NCBI GenBank assembly: GCA_020186115.1
Contig: WSYJ01000060.1
Span: 1,674,001 to 1,738,000, forward strand
From: Histomonas meleagridis
Taxonomy: Eukaryota; Parabasalia; Tritrichomonadida; Dientamoebidae
Direction of reading: 5' to 3'
DNA length: 64,000 bases
The notes under the pieces are model-generated. The model searched no databases, was not told where the DNA came from, and worked only from the letters and a program-made list of their open reading frames with translations. The position numbers were made by a program, and so were the translations under genes. Numbering within the stretch: the first letter of the stretch is position 1; each line of letters starts with the position of its first letter. Of this stretch, positions 1-64,000 are shown piece after piece.

Positions 1-911
1 GTAATATTTTTCAAGTAATAGCTTGATTCGAAGGCATAATATTCAATATCAGTTACAGTATCTGGAATTATATATATTACATTCGTTTTTCCTGCCGGAT
101 AACCGATGATTTTATTTAGAGCTTTGTTATAAATAATGCCATCATTATTATAATTTGCATAATTTGGATTATTTTCATCCACTATAATGTTCTGTAAACT
201 TTTGCATGCTCCAAATATGTTAACACTAATTGAAGTAAGAGTGCTTGGAATTGTGACACTTGTTATTGAATAACAATGCAGAAATGCATTTGTTCCTATT
301 GAAGTAACTGAACTTGGAAAGACAATATCCTTTAATGACACACATACCTTGAATGCAAAATCACCAATTATATTTACACTTTCACCATTTACTACTGTTT
401 TTATATCATAACATTGCTCAAATGCACTTCCTTCAATTGCAGTTACCAAGTCACCAATTTCAACAGAAATTAGCAAATTCCAATTATAAAATGAATAGTA
501 ACCAATAGCAAAATCACCATTAATGTTAAGGTGTATTGCTTCATCCTTGTAATCTTGTGTGAATTCACTGGAATCTGTTATATAAAGCGTTTTTGTATCA
601 GCATCGAATACTTCTATGGTATGCACTATAAATATTAGAAACACAATTATGATCAGACAATTTGGATATTTTATTTTTGTGATAATATCATTGCATATAG
701 ATTTCTTATTGTTCAATGTAATAAGAAGCAAATGGTAAACTAAATAAAAACGAATACAGCTTTGAACAAAACTATACAAATGCTTTAACCAATGAGTTAA
801 ATTGAAATAACGATTTATTATGTTTCTTTCCAAGATTTGAAATAGAGTGGAATTAGAAGTTGAACTTATTATAATTAAATTTTCATTGATAATTGGCGTA
901 GAAAACAACAT
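1..911 (-). CDS. BspA-like leucine-rich-repeat (LRR_5) membrane protein, 3' end outside window
   Basis: The frame runs off the left edge, leaving about 303 residues from the first ATG. Residues about 83-100 are a hydrophobic segment (LIIVFLIFIVHTI), followed by an ectodomain with BspA/TpLRR repeats such as VTSIGTNAFLHCYSITSVTI and the non-repeat island typical of this family (NPNYANYNNDGIIYNK). Trichomonads carry hundreds of such genes, thought to be surface adhesins; that role here is inferred from the family. The same frame stays open upstream to about 1178 without an ATG, so the N-terminus is uncertain and the 5' end may be degraded. The LRR identity is firm. Whether the gene is intact cannot be judged because the C-terminus is missing. 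Confidence 0.75.
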   Translation of the reverse strand, partial: MLFSTPIINENLIIISSTSNSTLFQILERNIINRYFNLTHWLKHLYSFVQSCIRFYLVYHLLLITLNNKKSICNDIITKIKYPNCLIIIVFLIFIVHTIEVFDADTKTLYITDSSEFTQDYKDEAIHLNINGDFAIGYYSFYNWNLLISVEIGDLVTAIEGSAFEQCYDIKTVVNGESVNIIGDFAFKVCVSLKDIVFPSSVTSIGTNAFLHCYSITSVTIPSTLTSISVNIFGACKSLQNIIVDENNPNYANYNNDGIIYNKALNKIIGYPAGKTNVIYIIPDTVTDIEYYAFESSYYLKNI

Positions 912-1516
912 GCAATCTGATGGATAAAAATGTTTCTTAGATAATTTGAAAAAATGATTGTCTTCAATACAATAAAGTATATAATCAATGACAAAAACAT
1001 ATTCATGCTTACAATATGGGCGCAATTTTTTAGTGTTAGGTGTGATAAAATTTTTTGATACAAAATTTTGCGTGTTATCATTTCCAAAATTTTTGTTTAT
1101 TTCAGAAAATCTTAAAGGCCTTTTAATTGCATTTAAAATGGACACATATGTACAAAATGTATAAGTAATGATGGTTCATTTTGAAGATGAATGTCTCTTT
1201 AGCTAACCACAAAATCGAATGTAAACTATTCAAAAAAGCATTGAATTTGCGTCTAACTGTTATGATTTGTGAACACCAGAAAAAAAACAACTTCAATTGA
1301 AACAACTTTTCAAAAAGTTGTGCCTTATACGGTTTTTGCACATGGAAATGTCATTCAGACGTTGGGTTCTCTATATGTGTAATATAAAAGATAAAAACAA
1401 TTACTCAAGTGAACAAAGGCAAAAATGATTTGCATTCGCATGCGCTCATATAAATTTGTTCTAAAGATTTCGCTTGGATTCATAAAACAGTAAAAAATTT
1501 TTTTTATTAAAAACGC

Positions 1517-3676
1517 TCAGCAAATGGTGCAAACGTTGGCATCCGGATCACTCGGGATGTCGTTAGGCAAAGTGGGCTTTTCATTCGCATTTTTGTTATC
1601 GTTTGTGTTATTATTTTGTTCGTTTCTGTTATTTTGGTTAGCGTTTTTCTCATTATTATTGTTTTGGCTATTATTCGCATTATTATTTTGTTCGTTTCTA
1701 TCATTTTGTTTATTATTCGCATTATTATTTTGTTCATTACTATCATTTTGGTTAACATTTTGATTATCATCATTTGGCTCAACAACTTCTTCTTCCTCTT
1801 CCTCCTTTTCGTCAGGTTCGTTAATTCTCTCCAATCGTGCGATATCGCTTATCAATTTCTCCTTTTTATTATTTATTTCTTCCGATTCCACAGTATTTAC
1901 ATTTGGTTTCCATGCAAGTACTTCTTTAATTAATTCCTCGATTTTCATCTTTGTTTTATTTGATAATTTTTCATTAGTTTTATTTTTTCTTCTTATTTTG
2001 TAACAAAATGATTTCAAGTCATTAAGTTCGGTTGCGATTTTTTCTTTCTTTTTTTGTTTGATTTGGAATTCTTTTTCTGCCTCTGCTAATCTTTTTCTTT
2101 CTTTCTTGGACATACTTCCTGCATTATTACTGATTTTAATACTTTCACTATTACCTGTTGTTTCATCTACTGCTGAAACGTGTAAAATTCCATTTTCGTC
2201 AACGAAAAACTTCACTTTAATTTTTGGCTTTGAATTTGATGGTTGATCTAATGCCAAAACGAAACTTCCCAAAAAATTATTTTCATTGAGATCTTCACTT
2301 TCTCCTTCATATATTTCGATATATACAAAAGATTCATTCTTTTCTTTTGAAGTGAAATCATCTTGTACTCTTTCGACTGGTATTTGTGTATTACGTTCTA
2401 TAAATTTACACATTCTATTATCAACATTTAAACCTAATGATATTGGTACAACATCTTCCATTGACTTAATACCAGGAGGAGGATTACCCTTAAGTATAGC
2501 TGCTTGAATTGCTGCACCATATGCAACTGCTGTTCGTGCTTCAATGTTTTGGCGTATTTTTTCATTGCCAAAGTAATTACCAAGCATCTTCTTGATATAT
2601 TGAATATTTGATGAGCCTCCAATAAGAACTACGTCTGTAACTTCTGTCTTCTCCATTCGAACATCGGATAAAACACGTTTGACAGTATCTAATGTTGAAT
2701 CAAATAAATCTGAACATAATTTTTCAAACTCACTTAAGGATATTGTTCTGAATATTTGTTTGTTTTCATATATATTTGGACAATGAATCGTAGCATTGTT
2801 CGATTTCGATAATGTTATTTTCGTGTTCTCACATTTCCGTTTTAACTCAGCTAACGAACGTGGGATTTCACGTAGATCAATTCCGTGAATTTCTTTAAAA
2901 ATGTCTGCAATATAATCAACAAGTCGCATATCAAAATCTTGGCCACCTAAATGAGTGTTACCAGCAGTTGCTAAAACTTTAAACTTCCCATCATATACTT
3001 CAAGTAATGAAACATCAAATGTACCGCCTCCTAAATCATAAACTAGAACAATATGTTGATCATCATCATATATACCAATGTTCTTATAGCCATATGCTAT
3101 TGCTGCAGCAGTGGGCTCGTTTATAATACGTAATACTTTGAACCCGGCAATAATACCAGCATCTTTGGTGGCTTTGCGTTGCGCATCATTAAAATATGCT
3201 GGTACTGTAATGACTGCTTCACTGACATTGCAACCTAAAAAGTTTTCTGCATTTTGCTTAACTTGACCTAAAATCATGGCTGAGATTTCTTCTGGATAAA
3301 ATTGTTTCTTCTCATCTTCCAAGTCAATTTCGATAACTGGTCGATCATTCTTGCCTTTTACAACTTTAAATGGCCAATGTCGGAGATACTTTTGAACATC
3401 TTTATACCTTTTTCCAATCATACGTTTGGAATCATAAATCGTATTTTGTGGAAACATTGGTGCATTATTGGCTGCTTCATCAGCAAGTAATCTTTCATCC
3501 TTTTTTATTAAAACCATAGATGGTATGGTCGAATTATTCATCAAACTTGGAATACATTGAAGTTCATCATCACTATAAATAGCAGCACATGTATAAGTAG
3601 TACCAAGATCGATTCCAATTGCAATACTTTGTTTTTCGTTTTGTCTTCTCGCTGAACGTTCACGGAACCGGTTCAT
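1517..3676 (-). CDS. Hsp70-family chaperone with Asn-rich tail and CTIC terminus
   Basis: A 719-residue ATP-dependent chaperone. The nucleotide-binding domain (about 15-405) has GIDLGTTYT, the VITVPAYFNDAQRKATKDAG and INEPTAAAIAYG stretches, the phosphate-2 motif DLGGGTFDVS and LIGGSSN. The interdomain linker reads DVVPISLGL. The substrate-binding domain and helical lid follow to about 640. An acidic tract then leads into a low-complexity Asn/Gln tail with a 14-codon repeat (NEQNNNANN...). The protein ends CTIC instead of the EEVD of cytosolic Hsp70s and lacks an ER-retention signal. The ATG at 3676 (MNRFRERS) is preferred; the longer frame from 3706 starts inside a poly-A/T run that translates as MAFFFF. 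A cytosolic or membrane-attached divergent Hsp70 is likely. Confidence 0.93.
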   Translation of the reverse strand: MNRFRERSARRQNEKQSIAIGIDLGTTYTCAAIYSDDELQCIPSLMNNSTIPSMVLIKKDERLLADEAANNAPMFPQNTIYDSKRMIGKRYKDVQKYLRHWPFKVVKGKNDRPVIEIDLEDEKKQFYPEEISAMILGQVKQNAENFLGCNVSEAVITVPAYFNDAQRKATKDAGIIAGFKVLRIINEPTAAAIAYGYKNIGIYDDDQHIVLVYDLGGGTFDVSLLEVYDGKFKVLATAGNTHLGGQDFDMRLVDYIADIFKEIHGIDLREIPRSLAELKRKCENTKITLSKSNNATIHCPNIYENKQIFRTISLSEFEKLCSDLFDSTLDTVKRVLSDVRMEKTEVTDVVLIGGSSNIQYIKKMLGNYFGNEKIRQNIEARTAVAYGAAIQAAILKGNPPPGIKSMEDVVPISLGLNVDNRMCKFIERNTQIPVERVQDDFTSKEKNESFVYIEIYEGESEDLNENNFLGSFVLALDQPSNSKPKIKVKFFVDENGILHVSAVDETTGNSESIKISNNAGSMSKKERKRLAEAEKEFQIKQKKKEKIATELNDLKSFCYKIRRKNKTNEKLSNKTKMKIEELIKEVLAWKPNVNTVESEEINNKKEKLISDIARLERINEPDEKEEEEEEVVEPNDDNQNVNQNDSNEQNNNANNKQNDRNEQNNNANNSQNNNNEKNANQNNRNEQNNNTNDNKNANEKPTLPNDIPSDPDANVCTIC
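1586..1775 (-). repeat. In-frame Asn/Gln-rich repeats of the Hsp70 tail
   Basis: Imperfect tandem repeats, including two near-identical 42-nt units beginning near 1671 and 1713 (reading ttattcgcattattattttg on the plus strand). They encode NEQNNNANN-type residues. The tract is likely to vary in length by slippage. Confidence 0.8.
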
Positions 3677-4897
3677 CGCTTTAATTAAAAAAAAAAAAAA
3701 TGCCACGAATATTCTGTTATAACAAAGAAAATAAAGTACTGAATTTCAATTTTTTTTTTTTTGTTTCTGAAGCTTCCACAAAAAATAAACAATATTGCCG
3801 GAGCTAACAAATGTCATTTATCGAAAAAGTTTTTGTTCATTACAATAATGGTGAGAAATTGAAATAGGAATGCAATTACTACAGGGATAGAACAGTAAAA
3901 ATTTATTATTTTTGGCTTTATACCAGTGTTAGAATGCTTATATTAGAACGTGTAACATGTATAATATATATTCGATCTACGTTTTTAAATGTTATTCTTC
4001 AATTTATTTATCAAAAAAACATGAATAAATGAATTTTTTAATTCAATTTTAGATGAAATTAGTTCTGATGGTATTATTTCTGAAGTAATTCAACAATTTC
4101 AGTGTAATTTTTTAAGGATGCTTTCATTAGTGCCGTTTAAAGTAGTTAAAATAATTTCCAAATATATTGGTGTTTCAAATTATTAATTTAGATTCCAAAC
4201 AAAACGAATAAATATCTATGACATTAATATCAATTCCTTTTTTTCCAATTAAGTTCAATGTTTCTTGATACAGATCCATAAGCCATAAATATTTTTTAGG
4301 ATTTTATTTTTCATAAAAAAAAGTTTCACGAGAAATATATTTCCATTTCTTGCTGTTTCATTAATAAAAACTTGAAATAAATAACCTAGAAATCCTGAAA
4401 AAAGTGAAAACGGTGAAGAAGATATTCATAGAAAAAAAGCTTCGATGTTTGAAATTTTTTCACATTCTAATATACACAGAAAAACTCGAACTTAAAATTC
4501 ATCATGACCGGAATAAGCAGGGGGACCAATGGGCGATTCTGTGGTGATATTACTTGATGTACATCAGGGTAGCCTGTTTTCCATTGAGATTTGAACGTTT
4601 TTCTCCACCATTACACCACTTACACTTTTAGAATTACTGCCTTTTCATAATGCATTATTATATGATACACTTTTTCGTCATAAGTGCACTTTTTGAAATT
4701 GAATAGTTTATGATTAATCCACAAATTACATCATTTGTTTCATCATTTTTTCCTATCACAAACCCCAAAATCTCTGCGGAAATACCAATTTCAAGTCCAA
4801 ATTCCAAGGCATCATTTTAAGAAAAATTAAACATGTTAACCCCAAATTAATGAAAATCATTGAAAACTTTTTTAAAATACTAAACCAATATCAGGGT
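3677..4897. other. Intergenic region with no convincing protein gene
   Basis: This AT-rich spacer lies between the 5' end of the Hsp70 gene and the 3' end of the GH19 gene. It has no frame worth calling. It holds homopolymer runs just upstream of Hsp70 (poly-A at 3688, poly-T at 3750) and one GC-richer island at about 4497-4620, listed separately. Confidence 0.6.
4497..4620. other. Candidate structured non-coding RNA locus
   Basis: A GC-richer island of about 120 bp inside strongly AT-rich spacer. It has several complementary segments: CAATGG (about 4527) with CCATTG (about 4580), GTGGTG (about 4541) with CACCAC (about 4613), and a perfect TGATGTACATCA palindrome in the middle. The first two pairings would interleave, so they are alternatives or a pseudoknot. 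The minus strand starts near a GTGTAATGG stretch. No tRNA cloverleaf fits; the gatttgaac box lacks a T-stem. SRP, snRNA and snoRNA were considered and none is supported. Confidence 0.2.
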
Positions 4898-5803
4898 TTA
4901 GAAGATTGTACAGGCCTTGTTGTAATAGGCTCTGCGTGATTCAAGTCCATTGTAGCCACCGTTAACTCTAAGAGTAACTTGTTCAACTGTAGCACCATTA
5001 GCGCATAAGCTGTTCATTCCATTGTTGTACCACCAGAATCCAGCTGATGTCCATGGGTAATATACAGCTACGTAATCAACACCTTGCATGACATTCTGAT
5101 CACCGATATAGTTAGCGAACGCTTGATAGTTATATCTACCAGTGAGTTGGATGTAACCACCGCCCTTGTACTTAGGTCCATCACCAGCGTAGATGTTACC
5201 AAGATCTGAGCGATATTCATAAGCTGTACCACTTGCAAGTTCCTTAGTATACTTACCAAGAGCTGATTCGTGTGCGCATTGTGAAAGGAAGTGAAGGAGT
5301 GAGTTACGGTTTGTGATTCCGAATCTTGAGAGACAGTTATTAAGATCATTGATGATTGAGCTTGATGTATCAACCCATCCGAATGCTTGCATTTGTGCTG
5401 TTGTGACTGTTCCTGTTGTTGTTGTTGGGGTTGGAACTGGTGTTGAGCCACCACTGGATGATGATGGGATCTTAAGAACTTGACCAACATAAATTAAGTT
5501 TGCATTGCTGATACCATTGAGTGAGCAAATAGCGGAAACTGTGGTACCATATTTTGATGCAATTGCGGAAAGTGTATCACCTGATTTAACTGTGTATGTT
5601 GTGTATGAGGATGAGCTACCACCATCATCAGAAACTTTAAGAACTTGACCAACATAGATTAAGTTGGCGTTTGTGATTCCATTCCATGCTTGAAGTTGTG
5701 CAACTGTTGTGCCATATTTTACGGCAATTGCTGAAAGAGTATCGCCGGATTGCACTGTGTAGTACGTCGCTGAAGAAGCAAGCGCTACCAAAAAGGCAAA
5801 CAT
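4898..5803 (-). CDS. Secreted two-LysM, GH19 (chitinase/lysozyme-like) hydrolase
   Basis: 301 residues. A short signal peptide ([11 protein letters not shown]) is followed by LysM repeats at about 14-57 and 67-110 (each with [13 protein letters not shown] and [12 protein letters not shown]), a Pro/Thr/Ser linker (113-133) and a GH19-type domain to the end. E179 in CAHES is the likely acid catalyst. The segment around 208-223 ([17 protein letters not shown]) and [12 protein letters not shown] near the C-terminus are typical of the bacterial/phage branch of GH19. LysM domains bind N-acetylglucosamine polymers, so peptidoglycan or chitin is the expected substrate. The ATG at 5803 is chosen because it opens directly on the signal peptide; the longer frame starts only with TTG. 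Composition is GC-richer than the neighbours, which fits a bacterial origin. Confidence 0.9.
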
Positions 5804-6664
5804 AATAATGCTTCGATAACGCTTTTCACAATTCCCGGAAACCGAAGCTTTCAATTTTTAATGGGGGGTAATTGTGATGAATTCATTTTGTTTGTTTTTT
5901 AAATAAATATATTTTCGAACACATGAATATTTATTAAATTATATTTATATAAAATAAAAAAGATATTATAATAACAATATATATAAATTAGATTTATAAT
6001 TGCTATTAAGGATTTGGAGATTTGTTCATTTGGTTTTGATGTGTCATTTGCCACAACGATTGTGTGGTATAAAGCTATGAAATTTCCGCATCATTCTCTC
6101 AAAAAAAATTTTAGCTTCAGAAACCCAATACAATTTTTTGTGAGATTTCAAAATTCACTTTTTGATATCATGATAGGCCGATTATTTAACACGAAAAAGA
6201 GTTTATCCTTTTTAAAAAGTCGATCCGATGATTCATTTTTATCCTTCCATACAGTTGTCCAAACCCAATATCGTACAGATGTAACCAAAGCCATAGTATC
6301 TCTAATGTTTTTGGAGTCTGTATTACGAGGAAATATTAGATATGTAGGTTTTATTAAATCATCCGAAAAAAAAAAAAAAAAAACAAAGTCTTTTAATTTC
6401 CCATTATATAAAACTATAATTGAATCATTTTTAAATATATGTATAATAGCAAAACACAAATTGCAAATTTTTATCAATTTTGATAATTATCAAGAAACAT
6501 AATATCGTTGAACTCTAAAAAAAGACGACGTAATTAATTAAGTCCTTAATTCACGACTAATCCCAAACCTTTTTATTAATATTTTTCCTCCAAAAAATGA
6601 TTTGTAACAAATTTCGTTTACTATTTCCGCTTCAAATAAGTCACAAAACATTAACATTTATTAA
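5804..6664. other. Spacer with overlapping unassigned open frames
   Basis: Two opposed frames overlap here: plus 6014-6502, open only from TTG, and minus 6148-6477, 109 codons from an ATG and interrupted by a poly-Phe run from a homopolymer at 6366. The minus frame has somewhat protein-like text (PTYLIFPRN, VRYWVWTTVW). Neither resembles a family I know. This could be a decayed gene or chance openness in AT-rich DNA, so no gene is called. Confidence 0.4.
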
Positions 6665-9600
6665 TTAAACATATTCTATTTGATCGTGTGGGAACACTTG
6701 AATAATTCCATTACTACAAATACAAATAATTGATGAAATTATCGGGTCATACAGAACGTATTTCACGTTACCGCTTACCTTATCTATTTGTTGTATGCAC
6801 TCTGGCCGAAATGCTTCGAACATGAACAATTCATTTTCATCATTAGTAAACACGACATAATCGAAACACGACGCGGTGCTAAACGTGAAAACAGATTTAA
6901 CCTTTCGCGCGAATCTTCTTTTCTTAATCACTTCGCCATTAACGCTTAATAGCATTATGAAATCATCAGTAAACACAACAATAAATGACCATTTCTTTGT
7001 GATGATAATCGAGTTCACAGTCGATCCAATGTGTACTTTGTTGACACAGTCACCTGTAACTAATGAATGAACACTTAAATATCCATCAATCGTCACAACA
7101 ACAAAAATCTTAAATTGTGGTTGTGAACTAATTAAATATATTGGCGCTGAAGCACACATTAATACTTTGTCTATTCTTGAAGTAAATATCATCGTTCGAA
7201 CAGTGGTTGTATCGGAGCAGTAAAGTATTGAATTGTCGCAGCATACAAAAAGTGGATTTTCTGATTGAACGAAAAAAGTGTCAACGGGTTCAAGATTCTT
7301 TAAAAGTTCTAATGAACAGCTTTTAGGATTAAAAATAACAAGTTTCTTAGTGTAGCCTGAGACATGCGTACGATTTTTGATGTTATATGGAAATTGTTCA
7401 TCACTAAGTGAAGCTTTAATTTGTGGATATGTTTCAATTCGAAGCATACGAAACATTTCTCGGTTGGAAAGGATTTGTAAGTAGAAGACTAAAGGTTCTT
7501 CACGTGATAATATACAAAATGATATTTTGATATTTTTGAGTCTAAGCTTCATGGATTTAGATGGAATCTCCGGTTGAATAAGTTTTCGTGCGATATGTGG
7601 TTTGTTGAAAAGTTGTTCATTTGGTGAATCTTTTGGCATCTTATAACCAAAAATTTGGTCAATGAACAAATGAAGCTTTTGTGATACTGCAGGAGATTCA
7701 AGGATCTTACGGTGTTGATATATAAATCCGAAATCATTGAAAAATTGTTGAGGCAAGAAAAAGCTTTCTGGAGAAACAACAGTTTGTTCATCTGGAAGTA
7801 AGCTATTAAACACAGTAAAGTCACGTCTTTGTTTTAAGTTAAAGTTTTGTAAAATAGCCGGAAAGACTGGATAATGCTTGGAATCGTTAAACGTTCTCCC
7901 GCTCAAAATGTTCAGTTTCATAAGGTATTCAAAATTGGAAATGAGACCTTTACGCCACCTAACGGTTATTGGGAAGTCGTTAAACAACGATGACGACGGT
8001 TTCTTTTGAATTATTTGAACGTTTGGAAGGGAAATTTTTGGTAAATTATTTTGGACTTTAGGAAAATCGTTTTGATCAAAACTTACTAAGAATGTACGAC
8101 CATTAATAAGGTAAAATTCTAAAGAGTTTGTTATATTTGAATTATTTGTTTTTCTTGTTAATACAATTCGAATTAAATGTGATTCAAAAACAACTTTACC
8201 AATCTGTACAAGATTATTAAACAGTTGGAATAAAACTCGTTTCTGACTTGAATATTTTATAAGTTCGCATTCACATGAAAAGATTGGATCAGTAACTTTA
8301 ACACTTCGAGTTCCTTTAGTTTTTTGTGTTACACGTTTCATCTTCATTGGGCAATAATATATACAAAATGTTTTATCTCTTTTAATTTGTTTGTCATCAT
8401 TTTGGTTTTCATTTTGAGTTGGCCTTATATCCTTTAAACGGTTTTCCTCTTTTTGAATTTTGTCGAGTGACTTCACTTCTGCGTTGTCAGAATTCTGTTC
8501 AATTCCGAGTCCAGCTGTTGAAATTCTTCTTGAAATCAATTGAATCTGTGGCAAAATACTACTTATCGTACATTTATATGAATACAATTCGTTTTGAATT
8601 ATTTCATCGAAATCCTTTAATTTATCATTATAAATTTTATCTTTAGTTAAGAAATATTTGAAAATTATGATCAAAGGTTCTTCTTCGTTTTCATCTTCAT
8701 TCGATTCATTATGAAATTGTTGTATTTCATTGTAATATGATAATGCAATTTCAGCGCTATCTTTATCGATCCATTCCATTTCATTATTTAATCGAATTTG
8801 GAATGAAGTTTGAATTTGATTAACGTCGAAGTTACTTAAGTATTCGAAATCCTCGAGTTTATTAAATGATTTCTTTTCATTTTCGATTAAGTCGAAATCG
8901 AAATCGAATTGTTCGAAATCATTTAAATATTTATTATATTCATTTACTAAAATTTTATGATATTTTTGACAATTAATATGAAAGAATACGGAAGAAAAGA
9001 ATTTTTGTAGCAAGAATTTAACTTCATTAGTTTCTAATCTTTTAATCAAAATAAATGAAAAAATAAATGAATTAACAAATGATTCATCATAAGTGTTTGT
9101 AATATATTGAATAAGTTGTACAAAAACATTAAGATAATCAATGTTATCACAAAACGTTTCATCATTTGAACAAAAAACAGCAAAAATAAATGTCCACACA
9201 TTAATTCGTATGTCATTTTTCGCATTAAATGTAAGCATTACAATCCATATGATCCAAAACGTTGAGTTTTGATAAGCTTTAATTAACTTTTGCGAGTTAT
9301 CTTTCAGATAATCAATTAAATTATTCATACATTCATCGCCTAATTTAATGGCTAAGAGTACCAAAACAGATATCAAATTATGATACTCCGAAAGATGTTT
9401 CAACATTAAATTAAAGAATTCAACTGTTTGAGTTTTAAGATTTCTAAATATCGTAACAAAGAATGTATCGACGTTATCTTCTTTACCTATGAAATGTGTT
9501 ACTATTAATATTGCTTCATTAATTTCAATGTCATCATCAGATAAAAGTAATAAAAGTTGTGGAAAATGATTTTTTAAGTCGATTTTAGGTGAAAACTCTA

Positions 9601-12600
9601 AAATTAAATTGAGAAAACTTAACTTTGTGTATTTCGTTTTACAATTTAATAAATGAATGAAATATAAATCAATTGCTTCGTTAGTCACACGGATATTAGT
9701 TAATTTAATGAAAACATTTGAAAACAATTTCCCGCAATTTATAATTTCTGTTTCATTAAATCGATCTTTAAAATATAAATCATTTTCGAAACAAAAGAAT
9801 ATTTTATATTGTGTAATTAATAAAGAGAAGTAATCATTTTCTTTTAATATATTATTATAAGAATAAATGATTACATGTGACCAATGATTTAATATTAATT
9901 GGAAATCTTTTACATTACAATGATACCATATCCATATATTAAAGATTATTAAGTTAAACCATTTTCGGATTAATGGTTGATATTTTAATACTTCGAATAT
10001 TTCGAAGACTTCTTTATAATATTCATAACTTGCGTTTTGTACCAAAAACAAATAAATATCATTAATGTTTGTAAATTGTTTTTGTAAATCAAATGAATTA
10101 TTAAATAAGATTTTAATTATACTAAAAACTCCTTTTATATTTAAATTCGAGATTAATGTATTAATTTGATTAAATTCTAAAAAGATTTTTAATAAATTAT
10201 TCGGAGGCATTAATGAATTATTAATTTTGACTAATAATGATTTCGATTTTTTAATTGCTTTATTAATAGGCCTTGAAACAAAGAATTCTTCTTTTTTATA
10301 TTTACTATTAAATGAATCTGTTGAGAAAATTGGTTTAAGTTGATAAAAATCATTTAACTCATTAAATGTACCAGAATATATTTTAAGTTTCGATAAATAA
10401 CCAAATGTTTTAATTTCATTATATTCATTATTTATATTATAATTTAAAAACAATTGAAGATTTCCTTTCGCAAATTTAAATTTATAAAATTCGCCTTCAT
10501 TTAATTCAATATCATTTTTATAACAATTTAATTTAATAATATCTAATTCAGGTACAAGTGTTACAATATATTCATTTTCATCGGAATTAATTTTCTTGTC
10601 AATACAAACAGTTGAACGAATACCATTACCATCATATTTAATATATATTGAACCATTTTGAATATATACATAAAACATTGATTTATCCATATCAATGATT
10701 GTAAATAAATAATGTTTTTTATTATGAATTTGAGAATAAACATCATTATAAGTTAATAAGAAACTAAATGTAAATCCAGAATTTAAATCAATATCATAAA
10801 TCCCATTAACTTCAAATTGTAATGGTAAATCACCAAAAGGATATAAAGTCGAATAATTTATATGTTGACATATTGGCATTACATTATTAAGGAATTCAAT
10901 TATACCATTTTTATTAATGTTATTAAGTATTAATTTACTAAACAAATAATTTGATTTTAATGAACTAATTGATATAATAAATGGAATTATTATATTTTTT
11001 AATTCTCTTTTAGTTAAAATTAATTTCATTTTCAAATCAAAAAATTCAATTTCATTATTATCATTCGATATATAACGTTTCATTAAGATATAATCTAAAT
11101 AACCTTTTTGTAATTGATATATATTTGTAAATGAAATTCTCGATAAGTTTCGTAATTGTAATATAATTGAAATGAATTTTTTCGATTCACCAAATGATGA
11201 AATAATTAATGGTATTATCGATGGAACTTTTATAAAGAACTTTGATTGAACACCAAAACTTCCACTTAATAAACAAAACAAATCTTTATATATTAAATCA
11301 TTTGGTTCATTTCCAAATATTTTATGTATAATTTCATTTAATAATTTTAATTGATTAAAAGAAAACTCAAAAGAATCATCAGTCAAACAAAACAATAAAC
11401 AAAGAGTTAAAATACTATGTAAAATAGATTCATTTGGTGATATATAACATAAATTAATTAATGGATTTAATATATGTTTAAATCCTAATGATAATTTAAT
11501 ATTATTATTTAATCCATCAATTAAACATTTCATTAAAATAGTAATTAAATTTATATATTCATTATCTTCAAATTTTTTAGTTGCTTCTAAAATGATAACT
11601 TTAATATATTTACTTATTGATTTTAACTTAGAGAAATTAAATAAATTCGATAATATATTACGAAATGATATTAATATAAAATCTGTTAAATTCCGTTCAA
11701 ATACAAATGATAAAAATCCAATCGAAAATATATTCGAATTCATATAATAAGCAGAACAATTTTTGGATGATGCAATTTTATATAAAATAATAAAATTATT
11801 GTTCCGTGATTCAACGATAGATTCATTCTCATTCATTTGTTGTAATACTTTCGATACATGTAAAATACTTGAAATAAATCGTTCATTATTTAATAGTTCA
11901 GATTCAGTCGGATTTAATATATTATAAAATCGAACTAATAAATCAGTATGTAATAATGGATAAGTTTCTAATAACTCAAATGTTTTCAAGAATAAAATTG
12001 GTGAAACTTGATGAATCACATTAATAAACTTATTACGAAATGAATTAACATATGGATCATAATTCTCAAACAAACTTTGATTATGTGTATATATAAAATT
12101 AAGTACAATTTCATCAAGAAATGTTTGAAGAAATGTTTCATTAACAATACGACAAAATAGAATTAAAAATGACGTGGAAACTTCATAAAACAATGGACTA
12201 TTCCCAAATTGTACTAAAATGGGAATGGAAGCTTTAATAAATACATGTTTGAAACGTTCTGACGATTGATTTAGAAGTGGTTCAACTCGATATACATAAG
12301 AAAGTGATTCATTAGATATGATTTCATCTAATGATATATTATTTCGTAACTTTTCATATGGAGGGATTTTAAAATTAGGTTGAAATGTTCGTGTTATAAA
12401 TTCATTCGAATTTGAAGCTGTATCGTTAAAACGGTTTCTTATTAAACGGTCGTTGTATGAAAAAGTGATTTTCGGTGGATTGGATTGAATGAGATTATAA
12501 AAACATGAGGCAAAAATAATATAGGCATCTGAAAAATCTTCATTATCATATTTGTTGGAAACTTTGGCAAGAATACCTACGGCTTTAGGATCAAGTTGAA

Positions 12601-13234
12601 AAAGCGTTTGATTAAGAATTGTAAGAAATGAATGAGAGAATTGATCAAGCATTAATGGAAAGTCTCTGTCAATTAAAACTTCAATGGTATCAAGCATAAG
12701 ATTTTTGGATTCTTCATAACTAGAAAAATGAATACACTTAAAGAATTGAAAAAGAATTGGTGTAAAAGATTCGTTTAAGGTCGTGTTTGAAATAATATCT
12801 TTAAGTAATAAATTATATGCTTCTTTTGGATAAGAAGATTTAGAAAATGAGTTAAGGAACATATTAAATGTTGAATTTCTAATTTGAACAAGTGAAGACT
12901 TTGTAATTTCACAATTATGAAAATAAGTGAGAACAAACTCTGAATCATTATACTTATTTGGATCTGTTGAATAATTCCATAGTAAACATTCAAATAAGAT
13001 TAAAATTTCTTGTTCTTCCTGGACTTGGCTATCTTTGGCTGAGTCTAAAATATCCTTTTCGTATTTAAGCTGATTTTGTTTAATAAAATCTTCATCATTT
13101 TGAATTTTAAGTTGATGTACTTTTGGAACAACAGAAATAACAGAAACTTCATTTTCTGGTTTAGAAGACAAAGTAGATCTATATTTGATTAAATCAATAA
13201 GGGGATGTGTATCTTTTTTGCTGCTTGATCTCAT
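6665..13234 (-). CDS. Giant BEACH-domain protein (LvsA/LYST/neurobeachin superfamily)
   Basis: 2189 residues. Helical armadillo-like sequence fills most of the first 1600 residues, interrupted near 815-1000 by a ConA/laminin-G-like segment (around GFTFSFLLTYND). A PH-like region lies at about 1640-1745 and a short BEACH domain at about 1755-1880, with NFEYLMKLN, SGRTFNDSKHYPVFPAIL and LHLFIDQIFGYKMP. A degenerate WD40-like C-terminus occupies about 1893-2189. Relatives act in membrane trafficking, lysosome-size control and vesicle fusion. The part of BEACH normally between the YPVFP and FFLP segments (the GTHYS-type core) appears to be missing. The start is the first ATG in frame. Its 5' flank is shared with the divergent kinase gene. 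Confidence 0.88.
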   Translation of the reverse strand: MRSSSKKDTHPLIDLIKYRSTLSSKPENEVSVISVVPKVHQLKIQNDEDFIKQNQLKYEKDILDSAKDSQVQEEQEILILFECLLWNYSTDPNKYNDSEFVLTYFHNCEITKSSLVQIRNSTFNMFLNSFSKSSYPKEAYNLLLKDIISNTTLNESFTPILFQFFKCIHFSSYEESKNLMLDTIEVLIDRDFPLMLDQFSHSFLTILNQTLFQLDPKAVGILAKVSNKYDNEDFSDAYIIFASCFYNLIQSNPPKITFSYNDRLIRNRFNDTASNSNEFITRTFQPNFKIPPYEKLRNNISLDEIISNESLSYVYRVEPLLNQSSERFKHVFIKASIPILVQFGNSPLFYEVSTSFLILFCRIVNETFLQTFLDEIVLNFIYTHNQSLFENYDPYVNSFRNKFINVIHQVSPILFLKTFELLETYPLLHTDLLVRFYNILNPTESELLNNERFISSILHVSKVLQQMNENESIVESRNNNFIILYKIASSKNCSAYYMNSNIFSIGFLSFVFERNLTDFILISFRNILSNLFNFSKLKSISKYIKVIILEATKKFEDNEYINLITILMKCLIDGLNNNIKLSLGFKHILNPLINLCYISPNESILHSILTLCLLFCLTDDSFEFSFNQLKLLNEIIHKIFGNEPNDLIYKDLFCLLSGSFGVQSKFFIKVPSIIPLIISSFGESKKFISIILQLRNLSRISFTNIYQLQKGYLDYILMKRYISNDNNEIEFFDLKMKLILTKRELKNIIIPFIISISSLKSNYLFSKLILNNINKNGIIEFLNNVMPICQHINYSTLYPFGDLPLQFEVNGIYDIDLNSGFTFSFLLTYNDVYSQIHNKKHYLFTIIDMDKSMFYVYIQNGSIYIKYDGNGIRSTVCIDKKINSDENEYIVTLVPELDIIKLNCYKNDIELNEGEFYKFKFAKGNLQLFLNYNINNEYNEIKTFGYLSKLKIYSGTFNELNDFYQLKPIFSTDSFNSKYKKEEFFVSRPINKAIKKSKSLLVKINNSLMPPNNLLKIFLEFNQINTLISNLNIKGVFSIIKILFNNSFDLQKQFTNINDIYLFLVQNASYEYYKEVFEIFEVLKYQPLIRKWFNLIIFNIWIWYHCNVKDFQLILNHWSHVIIYSYNNILKENDYFSLLITQYKIFFCFENDLYFKDRFNETEIINCGKLFSNVFIKLTNIRVTNEAIDLYFIHLLNCKTKYTKLSFLNLILEFSPKIDLKNHFPQLLLLLSDDDIEINEAILIVTHFIGKEDNVDTFFVTIFRNLKTQTVEFFNLMLKHLSEYHNLISVLVLLAIKLGDECMNNLIDYLKDNSQKLIKAYQNSTFWIIWIVMLTFNAKNDIRINVWTFIFAVFCSNDETFCDNIDYLNVFVQLIQYITNTYDESFVNSFIFSFILIKRLETNEVKFLLQKFFSSVFFHINCQKYHKILVNEYNKYLNDFEQFDFDFDLIENEKKSFNKLEDFEYLSNFDVNQIQTSFQIRLNNEMEWIDKDSAEIALSYYNEIQQFHNESNEDENEEEPLIIIFKYFLTKDKIYNDKLKDFDEIIQNELYSYKCTISSILPQIQLISRRISTAGLGIEQNSDNAEVKSLDKIQKEENRLKDIRPTQNENQNDDKQIKRDKTFCIYYCPMKMKRVTQKTKGTRSVKVTDPIFSCECELIKYSSQKRVLFQLFNNLVQIGKVVFESHLIRIVLTRKTNNSNITNSLEFYLINGRTFLVSFDQNDFPKVQNNLPKISLPNVQIIQKKPSSSLFNDFPITVRWRKGLISNFEYLMKLNILSGRTFNDSKHYPVFPAILQNFNLKQRRDFTVFNSLLPDEQTVVSPESFFLPQQFFNDFGFIYQHRKILESPAVSQKLHLFIDQIFGYKMPKDSPNEQLFNKPHIARKLIQPEIPSKSMKLRLKNIKISFCILSREEPLVFYLQILSNREMFRMLRIETYPQIKASLSDEQFPYNIKNRTHVSGYTKKLVIFNPKSCSLELLKNLEPVDTFFVQSENPLFVCCDNSILYCSDTTTVRTMIFTSRIDKVLMCASAPIYLISSQPQFKIFVVVTIDGYLSVHSLVTGDCVNKVHIGSTVNSIIITKKWSFIVVFTDDFIMLLSVNGEVIKKRRFARKVKSVFTFSTASCFDYVVFTNDENELFMFEAFRPECIQQIDKVSGNVKYVLYDPIISSIICICSNGIIQVFPHDQIEYV

Positions 13235-13662
13235 CTGTTGTAATAATTGAAAGCTTTACAATTTTTTTGTGTTGCCAAAATGATATGACACTTTTAAAAT
13301 TTAAAGAAAATCATCGCATCTTCAACTTTCATTCTTAAATATTAATCAAAATCCTACAATTCGGTATATACTTACTATATCGCATATTTTACCTAATTAT
13401 TTTAATATTGCTTTTCATTTTGATATCAAATAATGTGAAAAAATAAATATTATTAGTCATTTTCTAAATAAGCTTCTTGATCGCAAAAATGTTTTATTCA
13501 ATCTTAAGTTCAATAATTCAATAATATCTTCATGTATAAGCTTGAAAACCAAAGATAAGTCCAAAGACGTTAAGTCACTTCACGTCAACTCCCCTTTTCA
13601 CTTTTGATTTGAATTTCATCGTTAACCGACCAAATTTTCACTTCCGAAAAATATTTTAATAA
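13235..13662. promoter_or_regulatory. Shared 5' region of the BEACH and kinase-ankyrin genes
   Basis: This 428-bp AT-rich head-to-head spacer must contain the promoters of both divergent genes. On the kinase side it has the 16-bp motif ACGTTAAGTCACTTCA (13567-13582), then a short C-rich patch and a GTTAACCGACC site about 40 bp before the kinase ATG. The split into two promoters is inferred from gene orientation. Confidence 0.6.
13567..13582 (+). promoter_or_regulatory. 16-bp motif ACGTTAAGTCACTTCA, copy 1
   Basis: It lies about 80 bp before the ATG of the kinase-ankyrin gene, in sense orientation. Exact copies occur at 39912-39927 (plus) and 52143-52158 (minus), each upstream of a gene in the gene's orientation. 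The core AAGTCACTT is nearly palindromic. Confidence 0.6.
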
Positions 13663-15448
13663 ATGGAAAAAACAAAAGATAAAAAATTTCCACCACATGC
13701 AGAAGTTCTCATTCCACCAGCTGAACAAATTCAAGGTTCAGATACAAGTTATTCCAATTATTCCAATCCTCAATTTGTTTCGTCTTTAAATGCGTATGAT
13801 CCTCAATATCAAATTCAAGAAAACCTAGTTTTTACTGAACAAAATAAGCAACCATTTATTCCACAATTTACACCCAATTTATATTATACACCAGATCTAT
13901 CAGCTGACTTATTTAATGTTGAAGAATTTGAAGACTATGTAGCTAACCTTGATGATTATATCTCGCGCACACCAATAGGCCGAGGTTCCTTTGGTAATGT
14001 TTATTATTGTGTTCATCGATATACAGGATGGAAGTTTGTAATCAAAGAATTAAATCGTACAAATCTACCAGAGAAGCAGCATCTTTTTTTTGAGCGCGAA
14101 ATCAAGATATTATTACAGTGTAAAAATCCATTTTTATTAAATTGTTATGGCTTTACAATTCGACCTGAATTTACTATTGTCACTGAATATATGGAATTAG
14201 GTTCCTTATGGACATTACTCCATAAGAGTCCAAATTTATTAAATTCCACACAAAAAACAAACATTGCTATTGGCATTGCTCATGGGATGAAATATTTGCA
14301 TCATCATGGCATCATTCATCGTGACTTAAAATCTCCAAACATCTTATTAGATCATAAACTTTTACCAAAAATTTCTGACTTTGGTCTGAGTAAAATACTC
14401 AAAAGTTATGAAAGTAATAATGGCGAAGAAATAATGACTAATTGTACAGGCACCGCCAATTGGATGGCTCCTGAACAAATTAGTTCCAATTCTTATAGTT
14501 TCCAAGTTGATGTTTATGCATATGGGTTAATATTATATGAATTATTAACAGGCGAATGTCCATTTAACAAATTAAACCAAGTCCAAATATATGATGCTGT
14601 TCGATCTGGAATTAGACCTGAAATACCAATACAATATCGGAACTCATCGATTGTCAATTTAATTGTTAAATGTTGGCAACAAAATCCTTTCGATCGCCCA
14701 ACTTTCGATGAGATATATATTGAGTTAATTACGCGAAAAGTCGAGTTCCCAGGTACTAATAATGATGGAGTTAAGTTATTATTACATTATATTGATAATA
14801 AGACACAAGTTAATCATGAATCGAAACCTTTTAACTCATCGAAACTTCTAAATAATACTTTAAACATATATAATACTATAAATAATAATAATGACATTTT
14901 TTTGATGAAAAATAAATTATTCGAATATGCAAAAAATGGGAACATCGATGACTTCGTAAGCGTTTTCGTTTCGTTCTTAAATGTTAAGGATTTGATTAAT
15001 TATAGAGATAATAGTAGTTATATTTATTTATGTTTTTTGGAGTTTTTTCATCTTTTTTCAAACTGCTTTACATTATGCTTGTTGCTATGGTCAAGCTCAA
15101 ATGGTACAATTCCTACTTGGAATTCAAGGAATAAATATAAACATTAAAGATATTAACGGAAATACCCCATTATCTGTTGCTGTGCAATGTGAACAGAAGT
15201 TTATCGTTTCGCTGTTGATCAATTCAAACGGAATCGACGTAAACCTCTCAAATGAGTCGCTTTTGACACCTTTACATTACGCAGTAATTACTAACAACTC
15301 AGATATAGCTAAGTTACTTTTGTTTTGTAAAGATATTGATTTGAATGTTGTGGATGGAAATGGTAATACACCTTTGGACATAGCAATCAAACTTGGTTTT
15401 AATACATTGGCTGAAATGATTAATCAAAAATCTATAAACATGTTATAA
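13663..15448 (+). pseudogene. TKL-type protein kinase with C-terminal ankyrin repeats, frame broken by a 40-bp tract
   Basis: The kinase domain spans about residues 100-365: glycine loop GRGSFGNV, VIKEL lysine, catalytic HRDLKSPNILLD, DFGLSK, and GTANWMAPE in the activation segment. These are hallmarks of the TKL-like kinases common in trichomonads. The catalytic lysine, HRD and DFG are all present. A low-complexity linker leads into ankyrin repeats. The frame ends at 15147, but the ankyrin frame resumes in another phase to 15448. QTALHYACCYGQAQ is readable in that phase from 15059, directly after NSS if the bases at about 15019-15058 are skipped. No trichomonad splice signal is present. It may be a pseudogene, a truncated working kinase, an unusual intron or an assembly error. 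Confidence 0.75.
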
Positions 15449-15876
15449 AAATTTAATGTAAAATTAAACTTGTTCCAAAAAATTTTTATAAATTCACAAC
15501 AGGAAAAGAAAAATATAAATAAAAATATAAATAGAAGATTTGTTAATGAATTTGATTACATTTCATATTTTTAATATAAAATTTTGGAGAGCTACAATAT
15601 GATTTAAGTCATTTTTTATTTTTGCATATTAATTAAAATGATTAAATCAGCAATTTCAACCGTTAAAAAGTTGTGTAATTTCAATGTAAATATCAGAAAA
15701 AATTCAATTATTACTTTAAATGTTTTAAATTTGATATCAAATTGTCGGCGAAGACATTGAATCTTTCTAATTCAAATTGGTTAACCAAAATTTGGCTGAC
15801 TATGGCCTAATATTTTTTGAATTTGAGTTTCGTTTGCTTTCAAATTTGTTTTGATTAATTATTAAATTTCATTTTA
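15449..15876. other. Intergenic spacer, nothing recognised
   Basis: AT-rich sequence between the 3' end of the kinase-ankyrin locus and the 5' end of the LRR locus. It presumably contains the promoter of the latter. No frame, RNA or repeat was recognised. Confidence 0.5.
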
Positions 15877-17372
15877 ATGATCCATCTGTTCTTTCCATTA
15901 TTTTGGAGTTTTTTATATTCACAGCATAGATCAATTATTCAAAATAATGAATACATCATTGATGAATTTTCTTCAAATCTTCAAACTACCATTAAATCCA
16001 AAGAAGACACCTATGATCATTCAAATATTTTTCACTTTATAAAATTTAATGTATTAAGCTTTTGTCTAAATGTTGCATTGGTTATCATTTTAATATTCAT
16101 ATTTATTATTAGCAAAGGTTATTTTACAAAAATGAATTTAAAATATAAATCAAATCATAATGTTACTCCATTTGCTTTTGTGACGCTTTTCATATTTTCC
16201 ATTAAGAGTTTATTTTTTACTAGTAATGGAATAGTTGAAATTACTGATACTAATGAACTAAATACTATTGATAGCTATAAAAACCTAACCACCCGTGTTA
16301 TCATTGATGGTGCAGTTACGGGGGTTACAGATAGATGTTTTGTGGAATGGAATCAGTTATCAACTGAAAATATCGGAAATAGTGTTGTTTCGATTAGCTT
16401 TTCTGTGTTTTATTCTTGTTGCAAATTGGAATCTGTTATTTTTGGAGACAACGATGAAACAATTGGAAATAATGCATTTATATATTGTAGTTCATTAAGA
16501 AATATTACAATTCCAAATTCAGTGACAACAATTGGCTCTTATGTCTTTTATAATTTTTCCAAATTAGAATCTGTTATTTTTGGAGAAAATATCACAACAT
16601 TTGGAAATAATGTATTTAGATATTGTAGTTCACTTCAATGCATTTATTTCAATGGCACATCAGAACCAGATATATCTTCTACATCTTTTTATAATGTACC
16701 ATGTTCTAGAATAATGGTTAAGCCATATTATCAAGGGGAGAAATTTGGTGAATTAAAAGTTACTACAGAAGTAATTGCCGAATGCATTGTATCATCAAAT
16801 TCATTTACAAAATCAAATTCATTTACAAAATCAAATACATTTACAAAATCAAATACATTTACAAAATCAAATACATTTACAAAATCAGATTCATTTACTA
16901 AATCAAATACATTCACTAAATCAAATACATTTTAGTTTATTAATTATATTACCTTCTCTCACACTTGCACGCTAGTGCACACATTACCATTTCCACGGCA
17001 CTTCATATCATAAATTCATATTTGACGCAAGCATATTCTCCATCAATTATTAATTCTTCGCTTACACAATTAATTACAGAATATGTATATTACAATTCCA
17101 CAGTGTTCGCATACACAAAGTATTACAGTTTCTATTCCGACATATACACAGCTTTTGCGAAAGAAAATGAAGACAAAGATGAAACTATTGAAATCAAGAA
17201 AAGCACATTAATAGCGATCATTTGTTGCGTCGTTGCAATTGTTTTGATTGTTATTGCGATTGTTATCTTTATTGTACGTAGGAGCAAAACTAAGCCTTCG
17301 TATCATAACGATTTCGTAAAGTCTTCTTCAGAATCTAATTCGGACAAAAAGATTAAAGAAGACATATTCTGA
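15877..17372 (+). pseudogene. BspA-like LRR surface protein, split from its transmembrane tail
   Basis: The first frame (15877-16935, 352 residues) has two hydrophobic stretches (about 62-80 and 97-112), LRR_5 repeats (CSSLRNITIPNSVTTIGSYVF and relatives) and a stalk of FTKSNT hexapeptides, then stops at TAG. The next open frame in another phase runs to 17372 and carries what such proteins normally have at the C-terminus: a Ser/Thr/Tyr-rich stalk, a transmembrane helix (STLIAIICCVVAIVLIVIAIVIFIV) and a basic, Ser-rich cytoplasmic tail. That frame has no ATG near its start. One ancestral type-I surface protein broken near 16930-16960 is the simplest reading. An alternative N-terminus is the ATG at 16132, which opens directly on a hydrophobic segment. 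Confidence 0.65.
16795..16934 (+). repeat. 18-bp tandem repeat encoding (S)NTFTKS
   Basis: Seven complete 18-bp units of the form TCAAATACATTTACAAAA plus a 14-bp partial unit ending in the stop codon. The units differ at one to three positions. Confidence 0.9.
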
Positions 17373-18070
17373 AAACTTGCAAGTATGGTAATGTTCGAGA
17401 AAGAGAAATGGATGTAATGTAATAGATTTAGAGAAATTTTTAAGGAAATCTTAAATATGCTTTGAATATTGATGTAATACTTCTGTTGGATAATATATTT
17501 TATGAATTAGAATTCTAAAAAAAATATCGCAAATGAACGTCATTTATATGGAGTTGGAGTTCGATGATACCACAGCATTATCCGTTTTTTATATTGATTA
17601 CAAAGTTAAAAATATTTTATGAAGAAGTAATATTTCTAATGACGGAGTTTTTAAAAATTAAGTGAACAAATGATCAATAAATTGGAATTAAAGATAGATT
17701 AAAATTGTGATTATACAATAAATGACCAGATAAAACAATTCATCTATATAGTTTTAATATATTGTTTTAAATATTGAACTTAATTCTGATAAAATTTTAA
17801 ATAACAATCTTCAAAAAATATGAAAAAAATTTAATTAATTCATTTAATCAATATAATAAATTTATTATTTTGATCAAAATGATTTATAAATAAAAAATCA
17901 ATTAATATGAATTAAGCATTTTTATAAAAATCAGAAAGAAATTGTTTGATGGAAGATATAACAAATGAAAATGCCGTCGACCGATCATTTAATCAATGGC
18001 CGTTAATTTATAAGACGGTTATGAACTGAAATCTTTGAATTTTAAGAAGTTTGACTCAATTAGTTAAACG
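17373..18070. other. Intergenic region upstream of the Rab32-like gene
   Basis: No gene was found. Close to the Rab ATG are CCGTTAAT (about 18000) and GACGGTTATG (about 18014), which match Myb-type TAACGG/AACCGT sites in opposite orientations. The rest is AT-rich. Confidence 0.5.
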
Positions 18071-18715
18071 ATGGACAACACCGAAGAAGAAATCCAACCA
18101 ACACAAAAGGTACTCAAAATAATTGTTGTTGGCGATATGGGTACAGGAAAGACATCTCTGATCCGCAAATTTGTTGAAGGCAACTTTTCCGAATTTTATA
18201 AGATAACAATTGGTGTAGATTTTGCAAATAAGGTTCTTAAATTCGATGAAAATTCCACGGCTGATGTCCAGTTATGGGATATTGCAGGACAAGAACGTTT
18301 TGGTAGTATGACTGGAGTTTATTATAGAGAAGCTGTTGGAGCTGTTGTAGTTTTTGATGTTATGCGAAATGCAACATTTGATATGACTAAGGTTTGGAAG
18401 AAAGATATAGATGAAAAAGTCAGAACTTCTCTTGGCGTTCCAGTGCCAACAATTTTATTAGGAAATAAAATTGATCTTATGGAAAAAAACGAAGCATGGG
18501 AAAAGAAGAAGCAAGAAATCGAGGAGTACACCAAAGAAAACAACTTTTTGGCATTTTTCGAGACATCCGCCAAAGATGGAATTAACATTGACGAATCTCT
18601 CGAATACCTTGTTGAGTATATATTAAAGAATAACATCGAAAGCGAGAGCTCAAGAATGAATGATGGTGTACGACTTGGACAGAATCAACAAGAAGAAAAA
18701 GGCTGCGGTTGCTAA
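18071..18715 (+). CDS. Rab32/38-type small GTPase
   Basis: 214 residues with all Rab G motifs: GDMGTGKT (21-28), WDIAGQE (69-75), GNKIDL and ETSAKD. It ends GCGC, a double-cysteine geranylgeranylation signal. The Ile in WDIAGQE replaces the usual Thr and is the recognised signature of the Rab32/Rab38 subfamily; the ERFGSMTGVYYREAVGAVVVFDV stretch also matches it. Family members act at lysosome-related organelles and in recruiting retromer/BLOC machinery. In a trichomonad a role on phagosomes or lysosomes is a reasonable inference. The ATG is the first in frame. Myb-like sites lie 50-70 bp upstream. Confidence 0.93.
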   Translation: MDNTEEEIQPTQKVLKIIVVGDMGTGKTSLIRKFVEGNFSEFYKITIGVDFANKVLKFDENSTADVQLWDIAGQERFGSMTGVYYREAVGAVVVFDVMRNATFDMTKVWKKDIDEKVRTSLGVPVPTILLGNKIDLMEKNEAWEKKKQEIEEYTKENNFLAFFETSAKDGINIDESLEYLVEYILKNNIESESSRMNDGVRLGQNQQEEKGCGC

Positions 18716-19068
18716 CCATTTTACTCTTTAGAAACTTAAAAAAATTAAAAACTATTTATGTTTTTATTTGAGAAAAAGCAATTTCTTCTATGGAATTAAG
18801 AATTTCGACGTTTTTTAGGTATAATGTTTCAATTTGATTATTGTTCAATCGATTTATAATGAAATATTATTCAATAAAAACATATATTTTGTAATTGCAG
18901 TCTTAAAAATAGTAAAATTCCGAATAAGTTTTCTCTAAATCAGTGCAAACTTAAATCATTAAATTTTTGAAAAAGAACATAAAAATGATTTTATTTCCCT
19001 ACAAAACAATAGAAAATCAGAAAATTATTTAAAAATATTATAAAATTTAATGTGATATAACAAACGAT
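18716..19068. other. Convergent 3' spacer between two Rab genes
   Basis: About 350 bp of AT-rich sequence between tail-to-tail Rab genes. Nothing beyond presumed 3' UTRs was seen. Confidence 0.5.
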
Positions 19069-19680
19069 TTAGCATTGACATTTTTCTTTTGGTTTCTCAT
19101 CTTCGCTAATTATTTCGGACAAAATGTTTGATTTCTTTTGTGTTGTGGTATTTTTGGCAGAATTATATAAATCTTCGGCAATGTTTTTAAATAATTGATC
19201 AACTCCATCTCCTGTTTTTGCAGATGTCATGAAAAATTTACATTGGTTTATCTTTGATGATTCTTGAATTAATTTGATTTTCTGTTCTTTTCCTTGTTCA
19301 TCAATAAGATCAATTTTATTACCTGCCATAAATATTAAACAATCTGGATCTACATTGTTTGTCACAAGTTCATTTAGTTTTTGAAGTTCTGCTAATGGAT
19401 CTTTAAGTGACATATCAAAAACAAAAATACAAGCATTGGCATTTCTTAAATACAAAGGAATAAGTGACTGAAATTTTTCTTGACCTGCAGTATCCCATAT
19501 GTTTATTGTAACTTCATTCTCTTCATCAATCATTATCTTACATCTAACATAAGCAGCTCCAACAGTTGGTTGAACTTCTCCAGAAAAGTTGTTTTCATGG
19601 TACTTCTGAACAAGGGATGTTTTTCCCACGCCACTAGACCCCACAAGAACAACTTTGTAGACTTCTTCTGAATCCATCAT
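19069..19680 (-). CDS. Rab GTPase of the Rab5/21/22 endosomal type
   Basis: 203 residues. G1 is GSSGVGKTS, the switch II segment is WDTAGQEKF, G4 is GNKIDL and G5 is TSAKTGDGVDQLF. The protein ends EKCQC, giving a CxC prenylation motif. The pattern YKVVLVGSSGVGKTSLVQKYHENNFSGEVQPTVGAAY is closest to endosomal Rab5/Rab21/Rab22, although switch I has drifted (TVGAAY where TIGAAF is usual). It should cycle on early endosomes or phagosomes. It lies tail-to-tail with the Rab32-like gene. Subfamily placement is tentative; Rab identity is certain. Confidence 0.92.
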   Translation of the reverse strand: MMDSEEVYKVVLVGSSGVGKTSLVQKYHENNFSGEVQPTVGAAYVRCKIMIDEENEVTINIWDTAGQEKFQSLIPLYLRNANACIFVFDMSLKDPLAELQKLNELVTNNVDPDCLIFMAGNKIDLIDEQGKEQKIKLIQESSKINQCKFFMTSAKTGDGVDQLFKNIAEDLYNSAKNTTTQKKSNILSEIISEDEKPKEKCQC

Positions 19681-20137
19681 TTTCTTCTGTCGTTAACTTT
19701 TATATAGTTTACATCTGACCAAGTTGAGTTCCCGTTCGGAGGTTTTTTTTGCTAATCATACAAAAAGTTCTTTGTATAAAAACCATCAAAAAATCACCGT
19801 AACAGAGGCACTGTGTTGCATATTATCCTATTTACGGCTTTCTTGTAGCAAGCTCTTTTATTCAAACAATTACCCATTTTTTTTGTAATTCCAAAAAACA
19901 TTATATTTTAAATTGTAAAAAAAAATTCCTTATTTTTAAATAATTGCTTCAGATAAATTTTTTAAGTAACAAATACTTTCTGATAATATAAATCCTGAAG
20001 GAATTATGCTTAAGTTAACTTTAGCTCAAGTAAACCATTCGAAATTAATAAGTTTACTTCCTATCGACAATTTTTACACAATTTTCATCAAATTTTAAAA
20101 TTAAATAAAAGAATTTACTCTATATACAAATAATTTA
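19681..20137. other. Spacer between the Rab and 7-TM genes
   Basis: It contains the Rab promoter (AGTTAACGAC near 19690 on the minus strand, then a TATATAAAAG stretch) and the 3' flank of the 7-TM gene. No coding potential was recognised. Confidence 0.5.
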
Positions 20138-21286
20138 TTAATTTTCTGCTCTTATGAAAACAAGACCAGATTTTTTAGGCTCTTTTAATCTGATTAACTT
20201 ATGCCGCGCGATTTGTTTTATGTTTTGTTCTGTTTCTATGTCTTCGCCAATATATTTTTCCCTTAACATAAAACTTTCCATTTGTAAATATGAAATCTTT
20301 AATAACATAACATTAAATATAAGTTTCATAACAACAAAATTTAAATTTAATACAATTGATACAATCCCAAAGATTAACATCAAGAACAAATGTATAAAAC
20401 TTTTTAAAGTGAATTCTTTCGCAAGGCGAATCTTGAGCAAAATAACTTTTTGATCAATCATCTGATCTAAAAGTTTCACTAAGAGGAAAATACTGATTAT
20501 AAAATGACGCATGTACCCAACGATCGAGAAAAACGTGAAAAACGTGAAAAAGATTAAACATTTCGGATTATTCGATCGTAATAATATCGAAATTGATATT
20601 GTTAATGATAAAGATGTTAAAATGGAACTAATAACAAAACATTTTGGTTGCGAATATGTGAATATGCACCACCCGCGACTGGCTAGTAATGTTAATGTTA
20701 ACAATATCGTGAAGTATGTAATATTTAATAATTGAATAAGTATTTCAAACTTACGCATAAAGCGAAGTGTAAACGATATGGCATTTATAATCGATAGAAA
20801 GGTAAAAGCAAAGTGGAGGCGAATTCGAAAATGTGGAAATTTATACCTATTGAAAATCCATAAAAAATAATTGAAGAAATATGTTAGTGCTAAAATGCCG
20901 TCGATACACTTTAACGGAGCAATGGTTTTTTCTGGGAATTCTGTATTAACATTTGGAAATTGATTCGATTTATTTTTTATGAATTCTTGGCTTGGTGTGT
21001 TAACTGATAGAGATACTTGTTGTTCTATTTTTATTTCCGAAGGTTCATAATTAATATTACCATTTAAAATTTTATGGAGTTTATTCCTCCTGGATAAAAT
21101 TACACTTGTCTTCGGAAGAAGTAATTTTCTAATTCGGCTAGAAGAAGAAATAATATTCTTTTGTATTATGCAATTTGTACAAGAATTTGGAAGCTTTGGT
21201 GGCTTGCTTAGTGTGGCGTTTGCTTGTGCTTCATTTATACAGGTATGAGTACAACTTATCAGCTTGATGAGAAGGATCACAAGCAT
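20138..21286 (-). CDS. Seven-transmembrane protein with N-terminal lumenal domain (GOST/GPR107-like architecture)
   Basis: 382 residues. A signal peptide (MLVILLIKLISC) and a lumenal segment of about 115 residues with a Cys pair (SCTNC) precede seven hydrophobic helices at about 128-150, 158-178, 184-210, 219-240, 246-275, 296-314 and 318-340, and a basic cytoplasmic tail. Helix 3 ends in ASRGWCIFTY, similar to the SRGW-type motif of the GOST/LU7TM (GPR107, GPR180, TMEM145) families. Those are Golgi trafficking or receptor-like proteins. The fold count is read directly; the family assignment is inferred and could be wrong. Confidence 0.75.
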   Translation of the reverse strand: MLVILLIKLISCTHTCINEAQANATLSKPPKLPNSCTNCIIQKNIISSSSRIRKLLLPKTSVILSRRNKLHKILNGNINYEPSEIKIEQQVSLSVNTPSQEFIKNKSNQFPNVNTEFPEKTIAPLKCIDGILALTYFFNYFLWIFNRYKFPHFRIRLHFAFTFLSIINAISFTLRFMRKFEILIQLLNITYFTILLTLTLLASRGWCIFTYSQPKCFVISSILTSLSLTISISILLRSNNPKCLIFFTFFTFFSIVGYMRHFIISIFLLVKLLDQMIDQKVILLKIRLAKEFTLKSFIHLFLMLIFGIVSIVLNLNFVVMKLIFNVMLLKISYLQMESFMLREKYIGEDIETEQNIKQIARHKLIRLKEPKKSGLVFIRAEN

Positions 21287-22034
21287 TTTGACATTGAATG
21301 TAAGCCGAAATTTGAATTCAAAACGTGTTTTACGATCATATTACACCACAGTGAATAATAAATAGTTTATGGACGTAAATCTTCAAAAAGTATTGTAAAC
21401 TATATAAAATTATCATTCCATCAGTTATGTTGAATGATTACAACACTTAATTGAAAATATTCAAACAAAATATCAGTTTTTCATTGTTCACCATATTGAA
21501 TTTTCTGTATGACGATGGTAGTTTTTCTGGTTAAATGTTCGCCTTCTTGTTTTTTCATTTCTCATGAATTTACAAATGTATCTCTTTGTTTTCCAGAAAA
21601 TTCATTATGATATTCGTTAATGTCAATTACACGTCAAGAAAATTTATCTAAATTATAAATGATTTCGATATTATATTCGAAATAGGACAGTATTTTACTA
21701 CTATTATTAATACCAACTCCTTCTTCAGGCAGTATGAAATTATTTGCATCTCTGTTCTAAATGATCAAAATATTTAATTTATATGAATTATTTATTATTT
21801 CTTTTGGTAAGCAGATAATAGTGATTTTGTATATTTTAAACGTCAGTAATATCTGCTATCATAAAAATAAAAAATAATTTTTTAAATTTTTTGTATACAA
21901 CTTCTAAGGAATGACAGCTTAACAAAATCGTTGTAAAACACTTTTTTTTAATAGAAATTAAAAATTAAAGACATCTAACATTTAAAAATCAATTCATATA
22001 AACGGGGTATCCCGTAAAAAACGTTCTCCTTTCA
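21287..22034. other. Intergenic region, nothing recognised
   Basis: About 750 bp of AT-rich DNA between the 5' end of the 7-TM gene and the 3' end of the UBX gene. No frame over 60 codons with protein character, no RNA and no repeat was seen. Confidence 0.5.
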
Positions 22035-22955
22035 CTATTCTTCTTCTTCAACATGTACAATAAAATTCTTTTCATGACACACTTCGCTTATTAACTTTCC
22101 ATTTTCTTCTATTCGAAATTGCGGGAACCCTGTTTTCAAAATAAACTTTTTCGGAAACATGAATTTCCTTACGAACACAAACAAAAGATCAATTTTTTGA
22201 TCTCTTGGGAACTTATGTATTCGATTTATGTTATCTGGGAACTGGAATCTAATTGTTGCGATGTCTGTTGAGTCGTTTGTCTCTGGAAGTTCTTCGAATT
22301 CTTTTTCAACCTTTTTTCGTTGTTCTTCTTCATCTTCGATTTGTTTTCGTGCTCGTTGTTCTTCTTCAGCTTCTTCTCTAGTAACTTCTTGATCTTGTTG
22401 AACTGCATCATTGAACTCTTCGTTTTGTTGTTGGATGATGGCAGCATCTTGTGTTCTTTGGTTGTTCTCAATTTGGATTGATGATAAAAGATCACTTTCA
22501 TCAATTCTTCCTTCAAGGATAGCGAAGACACGGGAATCACTAAGGGTTGTTCCATTAGGTCTAAGGATGATTATTGTTGGGATTTCGGTAAATTCAAGTT
22601 CACATGCTGAATGCCATCCTTCAGGATAAGAAACATCTAATGGGATAAATATGAAGTTTGAATGGATTTCATTTGCAATGGACTCCTTTTGGAGAATTTT
22701 AACGACATGATTTGTATTCGGATTATCAGCAAAATAAATAAATATAAAAAGTGAACGATTGAGATTTTTCGCATCAGTAATAGCATCTTTGAGAGGTCCT
22801 GGATGTGAATCAAATGGAAAAGTAAATTGAAGTTGATGATGCAAATTTTCTTGATTATTATAAGGCATGCTTCCGTTCATGAAATGATGGTAAATACGTT
22901 TGAAAATATTACAATTACTGGAATGTTCTTCTGTAATTAGTTCTTGGTTTTCCAT
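22035..22955 (-). CDS. UAS-UBX domain protein (FAF1/UBXD7-8-like p97/Cdc48 adaptor)
   Basis: 306 residues. A thioredoxin-like UAS domain spans about 45-165 (FIYFADNPNTNHVVKILQ, FIPLDVSYPEGW, FTEIPTIIIL RPNG), a Glu/Gln/Arg-rich coiled coil about 165-225 and a UBX domain the last 80 residues (ATIRFQFPDNINRIHKFPRDQK onward). UBX proteins recruit p97/Cdc48 to ubiquitylated or membrane substrates. In the S3-S4 loop, where p97-binding UBX domains have Phe-Pro-Arg, this one reads GFPQF, so the arginine is lost. No membrane hairpin is visible, so it is closer to UBXD7/FAF1 than to UBXD8. It starts 90 bp from the divergent SET gene. Confidence 0.87.
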   Translation of the reverse strand: MENQELITEEHSSNCNIFKRIYHHFMNGSMPYNNQENLHHQLQFTFPFDSHPGPLKDAITDAKNLNRSLFIFIYFADNPNTNHVVKILQKESIANEIHSNFIFIPLDVSYPEGWHSACELEFTEIPTIIILRPNGTTLSDSRVFAILEGRIDESDLLSSIQIENNQRTQDAAIIQQQNEEFNDAVQQDQEVTREEAEEEQRARKQIEDEEEQRKKVEKEFEELPETNDSTDIATIRFQFPDNINRIHKFPRDQKIDLLFVFVRKFMFPKKFILKTGFPQFRIEENGKLISEVCHEKNFIVHVEEEE

Positions 22956-23045
22956 TTGTAGATTTTTGTATGTGATGAGAACGTTTAATTTCAGGTATTT
23001 TGGTCATTTCATATCCCTTTTTTTTTCTTTTTTCTTTTGATATAA
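22956..23045. promoter_or_regulatory. 90-bp bidirectional promoter of the UBX and SET genes
   Basis: The two ATGs are only 90 bp apart and face away from each other, so both promoters and 5' UTRs must fit here. It contains a pyrimidine-rich tract (C and T, about 23010-23038) on the SET side and TCATCACAT on the UBX side, which could act as a TCA-type initiator. Trichomonad initiators are TCA(+1)Y-rich and lie close to the ATG. Confidence 0.55.
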
Positions 23046-24014
23046 ATGAAAAGAAGTTCAAATCATCCAAGCAAAATGGATGATTCACTTCCGCACCTAA
23101 CAAGAGAAGAAAAACAACGTTTTTCTTTATGTTCATATTACGCAAATTTATTAAAGAATTCTTCATTTGGAGACCAAACCAATACAGAAAAACGAAAATC
23201 TACAGTTGTAAAAGAACTTTCCCGCAGTACTTCAGAAAATTTTCTTTTTGATTGTGATAAATTAAGTCGTAAAGCATTACGTTTTGAGATAAGCGATATC
23301 GATTGTTGGGGTGTTTTTGCTGACGAGCCCATTCAGAAAGGCGAGCCTATTATAGAATACATTGGCGAAGTAATTCGACAACGCGTTGTTGAAAAACGAG
23401 AGAAAGAATATGAACTTGAAGGTAATCATGGCTCATACATATTCCGTATTGATGACGACAACAATATTGATGCCACACATTCTGGTGGTCTTGCTCGATA
23501 TATTAATCATAGTTGTGATCCGAACTGCGAAACACGTATTATACCATTTGACAAGACCAAGCGCGTTGTGATCTTTGCCAAACGCAATATCTCACCTTGT
23601 GAAGAACTAAGTTATGATTATCAACTTCCATATGAGATCAAAGAAAAAGCTATTCGATGCACATGTCATTCCCCTAACTGCAAAGGATGGCTAAATTGGA
23701 AGCAAGACCAAGATGAAATTATTCGAAGGAATTTGAACATTGGAAATGATGCACCATTTGAACCAGATTCCGAAACTGATGAAGAAACAAAACCTTACAG
23801 GAAGCACATTCACGACAGAAATGAGAAAGTTGAGAAAATGAAACGTGAAAGACAACTTGTTAGTGATATACATGTTTTGATTCCTTCTGTAGAAATCGAT
23901 AAGGATGTAATCACAAAAACATTGGGGTTATCTTTTGATGATGAAGATGATGAAATTGATGAAATAGAAAATAAGAAACAAAAGAAAAAGAAAAAAGGAA
24001 AAAGACGTAAGTGA
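23046..24014 (+). CDS. Set1/COMPASS-type histone H3K4 methyltransferase (SET plus post-SET)
   Basis: 322 residues. The SET domain occupies about 76-200: DCWGVFA, the YIGEVIRQRVVEKREKEYE helix, GSYIFRIDDDNNIDAT, RYINHSCDPNC (NHSC at 154-157) and EELSYDYQ with the catalytic tyrosine. A post-SET zinc motif CTCHSPNCKGWLN follows (205-217). The arrangement is that of Set1/MLL H3K4 methyltransferases, but the protein is far smaller, without the RRM, n-SET or PHD regions. The C-terminus is acidic then strongly basic (KKQKKKKKGKRRK), which fits a nuclear localisation signal. A second ATG at 23076 is possible. It is divergently paired with the UBX gene. Confidence 0.9.
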   Translation: MKRSSNHPSKMDDSLPHLTREEKQRFSLCSYYANLLKNSSFGDQTNTEKRKSTVVKELSRSTSENFLFDCDKLSRKALRFEISDIDCWGVFADEPIQKGEPIIEYIGEVIRQRVVEKREKEYELEGNHGSYIFRIDDDNNIDATHSGGLARYINHSCDPNCETRIIPFDKTKRVVIFAKRNISPCEELSYDYQLPYEIKEKAIRCTCHSPNCKGWLNWKQDQDEIIRRNLNIGNDAPFEPDSETDEETKPYRKHIHDRNEKVEKMKRERQLVSDIHVLIPSVEIDKDVITKTLGLSFDDEDDEIDEIENKKQKKKKKGKRRK

Positions 24015-24584
24015 AAAATTAGCGGATTAATAAATAAAGTATAAAGTTAATTCTCTTGGAATGATTCGATTAATACGCAAATGTTCCTGGTTGCAGTTTT
24101 TTCTGATGTTTATTTTGTTTACCATTGAAAAATTGTGTGCAAAGGCTTCATAAAGCTTGATTGAAAAAGTTGCTCTCATCGTTTTTGACACATTGAAATT
24201 CTTCTGAAATTTGTGGAATCACAATTATCAGAGCGCCCGATGGTTTAATGAACCTTCGAAGATGGTAGATCAGTAATTTCCCATATTTCTATTTGATATC
24301 AAAAATGATAATTGTGCAGTTCTTATAATTCGGCAGTGATCTTTTTTGATACGTTGAGTGTGACTTACGCTTCTGTAAACTAATAGCATTGAGGAACTTT
24401 ACAATACGTTACTTTAACCTCTTAAATAACAAATTTAAATTTTTTCTAAGGGTGTTTAAACAAAAAGTTTTGTGAGTGTAGTTCTTTGTTCCACTTATCG
24501 GTGACAGAAACGATTTCTGAATTTTGTGATATTACTGAATTATTTGAATGATTTTTGACGTGGTGTTTTGGTTACTTAGTCAAG
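24015..24584. other. Intergenic region with a slightly GC-richer stretch
   Basis: No gene was called. A segment at about 24220-24270 is less AT-rich and contains short palindromes (GGTTTAATGAACC, CTTCGAAG). A small RNA gene cannot be excluded, but nothing identifies one. Confidence 0.4.
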
Positions 24585-25625
24585 ATGGGCTCGTTTCAAG
24601 AGGATGACTTAGATCTCCCACCACAAGAATATAAATCAGATCCTAAAACAAATTGTTCATATAGTTCGTATAAAAGGGATATAAAATGGAAATTAATCTT
24701 TATTGCTATTTTTTTCATAATATTTTTTACAATTCTTTTCATCTGTACATATGTCATTCCACGTGATGAATATCTAGAAGCTAAAAAACAGGATCCCAAA
24801 CTCGAATTTCAAGAACCATATACTCCAGGAGATGCATTACATTGGACAAATTATTGTATATTTCTAATATTTTTACTTGGGCTTATAGGGTACGCTTCTG
24901 ATCATCCAAAAGAATTTTTTTATGTGATGTTTTTAACGATTTATGTGGTTTTTGGGTTATTTTCTGCTGGGATATGGATTGCATACGCCGCTACTATTGC
25001 AAATTCAGGCACAGTGAAAACAGCATGGGATAAACATTTTTCATATGATAATTATAATAAAAACATAACCAATATAAAAGTAGAAAAACCATATATAAAG
25101 ATATCAGCATCTGGATATACATCGACCGGGAGGAAACATAGAACCTATTACTATTGTAATCCAGAAGCGATAATAGTTAATTCAACTAATTGTTCAACAA
25201 CTTATAATTTGCCTGAGTTACATAATCACTCATGGGTTAATATTATATATAATATTACATCAACACAAGATATTGATGATTTTGTTGAAAGAGTCGGACA
25301 AAAATATAAAGATTCATTACCTACAACAGATGAACGCGGATTAACGATTAGTTGGAAATATGATATTAGATTTGGATTTAATTCTGAAATTAATGGACTT
25401 TATTTTGTTACCAAAAGTAATGAACTTGAAGGTAAACTTAAAAAATCCAATGGTAAGGCAATGATGGCTTTTTGGGCAGGCGTTGGTTATGTTTATAGAT
25501 TGAGGTCATACCCAGTATTTCGACCTATAATATCTAAATCTGATATTGAAATAGATTTGCCTGAACTTCCTGATAATGATCCAATATGGGATAGAATCGC
25601 ACAAACAAAATGTATACTTGAATAA
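24585..25625 (+). CDS. Multi-pass membrane protein of unknown function
   Basis: 346 residues from the first ATG; the frame is open earlier only from TTG. A hydrophilic N-terminus is followed by three clear hydrophobic helices at about 36-58, 86-105 and 111-136. A lumenal or extracellular domain of about 190 residues follows, with several N-glycosylation sequons (NITN, NSTNCSTTY, NHSW, NITS) and four cysteines. A weak fourth hydrophobic patch (AMMAFWAGVGYVY) lies near the end. I do not recognise the family. The exposed domain, with its spaced Cys and sequons, suggests secretory-pathway folding. Confidence 0.75.
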   Translation: MGSFQEDDLDLPPQEYKSDPKTNCSYSSYKRDIKWKLIFIAIFFIIFFTILFICTYVIPRDEYLEAKKQDPKLEFQEPYTPGDALHWTNYCIFLIFLLGLIGYASDHPKEFFYVMFLTIYVVFGLFSAGIWIAYAATIANSGTVKTAWDKHFSYDNYNKNITNIKVEKPYIKISASGYTSTGRKHRTYYYCNPEAIIVNSTNCSTTYNLPELHNHSWVNIIYNITSTQDIDDFVERVGQKYKDSLPTTDERGLTISWKYDIRFGFNSEINGLYFVTKSNELEGKLKKSNGKAMMAFWAGVGYVYRLRSYPVFRPIISKSDIEIDLPELPDNDPIWDRIAQTKCILE

Positions 25626-26050
25626 TTTTGATTCTTTTCAGAATAAGAAATAAATCTTAATTCAGATTTTCAATATGTTCTTTAAAAGGATAATTTTCGT
25701 TCGTTTTGAGTTAATAATTTATAAGATAAATTAATTTAACATGAAGTGATAAAAACTAATTTCTTCTTAAAATTAATTAGATTGCGAAAAGAATTTGAAT
25801 TTTTTGAAAATATATTTTTTACATTTTGGCATGAATTCAATTGGCGTAAATAATAAGATCAAAATATGGAAAAATACATTTGCGAAATGGAAAATAACCG
25901 CTTTGTAAACTTTATTATCCTGCAAGAAGCCAAGAATGCATTTAAAGTTTTTTCCACTCTATCACAAGTACTCCCAATGCAAAGGGCTTAAAATTCGCGA
26001 GGAAAAAAAAAAAAAAAAAAAAAAAGATTAAAAAAAATACTGATTTTTCT
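25626..26050. other. Convergent spacer with a long poly-A tract
   Basis: 3' flanks of the membrane-protein gene and the Myb gene. A run of about 22 A residues lies at 26005-26026, directly downstream of the Myb stop on its strand as poly-T. Nothing else was seen. Confidence 0.5.
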
Positions 26051-26650
26051 TTAAAGATTATTGTTATTGTGAACGCTATCTTGGTTGTTCCCATTTTCGT
26101 GAGCTAATAACAAATTAGGGTCAATTTGATTTAAACCCATTTCGAGCTGTGCACGAGCTTGCGTTTGATTTCGCAACCCAGAATACCATCGATTCTTGAT
26201 GGAACTGGGACTTCTGCCTTGTAGCTTTTGTGCTATGAGTGACCAGCGATTACCCAGCTCTTTTTGTGATTGAATAATGACTTGATCTTCCCAAGGCTCA
26301 AATGGATCGTGACGAATTCCTGGCTGCAGCCTCTGAAACCACCTCTCACGGCATTGCTTAGGAGTTCTGGTCGGCACAAATTTTGCTATGTCAGTCCATT
26401 TTTTAGGACCAAGTTGATTGACTGCAGTTGTTAGCATCTCGTCTTCTTGCTGATTCCACGTACCTCTTGTTATCATTGAATTATCTTTTGGTGATTGCTG
26501 TATTCGCATAAGAAAATTAATTAAATCTTGTGGCTGGATTGAAGTATTCGAACAAATTTGTGGATACCCATCAATTTGTTGTTGAACTCCTTGAATGGGC
26601 GCTTGCTGTTGTTGTTGCTGTATTGAGTTTTGATCTAAATCATTCATCAT
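26051..26650 (-). CDS. R2R3 Myb-like DNA-binding protein
   Basis: 199 residues. A Gln-rich N-terminus precedes two Myb repeats: R2 at about 61-108 (W65, W85, W104) and R3 at about 113-160 (W120, W136, W155). The R2 recognition helix reads TPKQCRERW and that of R3 reads SPSSIKNRW, both standard. The C-terminal 35 residues are Asn/Gln-rich. Trichomonads use small R2R3 Myb factors as sequence-specific regulators and one as a core-promoter factor. TAACGG-type sites are frequent in this window, but no direct link can be shown. A second Met follows immediately. Confidence 0.93.
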   Translation of the reverse strand: MMNDLDQNSIQQQQQQAPIQGVQQQIDGYPQICSNTSIQPQDLINFLMRIQQSPKDNSMITRGTWNQQEDEMLTTAVNQLGPKKWTDIAKFVPTRTPKQCRERWFQRLQPGIRHDPFEPWEDQVIIQSQKELGNRWSLIAQKLQGRSPSSIKNRWYSGLRNQTQARAQLEMGLNQIDPNLLLAHENGNNQDSVHNNNNL

Positions 26651-27065
26651 TGTTCCCCGCCAAAATTAATATGACATGTTACATGAAAAAACTTTGTTTC
26701 AGAATAATACAAAAAGCCAGATGCCATATTGAAAACGCAAACGTTTTATTAAGTGAAGAATAAGCTTTTTGAGGGTTGAAAATTCTTAACTTTTTCAAAT
26801 TGTTATGTCGATATTCCAATTTAAAATAGATAAAAAACAAAATTATTAAGATCTTAAAATATCCTAAAATAAGTTAGGGAAAAAATGAATCACCAAGGTT
26901 TACCAACAATAATTTCAAAACATATTGTAAAAAATCCTAAAAACAATCTCCATCAAAACATCCATTCAAAAATATTAAATACACATACATAAAGAATTCA
27001 GCAAAGTGCAATATCTTTATAAAAGATTTATTACCAGTGGTTTTTATTTACTAGAAACGCGCTTA
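26651..27065. other. Intergenic spacer, nothing recognised
   Basis: 5' flank of the Myb gene and 3' flank of the PAP2-like gene. It is AT-rich without recognisable features. Confidence 0.5.
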
Positions 27066-28175
27066 TTATTCTGTCTTATAATATACAATCAGTGCTTGTA
27101 ACGCACTAATCAAAATCTGCACAAGGAATGCTAAGCCACTATAAATTAAGTCTTTTGTCAGTACACCCTTCAAATCTAATTTCTCCTCTTCCACATTTTC
27201 AAGGTCTAGTTCAGCAAACGCAGCATTGCCTTGGTCCAAATCAACTTCTTCGTCCTCTAAATATGCCGAAAATCGATCGAACCATGAAAAGTCATTATGC
27301 GATTGAATGAACATCACAAGCAAAAACGAAACAAAGAATTGGTATCCAAACCCAGATATGATCAATGACCATGCGTTATCGTATGCATACGACGTTTTAT
27401 ATTGATCAAGTGGATTACAAATGAGATATGCAACACATGCGAAAAAGAGTAAACAAGAACATACAAAAGATACAATAACAGGAACTAAACTGATAAAGCA
27501 CTCAATAACTATGCCAAAACAAATGGAAAAAAGAATTTGTAAAACATTGGATTTTCCATATAGGACATCATAAACAGATAAAAAGATAATGAAAAAGACG
27601 GCCATGAGCTTGACGATAAAGCCATTGAAACAGATGGTGAATATTTTGCGAAGAACTGGATTCAATTCTAAAAATAATGGATTATCATTATTATTACGAC
27701 CACCATATTTCATAAAGAAAATGGCCATAGCGGTTTCTATTACAACGTTAACAGATGGTAATTGATATTCAAATCCGAGATAATTCATGAATGGCCCACT
27801 TTGATTTGTATGTGCACATGGACCAGGTTGTTGAGTAATCCACCCAAGCACAGGCGATATAAGATTAGCAAAGGTGCAGGTGTACAAAAATTTAAGTAAT
27901 TGAAGTCGACTTCGATGATATAATTTCTGCATTTTTTTCTGTTTTCCAGAGGCTTGGAATAAGAAAATAACAGGAAGAATAATAACTAAGTAAACAGCAG
28001 CCATGCCTATAAAGTAAAATGAGACCCAATCAGAAAAAGAAGAAAAAATACCATCGGTTATGTCATCCAGAAAATTTTGGTAGCAATTAAGAAAAAAGCT
28101 ATCTCCAAAAGTAGAAGCAAGATAGTTTTTGAGCATTTCGTTATCGCTTGTAGTAAATTGGGTTGGTTTAGACAT
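27066..28175 (-). CDS. Multi-pass membrane protein, possible catalytically degenerate PAP2-family protein
   Basis: 369 residues with about seven hydrophobic helices. The order of landmarks resembles lipid/sugar phosphatases of the PAP2 superfamily: an early helix ending NLISPVLGWITQQPGPC (position of the KX6RP-type motif), then YQLPSVNVVIETAMAIFF (position of PSGH) and LYGKSNVLQILFSICFG (position of the SRX5HX3D motif). The catalytic residues themselves are absent: PSVN has no His and the third motif has neither Arg nor His. An acidic loop of about 45 residues precedes the last helix. Either this is a non-catalytic relative or the resemblance is fortuitous. Confidence 0.65.
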   Translation of the reverse strand: MSKPTQFTTSDNEMLKNYLASTFGDSFFLNCYQNFLDDITDGIFSSFSDWVSFYFIGMAAVYLVIILPVIFLFQASGKQKKMQKLYHRSRLQLLKFLYTCTFANLISPVLGWITQQPGPCAHTNQSGPFMNYLGFEYQLPSVNVVIETAMAIFFMKYGGRNNNDNPLFLELNPVLRKIFTICFNGFIVKLMAVFFIIFLSVYDVLYGKSNVLQILFSICFGIVIECFISLVPVIVSFVCSCLLFFACVAYLICNPLDQYKTSYAYDNAWSLIISGFGYQFFVSFLLVMFIQSHNDFSWFDRFSAYLEDEEVDLDQGNAAFAELDLENVEEEKLDLKGVLTKDLIYSGLAFLVQILISALQALIVYYKTE

Positions 28176-28363
28176 TTGTCAAAATGTGTATTTTGTCACT
28201 TTTGGAACGGTTGGTGATAAAAACGGTTAATACAAATTTGAACCGAATTCAATTTTTGAAAGAATAAAAAAAAGTGTTTATGGGTGAAATCGTTTAACGT
28301 CTTCAAAGCTCCATCTGGTGTAAATAATTAAAAAAGTTGTGTTAATAACGTACAAAAAATGTA
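28176..28363. promoter_or_regulatory. Bidirectional promoter region with repeated AACGGTT sites
   Basis: A 188-bp divergent spacer between the PAP2-like and USP genes. Two AACGGTT sites (about 28207 and 28222), both containing the Myb core AACGG, lie 13-15 bp apart. A GTCACTTTTGG element sits at about 28195. Both genes may use it. Confidence 0.5.
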
Positions 28364-30154
28364 ATGGAAACTAATTTAATGAATCAAAAGAAATTTCTTC
28401 AAAAAAATAAATCATCATTAACAAATTTGGACCCAAAAGGTGGCTCTATTCAAGTAATAGCAGTTGATAAAGTATGGTATGGAGATTTAATCAATTGGCT
28501 GTTCAACGGTTCAAAAACAATTCCTAGCAAAATTAAATCCCCAGACATTTTGCTAAATAACCAACTCAAAAAAGGAGTTCGAGTTGGTATTGATTTTGAA
28601 GTTGTTCATACAAATATTTGGTCATATTTAACAAATATTTTTTCAACGCCAAAGCAGAAAATCCAAGGCTTTCTAGTTTACACTGAAACCAAAAGAGAAG
28701 TAGAATTTGTTTATCCACCGCAAACAATTCAAATCCAATTTGGTCGCCAAACTCTAATAAGGGTTGCATCACTTTCATGGTTAATCAAAGAAATCAAAGA
28801 AAGTGCGTGTAATCAATGTCATGTGTATCCTTCAAAATCGTTTTTGTATCACTTGCAAACTAACAGCAAAATTGATGATTCATTAACAGTCGAAAAGGTT
28901 CTAAAACAGTATGGAAACAATTTCGAGCTTCGATGTATTGAAAGTCATAAATTATTTTCCACTCCAAATTCTAAAACGCCTCATATTTTCAAGCCAGATG
29001 TCAATTTGCAATCACCACGTAAACCAATTCAATCCATAAATACTGTTAAAACCCCCACAAAATTATCTCCTCGACCACCTTTATCACCAATACCAAACAA
29101 ACAAGTACAAAAAAAATCAGCATCAAATATATTCCAAGAACCTCAACCTTCTTTACCTCTTCTTAACTCACCTATTAGTACACCATCATATCCCAATCCT
29201 GTTGGGCTTGTAAATCTTGGAAATACTTGTTTTTTAAATGCGTCATTACAATGTATTTGTCGAATTAAGCCACTTGTTTCATTTATTCTTTCCACTGATT
29301 TTGACTCCCAAATAAACATCAACAACTCTCTTGGATCAAAAGGAAAGATTGCACGTGCATTTCGGAATTTTCTTATTGAAATTTCTTCCTCTCGAAGTGC
29401 TGTAAATCCATCAAAATTACGTGAAGCTATAATTTCCAAATATAGGCGATTCTCCAATTTTGCACAACATGATTCACAAGAGTTCCTTAATGCTCTGATT
29501 GATGGACTTCATGAAGATTTTAATCAACCTTCAAAAGACAAAACGCTTGAAAATGCTGATTCATTAGAGCTTCATTTATCACGTAATTCTTCTCCAATAC
29601 AGAAGATATTCCTCGGAAGCATGTTCAGCAGCATTGAATGTCCTGAATGCGGTTTCAGCAAAATTGTGAGGGATCCGTTTATGTTTTTTACAGTTGATGT
29701 GCCGAAAAGTGTCATTGGAGTACGTTTATTGAATTGTTTGAAAAAGTTTAATCAATGCGAAATTCTTGATAAAGATAACTTGTGGGAATGTGAAAAATGT
29801 GGAAAAAAAGTAAGAGCAAGAAAAAGAATGGGTTTGAATGAATGTCCAAATGTGTTAATTATACATTTGAAACGCTTTTCTGAAAATGGACATTTTGCAA
29901 GAAAAAATGAAACAAAAGTTGAATATCCAGATTTATTGTCTTCCAAGGATTTTATGGAAAAGGATTGTGGAGATTATAATTTGGTCGGAGTTGTATGCCA
30001 TTGCGGAGGATTGAATGGAGGACATTACACAGCTATGGCATTAGACCAAAAAAATAACATTTGGTACTATTTCAATGACTCGATTGTCAAGAAAATTAGC
30101 GCATCTTCTGCTCATGTAAGTGATGCATATGTTTTGTTTTATCAGCGTATATAA
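28364..30154 (+). CDS. Ubiquitin-specific protease (DUSP plus USP domains, peptidase C19)
   Basis: 596 residues. The N-terminal part (about 20-100, VDKVWYGDLINWL ... GVDFEVVHTNIWSYLTNIF in outline) resembles a DUSP domain, followed by a ubiquitin-like segment and a Pro-rich linker. The USP domain starts at about 280 with the Cys box GLVNLGNTCFLNASLQC (catalytic Cys near 289). Two CxxC pairs (CPECG, CEKCG) form the zinc-stabilised fingers. The His box is GGHYTAMALDQ (His near 552), followed by WYYFNDS with the third catalytic residue. All catalytic residues are present. The architecture is like USP4/11/15. It removes ubiquitin from proteins; the substrate is unknown. The TAA stop overlaps TAAATAAA. 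Confidence 0.95.
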   Translation: METNLMNQKKFLQKNKSSLTNLDPKGGSIQVIAVDKVWYGDLINWLFNGSKTIPSKIKSPDILLNNQLKKGVRVGIDFEVVHTNIWSYLTNIFSTPKQKIQGFLVYTETKREVEFVYPPQTIQIQFGRQTLIRVASLSWLIKEIKESACNQCHVYPSKSFLYHLQTNSKIDDSLTVEKVLKQYGNNFELRCIESHKLFSTPNSKTPHIFKPDVNLQSPRKPIQSINTVKTPTKLSPRPPLSPIPNKQVQKKSASNIFQEPQPSLPLLNSPISTPSYPNPVGLVNLGNTCFLNASLQCICRIKPLVSFILSTDFDSQININNSLGSKGKIARAFRNFLIEISSSRSAVNPSKLREAIISKYRRFSNFAQHDSQEFLNALIDGLHEDFNQPSKDKTLENADSLELHLSRNSSPIQKIFLGSMFSSIECPECGFSKIVRDPFMFFTVDVPKSVIGVRLLNCLKKFNQCEILDKDNLWECEKCGKKVRARKRMGLNECPNVLIIHLKRFSENGHFARKNETKVEYPDLLSSKDFMEKDCGDYNLVGVVCHCGGLNGGHYTAMALDQKNNIWYYFNDSIVKKISASSAHVSDAYVLFYQRI

Positions 30155-30766
30155 ATAAATTACCATGTAACTATTTCTTATCGATTTATTTTCATGTATA
30201 TATTTGATTGTATTTCAAAATAATATGAAATCGTATAAAATTATATTTGTCTTATTATATGACCATCCCTTACTTGACAAAACAAAAATGAAGGTTGGAT
30301 TCAATTATTTCAAATAAAAACCAATATTGAAATAAATAACGGTTCCGTTATAGTCATGACGATCTGAATAAATTTCTATTGGATTTTTCTATTTGAAAGC
30401 ATTCAAAAAATTCGATTTAGCTCCAATCAGCAGGATTTACATCTTTCCACTTCAAAAAATAAAAATAGAGGTCTCGTCATATGCTTAACTATTACATTAT
30501 AAGGAAACAAATTCTCAATATAGAATATCGTCAAAGTTTATCTATATATATAAATAAATGTATAAAATATAGGATATTATTATTTATTTTGCTTGAAAAG
30601 TTATAAATGGTATGACATACTTTTCGGTAACCTAATGGTCAATAAAATCACACCATAATTTGTATGATTACTTCAACCCTCAAAAAAATTTGAAACCGTT
30701 TATTCATTTTAACGGTTGCTTAAAATAGTTCATTTTCTAAAATTACCCTTATTACCCTTATTAATA
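30155..30766. other. Intergenic region upstream of exportin-1
   Basis: It holds no gene. It contains the inverted Myb-type element at 30336-30351 and an AACGGTTGC site about 55 bp before the exportin ATG, close to TCATTTT initiator-like sequences (30703, 30730). Confidence 0.5.
30336..30351. promoter_or_regulatory. Perfect inverted pair of TAACGG sites
   Basis: ATAACGG-TT-CCGTTAT is a 7-bp arm palindrome with a 2-bp spacer. Each arm contains TAACGG, the classical Myb recognition sequence. It lies about 415 bp before the exportin-1 ATG. Confidence 0.45.
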
Positions 30767-33700
30767 ATGTATCAAGCCTTGCTTAACCAGGAAATCCAAT
30801 TGGATTTGCCATTACTCGAAAAAGCTATCGAAGACGGATATAGAACGGGAAATAATGAAGCAATTTTTGCCATGAATTTTTCCAGTGAAAGGCCTGATAT
30901 TTTTGAGTATATCAATCAATTTTTACAACCACAAAAATCTCCATTTGTTAAATATTATGGGCTACAAATTTTTAATAAGTTAGTTGAGCTACATTGGGCT
31001 GCAATTCCCCAACCCGAAGTTCGAAATTCACTGAAATCATTATTATTAGAATTCATTAAAAACACGATCCAAACGAAAGATCAGTATTTGTCTTATCAAA
31101 TTCTAAATGAAGCAGATAAAGTTTTGATATCAATTTTAAAATATGAATGGCCAAACGAATGGCCAGAATTCATATCTGTGGCTCTAGAAACAAGCAAGAA
31201 TTCTTTAGATACATATCTCAATTTTATAAATATATTTGGAATGTTAGCAGATGAAATCACAAATTTTTCAGAAGCATCTTTATCAACCACACGGTCCGCC
31301 GAAATGTATGCTCAATTCCAAGCAGAATTTCCAAAGATTGTTTTATACATACAAGGATCTTTAGATAATCCAAGGAGTGAAATGGAAGTGAAAGTCATAT
31401 TGAAAAACCTTCGCTACTTCGTCAAAGCAACTGATTTAGCAGCAATTATTGATTCTGATATAATTGATCTTATTTGTCGAAGGCATTTGCAAAACCCAAA
31501 ACTCGTTCCATGTTGTCTTTCAGCCATCGGTGACATTTTTAGCACCAACAATTTCTTGCTTTCTTCACCTCAAATAATTTCACGGATTTTCCTTGTAATT
31601 GTTGCTGTTGTTGAACCAGCTTTTTGCGATCAATCATTATCTCGAGTTCCTGAAACATATGGAATTACTATCGACGATTTTGTTCATACGTTCACCGTTT
31701 CAATCATTTCATTCATAACTTCGTTTTATCAAGTGCTCGAAACCGAAACCGTCGAAGCGTATTCAAAAGTTTTACAATGGCTTTGTTTTATAACCGCCAA
31801 CGCGTGTCAAGATGACTTTCGCCTTTGTATTGAGCTATGGTTCACACTTACAAGAGCAGTTTATTCAGAACGTGTTTCAGCACACTTAGATTATTGTCCC
31901 GTTTATGTTCCAATTTTTGCAATGCTTCGAAGAATTGGAATATCGAAAATGGAAAAACCTTCCGAAGTCATTATTTCTATCGATGAAGAAGGAATTCACT
32001 CTCGAAGGTTAGATTCTTCTACAGAAGCTACAGTAGCATACACTCATATGAGAGAGATGCTTGTTTACTTAACACATATAGATCAAAATGATATGATGGA
32101 AGCGCTTGTTCAAAGAGTTAATGAAGTCACTCAAAGTGAATGGAATCCAAATGCTATTAATTCATTATGTTGGGCAATCGGATCTTTAAGTGGTGCCTTA
32201 CCAGAGAAAGAAGAACTCAACTTCATTTCTAATATTTTAAGCTATTTAATACGAGCATGTATGCAACTTTCTGATATCCCTGCACGAGCAATAGCAGCAA
32301 GTGGTGTTATGTACATATGTAGTCAATACAGTCGAGTTTTAATTCAATCATGGCAACTTTTGAAGACAGTTTTAATGAAATTATTTGATTTTATGAAAGA
32401 ACCAATTCCAGCAGTACAAGATTCTGCTGTTGAATCATTCAAAAACATTGCCCGGTTTTGTCGTTCTGAGATTATCAAGAAGCAACCAAGCGAACAAGCA
32501 TCGTTCCTTGATATGATGCTCTCAAACATGGGTGAAATTCTCCAACCGCTATCACTAGAGAACGTTATCGGCACTTTTGAAGCGGTTGTCATGATAATTC
32601 AATGCATAACCGATGAAAAACAAAGAACCGAAAAAGCCGCCGTTTTATGTGGTGGAATTAACGGAACCCTTGAATCCCTTAAATCGAATGTTCAATTACT
32701 CAATGACCAATGGCATGAACAATTCCTTTTTGTTCTCCAATGTAATGCGGGGCTAGCCAAATATTTAGGATGTACATTTATACCTAATCAACTTTCAAAC
32801 ATCCTTCCTGCTTTAATGGAAATTTATCAAAGAACATCAGCTCTTCTTTTAGAATGCGCTGTAAAGAATGCCTTAGCATTAAAAGAAGCTTCAATGCTTA
32901 GAAGTATAAATGCGGGAATTGCAAGATTATTAGATACTTCTGTATCGAACTGTGGTAATTCTACGCCAATCATCCAGTTCATACTACCGCCTGTTCTACA
33001 AGTCATTGTACCTGATTACCAGAACTCTCCAGCAAAGGTACCAGAGGTCGTCGGTTTGATGGCGGCTTTGACGATGAAAATCCCCGGTGAAATTCAAGCC
33101 TCAATTCAAATGATTTTCGCAACGGTTTTCCAACCAACGGTACCACTTATTCAAGACATGAACGATAACTTTGCGTTCAAAAAGGAGTTCAACCGTTTGA
33201 TGAGTTCGTTGGTGTCAAATTGCACCAGCTTCTTAACATGCGTCCAAATAGATGACGTCGTATTGTTCATGAACTGTCTTAAGCTTTTGTGTGGGAACAC
33301 ACAACCAGAGATCTCCGAAAAGTCACTTCAAATTGCATCAAATCTTATTAATATGCTCGAAGCTAGAACTCCACCACAGTTCATAGCACAGTTCCACGAC
33401 TTCTTTGCTGTTGATTTTCTTGTCTTTGCGTTCAATCTTATGACCGATAGTTTTCATAAATTTGCATTCAACCAACTCACAGGGCTAATCCGTAGTCTTA
33501 TGCAGTTACCAGTGATGAACAATAAGATGCAACAAATAGTTGAAATGCTCACAGGTGTATTCCCTAATACAAGTCCAACAGATATTTATAATTTTGTACT
33601 CCAAATGCAAAGCGAAGCACCGAGTTACACAAACTTCAAGAATTTGATGCGGAACTTCTTGGTTGAGGCAAGAAAATTCTCTCCGAAAGATCCATCATTG

Positions 33701-33847
33701 TTTGCAAAGGAAATGGAGGAGGTTGTCCAAGAGATAGAAAGGAAGAAGAACGTCCCAGGGCTACTTCCTCCATCGCAAAATCCTCAATTATTAGAGGAGA
33801 TAGAACAATTGACTTCTTTTGTCGGTAATATGTCATTAAGATTATAA
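30767..33847 (+). CDS. XPO1: Exportin-1 (CRM1/XPO1) nuclear export receptor
   Basis: 1026 residues, slightly shorter than the usual 1070 or so. The N-terminal importin-beta region includes YLSYQILNEADKVLISILKYEWPNEWPEFI. The central HEAT repeats include the strongly conserved SLCWAIGSLSGALPEKEE and the following GVMYICSQYSRVLIQSWQLLKTVLMKLFDFM block, which is the NES-groove part of CRM1. The CRM1 C-terminal domain ends with KNVPGLLPPSQNP. It exports leucine-rich NES cargo with RanGTP. The ATG at 30767 is used; the longer frame begins with TTG. The gene ends TAATAAAC, again stop-overlapping TAAA. Confidence 0.96.
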   Translation: MYQALLNQEIQLDLPLLEKAIEDGYRTGNNEAIFAMNFSSERPDIFEYINQFLQPQKSPFVKYYGLQIFNKLVELHWAAIPQPEVRNSLKSLLLEFIKNTIQTKDQYLSYQILNEADKVLISILKYEWPNEWPEFISVALETSKNSLDTYLNFINIFGMLADEITNFSEASLSTTRSAEMYAQFQAEFPKIVLYIQGSLDNPRSEMEVKVILKNLRYFVKATDLAAIIDSDIIDLICRRHLQNPKLVPCCLSAIGDIFSTNNFLLSSPQIISRIFLVIVAVVEPAFCDQSLSRVPETYGITIDDFVHTFTVSIISFITSFYQVLETETVEAYSKVLQWLCFITANACQDDFRLCIELWFTLTRAVYSERVSAHLDYCPVYVPIFAMLRRIGISKMEKPSEVIISIDEEGIHSRRLDSSTEATVAYTHMREMLVYLTHIDQNDMMEALVQRVNEVTQSEWNPNAINSLCWAIGSLSGALPEKEELNFISNILSYLIRACMQLSDIPARAIAASGVMYICSQYSRVLIQSWQLLKTVLMKLFDFMKEPIPAVQDSAVESFKNIARFCRSEIIKKQPSEQASFLDMMLSNMGEILQPLSLENVIGTFEAVVMIIQCITDEKQRTEKAAVLCGGINGTLESLKSNVQLLNDQWHEQFLFVLQCNAGLAKYLGCTFIPNQLSNILPALMEIYQRTSALLLECAVKNALALKEASMLRSINAGIARLLDTSVSNCGNSTPIIQFILPPVLQVIVPDYQNSPAKVPEVVGLMAALTMKIPGEIQASIQMIFATVFQPTVPLIQDMNDNFAFKKEFNRLMSSLVSNCTSFLTCVQIDDVVLFMNCLKLLCGNTQPEISEKSLQIASNLINMLEARTPPQFIAQFHDFFAVDFLVFAFNLMTDSFHKFAFNQLTGLIRSLMQLPVMNNKMQQIVEMLTGVFPNTSPTDIYNFVLQMQSEAPSYTNFKNLMRNFLVEARKFSPKDPSLFAKEMEEVVQEIERKKNVPGLLPPSQNPQLLEEIEQLTSFVGNMSLRL

Positions 33848-34120
33848 TAAACATTTATACATTTTTAACCGTAAAAATTTGCATTTAAATGCTCTTCTTT
33901 ATGATGTGATAAGAAAGAAATGAAATACATTAACATGTTCAACAGATATTCTCATTATTCACAACATTTATAACCAGACATAAAAAATGTAATTGTTGCT
34001 TATTATTGATTTTAACATTTTGTTATTATGTACTTAAATACATAAAAAACTTTTGGTGAAATTATATTTTGAAAAAACAAATTTATCAAACATAATTTAA
34101 GAAAAATTTTATTTATTCTC

Positions 34121-35557
34121 TTAAAAATCATCTTCTTCATAATACTCCTCTTCCTCTATTTCGTTACCGCCATCGCCCAAATTCGAGATCTGAATGAAAA
34201 TATTATTTGGATCATCATCGAAATCACTGTCGCTAAAGAAACTTGGCAAAGGTCCACCGAATTCTTTATGTATTGTATCGAAGTATTGATAATATACGTC
34301 ATCATAAAACTGTTTCCATTCATTATTTTCATCTTCGCTTGGAGCTCCTTCGATATCTATGATATGTTCAGTAAAACTAAACAAATATCCCCAATAATTT
34401 GCGTCTTTGATTTGGTCCTTTTTCGAATATTCGGTAACAATTCGATGTTTCATATCTAACTTTTCAATCAGGATGTTGGCAGAGCGGTTTTGCATCAAGG
34501 CTGAAAATAAACCGTAGAACGATACGTGGAAAATTGAATGGATTTTGAGCTCAAAAAACCGATCAAGCAGAATTTGCATCGTATCGTAAATAAACGGTTC
34601 CGGGTTTTCTTCTGATGCACGAAGAAACAAAACAAGGAGCTCTATAGCTTTCTCATGCTTAGAAAGAAATGGTAAGGGCCCACAAATAAAGTGACAGATG
34701 TCTTCAAGATGATTAATGGCATATTCATAAACAGGTGTACAAATCATATCTTCTTCACATATGTCGTCAGAACCATAAGAAACATCATCCATCTGAGAGC
34801 AGAGCTCAAAAATTAGGGAAAAGGCCCAATAACTGGATTCTGAGTATGCTGAGTGAAGTGCAATATCAAATATTTTGGAAATCTTTTCATCAGTCACAAT
34901 CTGGCTAATAAGAGAAGAGTCCGGATTAGCATTCGAAATAATGGATGAAATAATTGATAATACTCGAGAATTGAAAATTTCATCTGTCTCAGAAAGTGAT
35001 TCAAAAAGACAATCACAGGCATTTATATCTTCGAAAAATGATGAAATTTGTGCACTTGGGTCAATTGCTAATGAATAAAGCACATCATATACGGGTTCTT
35101 GCTTAATTGACTTGATTAAGAGGGAGAAAAATTGCGGTTTCTTGGAGAGGTACAGGTGGATAACTGAGTTTTGCGTTTTTAATAAAATCAAAATCAATTG
35201 AGAAAAAATACGAGCTGGTACTGCTGGTATTGGATCTTTTGAAAGCTCTTCTATCATTCTTTCATAGAAAAACTCATTTTGACTTATTTTTGTCGCATAA
35301 TAGCGAGTAAGTTTGTCAAGAATTCCTTGTGCTATACGTGCATAATGACCATCACCATCACCTTCTTGTAGAGCCTTTTCTAGTAATTGTTGGAAATTAT
35401 TTAGAAAGAACATGGTTATTGTGGGATTATTTGGTGAAATAGCTTGAACAATATTTGATTCACATAATAGGTCATCAATTGAACAATTCCCGTTGTTGAT
35501 TTTATTTTTGATATTGTCAAAGGAAATAGAAGGATAATTGCCTTGCCTGAGAAACAT
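34121..35557 (-). CDS. SAPS-like (SIT4/PP6-associated) phosphatase regulatory protein
   Basis: 478 residues, almost wholly helical, with an acidic C-terminus (NEIEEEEYYEEDDF). The opening NGNCSIDDLLCESNIVQAISPNNPTI followed by repeats of helices matches the start of SAPS proteins, in which a short helix pair (LLDxExxLQE...) precedes armadillo-like repeats that bind Sit4/PP6 catalytic subunits. SIPAVPARIFSQLILILLKTQN corresponds to the PLNPLLASYFSKV-type segment in position. The assignment is by overall pattern, without a diagnostic motif, so another ARM-repeat protein is possible. It does not neighbour the phosphatase at 61-62 kb. Confidence 0.65.
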   Translation of the reverse strand: MFLRQGNYPSISFDNIKNKINNGNCSIDDLLCESNIVQAISPNNPTITMFFLNNFQQLLEKALQEGDGDGHYARIAQGILDKLTRYYATKISQNEFFYERMIEELSKDPIPAVPARIFSQLILILLKTQNSVIHLYLSKKPQFFSLLIKSIKQEPVYDVLYSLAIDPSAQISSFFEDINACDCLFESLSETDEIFNSRVLSIISSIISNANPDSSLISQIVTDEKISKIFDIALHSAYSESSYWAFSLIFELCSQMDDVSYGSDDICEEDMICTPVYEYAINHLEDICHFICGPLPFLSKHEKAIELLVLFLRASEENPEPFIYDTMQILLDRFFELKIHSIFHVSFYGLFSALMQNRSANILIEKLDMKHRIVTEYSKKDQIKDANYWGYLFSFTEHIIDIEGAPSEDENNEWKQFYDDVYYQYFDTIHKEFGGPLPSFFSDSDFDDDPNNIFIQISNLGDGGNEIEEEEYYEEDDF

Positions 35558-36602
35558 CCGAGCCCTTTACCTTAACGTCCGTCGCTCTGGTGAGAGTAAA
35601 CCATACAAAAAAATATAAAGCCAAGCCAAAAAGTGATTCCAAACCGAAAAGCCAGCGTTAACATCTCCAAAAATAAAAATAATGCTCATAACGAAGGAGA
35701 CACAAGAATACATCGCATCCAAAGAATAATGAATAACTTAAAAAATGGAAAATAATTTAGCAAATATAAGAAAATGGAAATTCTATCCAAAATTTATTTA
35801 TAGTCAAATATAAATAAATCTTTGAAATTTTTGTAATATATTTTCTTTGAATGGAACAACGGTCGCAATAATCTTTTTTGTCAGCGGGATTTGGTAATTA
35901 ACAATACTTAATATTAACAATACTAAAACTTTCGTAAATCGAACGAAAAACGCTAGTTTATGTAACACGACATAGTTAAAATATATAAGATTCCGTCATA
36001 AGATACTTAAGAAATAACAATCATTTCACATTTTTTTTTTTGTGATTTTATATCCATATCATATGGCAACGTGTTTGGATGTATTCCATAAAATATTTTT
36101 TGAAAATAAAAGGGTTTTCATGCTAAACTCAACATCTTCTTCATTGCATCAAATGCAGGTAGCTTATAAAAAGAAAAATGCCTTCAGTTAAATTCTGATA
36201 TTTAGCTTCATAGTTTAAATTCATTATAAATACATGCATCAATTATCATAAAATTATAAAAAAGATTTGCATGTAGAGTTTAATTAATTTTATATTAAAA
36301 AAAATAATGTGTGGATCCAACACAATAAGAACTTAAAACTATGTTCCAATATGTCGAAAATGGAATCTTTTTATATGGATAATTTAAATGAGAAGAACGT
36401 TATTTACTTTTTTTAGACAGAATTATCTCACATCTCTTCTCAATTTTTAACCTCTCATGTTCAATTTGCAAATTTACGTTGAAGTACGTTGAATTCAAAT
36501 TTAATTCTTCCAAAAATATTTAACAAAGCAGTAAGTTTTGAAATGAAGAAATTGAACTGAATACAAATTTGAATCGAACTCTCTCAAAAATTCATCATCT
36601 TC
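35558..36602. other. Intergenic region of about 1 kb, nothing recognised
   Basis: Divergent spacer between the SAPS-like gene and the Thr-rich surface protein gene. CGACGGACGTTAAGG (minus strand, near 35580) lies just upstream of the SAPS-like ATG. The rest is AT-rich with a poly-T run at 36030. No coding frame was seen. Confidence 0.5.
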
Positions 36603-39113
36603 ATGCAGGCCATTTCTTTAGCCCTTTCGATTCTTTCATTTTTCTTTCAGATTTCAAGTCAAATATCGATTAATAAAGCGGGTGTATTAGGTTTTTCATA
36701 TTCTTATCAAATGGTTCCAACATATGAACAAACGAATATTTTAACGAGTACCGAAGTATTAACGAATACAAAAGTTTCTTCGAATACACAAGTTATTACA
36801 TCCACATATATTGAAACGAATTCAATGACAGAATCATTAACGTTGAAAAGTTCACTTTCACAAAGATTTTTTGAAACCGAATTTTCGACACATACAATTG
36901 TGAATACGAAATCTTATACATTATCGAATTCGTTTATTTTAACTGACACATATTCGTTAACGCAAACACAAAAGTTGACTGATTCAATTACGATTTCGCC
37001 AACATTTATTTATACGAATACATATGATACATCATATACGTATTTAGATAGTTTGTTAAATGTACCTTCAACTTCACAAACGTCCATTTTAACATATGTT
37101 TCATCGATAACACGTGTTTATGTAAATTCGGTGACATATTCACTCACGAATACATTATCAGAAACTCTAGTTTCATCATATACTTCTTCTTTTGTTAATT
37201 CAGTCACATATTCATCTTCATTGAAGAGCACACAAACATTGAGTAGCACACGAACATTAGGATATACCACGCAGAATACAAAGGCAAAATCATATACAAA
37301 ATCATCAACTATTTCATATGTTTATTATACATCATCCACCAAATATACGACATATAAATCTTCTTATACAGATTCATATACATATAAATCATCATATACG
37401 ACTGTTTATTCAGTTGTTACTCGAAGTCCATCAATCATGTATACAGAAACGATGTCATGTGGATATCCAAATGCAAACAAAATGAATGCACTAAAAATAC
37501 AAACAATCAAAAATATTAATATGCAACGTTCTGATGATAGATTAATAATTTCTGGAGCAAAGCCAAAGGTTCCATGTATGTTAGTGCCAATATATAAAAC
37601 TGTATATTCAATTTCTACAACAATAACAAGATCGATAACATCATCGAGATCATTAACATCATCTAAAACAATGGTTCCAACAGTTACAGTATCAAAAACG
37701 ATTACATCAACTAAAGAAAATTCAATAACAATGTCAGAAACATATTGTTCATCAATAACAAAAACATTAACGATTACGAATACTAAAACACTTAAAAATA
37801 CACAAACACAAACACGTACTATATCATCTACAAAAAGTCCAACACTAAGTATTACAGAAGTTGAATCGAATACATATCCACCAACGAAAACTCGAACTTA
37901 TACGAAATCATTAACAAATTCTAATGTTAATTCAGGTAGTTTAACGAATTCATTTATTTCGACACAAACGATTTCAAAAACATCATCACCATCATTAACG
38001 AATTCGATAACAATAATACCATCTATAACTAATATTCAAACATCAACATTGACATTAACATTAAGTTATACATATGTTAAAGATAATACACTTACACCAA
38101 CTCAAACATTAAGTATTACTAATACAAAATCGACAAGTTTAACATATATTGCGACGATATTCTTAATTGATATATATACGAATACAGAATCAATTACATT
38201 ATCACCAATTTCAACATTATCTCAAACTGAGATGATAACAAATTCGAATACATTTTCAGTAGAAACTACACATACAAAATCATTCTTATATTCAAATTCA
38301 TATCAAATAACATATGAACTAACATTAATACGAATAGAAATTGAAGATTCTAAAACATTTACATCATCATTTACATATACAATAGAACAAGAACCTACGA
38401 ATACATTCACAATTACAAATACGAATACATTCACAATTACAAATACGAATACATTCACAATTACAAATACAAATACAATTCCGAAATCACAAACAACAAT
38501 AACACCACAAATACAAACGAAAACACAAACAGAAACAATAACGCAAAATACTAAAGAACCCACAAATATAAATACAAAATCGAATATATTTACAGCAACA
38601 GCATCTATCCAAGAAATTAATTCAATAATTACTATCAGTATTTCGAAATTATTAACACAAACGATTGCATTAACACAAACATTAAGTATTATTAATAGTT
38701 TTCTTTCTGAATCATTTACATATATAATATTTAATTCTAAAGTTAAACTTACGAACACGATATTTATTTATTATAATTATACTATTTTTCAATTTCATAC
38801 TCTTGAAAAATATTATTCTAATTATATTTATATTTATGAAGATCATGAAGGAAATGAAGAAAAGCAAAATTCGAATAATTTATGGATTATTATTGGAATT
38901 GTTATTGGAGTTATTGTTATAATTATTATTACAATAACAATAATTATTCATATTAATCGACATAATAAGAATCATGACGAAGAAATTGTTGAAGAAGTTA
39001 AATATCAAGAAGGTGAAATTGATGGATGTAGAAGTATTATGAAATTAGAAGATATTGATGAAGATCCATTTGCTGTTGATTTTGAAGAACATAAATTTGT
39101 TAGTCCAATTTAA
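36603..39113 (+). CDS. Thr/Ser-rich type-I transmembrane surface protein
   Basis: 836 residues. An N-terminal signal peptide (MQAISLALSILSFFFQISSQ) is followed by about 700 residues dominated by Thr, Ser, Asn, Ile and Tyr with irregular repeats of SxTxTxT type (TITNTNTF, SLTNSxTI). A single helix (LWIIIGIVIGVIVIIIITITIII) and an acidic cytoplasmic tail of about 55 residues end the protein. A short non-repetitive Cys-containing segment (about 278-335) interrupts the stalk. It resembles the stalk, membrane helix and tail of trichomonad BspA proteins without the LRR head. A heavily glycosylated, mucin-like coat or adhesin protein is inferred. Codons are unusually AAT/ACA-rich. Confidence 0.85.
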   Translation: MQAISLALSILSFFFQISSQISINKAGVLGFSYSYQMVPTYEQTNILTSTEVLTNTKVSSNTQVITSTYIETNSMTESLTLKSSLSQRFFETEFSTHTIVNTKSYTLSNSFILTDTYSLTQTQKLTDSITISPTFIYTNTYDTSYTYLDSLLNVPSTSQTSILTYVSSITRVYVNSVTYSLTNTLSETLVSSYTSSFVNSVTYSSSLKSTQTLSSTRTLGYTTQNTKAKSYTKSSTISYVYYTSSTKYTTYKSSYTDSYTYKSSYTTVYSVVTRSPSIMYTETMSCGYPNANKMNALKIQTIKNINMQRSDDRLIISGAKPKVPCMLVPIYKTVYSISTTITRSITSSRSLTSSKTMVPTVTVSKTITSTKENSITMSETYCSSITKTLTITNTKTLKNTQTQTRTISSTKSPTLSITEVESNTYPPTKTRTYTKSLTNSNVNSGSLTNSFISTQTISKTSSPSLTNSITIIPSITNIQTSTLTLTLSYTYVKDNTLTPTQTLSITNTKSTSLTYIATIFLIDIYTNTESITLSPISTLSQTEMITNSNTFSVETTHTKSFLYSNSYQITYELTLIRIEIEDSKTFTSSFTYTIEQEPTNTFTITNTNTFTITNTNTFTITNTNTIPKSQTTITPQIQTKTQTETITQNTKEPTNINTKSNIFTATASIQEINSIITISISKLLTQTIALTQTLSIINSFLSESFTYIIFNSKVKLTNTIFIYYNYTIFQFHTLEKYYSNYIYIYEDHEGNEEKQNSNNLWIIIGIVIGVIVIIIITITIIIHINRHNKNHDEEIVEEVKYQEGEIDGCRSIMKLEDIDEDPFAVDFEEHKFVSPI
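38397..38468 (+). repeat. Three exact 24-bp tandem repeats
   Basis: Three identical copies of an in-frame 24-bp unit (ACGAATACATTCACAATTAC followed by AAAT) encode TNTFTITN. A fourth decayed copy follows. Identity at the DNA level points to recent expansion. Confidence 0.9.
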
Positions 39114-39971
39114 TTTTATTCATATAATAAATAAAAGATCTGTTCATTATGTTAGATAATAGAGGAAATTATCCTCGTGACAAAATAAAATCTCAATTTA
39201 TTCGCTTATTTGTTTTCAATTTATATCGATAGTGGGATGATTTTTGTTTGAATACAGATTATGTTTATTATTTTGAATCAATTGTGCATTTTTCTGATTG
39301 CTTACCAGTGATTATGAGTGTTTATGTATTTTTGAGATAAAAAAGGATGTTTATCAAAATTTGTGATTCTTAGAAAATGAATATCCATTATTTTTTCTTT
39401 TTAAAAATGATAATTAATTATTTGATTTTTATATATTATTATTATGCACTACTTGGATAGGATTGTATTTGAACTATAATACATTGATGAAGTGCATGGA
39501 AATAAATCTGAATTTAGTTGGATTCAAACTATTTTTTAAAAACTTTACAGTAAAGCACGCTAAATAACGATACAATAAAGCAGTCAGCAAATAAATTCCT
39601 TCAATCGCTCACAGCTAACAAATTAACTCCAAGTTTGAAAAGCAGACACTTTTCTATGATTGAGTATGAATTTCAAACATCTTTCCTCAATTGGTATCAT
39701 TAAAAATCACGAAACCCTCGAACAACCAATCCACACAGAGGGTTTTTGCTCATTTTATTAAGGTAATCCGTTTCATGTTGTCACAAGATGAAGGTGTACA
39801 TTTCTCCATTTAAATAAAACGTAAAAACCAATTTTTTTAGAAAAAAGGATAGCAGCGAATAAAGTTTCGTATGGTGTTTTCCATATTTTGGAATTCGTTT
39901 GCATAGAAAAGACGTTAAGTCACTTCAAATTTATAGTCTGGGGCACCCTAAAAGCAAAAAAATCGAAAGAA
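39114..39971. other. Intergenic region with a hairpin and the 16-bp motif
   Basis: No gene. A GC-rich 8-bp hairpin (AAACCCTC 39712-39719 with GAGGGTTT 39738-39745, followed by T residues) stands out. The 16-bp motif copy 2 is at 39912-39927, 45 bp before the ATG of the next gene. Confidence 0.5.
39912..39927 (+). promoter_or_regulatory. 16-bp motif ACGTTAAGTCACTTCA, copy 2
   Basis: Identical to the copies at 13567 and 52143. It supports the ATG at 39972 as the true start, because the in-frame extension to 39888 (TTG) would place this shared promoter motif inside coding sequence. Confidence 0.6.
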
Positions 39972-42900
39972 ATGTTTAACTTTGAACAATCATATAAAAC
40001 ATTTGCTAAAATATGTAATGTTTCTTCTGATTGTTCTAAATTTAAGTCAACGTTCCCAAACCTCCAAAATGCAGCAACAGAAAAAACAAATTCAGATCAA
40101 GATGATGTAATTCTTTGGGATTCTGGAGCGCCAATACCTTGCTTGCTTGGTAAAGCCCGTACCTCCCAAGTAGATACAATTATTGGATCTGTATTATTAA
40201 TATCTTGTAATACTGCTTTTCTCATTGCTTCATCAATTCTAGAAGGCCAAATGAAGAAAGAAACGCAATGTAGTATCCAAATCATATATACTGCGATTAA
40301 AGACACAATAAAAGAACAACTTCCGAATTTTGATGAAGAAACACAAACGCTTTTTTCAAAATATCTTGAATTTTTTACAACAATTGAAGACCATGCTTCA
40401 TTAGAAGATATAAGAACAGCATCAGCAACAATTCAAAGTAAGGTTTATTCAATGTTCGAAATCCATCCATTTTTTGGTGATTTTGTTTATTTGATCTTCC
40501 AGTTCCTCTTGAATTTCCAATCCTTTGGGATCATAGAGCTTGCTTCTAACATGTTCCAAGAATTTTCCAAAATCGAAAAACCTGTCATAAAGGCACTAAA
40601 ATTACTCTTGAAACAAAAGTTCCAATCATCAACCAATAAATTCCAAGAGATCAACAAAATTCTTTCAGATTCAATAGCTTCAATGCCAGCTGAATATCCT
40701 TATTATTTAAGCCGTAAGTATGTGATTGAATCACTTCTTCCTCTTACTGATCAAATCTTACATCTTTGCTCGAAACTTCCAAACAGCCTCTTTGGCCAAT
40801 CATTTCACGCGTCAGAAACCGAATATCTTCCAATTGAATTTTCTCAATCGTTCCTATCAATTTTCACAGCAGAAACCGTCGAACATGAGTACGTTAAGCA
40901 ACTTGCATTATCATTAAACTCATGTACAAATGATACATTATTACAATATTTATGTAGTGGCGCATCCTATTTTTTTGACGAAATACTTGGCTATACTTCA
41001 ATAATTTCATCGTTATTGCCAATTGAACCAAATTCATTAATTGAACATTTGTCATATTTATTACAACAATTATCACCAATCTTTTCAGCGATATCAAATC
41101 AATTTTATCAAACGATTAAAGCTTCAAATATTAATTTAGATCCATCATTAAACTTTTCATTTAATGGAATTAATGCTACAATTACAACACCACTTTCGGC
41201 GTTACAAACAATAATGATATATAATAACATTCAACCACTTCTCCCAGAAGACAAACAAGAAATGTTATCAAGTTATTATAATAATTTAGTTAATATTTCA
41301 TTATCTTGGATTATTACAATTACAAAACTTTTGAGGTTATTTGAAATGAAAATTGTTGAAATGTTAATTGACATCATTGACATACAATATAATTTATCTA
41401 ATGAAGTTAAAACTAAAATTCTTGAAGATTATAATCACTTAGATAAATGCGATATATCGAAATTAGATTTTAATCAAATAATCCAAATCTTAACGTATTC
41501 CAAGTCAATTAACGAAATAATCATTTCAAAATTTGACGAGATACGATCATTTAAGACACAATCATTTGCATGCTTTACACCGAATTTTCAAAGCATAACC
41601 GAATTTGTTGATTCTTCGATATCAATTATTAATGAATTAAATGAAATATTAAATTCAACGCCAACCACCTCAAAAATCAACACAACTATATATCAACAAA
41701 ACTCATCAATTTTATTACAAAAAATGTTTTTCCAAGTAGATACATTAATGACAGCGATTTCCACACAATTTGAATATGTTCCATCAGTTTTATCTAATTT
41801 AAGGTTACAAATCTTTCAATTAAACCTCCAAATAATACCATTAAAAATTAATGTTAATTTATTACAAGAAAAATTAAATATCTTAAGTAATGAAAACGAT
41901 GTTAAAAAACTACTTGAACTATCATCAGAATATCAAAACTATATTCAAGATTTGATACAAAAAGTATTAGCGCCACGAATCGATGAAAACTTTGTACAAA
42001 AAATGCGATTATCAAATAAAGAAGATGTTGACACATTAATACAAAAAATTGATTCTCCTGAAATACGAAACGAAATTTTATATGAAATTCATTCGATATA
42101 TGAAAATCCGATTTATCGCCAAGAACAAAAGAAAATCGAAATAAACCTCAAGAAAGTTATTGAGATGCGAGTTCGAAATGATTATCCATTAGACATAACG
42201 AAAATCGCGCAACTTACTGAGAAAGAAATTTATGATAACTCGTTAGCCATAGCTGCGATAATTCCATTATATGCAGGAGAGAACCTCGAAATATTACAAA
42301 AGCAAATCGCTCCTTTAATATTACGTAATTCTGCACCTGAAATACATCAAATTGTTAGAGATACTTTGGTACAATTTACGTATTCAGACCCATTGAACTC
42401 AAAGTTAAATGAAATAGTGCAAAATATCGTAAATGGTGAAACTGAAATCGAAGACAAGATTAAAGAAATTGCCAAAACTTTTAATATTAATAACCTTCCA
42501 AAATTACAAAGCGAAGATCAAGAAAAAATATTTTATCAACTTTTGACTTTGTTGGCATATTCGATTACTGCTCCGAAAGGTCCGTTTTCTGATGATAAAA
42601 TTAAGAAATGGAAAAAAGATTTATTCGATCCGAAGTTAAATCAAGATGAAATCAAATCAATAGTTTATGAAGCTTTAAGATCTTCTTTGTTAACAGCTGT
42701 AATGAATAATGATTATGATGTACAATTAATGTATAAATATCAATATGTTTTGTCAGCTTTGGATAATTACGAAAATGATCAGTCAGATTACAATAAACGG
42801 TCGCTGGTCGCATCAATTTGTTTACTGCCGACCGTTATGAGGCCGTTTGGCGAGATTAACATGAATTGGGCGGTTGCGGTTACTTTACTACAACCGAGTT

Positions 42901-44144
42901 CGATTAATCAGTTAATTGAACTTGAAAATGAAACAGATTTTTATCAATATATTTCAGATGTATTTCCTCCACCTGTAAAATTACAGGATACTATTTCTAC
43001 GACTTCAAGACATTCATCATCAGTATTTACTATTTCAAGAATGAACTCAATGTATTCAAATGATGAGAAAATGCCACTGATGACTGGCAGTGATGACTTC
43101 TCTGATATGTCAGATGATGAAGAACCTGTTGTAATTTATCAAGATGTTATTGAGGAAGAAGAAGTTGGAGAACCAGAAACTATCGAAGAAATAGAAGAAG
43201 TATTTATCGAAGAAGATGAAAATGAACCAATTAATGATGAATTAATCCAAAAAGAAATTGCTTATAAACAATTATCTGAAAGCGAGAAACTATTATCAAA
43301 GTTATATAAATATGTCAAATCATTAGAAATACAAGTTGTTAATGTAAAACTTCAACAGTTTTGCTCTTCTACAATTGATTTAATAGAAAACAAGCTTTTA
43401 GACAAACAAAAAATTATTTCAATAACCGATAAAGTAAAGTCTATCGTCAATGAAATAACCGACGACGATAGATCCAAATCCAAAGAATTGAAACCGTTTA
43501 TCAAAGAATTCAATGAGCTCACACAAAAATTCTCAGAAAAAGATTCAATTGATTCAATTAATTCAAAAATCACCCTCATGAATTCAGTTTTGTATAAACT
43601 TGTACAAAGAATGGAGTGCCCCAATGAGGAAACGTTAATGAACTTAGATCAAATTCGAAGAGATTTTGTGATAAATTCACCAGATATTTTGAATAGTTTA
43701 CGCGAGTTTAACAAGACGTTATCGGTTTTGATCGGCAACAGTGAAAAAGTGGAAAATCCGAAACAAATCTTAAATGCATTAACACATGTTTTTAAGGCCT
43801 CTTTTATGTTTTATTTAATGTATTTCTTATATGATTTTTATGATAATGAACTTGACATGAAATGTATATCATTATGTCGAAGAATGCAATGTTCTATGAA
43901 TGATTTAATTTCGACTTTAACTGATAAAAAGTCAAAGGATTATGCAGACCTGATGGAGATATATGATGAAATCAATGAGAAACTGAAGAATTTGATGAAC
44001 GACACCGACAAAGCGAAGGGAGTCCTTTCGGACACGATGGAATACGCAAAGAAGAAATTGGACATGCAGGCACTGCTGATAAAGAGAAGGGCGGAACTGA
44101 AAGAAGCTGAGGACGAAGTGAAAAGACTTTCTGATATTGAATAA
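39972..44144 (+). CDS. Large helical protein of unknown function, possibly talin/vinculin-like
   Basis: 1390 residues from the first ATG (MFNFEQSYKTF). It is almost entirely predicted helix with long amphipathic stretches. One very acidic region (about 1040-1080: IEEEEVGEPETIEEIEEVF) follows a Ser-rich patch with possible phosphosites. The last 100 residues are bundle-like, ending in a charged coiled coil (ALLIKRRAELKEAEDEVKRL). The series of helical bundles and the terminal coiled coil recall the rod and C-terminus of talin/HIP1R proteins, but no I/LWEQ or FERM signature can be shown, so this is only a suggestion. The 16-bp motif lies 45 bp upstream, and the TAA stop overlaps TAAA. Confidence 0.8.
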   Translation: MFNFEQSYKTFAKICNVSSDCSKFKSTFPNLQNAATEKTNSDQDDVILWDSGAPIPCLLGKARTSQVDTIIGSVLLISCNTAFLIASSILEGQMKKETQCSIQIIYTAIKDTIKEQLPNFDEETQTLFSKYLEFFTTIEDHASLEDIRTASATIQSKVYSMFEIHPFFGDFVYLIFQFLLNFQSFGIIELASNMFQEFSKIEKPVIKALKLLLKQKFQSSTNKFQEINKILSDSIASMPAEYPYYLSRKYVIESLLPLTDQILHLCSKLPNSLFGQSFHASETEYLPIEFSQSFLSIFTAETVEHEYVKQLALSLNSCTNDTLLQYLCSGASYFFDEILGYTSIISSLLPIEPNSLIEHLSYLLQQLSPIFSAISNQFYQTIKASNINLDPSLNFSFNGINATITTPLSALQTIMIYNNIQPLLPEDKQEMLSSYYNNLVNISLSWIITITKLLRLFEMKIVEMLIDIIDIQYNLSNEVKTKILEDYNHLDKCDISKLDFNQIIQILTYSKSINEIIISKFDEIRSFKTQSFACFTPNFQSITEFVDSSISIINELNEILNSTPTTSKINTTIYQQNSSILLQKMFFQVDTLMTAISTQFEYVPSVLSNLRLQIFQLNLQIIPLKINVNLLQEKLNILSNENDVKKLLELSSEYQNYIQDLIQKVLAPRIDENFVQKMRLSNKEDVDTLIQKIDSPEIRNEILYEIHSIYENPIYRQEQKKIEINLKKVIEMRVRNDYPLDITKIAQLTEKEIYDNSLAIAAIIPLYAGENLEILQKQIAPLILRNSAPEIHQIVRDTLVQFTYSDPLNSKLNEIVQNIVNGETEIEDKIKEIAKTFNINNLPKLQSEDQEKIFYQLLTLLAYSITAPKGPFSDDKIKKWKKDLFDPKLNQDEIKSIVYEALRSSLLTAVMNNDYDVQLMYKYQYVLSALDNYENDQSDYNKRSLVASICLLPTVMRPFGEINMNWAVAVTLLQPSSINQLIELENETDFYQYISDVFPPPVKLQDTISTTSRHSSSVFTISRMNSMYSNDEKMPLMTGSDDFSDMSDDEEPVVIYQDVIEEEEVGEPETIEEIEEVFIEEDENEPINDELIQKEIAYKQLSESEKLLSKLYKYVKSLEIQVVNVKLQQFCSSTIDLIENKLLDKQKIISITDKVKSIVNEITDDDRSKSKELKPFIKEFNELTQKFSEKDSIDSINSKITLMNSVLYKLVQRMECPNEETLMNLDQIRRDFVINSPDILNSLREFNKTLSVLIGNSEKVENPKQILNALTHVFKASFMFYLMYFLYDFYDNELDMKCISLCRRMQCSMNDLISTLTDKKSKDYADLMEIYDEINEKLKNLMNDTDKAKGVLSDTMEYAKKKLDMQALLIKRRAELKEAEDEVKRLSDIE

Positions 44145-44425
44145 AGTGATTTGTTGAAATAATATAAAAACGAGCAAAATGATAAAATGTTTTGAGTAAA
44201 TAATTCAAATTTCGTGCTAATAAAATGATATTATCCGAAAATGATTACAATACTAATTATAATTTTAAGTATAATAAACAGTGTACATATCTTATTTTTA
44301 ATAGTGGTTCCATTTCATTTAGTCTATTTATAGTAAAAGATGAAGCTACAATATAGAACGGATGTTTGTAGAAGTATAATCTTTAACTATGGAAACATTG
44401 TGAAATTATTTATAAATTATACATG

Positions 44426-47117
44426 TTAGAAAATGTTTACAATAAATATAATTAATTTCGTTATTACATCAGATACCTTATGCATTTGAATCACTTGATT
44501 CTTGTTTTCTACTTTTAATTTCCAAACCACAATTCCGACACACGCAGCTGCAACAACAACCACAACCACGACTACAATTGCAGCTATTTCGCCATTAGAA
44601 AGTCCTGACGCATCACCATCTGTGTTATCATTGTCACTACCGCCTTCACCACCAGTACTTTCATCACCCCCTTCTCCACCTTCATCTGTTTTACCAATAT
44701 CACTTTTGTCTGTTTTAACTTCTTCTTCATCCTTCATAACATCTTCCCAACCACTATAATCTATGTTAAAGTTATAGAGTTCATCTGCATTCATATTGAA
44801 CTTAAATGTACAACATCTTTGCCAAGCGTTTTCATCAGTTAATTCTAATGTTGCATTGTTGCCAATGACATTGCTATAATTAATTCCATTTGCTTGGAAC
44901 ATAACTTCAGGTTTAACTGAATCGTCAAATTTTATATTTAAGAAATGTTCATCATCATGATCAATAACGAAAGTGGTATAACATTCAACAACTCCATTTT
45001 TTGCCTTTTTACGTGGCTGACAATAAGTACTTCTTTCATTAGTTCCATTCATTAATACTTTTACAAGTTTTCCAGCATCATTAGCCATATAAATATTTTC
45101 ATTCATTACATATAACATATGTGGAATCCATTTCATGAAAAATTCCTTTTTTTGTGAAATATAATCGCATTGCGTCCAATCAGATAATGAAGGGAACGAA
45201 CCAAATGCAAATTGATGTGAATAATAATCTTCAATTCGATCCATTGTATACCAATAACCAGAAATCTCGAGATTAGAATATGAACGACTTCCACTTAAAA
45301 ACTTCGCATGATAAAATCGCATTTTGTGCCATTCTTCATAGTAATCTCTACCATACAAACCCATTCCACATTCCCAACCAACATTTGCAATATATCTTGT
45401 GAGTTGTGGTGGAGTATAATATGAATTCCACATAAAACCATTTGGACTTTGTTCCTTTAAATGTGGAACCATTCGGAAGAAACCTGCAGCTAATGGTACA
45501 AACTCATTAAAGTTTTGATCAAGAAGTGTATAAGGTATAGATTCAGCTGATTGATTAGTTTGATATGTGACATAAAAAAAATTAGTTGAACCTAAACCAT
45601 AATTACAATTTACGCCAGTTTCATTACATCGTCAAAATGATGTAAGTAATGAATAATAATAAAGATAATTATGAATCTCTTCATTCCACATAACTCTGCA
45701 TTGACTTGAAACTTTATTCCAACCAATTTCTCCTCTTAATACACCATCAGATTCTCTTATTCCTTGTTTTTTAATGAGTTCTGCAACCCATTTTTCAGAT
45801 CCACCTTCATTTATTTTTTGATCTATTAAAGCGGCAAATGTATTTTCATCATATGAATCATATAATAAATGTAATATCGTAGGCTCTTGATAAGTAAAAA
45901 ATGGGAAAACATCATTAGGATAATAACCCCAATTAAATTTAAACCCATATTCTTCACGAGCTTTAGTTAAGTTATTACCAAAACATATCGAAAGATTCGT
46001 ATTAGGAATCCATGAACCAGTACCAAAAGGTTGCACATTATATATATCAGGAAACAGATGATGCCATAGTTCAATTGCATGGCGATATGTTTTTGTAGGA
46101 TATTCAATTAATATATATGAAATCGAAAATCCAGTGGAGTTACGTGGTTTCGCATACATTTGGAAAAATGCTGAAAGTTTCCCATTGTATATGGAATGAG
46201 CAAATGCCCATCCATGGTAATATCGTTCATCTAATATGTTAATTCCAAGAATATGCGAGAAATTTGCTTCTATTGGTACTTCAGTAAATTCAGCAGATGT
46301 ATCACTATACCAGAAATTTGGATATTGTACAGTAGGATAAATATCATGTGAATTAAGTAAATGAAGTGTTTGAATATCAACTTTACCTTTATCATAACCA
46401 ATGTGCGTATTAACAAATGTTATTTTAGGTGATGTTGATACTGTTTTGGTTTGATATTTTGTATCTTCAATGGTGGAATCAGAATAATAAAATGTTACAC
46501 TTGGACTAAGAACTGTCATGTTTCCTTCATTTACAGGGTTATTATAGAAAACATCAATGTTTGTGATTTCATCAAAGAAAATATTGTATCGAGTGACATT
46601 TAGTTTTGACCCATATGGAATTTCTTGAGAAAATAAATAACGGGAATCCTTGTTCTTAGCATTAAAAATGCATTTTGCATTGCTACTTATGATACCATTC
46701 CCAGACCCACATTCAATTTCAATGGGATAATATGGATGATAAATACCATCAGGTAATCCTTCAACTTTATATGATCGATAAAATGCAAGAGGTGAATTAT
46801 AGCCTGTCAAAAATGTGATTGTTCCGTTTTCATTTGAAATATTTATTCCATGGTGCATTTCCAATTACAAATGAATCTTGTGATAGATCAAAACGAAACT
46901 TTTTTAAAGGCCTGTCTGCTTTTTTTACATTAAATAATGTGTTACATGGATCAGAGCATTCAATGAGTGATAAAAGAAAAAACATTTTTTGGAACAGGAT
47001 TAACCACACAAAATTTTTATAAAAACGATCGAAAAACTGCTTGTAAAGCTTTAAGCTTTCACTGAAAAAATCACGAATTTTAACTTTTTGAATGATAATT
47101 GAATAGGAACCGATCAT
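44426..47117 (-). pseudogene. Membrane-anchored large ectodomain protein, interrupted by a frameshift and an in-frame TGA
   Basis: Three pieces form one protein. A signal/hydrophobic N-terminal piece (47117-46833; VWLILFQKMFFLLSLIEC) shifts phase between 46833 and 46864 into a 400-residue ectodomain frame. That frame meets TGA at 45632-45634 and continues in the same phase without ATG to 44426. The last part has an Asp/Gly/Glu-rich stalk, a transmembrane helix (IAAIVVVVVVVVAAACVGIVVW) and a short tail. The ectodomain has many aromatics and sequons; passages such as GFKFNWGYYPNDVFPFF and YTMDRIEDYYSHQ look glycoside-hydrolase-like, but I cannot name the family. The uninterrupted ORF on both sides of the TGA suggests recent damage, a sequence error or readthrough. 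Confidence 0.7.
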
Positions 47118-47395
47118 TCCTATAATTGTTTTGACTTACAGTACTTCAATTTTTTCCCCTCGTTCCGAGATTATTATTACAATTGCTCACATCAAGACAT
47201 ATGAGTATGTAGGTCTTTATGATAACATTGATATTCTATAAATTCAGTTGATCAGAGTTCTTTCTTCCTAAAACAGCACTTTTTAAGTTTGCTTTCAATT
47301 ATTGGAATTCAAATTTCAGAGAGCTGAATTCAGCGGTTATTGTTAACTGTAATATTTACACCAAAAGTGCGAGTCTTTAAAAAAAACCAACACAA

Positions 47396-48052
47396 ATGAG
47401 CCAAAACAAGTTTGCATGTGAAATGGCAAAGACTTACATTAGCTCCTCACTTGCTGGAGCTATAACTAATGATTTTGTTAATGGTATATCTCAATCACCA
47501 AAACCGTTCGATATAAAAAACTCAATATATGAAGGCCTCCAAGTTGGAACTAATTTTGTTGCTTATCCTATAGCTGAAAAAGTCCTCCATAGAAGTTCTA
47601 AAAAATATCGGAAAAGCAAAAACAAGAATAAAGTTTTTATGTACACAGCAAATGCTCTTGTTACTTCAGCTATCGTTGCTTCAGTAAATTATCCAATTGT
47701 AGTTATGCAGAAGTCACATAACAAAGAACCATATAATATATCACTTAAAGATTTTGGTATTTATTTTGTGGATCAAATACTTCCTAACATCGGTTTTCCT
47801 GTTGCAAATGATTACCTGGAAAAAGTTGTTCCGAATTCTACTAACACAATGATTCAATATCTACGAAATTCAGGTATTGCAGCAATTGCATCACTTTCTG
47901 GATCAGTTGCAAATCTTCCACTTTCAATGATTAAAGATCATGCGACAATATCAGGAACAATTTCAGATTGGTTTAAATCGATTGGTGGAATCACATTCAC
48001 CAATGATTCATTCGCTCACTTCTCCAAAGTGTTCGGATCCATAACTAAATAA
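47396..48052 (+). CDS. Small membrane-associated protein of unknown function
   Basis: 218 residues. Two similar hydrophobic stretches, each followed by Pro and a basic residue (TSAIVASVNYPIVVMQK near 90-112 and AAIASLSGSVANLPLSMIKD near 165-185), vaguely echo the helix ends of mitochondrial carriers, but the PxDxxK signature is missing. There is no signal peptide. A mildly basic central segment (SSKKYRKSKNKNKVF) is present. A hydrogenosomal inner-membrane protein is one possibility and is weakly supported. A GCGGTTATTGTTAACTG site lies about 60 bp upstream, and the stop overlaps TAAA. The compact open frame and context make it a real gene. Confidence 0.7.
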   Translation: MSQNKFACEMAKTYISSSLAGAITNDFVNGISQSPKPFDIKNSIYEGLQVGTNFVAYPIAEKVLHRSSKKYRKSKNKNKVFMYTANALVTSAIVASVNYPIVVMQKSHNKEPYNISLKDFGIYFVDQILPNIGFPVANDYLEKVVPNSTNTMIQYLRNSGIAAIASLSGSVANLPLSMIKDHATISGTISDWFKSIGGITFTNDSFAHFSKVFGSITK

Positions 48053-48533
48053 AACAAAAACCTTCAACCGTACTTTGGTTTTTCTTCGTAAAATATTTAA
48101 ATAATGCTTGTCAATTAAGAATTAAAACGTGCTCTTAATATTTTATAATAAGGCATGAATAATAAACCCAAAGCATTCTTTGTTTTGAAATAAATATAAT
48201 TTTTGGCAGTAAATAAAAGTTAAAAAATGATCAGCACATGCTTTCTTTTTATACTATTGCATATTTAAACATAAAGTGACTCCTATTTTTAAAAACATAA
48301 ATAAAAACAATATATGCAACAAATTATGTTGAGAATTTCGTAATTTATTCATATCTTATATGAATAGGAAAGTAAAGCAATTTTAAGTCACAGATACAAT
48401 TACATCTATTAATTTCGTTAACTTTTTAAAAAGTTATCAATTGCTTAATTTAAGAATCGTCATGATTCAGGTGTGAAGTGAATTCTAATCGTTTTCTATT
48501 GAAAATCAACATCGTCAAAAAATTGGAAGAAAA
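48053..48533. other. Intergenic spacer, nothing recognised
   Basis: About 480 bp of AT-rich DNA between two same-strand genes. No features beyond presumed UTR and promoter. Confidence 0.5.
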
Positions 48534-50234
48534 ATGAATGGAAGCCCAAGGAGTCGCTCGCTTTCGCAGCTTGTATCAACTTCTTACAAAACTCAACCAA
48601 AGAAGAATTTTGCTATGCTTTCTTGCTATTTAGATTTGTGTTATTGTCCAATTTCACAAATTGAAAAAAAAGAACCACCTTTCCCACTTCTTATTGACAA
48701 AAAAAAATTTATTTCAGGACAAATACCAGGTCTTAATCCCAACGAAACCAAATATGTTGATGCATTAGAGTTTAATTCATTGACAGTTTCTGTCATGATT
48801 AGCATCATTAGCAACGAAAGGAAATTTATTCATGATATATCCCTTCTCATACGTATTATTAGTAGTCTTGATGGCACCAACTTTTCACCACTCTATGGTG
48901 GGTTCTATTCCATCTTAAATGAAATCTTATCCAAGCATGAACCATATCTCAAAAAGCTTGAAAACCTTATCAAGAACCGCAACTCATTATTTCTTGCTGA
49001 TTTTGTTGAGAGTTTTACCAATTGTAGTCCGTTAATACAATCACATCAAAAATATATTATCCAATATCTTCACTACGAGAACCTTACGATGGACCTATCA
49101 GCCAATTGTCCTGAAGAAATCCAAAATCAGATTGACGATGTTCTCATACATTATTTCAAGTTACCAATTCAATGGCATCAATTCATAAGCAAGACCACAC
49201 GTACTCTTTCCAATGTTCTTCCCCTATACACCAATCCCCAAATCCGCTCCACCCTTATCAAATATGCCAAATACAATTCTGATCTATATGCGTCAACAGA
49301 CTCCATACCAAAGCTCGAAGAAATCAGCCGAATGTTTTTACGCGAGCCACTTCCCATTGTAGTTCCCGGACGTCGAGTTATTCGCATTGGCAAAGCATCC
49401 AAACAATGTCGAAAATCCATTTCCGAGCGGGACATTATATTATTTTCGGACTTTTTCCTATACGTACAAGTGAAAGGTGGCATGTATGTTATGCCAGGGA
49501 TTTATGACTTATTACATTTACGAGTTGAGTCTAAAGGCCATAACAAAACATACGCGTTGTTTTTCTTCTCTCCCATGAAGAGTTTTATTTTATATTTCAA
49601 CACAAGTAATGAAAGAGATCAATGGGAAGCAGATATTAACGAAGCGATTAAGAACATTCGTGAGCATCAAATCATCAAGAAATATAAAGAGGCGCCGATA
49701 TGGACTCCCGATTGTTTGATTAATGAGTGCTGCAATTGTCATCATCCTTTGTCATTCTTCACGCGAAAACATCACTGCAGAAGTTGCGGGAAAATATTTT
49801 GCAGCGATTGCTTGTCGCATAAGGTCATAATGAAGAACATTTCGAATGAGCCATGCAAAGTTTGCGATCAATGCTTCAAGAGAATTAATAAGCAAAAAAT
49901 TGTGTCGATATATAGAACAAATCCTGAAGAAGATGAACTGGAATCCGATGAGGAAGAAGATGAAGCGCCAAAACTATTCAGCGGACTGAACTTGGAACAA
50001 TTGCCGTCAACGTACCATACGCATTCGTCATCGGAAACATCAGAAGAAGAGGAAAATAAAGAAAACGAACACAGCGAAAGTGATAACGAAAATGAAAACG
50101 AAAACGAAAATGATGACAACGCATTCGATATACAGAAGCTATGGCCAATACCGCCGAGCTTGATGGAGGTGTCGAACAGGCAAAGGGCATCGTGCAGCTT
50201 GCCGAATTTTAATGATACGAGAAAACTTTCGTAA
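48534..50234 (+). CDS. DH-PH-FYVE Rho guanine nucleotide exchange factor (FGD-like)
   Basis: 566 residues. A RhoGEF (DH) helical domain lies at about 80-265 (SNERKFIHDISLLIRII as its first helix, LPIQWHQFI near its last conserved helix), a PH domain at about 280-385 (ERDIILFSDFFLYVQ, W in ERDQWEADI) and a FYVE zinc finger at about 393-455. The FYVE keeps the WTPD start, the RKHHCRSCGKIFCSDC core and all eight Cys positions, so it should bind PI3P. The C-terminus is acidic and Ser-rich. The order DH-PH-FYVE matches the FGD family that activates Rho GTPases at endosomes or the cortex; trichomonads need such factors for amoeboid adhesion and phagocytosis (inference). Confidence 0.93.
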   Translation: MNGSPRSRSLSQLVSTSYKTQPKKNFAMLSCYLDLCYCPISQIEKKEPPFPLLIDKKKFISGQIPGLNPNETKYVDALEFNSLTVSVMISIISNERKFIHDISLLIRIISSLDGTNFSPLYGGFYSILNEILSKHEPYLKKLENLIKNRNSLFLADFVESFTNCSPLIQSHQKYIIQYLHYENLTMDLSANCPEEIQNQIDDVLIHYFKLPIQWHQFISKTTRTLSNVLPLYTNPQIRSTLIKYAKYNSDLYASTDSIPKLEEISRMFLREPLPIVVPGRRVIRIGKASKQCRKSISERDIILFSDFFLYVQVKGGMYVMPGIYDLLHLRVESKGHNKTYALFFFSPMKSFILYFNTSNERDQWEADINEAIKNIREHQIIKKYKEAPIWTPDCLINECCNCHHPLSFFTRKHHCRSCGKIFCSDCLSHKVIMKNISNEPCKVCDQCFKRINKQKIVSIYRTNPEEDELESDEEEDEAPKLFSGLNLEQLPSTYHTHSSSETSEEEENKENEHSESDNENENENENDDNAFDIQKLWPIPPSLMEVSNRQRASCSLPNFNDTRKLS

Positions 50235-50628
50235 TGACTTTGGATAATAAAATGTTTAAAATTTGATTTGTGAAAATAATTAATTTCTCATTATTAATAT
50301 TTAAGAAAGAAAATGGTAACGAAATAAAATTAATTGAATAATAAAATTGAATAATTATGTACAACTATGGATTATGAAATTTTTACAAACATGATTTTAA
50401 CTAAATTTATGAAATTCATATCATATGTTATTATTTTAAGGGAATATTGAAGCCAATAACACACAGTAAAACTTAAGAAAAAGACGAATTTCATACATTA
50501 CATTACTCAAACTAATGCATATTTGTTGGCTCTAATATTTTTTGTTAAAATTTCACCATAATAATGAGGAATAAAAAAAAGTAACACATGTTAAACAAAT
50601 TTATAAACAAACAACAAACACAAGTCTT
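50235..50628. other. Convergent spacer, nothing recognised
   Basis: 3' flanks of the RhoGEF and the kinase. It contains ATAACACACAG at about 50457, similar to the trichomonad intron 3' consensus but without a partner 5' site or flanking coding sequence. Confidence 0.5.
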
Positions 50629-52005
50629 CTATTTCTTCAAATGTGTCTCCAAATACTTTGTAAAACTCCCCATCAAAGCTTCTGATGACTTATCAGCGCA
50701 TAATACCATAGTTGCCTCATTATTTCCAGGTCCGTCAACTATGCTAAACGACATTCTCATCTCTGTGCCATCACTTCTTTGCAGAACAATCGTTGGCGAC
50801 AAAGATAAAGGCGACGATATGCAGCACTTTTGTTTGATGGCCAAATTATGTAACGATGAATAAACGGTCGCAGCTGTTCCTGCAAAAGTAATTCGCTTCT
50901 CTTTGATTGCCACGTTATTCATTGTGGGCATCGGAAAGAATCCTTTCTTGGAAGGGTCTTGAGATGACGATGATGCAGGCATGATTGTAGGAAACTCACG
51001 TGGACTTAACCATGATCTATCTTGACGTTTTAATAAGAGGAAAATAAGCTTTTCTCTGTTCATTTCATTAGATTTGAGCTTGGCATTATACGTTGTCGTA
51101 TCAATTCCAGTGACTTGGGTTAAACGAGAAATTAGTATTTCATCTGAATAAACCATTCGGTCAATCTTTAAAGATGACAATGGGTCTTTGCGACGGGTCT
51201 GTGTGGATTTAATGGCTGGATATGAACGACATTCTGTTGCATTTGGACGTTTATTAGGATCAATGGATAATAATTGTTGAATGAGTTGATGAAAATCTTT
51301 TGGGATGGGACCGTAATCGACCGGAGTATTAAAATCGAAATCGCGTGATACATTGTGAAACGGTAATCTTCTTGAGAGAATAGTATAAATAACTACTCCA
51401 CAACTCCACATATCTGCTTTAAATCCATTAAACTCTTGTTCATGTATAGCCTCTGGAGCTGAATATTCATAAGATCCGCAATTACCATGAACCATTCCAT
51501 TAAATGTTAATGATGCAAATCCGAAATCACATAACTTAAGTCCATGCTTGGATAAAAGAAGATTTTCAAGCTTAATGTCACGATGGCAAATACCAATTCC
51601 GTGAATATATTCAACAGCTGAAAATAATTGATCTATTAATCTGATTGCAATTGAAATTTCAAAAGGAGATTTCCTTAATTTACGTAGTAGATCGCCGTGT
51701 TCAGCATAACGCATGAATTGAAATATTTGTGTGTCATTATCTGCTATTTCTTCAATCTCAATAATGCATGGATGATTAAGTAATGGGGCAAGGATAGCTT
51801 CGTTGAACAATATCCTCTTTCCCATTGGGCATTTAAGTAGTTTGGTTTTCGATATTATCTTTACTGCATATTGTTTCTTAGAACGAGCATGAATAGCACT
51901 TCTAATTGATGAAAAAACACCCTTTCCAATTGGTTCGCCAATAACATAATCCAATATTTTGTTAGTTTTATTGCTTGGAGGGCTTTTGGTTGGGGGCACA
52001 TGCAT
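50629..52005 (-). CDS. CAMK/AMPK-like Ser/Thr protein kinase
   Basis: 458 residues. The kinase domain is at about 16-275: GKGVFSSIR loop, AVKIISKTKL lysine, HRDIKLENLLL catalytic loop, DFGFAS, and an activation segment GNCGSYEYSAPEA with SAPEA in place of YAPE, then DMWSCGVVIYTIL and a final RPNATECRSYPAI. All catalytic residues are intact. The C-terminal 180 residues include a ubiquitin-associated-like stretch and a final domain of mixed strands that could be KA1-like, as in AMPK-related and MARK kinases; that part is uncertain. The 16-bp motif is 138 bp upstream in the sense direction. Confidence 0.92.
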   Translation of the reverse strand: MHVPPTKSPPSNKTNKILDYVIGEPIGKGVFSSIRSAIHARSKKQYAVKIISKTKLLKCPMGKRILFNEAILAPLLNHPCIIEIEEIADNDTQIFQFMRYAEHGDLLRKLRKSPFEISIAIRLIDQLFSAVEYIHGIGICHRDIKLENLLLSKHGLKLCDFGFASLTFNGMVHGNCGSYEYSAPEAIHEQEFNGFKADMWSCGVVIYTILSRRLPFHNVSRDFDFNTPVDYGPIPKDFHQLIQQLLSIDPNKRPNATECRSYPAIKSTQTRRKDPLSSLKIDRMVYSDEILISRLTQVTGIDTTTYNAKLKSNEMNREKLIFLLLKRQDRSWLSPREFPTIMPASSSSQDPSKKGFFPMPTMNNVAIKEKRITFAGTAATVYSSLHNLAIKQKCCISSPLSLSPTIVLQRSDGTEMRMSFSIVDGPGNNEATMVLCADKSSEALMGSFTKYLETHLKK

Positions 52006-52142
52006 ATTCAGGAGATTTAAAAAAGTGACGCATAAATTGGATTCAATGTCGTAATGTTTTCAGTATCTTTTCAAAATTGAATACTCTGGAAAAGCTTTTC
52101 ATAGAAATTGAGAAAATTGAAAAACTGGTGCTTTGGGGTAGA

Positions 52143-52158
52143 TGAAGTGACTTAACGT
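52143..52158 (-). promoter_or_regulatory. 16-bp motif ACGTTAAGTCACTTCA, copy 3
   Basis: Reads TGAAGTGACTTAACGT on the plus strand. It is in sense orientation for the kinase starting at 52005, 138 bp upstream. Identical to the copies at 13567 and 39912. Confidence 0.6.
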
Positions 52159-53289
52159 ACTTTAAACGGTGTTTTTCCCTCAACAAATATTCTTTCAATT
52201 CATCCTTAATGATTTTCATCAAAAAAACTCCTTAACATTTTTAACATATATTATATGAATTTGCATTTTAAATTTTTTTTTTTGTTCTTGATTATTTGTT
52301 TTAAAATTTCAAATTTTATGTTCGAATCGAGTTTTTTATTCATGAATGAAGATGTCAAAACATTCGAATAAGAAGATATGTGATTCTTCTCTAAAACTAT
52401 GTTTTTATTTTTATGTAAAGAAAGTTTAAACAAAGATAAAAAAAAACGAATAAGTTAAGTGACTTTTGACATTCGATTAATCGTCATAAAATATTTTGGC
52501 GGTTATGACAAATTAGATCGCTCAAAACTATTTTGACCAAATGTCAATTGTAAAATTGAAACATTAATTTCATGAAAATTTCCTAATAAAATCATAAAAT
52601 TTATTCTGGAATTATTATCTAAATTATTGTCGTTATTATTACAAAATTTAAGAATCGTAATATTGATGAATGAAACAATATCAATTTTTTTTTAAAATTT
52701 GGATTGTATATCATCACAAATTTTTCAATAATGTTGATTATTGAATTTTTAAAATATATTTAAATTGGTTTTTCAATGCATTTTTTGGTTGTAAAATCTC
52801 TTCCACACAAACAACTTTTGGGAATAAATCTCAATCAAATTCCCATTGATTCACCAAAAGCTTTTGTAAAAAAGACAATAAGGCTTATGGTATATGAAAT
52901 TTTTTTGATACACACATGACTTGGTATTATTATGAGTTTGAAAACCATTCTCCAAAACGTTATGGAGTTTTTTTATAAAGAATTGATCAACTTTTTCAAT
53001 TATATTACGAAATTAAGTGTAATATGATTCATATTTACGTAATGATCGTCTTGGATGATAATCATTAAATGAAGAAATGCAACAATTACAATACTTAATA
53101 AACATTAGATAGGATAGAACGATAGCTCGATGTTTCGGGATATAAAATTATAACAATTCTCATCATATTTAAAATTAATAAATTTATTAATTTGAGAGAG
53201 ATTGTTAAATAATATTAATACCTGACTTGATAACTAGGCATGAGAAATTAAATCGCTAGACATTCTGTCTATATATCGTTTTCACGTCG

Positions 53290-53454
53290 ATGAACGAAAT
53301 AATGAGCCTTCACAGCACGATGCGACCAAACGTTGAGAAGCCGACAGTGAGAGCGAACCGAATCCCGCTGAGGAAAACACGCATCGAATTCCCAAGAGAA
53401 CTACTTAATATGGTAGCAGGCATGAGAAATGACTCTATAGCAATGATTTTGTAA
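53290..53454 (+). CDS. Short GC-rich ORF, possible gene fragment
   Basis: 54 codons beginning MNEIMSLHSTMRP, basic, and ending NMVAGMRNDSIAMIL. GC content is about half, against roughly a quarter around it, and codon choice (GCG, CCG, CGC) is unlike its neighbours. The 13-bp sequence AGGCATGAGAAAT near its 3' end (53418) also occurs 182 bp upstream (53236), where it is followed by similar but decayed sequence. I recognise no family. It could be the tail of a mobile-element gene, a small gene or chance. A second frame overlaps it, also partly open. Confidence 0.3.
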   Translation: MNEIMSLHSTMRPNVEKPTVRANRIPLRKTRIEFPRELLNMVAGMRNDSIAMIL

Positions 53455-53745
53455 AGATTTTTTAGAATGCTTTTATTAATTTGAATTATTATTAATTTAT
53501 TTGAACTTGTTTATCAACTACTTTGCTCAGATTCTGATAGGCGACCGAATAGAATCAAAAAAAGATATTATCCTCATTTTTTTATCTAGGTAAAAAACTA
53601 TGCATGCAACGATTACAATACCAAAATAATTATAATCAAAAAAAAATTTAGATAAGGAATTCATCTCATTTCTATATTATTATTAATACTATTAACAAAA
53701 AACAGTAATAAAGAAATATAATCAGAGTACTTTTACTAATAAAAT

Positions 53746-55728
53746 TCATTTGTGTTCTGGATACATTTTCTCTGAAGCCAAAAGTGCTTCATCATCTGTT
53801 GATGGTTCTGGGAATTTGGGAACATTATAACTTTCTGCAAACTTTCTCCATTCTGTGCCATAGACACCACAATCTGAATAATCAAATATTTCAAATCTAA
53901 GGTTATCTAATATTGAATGATCAGTGAATGAAAAATCACGATTTTGAGGATCTTTAAACTTAGGATCAGCATAATTGCCAGTATTACTTTTTCCATCATT
54001 ATTTCTGAACCATTTAATTCTATTGCCAAAATCCCAATATAAGTTGCCATGTGCAACAAATGAATGCCATTTCCAATTACCGCAATAAAAGTTTCCTTTA
54101 TCTGTAATAAATATATTATTTATAACTATTACTATTGTGTTAATATCATAGTATCCATTAGAAATAAGTCCAATTTTGTTAAATCCTAAAATATTGTTTT
54201 TTACATAACTATTATATCCATAATGAAAATGAATACATCCATCATAAAAATCATGTATAAGATTATATTGAATTATGATATCATTACAATTAATATCAAA
54301 ATAAAGTCCCCATGCTCCAAAATTGTGGCATCCTGCATTATGAACATGGTTATTTTGAATTCGAGCACCTGAATATATATTTGAGATATAAATACATCCA
54401 ATGTCATCAAATAAATTATAACCAATATGATGAACATGATTCTTTTCAATGATTAAATTAACACCTGTATTATCATTTTGCCAACAATTAATTCCATCAC
54501 AAAACATGTCTGTTATTTCATTATATCTAATTTTAGCACCATTATCATCACCAACACGAATTCCATTCTCATGATGAATAAATCTTCCTCCATGTCGTAC
54601 AATATTATTTTCAATAAGTGAACTACTTGAACTTCCAAAAACAATTCCGTCACCTCCAAAATCTTCAACAAGACTTTGTTCAATAACACAATTTGTGCAT
54701 TTATACATAAAAATAGCACGACAAAATGCATGTCTAAAACTACAATTAATAAATTCAACATTTGTTGATTGATAAACTTCAATCATTTTCATATTAAGTG
54801 TTGCATCACTTGGTAAATTGTCTTCTCTCGTTATTCCTGTTGTTGGCATATTACCTCCTGTGTGACGAAATTCAATATTTTCAACAATAACATTATCATA
54901 TTGAATATACCATAATCTTTTTGTATGTGATGCATAAGCTTTAATATTAGAAAGTATTTCTCCTTCTAATGGATAATAATATAATATTCCATTCTTTGAA
55001 AGAAACCATTCTCCTGGTGTAGTTAAAGCACCTTTAAAGTTTTCAAGATAAAAATATGATTTTCCTCCTTCAATTCCTTGATTATTATTTCCAACACTAC
55101 GTGCCGTAAATGTAATAGCATTTCCATTTATTGATGTAATATATCCTCTTGTTGTTGACCAAGAATGAAAAATTACGATATTAACATCATTTAATTCTTC
55201 AGTTGTCATCCCTTGAAGAAATCGCATTGTTTCAGTTGGTACTTCAACTGTATATGAAATAAAGTCTCCACTTCCTGTTGTTGAAACCGATTTAATCGTA
55301 GGGAGTGTCCAACTACTTGGAATTCTTGCTCTATGTGTATCATGATCGTTTACCCAAAGTGCTTCAAAACGCCATGAATCAACTTTATTTTCTCCTGTAT
55401 CTTGAATAGTTGTAGGAACTTGAGTTTTAAATATACGTGGATTTTGTTCATCTCTTTTCCATTTCGTTGTATTCACCATAAAACCTCCATCAATTATAAC
55501 TTTTCCTTCACCTTTAATTTTAAGAGTACCTTGAATATTACATACCCAATCACCAATGTTAGTCCATTGTGATGATTTATAGACTCCTTCTTTAACTGTG
55601 ATTAATACATCTCCATCTGTTTTAATAGAACTAAGAACACTCCATAAATCTTTATTTGTATTCATTTCAGCATATACTTGAGGATAAAAAATTGAATAAG
55701 ATAGTAAACACAAAAAGAAAAACAGCAT
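53746..55728 (-). CDS. Secreted right-handed beta-helix protein (GH141-like)
   Basis: 660 residues from the ATG that opens on a signal peptide (MLFFFLCLLSYSIFYPQVYA); a longer frame starts only with TTG. After a first strand-rich part (GDVLITVKEGVYKSSQW, GEGKVIIDGG) comes an inserted beta domain (about 115-235, with LNDVNIVIFHSWSTTRGYI). The main parallel beta-helix then runs to about 560 with PbH1-type rungs (GDGIVFGSSSSSLIENNIVRHGG, IIIQYNLIHDFYDGCIHFHYG). The layout is that of bacterial GH141 and related polysaccharide-degrading enzymes, common in gut Bacteroidetes. The catalytic residues of that family cannot be assigned by eye. No membrane anchor. Bacterial origin and action on host or microbial glycans are inferred. 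Confidence 0.82.
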   Translation of the reverse strand: MLFFFLCLLSYSIFYPQVYAEMNTNKDLWSVLSSIKTDGDVLITVKEGVYKSSQWTNIGDWVCNIQGTLKIKGEGKVIIDGGFMVNTTKWKRDEQNPRIFKTQVPTTIQDTGENKVDSWRFEALWVNDHDTHRARIPSSWTLPTIKSVSTTGSGDFISYTVEVPTETMRFLQGMTTEELNDVNIVIFHSWSTTRGYITSINGNAITFTARSVGNNNQGIEGGKSYFYLENFKGALTTPGEWFLSKNGILYYYPLEGEILSNIKAYASHTKRLWYIQYDNVIVENIEFRHTGGNMPTTGITREDNLPSDATLNMKMIEVYQSTNVEFINCSFRHAFCRAIFMYKCTNCVIEQSLVEDFGGDGIVFGSSSSSLIENNIVRHGGRFIHHENGIRVGDDNGAKIRYNEITDMFCDGINCWQNDNTGVNLIIEKNHVHHIGYNLFDDIGCIYISNIYSGARIQNNHVHNAGCHNFGAWGLYFDINCNDIIIQYNLIHDFYDGCIHFHYGYNSYVKNNILGFNKIGLISNGYYDINTIVIVINNIFITDKGNFYCGNWKWHSFVAHGNLYWDFGNRIKWFRNNDGKSNTGNYADPKFKDPQNRDFSFTDHSILDNLRFEIFDYSDCGVYGTEWRKFAESYNVPKFPEPSTDDEALLASEKMYPEHK

Positions 55729-56253
55729 ACTAAAAAATGATTTGTATTTTGATATTTTGTTAAAATCATATGTTAACAAAAGTTTGATTGAATTTTATTT
55801 CCCAAATGTAAAATTTAACAATTTAATTCAAGTTAAGAACGTCAGCCGCTTTTTTTATGAGGTTTCTCTAGTAAATACAATGAAATCATGGGGTTGGATG
55901 ATAATAAACAATATAAAAAATAAGAAGAAAATAAAATTATCATTAAAAAATCGTACTAACCAATTGAAATTTATTTAATAAAATTTTCAATCGCTATAAT
56001 TGATATGCGAAAATATTTTATCTGAAATCATTAATAAAAATATTCTTTATGATAATGTAAATGTTCTTTTGATATAAGAAGATTGCAAAATAAATAATTT
56101 TTTTTATATTAACGTTTTTTTGATTAAGAAGAAAAACTGGTTTAGAAATATATCTGGTCAGGAATCAAAAGAAGTTAGCTCTTAGCGTTTTGCGTTTGTT
56201 TTAATGACTTAAGGGGGAAAAAAAAATGATAATTAAAGCGAAAAAGTATTTGT
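55729..56253. other. Intergenic spacer, nothing recognised
   Basis: AT-rich region upstream of the beta-helix gene and downstream of H2B. No supported feature. Confidence 0.5.
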
Positions 56254-56640
56254 TTACTCTGCATTGAACTTAGCAACTGCTTTACCACCTTCAGAAACAG
56301 CATGTTTAGCAAGATCACCTGGAAGGACAAGGCGAACAGCTGTTTGAATTTCGCGAGATCCGAGGGTGTTACGATCATTCATATCAACAAGTCGAGCGCC
56401 TTCTCTTGCAATACGTTCAAAAATATCTGTAACAAAGTTATTCATAACTAACATAGCCTTGTTAGAAATTCCAATATCTGGATGCACTTGCTTCAAGACT
56501 TTAAAGATATAAGATGAAAAAGATTCATTCCTCTTCTTATGACGTTGCTTCTTTTCTTTTTCTGTTTCTGCTGGAGCTTCTCCTTCAACAGCTGGCTTCT
56601 TTTCAGTTGGGGTTTTTGATGCTGGTTTTTTAGTTGACAT
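56254..56640 (-). CDS. Histone H2B
   Basis: 128 residues. The N-terminal tail is Lys/Pro/Ala-rich ([11 protein letters not shown]) with an acidic insert ([11 protein letters not shown]). The histone fold starts at [27 protein letters not shown] and continues through [18 protein letters not shown] and [24 protein letters not shown]. The C-terminal helix ends KAVAKFNAE, without the TKY.S ending of animal H2B. The ATG at 56640 is preferred over 56700, which would add a non-histone extension lying in the promoter. It is head-to-head with H2A. Confidence 0.96.
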
Positions 56641-56792
56641 ATAAATTAATGATGAAATTTTAAACCCGCGCTTTTCCAAATTATCTTTCAATGATGTCAT
56701 TTTACACCAACAATATTTAAATATAGTTTAAAAATAAAATGGCGCCATTAAATAACACATTTGGCGGGAGAAAAATGAAATCATAATTTTTT
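56641..56792. promoter_or_regulatory. Shared H2A/H2B promoter with E2F-like sites and a GGCGCC palindrome
   Basis: This 152-bp region holds a 12-bp perfect palindrome AATGGCGCCATT (56738-56749), TTTGGCGGGAG (56760-56770) and AACCCGCGC (56663-56671). The last two match E2F-type TTTSGCGC/GCGGG sites. TCATTAAT and TCATAATT lie within 20 bp of the H2B and H2A ATGs in sense direction, as expected for trichomonad initiators. S-phase control through E2F-like factors is inferred. Confidence 0.6.
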
Positions 56793-57194
56793 ATGCCAGC
56801 TAAGAAAGGTGTTAAGAAAACAGCTACAAAGACAGCAGTTGATGGAGAACGTTCTCATCCAAAGACAAGGTCAAGTCGTGCAGGACTTCAATTCCCAGTC
56901 GGTCGTTTACATCGTTTCCTTCGTGAAGGTCGTTATGGAGATCGTGTTGGTGCAGGTGCTCCAGTTTTCATGGCTGCAGTTCTTGAATATCTTACTGTTG
57001 AAGTTCTTGAACTTGCAGGAAATGCAGCAAGAGATAACAAGAAGACAAGAATTTCACCACGTCACATTATGCTTGCGATTCGTAATGATGAAGAATTAAA
57101 TCAACTTCTTTCTAATATTACAATTGCATCTGCAGGTGTTGTTCCACATATTCATAAAGTTCTTCTTGGCCAAACAAAGAAGAAGGAAGAATAA
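56793..57194 (+). CDS. Histone H2A
   Basis: 133 residues. A basic N-terminal tail is followed by the canonical H2A fold: [69 protein letters not shown] and [18 protein letters not shown]. There is no SQ(E/D)-phi ending, so it is not the H2A.X form, and the GTG/docking residues look like the main H2A. The stop is followed at once by TAAATAAA. Confidence 0.97.
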
Positions 57195-57438
57195 ATAAAA
57201 TTTAATGTCGTTTGAAATAGCTTTGAATTTTCATCCAAATTTTTATCAAAAAATTAATTTTATGATTTTTTGATTTACAAAAAATATAAAATCAGGGGAT
57301 ACATCAACAACTTCATTACAAAGATTACTATCAAAACTCATAGTTTAAAATGTGAAAATATTTTTTCTTCATTTGTGATGAAACATTTTCTTCATGTATA
57401 CGGTTTAATATTTGAATTTTGAAAGGACAATTCAAAAA

Positions 57439-57480
57439 TCCCGCAAAAATAATGTACGTTTAATTTTTATAGCGGGAAAA
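57439..57480. promoter_or_regulatory. Inverted TCCCGC...GCGGGA pair upstream of the importin gene
   Basis: TCCCGC (57439-57444) and AGCGGGAAAA (57471-57480) face each other 20 to 60 bp before the ATG at 57500. GCGGGAAA is an exact E2F-type half site. The rest of the 305-bp spacer from 57195 is featureless. Confidence 0.5.
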
Positions 57481-57499
57481 ACAAAAAATTTTTGGTGCA

Positions 57500-60400
57500 A
57501 TGTCAAATTTACAAAATAATCAACTTTATCAACTCTACATAGCTTTTAGTGAAGCTTCGAAAGATCCACTAAAATCCCAATTCTTAAATGAAATATCCAA
57601 TCAGATTCTTAATATTTATCAATCTCCTGATTCAATTATTTTTACCATTACTATTCTTCATGATCACCAAGCCCAAAATGAAATAAAAATGAGAGCTGCA
57701 ATCGGACTTAAAAATGTTGTATGTAATCATTTATCAATTTTTCTTTCTAATCAACCAGGGGAACAAATTCTCACCGAAATTGCTCAGATCCTATCTGAAG
57801 AAACTGATGTCCAAATTGCCAAAAATATAATTCATGCTTTAATCCCAATTTTTGAGCAATTAGGAGAAAGTTGGACTGGTATTGCCGAGTTGATCTCAAA
57901 AATGCTTTCTACTAATGATATCCAAAAGACAATCATATCCATCAATTTATTGTCAAACTTTATTATTAATGCTCAATCAAATTATGTTGTTAGCATATTA
58001 GAAAATTTACTTCAATTAATAAATCAGTCTCTTGACTCTAACAATTTAGATCTTGTTATTGGTGGCTTTGAATTATTTTCATCCATTCAACAAACAAACA
58101 TTCCACACTCGCGTTTTTCGGCAGCGTTTGCTCCAATATATCAAAAAATGCTTCATCTTTATCTTATGATGCTTATTCAACAAAATCAATATTCAGCTCA
58201 AGCTTCCAATTTCCTAGCCTCTTCAATCAACAGTGAAGTGCCTTTTGATTCTCCTTTAAATCTTTTCAATTGTTTTCTTCAAATTCTCCAAAATCCGCAA
58301 ATTCCAAATCATCTTCGTATTCTTCCACTTTTCCCCATCAAACGAATCATTAAATATTATGGTCCGCAAGTACGTCAACTATTTCCAACATCCATTCCAA
58401 TTATTATCCAAGTTTCAGCTCTTCAATTTACTGATTCTGGCTATGAGGGCGAAAGCGATAGTCATTTTATATATCACATTTTCAAAAAAATTGCGATTGC
58501 TTCCAAATCAGAAGATATTATTAAGTCACTTATTCAATTAGCTAATAGTACAACAGATCCGTCACTTTCATATGCGACGTTATCAGCATTTCATGGCTGT
58601 ATCAATGTCTCTGTTGAACAAATACAACTTTTACTCAAAGATATCATTGAAATGTTATATCATAAGATCCAATTAAATAATATATCGGTTATTGAATTAT
58701 CATTAGTTATAATAAAATCATTAGCAGAAAGTCAATATGAAACATTTTCGGAATATGCCGAACAAATATTACGTGATATTACACCATTTTATAGGGTCAA
58801 TCCTGAACTTACAAAAATCGTATTAGAATTAATCACAACGATATTATCTAATGTTGATTTAGAGTCATCATTTATAGCATCAATGTTACCTAATATATTA
58901 AGTCTGTTTCAAGAAATACCAATTCTTAAATCTGATATATTATATGTTATCTCTGATATAGTAGTAGCATGTCCAGAAGTATTATTAATTACACAAGAAC
59001 AAGGGCAAACATTTGCAGAAGTTATATTACCAATTGTTTGGAACAATGGTAAATTTGATACTAATGAAGAAGAAGATTTAATACTTCAATGTTCACGTGT
59101 TGAAGCACTTGGTAATTTAATAGTATATGCGCCAGAGATATGTCAATGTATAATGGAAGAAGCTATTTCAATGATATTAAGTCTTACATCTGTCGATGAT
59201 TTATCTATACGAGATGCGAGTTTACGAATCATTACAAAATTAATCAAAAATCGTAAAGACACTTTACAGCCAGAGTTTTATAACTTTTCGGCGTTAATTG
59301 TTGTTACTTCTTTTGGTATTAAAATTGATGGTGAAGAAGATATATATTCAAATACAATATCAGCGGGGAATATAATCATTGATAGTTTTGACCTTTTACA
59401 TCAAGTAGTTAAATATTCCAAAAATTCATGCGTTAATTTAATACCTGCTTTTTTACAAGGGTTTAAAGATTTTGTTAATTTGGATTCATTTCCTGAAATA
59501 GAAATATCGGCGATTAAATGCGCAGCGAAATTCTTTTCAATATTTAATGAAATCGAAACACAATTCATTGATAACTTAGAAAATCATATTTCGAATAATA
59601 AAAAAGAAGATGTTGTTGAAGCTTCATTTAATGCATATCGGAAATTACTTGAATCAAATAATGTATTAGCTATCAATAAATGGAATAACTTCTTACAATT
59701 AGCATTCCATGCATTATTAAGACAATTACCATTCCAAACTTCGTCATGTATTGATGAAGAAAATCGTTATAATTATATCCCTTCGATAATGGAATCTGTT
59801 CATTCATTAATATGTTATATGATGAAAGTTAACTTTAATAATTTCCCTTCAAATGATTTCATTCAAGTTGTTTCATCATTAATACCAAAAGTTCAACCGA
59901 TTGAAGTTAATGCATTACTTGGAGTAATGGGTGACTTTGTATCTTTTGGTGGACGTGTTGATATTAATTATGTTATATTATGTGTCCAAAAACTTGAAAA
60001 TTTCGATTTTAATTCTCCTTCTGATCCGATTTATTTCTTTAGGACATTAATTAATAATCAACCTGATTTAGTGAAAGATTATATTAATAAATTTATTGAG
60101 TTTTGCGTTACAAAATTACAAGATCAAAACCAAAGTGGTACTTATTATTGGAGTTCGATCACAAATATTTGCGCTGCTTTATTGGATATATTAAAGAATT
60201 CCGACTTCGCGAACGAAATGGATCAAATTTGTTTCGGATTAATACTGAAAAAATTGCCTGTCAAAGGCGATTACGATGAAGGAATGTTTATATATAACAC
60301 AATTCTAAGTATTTGGAATAGAGCAAATAACATTTTGGCTAAGTTCACGCCCGATTTGTTCGTTGGAATTATTCAGACTTTGGCACTCAAAACGAAAAAT

Positions 60401-60568
60401 TTCGTTAAGTATAAATTTAATAACGAAACAGTCGAAAATATGGTAAAGTTCGTCGCGTTGGTGCTGACGCAGTTCCCCGACTGGAAACAGCAAATTTTCG
60501 TCATTTTGAATAACGACCAATTCAAAATTGCAAAAGTTTTGCAGTTTTTGCCAATGTTACAAAAATAG
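57500..60568 (+). CDS. Importin-beta family nuclear transport receptor (importin-4/5, Kap123-like)
   Basis: 1022 residues of HEAT repeats. The N-terminal importin-N segment (KDPLKSQFLNEISNQILNIYQSPDSI, then QNEIKMRAAIGLKNVV) binds RanGTP in this family. The helical repeats contain acidic loops (EEEDLILQCSRVEALGNLIVYAPEI and GIKIDGEEDIYSNTISAGNIIIDSF) typical of importin-4, importin-5 and Kap123, which import ribosomal proteins and histones. The length also fits. Placing it beside the histone genes, with similar GCGGGA promoter sites, is suggestive because importin-4 carries H3-H4, but functional coupling is only an inference. Confidence 0.9.
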   Translation: MSNLQNNQLYQLYIAFSEASKDPLKSQFLNEISNQILNIYQSPDSIIFTITILHDHQAQNEIKMRAAIGLKNVVCNHLSIFLSNQPGEQILTEIAQILSEETDVQIAKNIIHALIPIFEQLGESWTGIAELISKMLSTNDIQKTIISINLLSNFIINAQSNYVVSILENLLQLINQSLDSNNLDLVIGGFELFSSIQQTNIPHSRFSAAFAPIYQKMLHLYLMMLIQQNQYSAQASNFLASSINSEVPFDSPLNLFNCFLQILQNPQIPNHLRILPLFPIKRIIKYYGPQVRQLFPTSIPIIIQVSALQFTDSGYEGESDSHFIYHIFKKIAIASKSEDIIKSLIQLANSTTDPSLSYATLSAFHGCINVSVEQIQLLLKDIIEMLYHKIQLNNISVIELSLVIIKSLAESQYETFSEYAEQILRDITPFYRVNPELTKIVLELITTILSNVDLESSFIASMLPNILSLFQEIPILKSDILYVISDIVVACPEVLLITQEQGQTFAEVILPIVWNNGKFDTNEEEDLILQCSRVEALGNLIVYAPEICQCIMEEAISMILSLTSVDDLSIRDASLRIITKLIKNRKDTLQPEFYNFSALIVVTSFGIKIDGEEDIYSNTISAGNIIIDSFDLLHQVVKYSKNSCVNLIPAFLQGFKDFVNLDSFPEIEISAIKCAAKFFSIFNEIETQFIDNLENHISNNKKEDVVEASFNAYRKLLESNNVLAINKWNNFLQLAFHALLRQLPFQTSSCIDEENRYNYIPSIMESVHSLICYMMKVNFNNFPSNDFIQVVSSLIPKVQPIEVNALLGVMGDFVSFGGRVDINYVILCVQKLENFDFNSPSDPIYFFRTLINNQPDLVKDYINKFIEFCVTKLQDQNQSGTYYWSSITNICAALLDILKNSDFANEMDQICFGLILKKLPVKGDYDEGMFIYNTILSIWNRANNILAKFTPDLFVGIIQTLALKTKNFVKYKFNNETVENMVKFVALVLTQFPDWKQQIFVILNNDQFKIAKVLQFLPMLQK

Positions 60569-61107
60569 GAAATTGTAATGTTTTCTTCTTCTAAAAATTA
60601 ATGTAATCTGAATTTGCTTTTGACTTTTGGGCGTTCTCTAAATTTTGGTTGTATTAATCTATAGATATACATAAACAAGTACCAACGAACTCTAAGACAG
60701 AAATTCATTTTAAATATAAATTTATACGCACAATCAATAATAATGATCAGGCTCATAAAAAACTTTTTAACACGATTATACAGCAAAAAATTTTATATTT
60801 TTAATTTACGCAGAACTATTAATATTAATATCCAATAATCTTTCAAAATACCATTGTTGTGCACACTTAAATTGTATGCAATTCCTATTTTTATACATAT
60901 TCATCGATCAAATTCTCATTTCTCATTTAACAATATTTGCTAAATCTCAAAAAGTGTCTACTTGCCAAACAACATTCGCCTGATAAAATAAAATATAACC
61001 AAAATTATTATATGTAAAAACATTTTCTAATTTCTCATTATACTTCAGACATCACTTTGAGATTTTAATAAATTTTTTGATTATTTGCCATGTAAAAGAT
61101 ATTATTT
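60569..61107. other. Convergent spacer, nothing recognised
   Basis: 3' flanks of the importin and phosphatase genes. Short open frames here have no protein character. Confidence 0.5.
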
Positions 61108-62094
61108 TTACTCTAGTGCGAGGCCCTCGGAGTCTCCTGGTGACTTACCAGCTCTTGGCGGTGTGCCTGGGCGCTCGATTATGATGTCGCTATCATCGAC
61201 GATCGGCTCCAAGATTTGGAATGTGCAGAACAAGTTTTCGTCGACTGTCAAAATAGCGCCTTTATTTTCGAATTCGTAACAATAATTTGGCGCAGAGAAC
61301 AATGTCACAACGCTTTGGTTTGGATAAAATGGAAAGTCATAACCGTTCATAACCGCTTGATGCGCTCGACAAATTAAATCGAAACCAAATTGTTGGAGTA
61401 AATCCTCAACAGGACGTGCACCGAAGCATACACTAGTTCCACGGTCATTCTCTTCCCATGTCTCGATCTCTCCGTCTGGATCTGACCATAGTAAATCACA
61501 AAGAAGACCTTCTTCTGGAACTTCCATTGGTCGCTGTAAGTTCCTGATGTCATCAAGTGAGTTTAAGCTGGGCGAAATTCCTCCATGAATACAAAAGATT
61601 TTTTCATCAATAATGGCTGCAATAGGAAGACAATTAAAGACATCACAAAACTTCTTCCAGATAGAAAGATTGTACTGCTCAATGCAATCATCATAAAAAC
61701 CATAAAGTCTGTTGATGTATGAACATTCATGATTTCCACGAAGCATGTAGAAATCGTTTGGATACATGATCTTATAACAGAAAAGAAGACAAACAGTTTC
61801 TATACTTTGAGCTCCTCTATCAACATAATCACCGAGAAATAGATATCTTGTTTCTGGTGGAAGTTTTCCTAGCTTCAAGAGACGTAAAAGGTCGTGATAC
61901 TGTCCATGTGTATCTCCGCAGATTGTAAGAGGTGGTGCAAGCTCCAAAAGGACTGGTTGATCTAAAAAGATTTTTTTCACTGAAGAAAGAATCCACTCAA
62001 TTTCTTCGAAAGACAATCCTGCAGGAACTGTTTTTGGCTCGTTCTCTATTGACCAAAGCTTTGCCACTATATCCTTAACATTCTGCTCAGACAT
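61108..62094 (-). CDS. PP1-type Ser/Thr protein phosphatase catalytic subunit
   Basis: 328 residues from the ATG at 62094 (MSEQNVKD); the frame is open to 62220 only from TTG. All PPP-family motifs are present: ICGDTHGQYHDL (GDxHG), LGDYVDRG, RGNHEC, IHGGISP, the RAHQ histidine and LFSAPNYC. SYINRLYGFYDDCIEQY and the short N-terminus point to PP1 instead of PP2A, which also normally ends YFL. The C-terminus here is a Pro/Gly/Ser tail (RPGTPPRAGKSPGDSEG). The metal-binding and catalytic residues look intact. The gene is GC-richer at its 3' end. Confidence 0.95.
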   Translation of the reverse strand: MSEQNVKDIVAKLWSIENEPKTVPAGLSFEEIEWILSSVKKIFLDQPVLLELAPPLTICGDTHGQYHDLLRLLKLGKLPPETRYLFLGDYVDRGAQSIETVCLLFCYKIMYPNDFYMLRGNHECSYINRLYGFYDDCIEQYNLSIWKKFCDVFNCLPIAAIIDEKIFCIHGGISPSLNSLDDIRNLQRPMEVPEEGLLCDLLWSDPDGEIETWEENDRGTSVCFGARPVEDLLQQFGFDLICRAHQAVMNGYDFPFYPNQSVVTLFSAPNYCYEFENKGAILTVDENLFCTFQILEPIVDDSDIIIERPGTPPRAGKSPGDSEGLALE

Positions 62095-62463
62095 TTCTCT
62101 AAAAATAATAAAGCCAAAAAATTGTGTAATCCGTTTGCAGCGGTTTATTTCAAAATTTAGAAGTAAATTTCTGACAGTATATCGGCAGCTGATCATTCGT
62201 GAACATTTATTATCGTACAATTATAATAAAGACTGTATGACCTAATCCTTTTGCGAACATCTTTTTATTTCTTTCCCTTACTAGTTCGTATTTCAAAAAA
62301 AAAGTTAAGGAAAAATGTCAAATAATTTATGAAAATATATATTGTTAACAAAAATAAAAAATTAGAACATTAGGAACTAAATGATATTATGTTTATAGTT
62401 GTGCTCTTCTAGAAGTAAAGATGAAATTTATTTTAAATAAATTAGTTTGATATTTTTTTATTA
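62095..62463. other. Phosphatase 5' flank
   Basis: AT-rich. A TAAACCGCTGC site (minus strand, near 62148) lies about 55 bp upstream of the phosphatase ATG. Nothing else was found. Confidence 0.4.
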
Positions 62464-62650
62464 AACACTAATAAAATCAGTCACGAGGTCATTTTCATAA
62501 AGATGGTGAAAGATTTCATTTCGATGAATTTTATTAAAGTCAAATTCATTATGTGATTACATTTCTTGAAGCTTTTCTAAATCACTACTTCGAAATTCTT
62601 TCTCAATTTCTAATTAACTTGATATCAAATCTATTTTAGAGATTTATTTC
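62464..62650 (-). pseudogene. Fragment of a DUF3447/ankyrin gene
   Basis: The minus strand reads EKEFRSSDLEKLQEM, a TAA stop, then SHNEFDFNK, and after a deletion HRNEIFHHLYENDLVTDFI. The same segments occur in order in the larger remnant at 63035-63900 (RKDEIEKLQEISAQNDFDFNQ; FHRNDIFKYIYENKI). It is a small, internally deleted copy of this very large trichomonad family. Confidence 0.7.
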
Positions 62651-63034
62651 ATTTATCACTAAATGCTCATTTGCTTTCAATGCCAAAGATAAACAATAGT
62701 TAAAAGGAGCAAAAAAACTGTTTAATAAATGTGTGGCAGGAAAATCGCTAAAGTTTTACTTGAATTATCATATTTCTCAACAATGCCAAGCATTGGATCA
62801 GACATAAAATATGTTATATCTTTTTCTTTCCTTAAATGGATTGATGAAAAATGTTTTAGAAAATTTATAACATGTAAAAAAAAAAAAAAAAATATATAAT
62901 TATCATGCTATATGGCAAGATCTACTTATGATTGAATTTTTTCTTTTTTCACTTTGAGTAAATTTATTCAATAAGTTTTTTAGAATGATATCAATTCTTT
63001 ACCAAAATGGAAAGAATTCCATGCGATTATTTGC
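62651..63034. other. Spacer between family remnants
   Basis: AT-rich with a poly-A run (about 15 A) at 62877. It may hold further unrecognisable remnants. Confidence 0.4.
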
Positions 63035-63900
63035 TTTATCTGTTATCTCATCTTGGATTCCTTCTTTTCCGAAACATTTCAATTATTTCAGTATAATCAT
63101 TTTCTTTTGCATACATGTATGCTGTTCAAAATACTTTATATAATTTTCAAATATAATTTTAAAATCCAAAAAAATTTGGACAAACATTAAGTACTATAAA
63201 TAAATATCTTTAGCATTAATATCAATTACTTCTTGGATTAAAATATATTTAACAAGTTCAATATTTCCTGACTCTGATGAATCTATTAATATATTTTTCG
63301 GAATTTGATTACTTTCAAGAATATGTTTAATGAGAAATATGTTTTTTCCAATTCTTACTGCTTCATTAATAATGTTTTCGCTAATTGGCATCAATTCTTT
63401 GTGTAAAAATATAAAAATTTCATAATTATGAGATGAAATACACTTCTTTCCTAAATCTTCTAATTTTTTTCTGACATATTTTATTTTCATATATATATTT
63501 AAAGATATCATTTCGATGAAACATAATTGCTGTTTCATATGCACCTTCAAATGATGAATGATTTTGTTCACATAAATGAATGATTTCTTCATTTCCACCT
63601 GCAACTGCATATTTACCTGTGTTATTTACATTTGAATTATTCATAAGTAAATATTTAAAACATTTAATTGACCCAAAAAATGCTGCATAATCAATTAATG
63701 TAACATTTCTTTGATTAATAAATGAACATCTTTCATAAAGTGATGGTTCAATTTTTTGATTAAAATCAAAATCATTTTGTGCTGATATTTCTTGAAGTTT
63801 TTCTATTTCATCTTTTCGAATTATTTTTGCAATTTCTCATGAAATTCCCAATCATTCTTTGATAGTTCTTCATAATTATATACTACATTATAATTAATAT
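63035..63900 (-). pseudogene. Decayed DUF3447/ankyrin-repeat gene with several frameshifts
   Basis: Read on the minus strand from about 63890: YNYEELSKNDWEFHEKL, a phase change, then AKIIRKDEIEKLQEISAQND, EPSLYERCSFINQRN, VTLIDYAAFFGSIKCFKYLL, GGNEEIIHLCEQNHSSFEGA and FHRNDIFKYIYENKI. A second phase change at the A-run near 63468 leads to LGKKCISSHNYEIFIFLH and GNIELVKYILIQEVIDINAKDIYL, then a stop at 63194. About 60 bp further on, AYMYAKENDYTEIIEMF is the next ankyrin repeat. The order is that of the DUF3447 family. The N-terminus is also missing (TAA just upstream), so this is not a working gene. Confidence 0.8.
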
Positions 63901-64000
63901 AAATCTACGAACGTTTGTTCGATAAATTGACAAACAAGTTCACAATTTTTATATAAAAACGGTTTAAATCGTTATTCACACAAACCCAATCTTTGTGAAC

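Follow-up and report, generated by a model that had tools for sequence, protein, structure and literature searches.

To our knowledge, detailed insight into parabasalid promoters comes mainly from Trichomonas vaginalis. There, the initiator (Inr) is bound by IBP39 via its initiator-binding domain (IBD), M3 is a Myb-like core element, and MRE-1/MRE-2r and MRE-2f are elements of ap65-1. The trichomonad Inr is given as TCA+1Py(T/A) (PMC4693282), the M3/MRE patterns of T. vaginalis as [AGT][AG]C[GC]G[TC]T[TAG], TAACGATA, TATCGT and [CT]AAC[GT]G (PMC9203502), and M5 as CCTTT (PMC7370421). We describe here a 16-bp motif of Histomonas meleagridis that recurs upstream of unrelated genes and is mostly aimed at the gene, and hence is probably a gene-control element. 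No earlier description of the 16-mer was found among the matches listed in a literature search, and a search for texts that share two or more 10-base fragments with it gave three papers with unrelated titles.

Results

The window (the whole 64-kb stretch of DNA that was analysed) holds three exact copies of the 16-mer, each upstream of a gene and in its sense, as a first-pass annotation had reported. Copy 1 (13567-13582, plus strand) lies 80 bp before the ATG of a protein kinase ORF of 494 aa (13663-15147, plus), copy 2 (39912-39927, plus) 44 bp before that of a 1390-aa ORF without Pfam match (39972-44144, plus), and copy 3 (52143-52158, minus) 137 bp before that of a second protein kinase ORF, of 458 aa (50629-52005, minus); the distances of 45-138 bp originally given are thus accurate within one base. 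The gene behind copy 1 had been called a kinase-ankyrin gene, of which the kinase holds, while the ankyrin part belongs to a separate, overlapping ORF in another frame (15101-15448). Base composition predicts 3.7e-5 exact copies in the window, hence the claim that three are far beyond chance is justified. Seven sites match with up to three mismatches (among them the 13567 copy read in reverse), compared with 0.64 on average, and none of 100 shuffles reached seven. That three of 20 randomly placed copies fall inside some 64-kb window has a P of 0.0076, which points to mild local clustering in the window. A related palindrome-like copy had been placed at 52452; AAGTTAAGTGACTTTT is indeed present there, but it is not among the matrix matches of at least 11 bits and thus is not a member of the motif. 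Distinct from the motif copies, Inr-like TCACTT hexamers occur at 13638-13643 (plus), 25 bp 5' of the ATG of the 494-aa kinase ORF, and at 52023-52028 (minus), 23 bp 5' of that of the 458-aa kinase ORF. The window also contains a weaker motif copy that is absent from the first-pass list (28285-28300, minus; 18.3 bits, four mismatches), 109 bp 5' of a gene for a PAP2-type protein (27066-28175, minus) and 63 bp, in opposite orientation, from the gene at 28364-30154 (plus).

Genome-wide, the exact 16-mer occurs 20 times versus 0.025 expected from base composition, and 65 copies with at most one mismatch compare with one for the reversed pattern. Five neighbour pairs lie within 20 kb among these 65 copies, where 1.9 are expected (P 0.04), which indicates slight clustering. 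The 45 single-mismatch copies, tallied as listed and with kinship among loci ignored, carry the change in positions 1-7 (ACGTTAA) in three cases and in positions 8-16 in 42. TCACTT, positions 9-14 of the 16-mer, is retained in most variants, though not in all. A second, inverted TTAACGT lies 14-16 bp upstream of the motif in 4 of the 65 copies, all in or near the module family F2 described below. A two-part structure, in which one half, ACGTTAA, hardly varies and the other, TCACTT, resembles an Inr, is a plausible reading of this pattern.

Removal of near-duplicates reduces the 65 copies to 59 loci. With gene starts taken as the first ATGs of ORFs, that is, as ORF-predicted starts, a sense gene start follows within 200 bp downstream in 34/59 loci, whereas a gene end does so in only 4/59 (P 6e-7) and a divergent start lies upstream in 3/59. 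L018, L030, L032 and L053 point at a gene end 36-104 bp away. Random non-coding positions, which were drawn from the same loci and the window and are therefore not independent, give 12% starts and 9% ends. Thus, the copies are associated with gene starts, and the genome scan that had been suggested as a check, with up to one mismatch allowed, reveals a strong bias to the sense position just 5' of them. Only one of the 59 loci overlaps an ORF, compared with 6,166 of 10,700 random positions. Distances to the first ATG are broad, mostly 10-170 bp, the racemase ATG at L039 being 10 bp beyond the motif. Between motif and start we count 37 ATGs, where shuffles give 41 (P of a count this low 0.26). 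ATGs are nevertheless sparser in this gap (37 in 2,606 bases) than 5' of the motif (110 in 5,100 bases). The proposal of a composite core-promoter or factor-binding element is therefore sustained as far as non-randomness, sense-start bias and a plausible two-part structure are concerned; a core promoter in the strict sense is a candidate reading.

Many copies are not independent events, since 27 of the 65 sit at the 3' edge of dispersed non-coding modules, and three more do so partly. The modules form three unrelated families (F1, F2 and F3) that have only this end in common; they stop at a constant 3' boundary, about +16 to +24, and have a ragged 5' edge. Membership in a dispersed repeat had been named as evidence against a regulatory role, and it applies to these copies, about half of the total. 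The three window copies show only weak profile matches of 50-70 bp, for example one to the terminal portion of F1 at 39882-39933 around copy 2 (E 1e-4). Outside the modules, 21 of 30 copies are followed by the start of a sense ORF. F1 modules have unrelated genes on both flanks, and module copies without the motif exist. In a contrast chosen post hoc, 13/18 F1 modules whose motif is intact have a sense ORF within 600 bp, as do 0/5 whose motif is broken (P 0.007); for a limit of 200 bp the values are 9/18 and 0/5 (P 0.12). A DNA search of the genome with one F1 module matched only itself, hence such a search misses diverged copies. Box patterns yielded 87 matches versus 44 for the reversed control (six F1 modules among ten stretches fetched), 72 versus 20 (12 further stretches fetched) and 8 versus 0, respectively. 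Ankyrin genes were considered as a source of F1 and rejected: they lie upstream in L098, L100 and, by eye, L099, but elsewhere the upstream genes differ.

Discussion

We show here that the 16-mer occurs far beyond chance, is non-coding and is held in a fixed orientation, mostly 10-170 bp 5' of the first ATG of unrelated genes. With moderate confidence, we regard it as the core of a promoter-proximal element of H. meleagridis that is rare, has a fixed orientation and follows the consensus AAAG-ACGTTAA-R-TCAYTTSA. For both the bound factor and the site of initiation we can offer predictions. The ACGTTAA half, which reads TAACG on the other strand, may be bound by one of the many Myb-type proteins, for which the genome has at least 150 matches, and the TCAYTW half by a dimer partner or by an IBD protein (PF10416 has 90 matches over the cut-off, of which a few contain a stop). 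Where the ATG is close, both halves might jointly direct initiation at the motif; where it is far, they could assist an Inr-like site located closer to it. Roughly half of the close copies would have spread as the 3' edge of modules F1-F3. Against this reading stand the 25/59 loci with no sense ORF start in the 200 bp downstream, the four loci that face a gene end, the broad distances to the ATG, the lack of TCAYTW enrichment in other promoters of the genome, an ATG count in the gap that is not depleted relative to shuffles, and the non-independence of the copies inside modules.

Several other readings have to be weighed. The motif might be the terminal sequence of short non-autonomous transposable element families, with unique copies as eroded ends and gene proximity due to insertion preference or loss elsewhere. 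Families that share nothing upstream of a common, sharply placed 3' end, unrelated genes on either side of F1, and motif-less copies are all in line with this, as are an 8-mer and a 9-mer shared by both flanks at L035 and L067, which AT-rich DNA can yield by chance. However, the 34-to-4 sense bias would demand orientation-specific insertion, and changes spare ACGTTAA. A matrix search of the oriented loci found, besides near-palindromic self-matches, one inverted partner only (L041, at -650) with no flanking duplication seen, and a non-systematic look recognised no transposase beside the modules. We thus consider transposable element ends possible but rather unlikely. It is improbable that the motif is simply the general trichomonad Inr (TCAYTW) with a flank conserved by chance. 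TCACTT does fit TCA+1Py(T/A), the C to T change at position 12 in seven single-mismatch copies is allowed by Y, and IBD matches are plentiful, but ACGTTAA is the better conserved half, and TCACCT in four single-mismatch copies breaks TCAYTW. We rejected this reading because 84 other promoters of the genome show no enrichment of TCAYTW (20/84 within 80 bp of the ATG, compared with 19/84 for the reverse complement and 23/84 at -200 to -120); k-mers near the ATG revealed no clear alternative initiator.

That the motif is the promoter of a non-coding RNA gene class, with neighbouring ORFs being incidental, would suit the 25/59 loci in which no sense ORF begins within 200 bp, but not the 34 in which one does. 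This reading appears very improbable and was rejected since Rfam gave no match in the 64-kb window or in 20 loci. Equally improbable is that the motif binds a factor through which genes of one functional class are co-regulated, for example the kinases suggested by the first-pass annotation. Among 43 scanned downstream proteins (three from the window and 40 from other loci) five are protein kinases (L008, L010, L012, L013 and L057), while about 2.4 are expected from 609 kinase genes among 11,119 genes, as given in PMC8529796. Kinase co-regulation is rejected on this comparison, which reveals no clear kinase bias; the remaining proteins have no common theme and the genes are unrelated.

Returning to a promoter-proximal element, we can only tentatively suggest, and think it on the whole unlikely, that the unrelated module families have come, by descent or convergence, to share one 20-bp end that acts as a promoter element near gene starts and in fixed orientation. 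Each new insertion or duplication might thereby bring an unrelated gene into a common regulon under an IBD or Myb paralogue, which would amount to a mobile promoter system. Modules of this kind, if indeed mobile, would be one route by which a parasite distributes promoters among genes. A strongly conserved, orientation-fixed Histomonas element without M3, MRE or M5 patterns offers about a hundred testable places, and raises the question of a role for the 90 IBD and more than 100 Myb matches.

Comparison with known systems reveals likeness and difference in each case. As with MITE-like repeats, F1-F3 are short, non-coding and dispersed and have a common edge, but neither a terminal inverted repeat nor a convincing target-site duplication was seen in them, and they have a strong gene-sense bias. 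M5 of T. vaginalis is likewise an alternative start-proximal element, but the 16-mer by inspection lacks CCTTT. M3/MRE elements are also short and near gene starts, and the TAACG core of TAACGATA occurs on the motif's other strand; in contrast, inspection of both strands of the 16-mer shows none of the M3, MRE-1/2r, MRE-2f or YAACKG patterns. The T. vaginalis Inr is matched by TCACTT within the motif, in sense and just 5' of genes, in a genome rich in IBD matches, but the Inr has no ACGTTAA, and the Histomonas motif marks about 1% of genes rather than most.

Results

The motif, a 16-mer joining the halves ACGTTAA (positions 1-7) and TCACTT (positions 9-14), has three exact copies in the window, at 13567-13582 (plus), 39912-39927 (plus) and 52143-52158 (minus), exactly where the first-pass annotation had placed them. 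They lie 80, 44 and 137 bp before the ATG of ORFs of 494, 1390 and 458 aa, respectively, and 3.7e-5 exact copies are expected in the window (29.8% GC; the virulent-strain H. meleagridis assembly, 43,414,808 bases in 187 contigs, is reported at 28.66%, PMC8529796). A matrix scan adds a weaker copy at 28285-28300 (minus, 18.3 bits). The palindrome-like site at 52452, described as a related copy, does exist, but it is absent from the matrix hits and does not belong to the motif. In the whole genome (43,276,120 bases in 121 contigs, the window being G000:C40:1674001-1738000) we find 20 exact copies, and 65 copies with at most one mismatch compared to 1 for the reversed pattern. With up to two mismatches the numbers are 144 versus 28 for the reversed control, hence about 116 copies are in excess, near 1% of the 11,119 genes of H. 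meleagridis (PMC8529796). All 65 sites with at most one mismatch were read in their surroundings. A separate sequence, TTATCTGTTATAATAGATT, recurs near many contig ends of this genome (e.g. C5:402, C88:741, C92:998173 and C40:3083138) and is perhaps a subtelomeric repeat.

We show here that the motif is fixed in orientation, lies near gene starts and is constrained in one of its halves. Position was assessed at 59 loci, six near-identical ones having been dropped, counting ORFs of 120 aa or more. Within 200 bp downstream, the motif faces the start of the nearest ORF in 34 of the 59 loci and its end in 4, and the predicted tie to start codons is thereby upheld genome-wide; a divergent ORF starts within 200 bp upstream in three. 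Random non-coding positions face starts in 12.2% and ends in 8.8% of cases, and ORFs are overlapped by 1/59 motif copies compared to 6,166/10,700 random positions, a control that is not independent because its positions were drawn from the same loci and the window. Counter to a promoter reading, L018, L030, L032 and L053 face a gene end at 36-104 bp. Over all 16 bases the matrix built from the 59 loci, AAAG-ACGTTAAGTCACTTCA-C, is high in information. Among the 45 single-mismatch copies, by a manual count, the substitution is G to A at position 8 in 14, C to T at position 12 in 7 and T to C at position 13 in 4; positions 15 and 10 are altered in 8 and 4, and positions 1-7 together in just three. 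Ten of 65 loci (five in module family F1, two of the others paralogues) have a complete ACGT on the right-hand side, making the near-palindrome ACGTtAAGTcACTTcACGT; in four of 65, all belonging to family F2 or close to it, an inverted TTAACGT precedes the motif by 14-16 bp. We read both as signs of a putative protein site with the unit ACGTTAA.

Products downstream, identified by profile scan, include fibrillarin, ubiquitin hydrolase, subtilases, DPP IV, HAD phosphatases, a pfkB carbohydrate kinase, an EF-hand protein, ankyrin proteins, LCAT and a racemase, and no functional theme is shared among the scanned proteins. Protein kinases account for 5 of 43 versus 2.4 expected, a weak, about twofold excess that does not sustain the co-regulation of kinases suggested earlier. 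In the window, a kinase ORF and an ankyrin ORF overlap in different frames at 15101-15147, possibly by an intron or frame error. The window also holds a two-repeat Myb gene at 26051-26650 (minus) and a LysM-repeat protein at 4898-5803 (minus), whose C-terminal part presumably resembles a chitinase/lysozyme fold, possibly of bacterial origin.

Many copies sit at the 3' edge of dispersed non-coding modules of three families, F1 (15 loci), F2 (5, plus 2 in part) and F3 (7, plus 1 in part), which are alike at the motif end only. The modules have a ragged 5' edge and a fixed 3' one, at about +16 to +24. F1 extends for about 420 bp, with unrelated genes on both sides; at L031 it is split by about 390 bases (about 840-1226) missing from other copies. 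The remaining loci include the recent paralogues L025/L034/L045, L028/L050/L052 and L047/L048. Box patterns yielded eight additional F1 copies, five with a broken motif. Over all 23 F1 copies, in a post hoc contrast framed after the data were seen, a sense ORF follows within 600 bp in 13/18 with an intact and 0/5 with a broken motif (P 0.007), and within 200 bp in 9/18 and 0/5 (P 0.12). Among 12 stretches from an F2-box search (L078-L089), motif and ORF are both absent from L078, the near-copy L079 and L081; L080 lacks the motif, L084 has an ORF without it, in L086 the motif is split and a sense ORF is present, and L082 and L083 have motif and sense ORF, L083 also with a nearer antisense ORF. 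F2 membership of the other four is doubtful.

Discussion

Could the motif simply be part of a dispersed repeat, as the first-pass annotation had considered? Repeats do carry about half of the close copies. Those in the window lie outside the modules and show no more than weak profile matches to them. When ORFs of 100 aa or more are counted, a sense start follows within 200 bp in 21/30 non-module copies, and in 7/14, 3/7 and 3/8 copies of F1, F2 and F3. Terminal inverted repeats or convincing target-site duplications were not seen at the motif and module loci examined. The motif is probably a new parabasalid promoter-proximal element. The element itself is of moderate interest; the modules carrying it pose the more interesting question.

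It seems plausible that the motif is recognised by Myb-type and IBD-type (initiator-binding domain) proteins; the genome has 90 IBD matches and at least 150 Myb domain matches. Initiation might occur at the motif or shortly downstream. At L039 the racemase ATG follows only 10 bp beyond the motif, making a start at or near it likely there. Two window genes, at 13663 and 52005, and L021 have a TCAYTW apart from the motif, 22-25 bp upstream of the ATG, thus the motif may act from upstream in these cases. Between motif and start there are 37 ATGs versus 41 in shuffles, yet they are sparser than upstream of the motif.

An earlier description of the motif was not found in the literature searched, where motifs shown only in figures would escape. 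By the patterns given in PMC7370421, PMC4693282 and PMC9203502, the Trichomonas vaginalis elements M3, MRE and M5 are missing from the 16-mer, whereas the trichomonad initiator (Inr, TCAYTW) is matched within it. In 84 other promoters from the window and the loci (e.g. upstream of 27066-28175, minus), TCAYTW has no excess near the ATG (20 within 80 bp versus 23 at -200 to -120), and CCTTT occurs in 7 near the ATG versus 3 further upstream (reverse complement 8). M3-like AACSGTT (AACCGTT/AACGGTT) is present in the last 80 bp before the ATG in 11/84 versus 1/84 at -200 to -120, an enrichment falling mainly 20-60 bp before the ATG.
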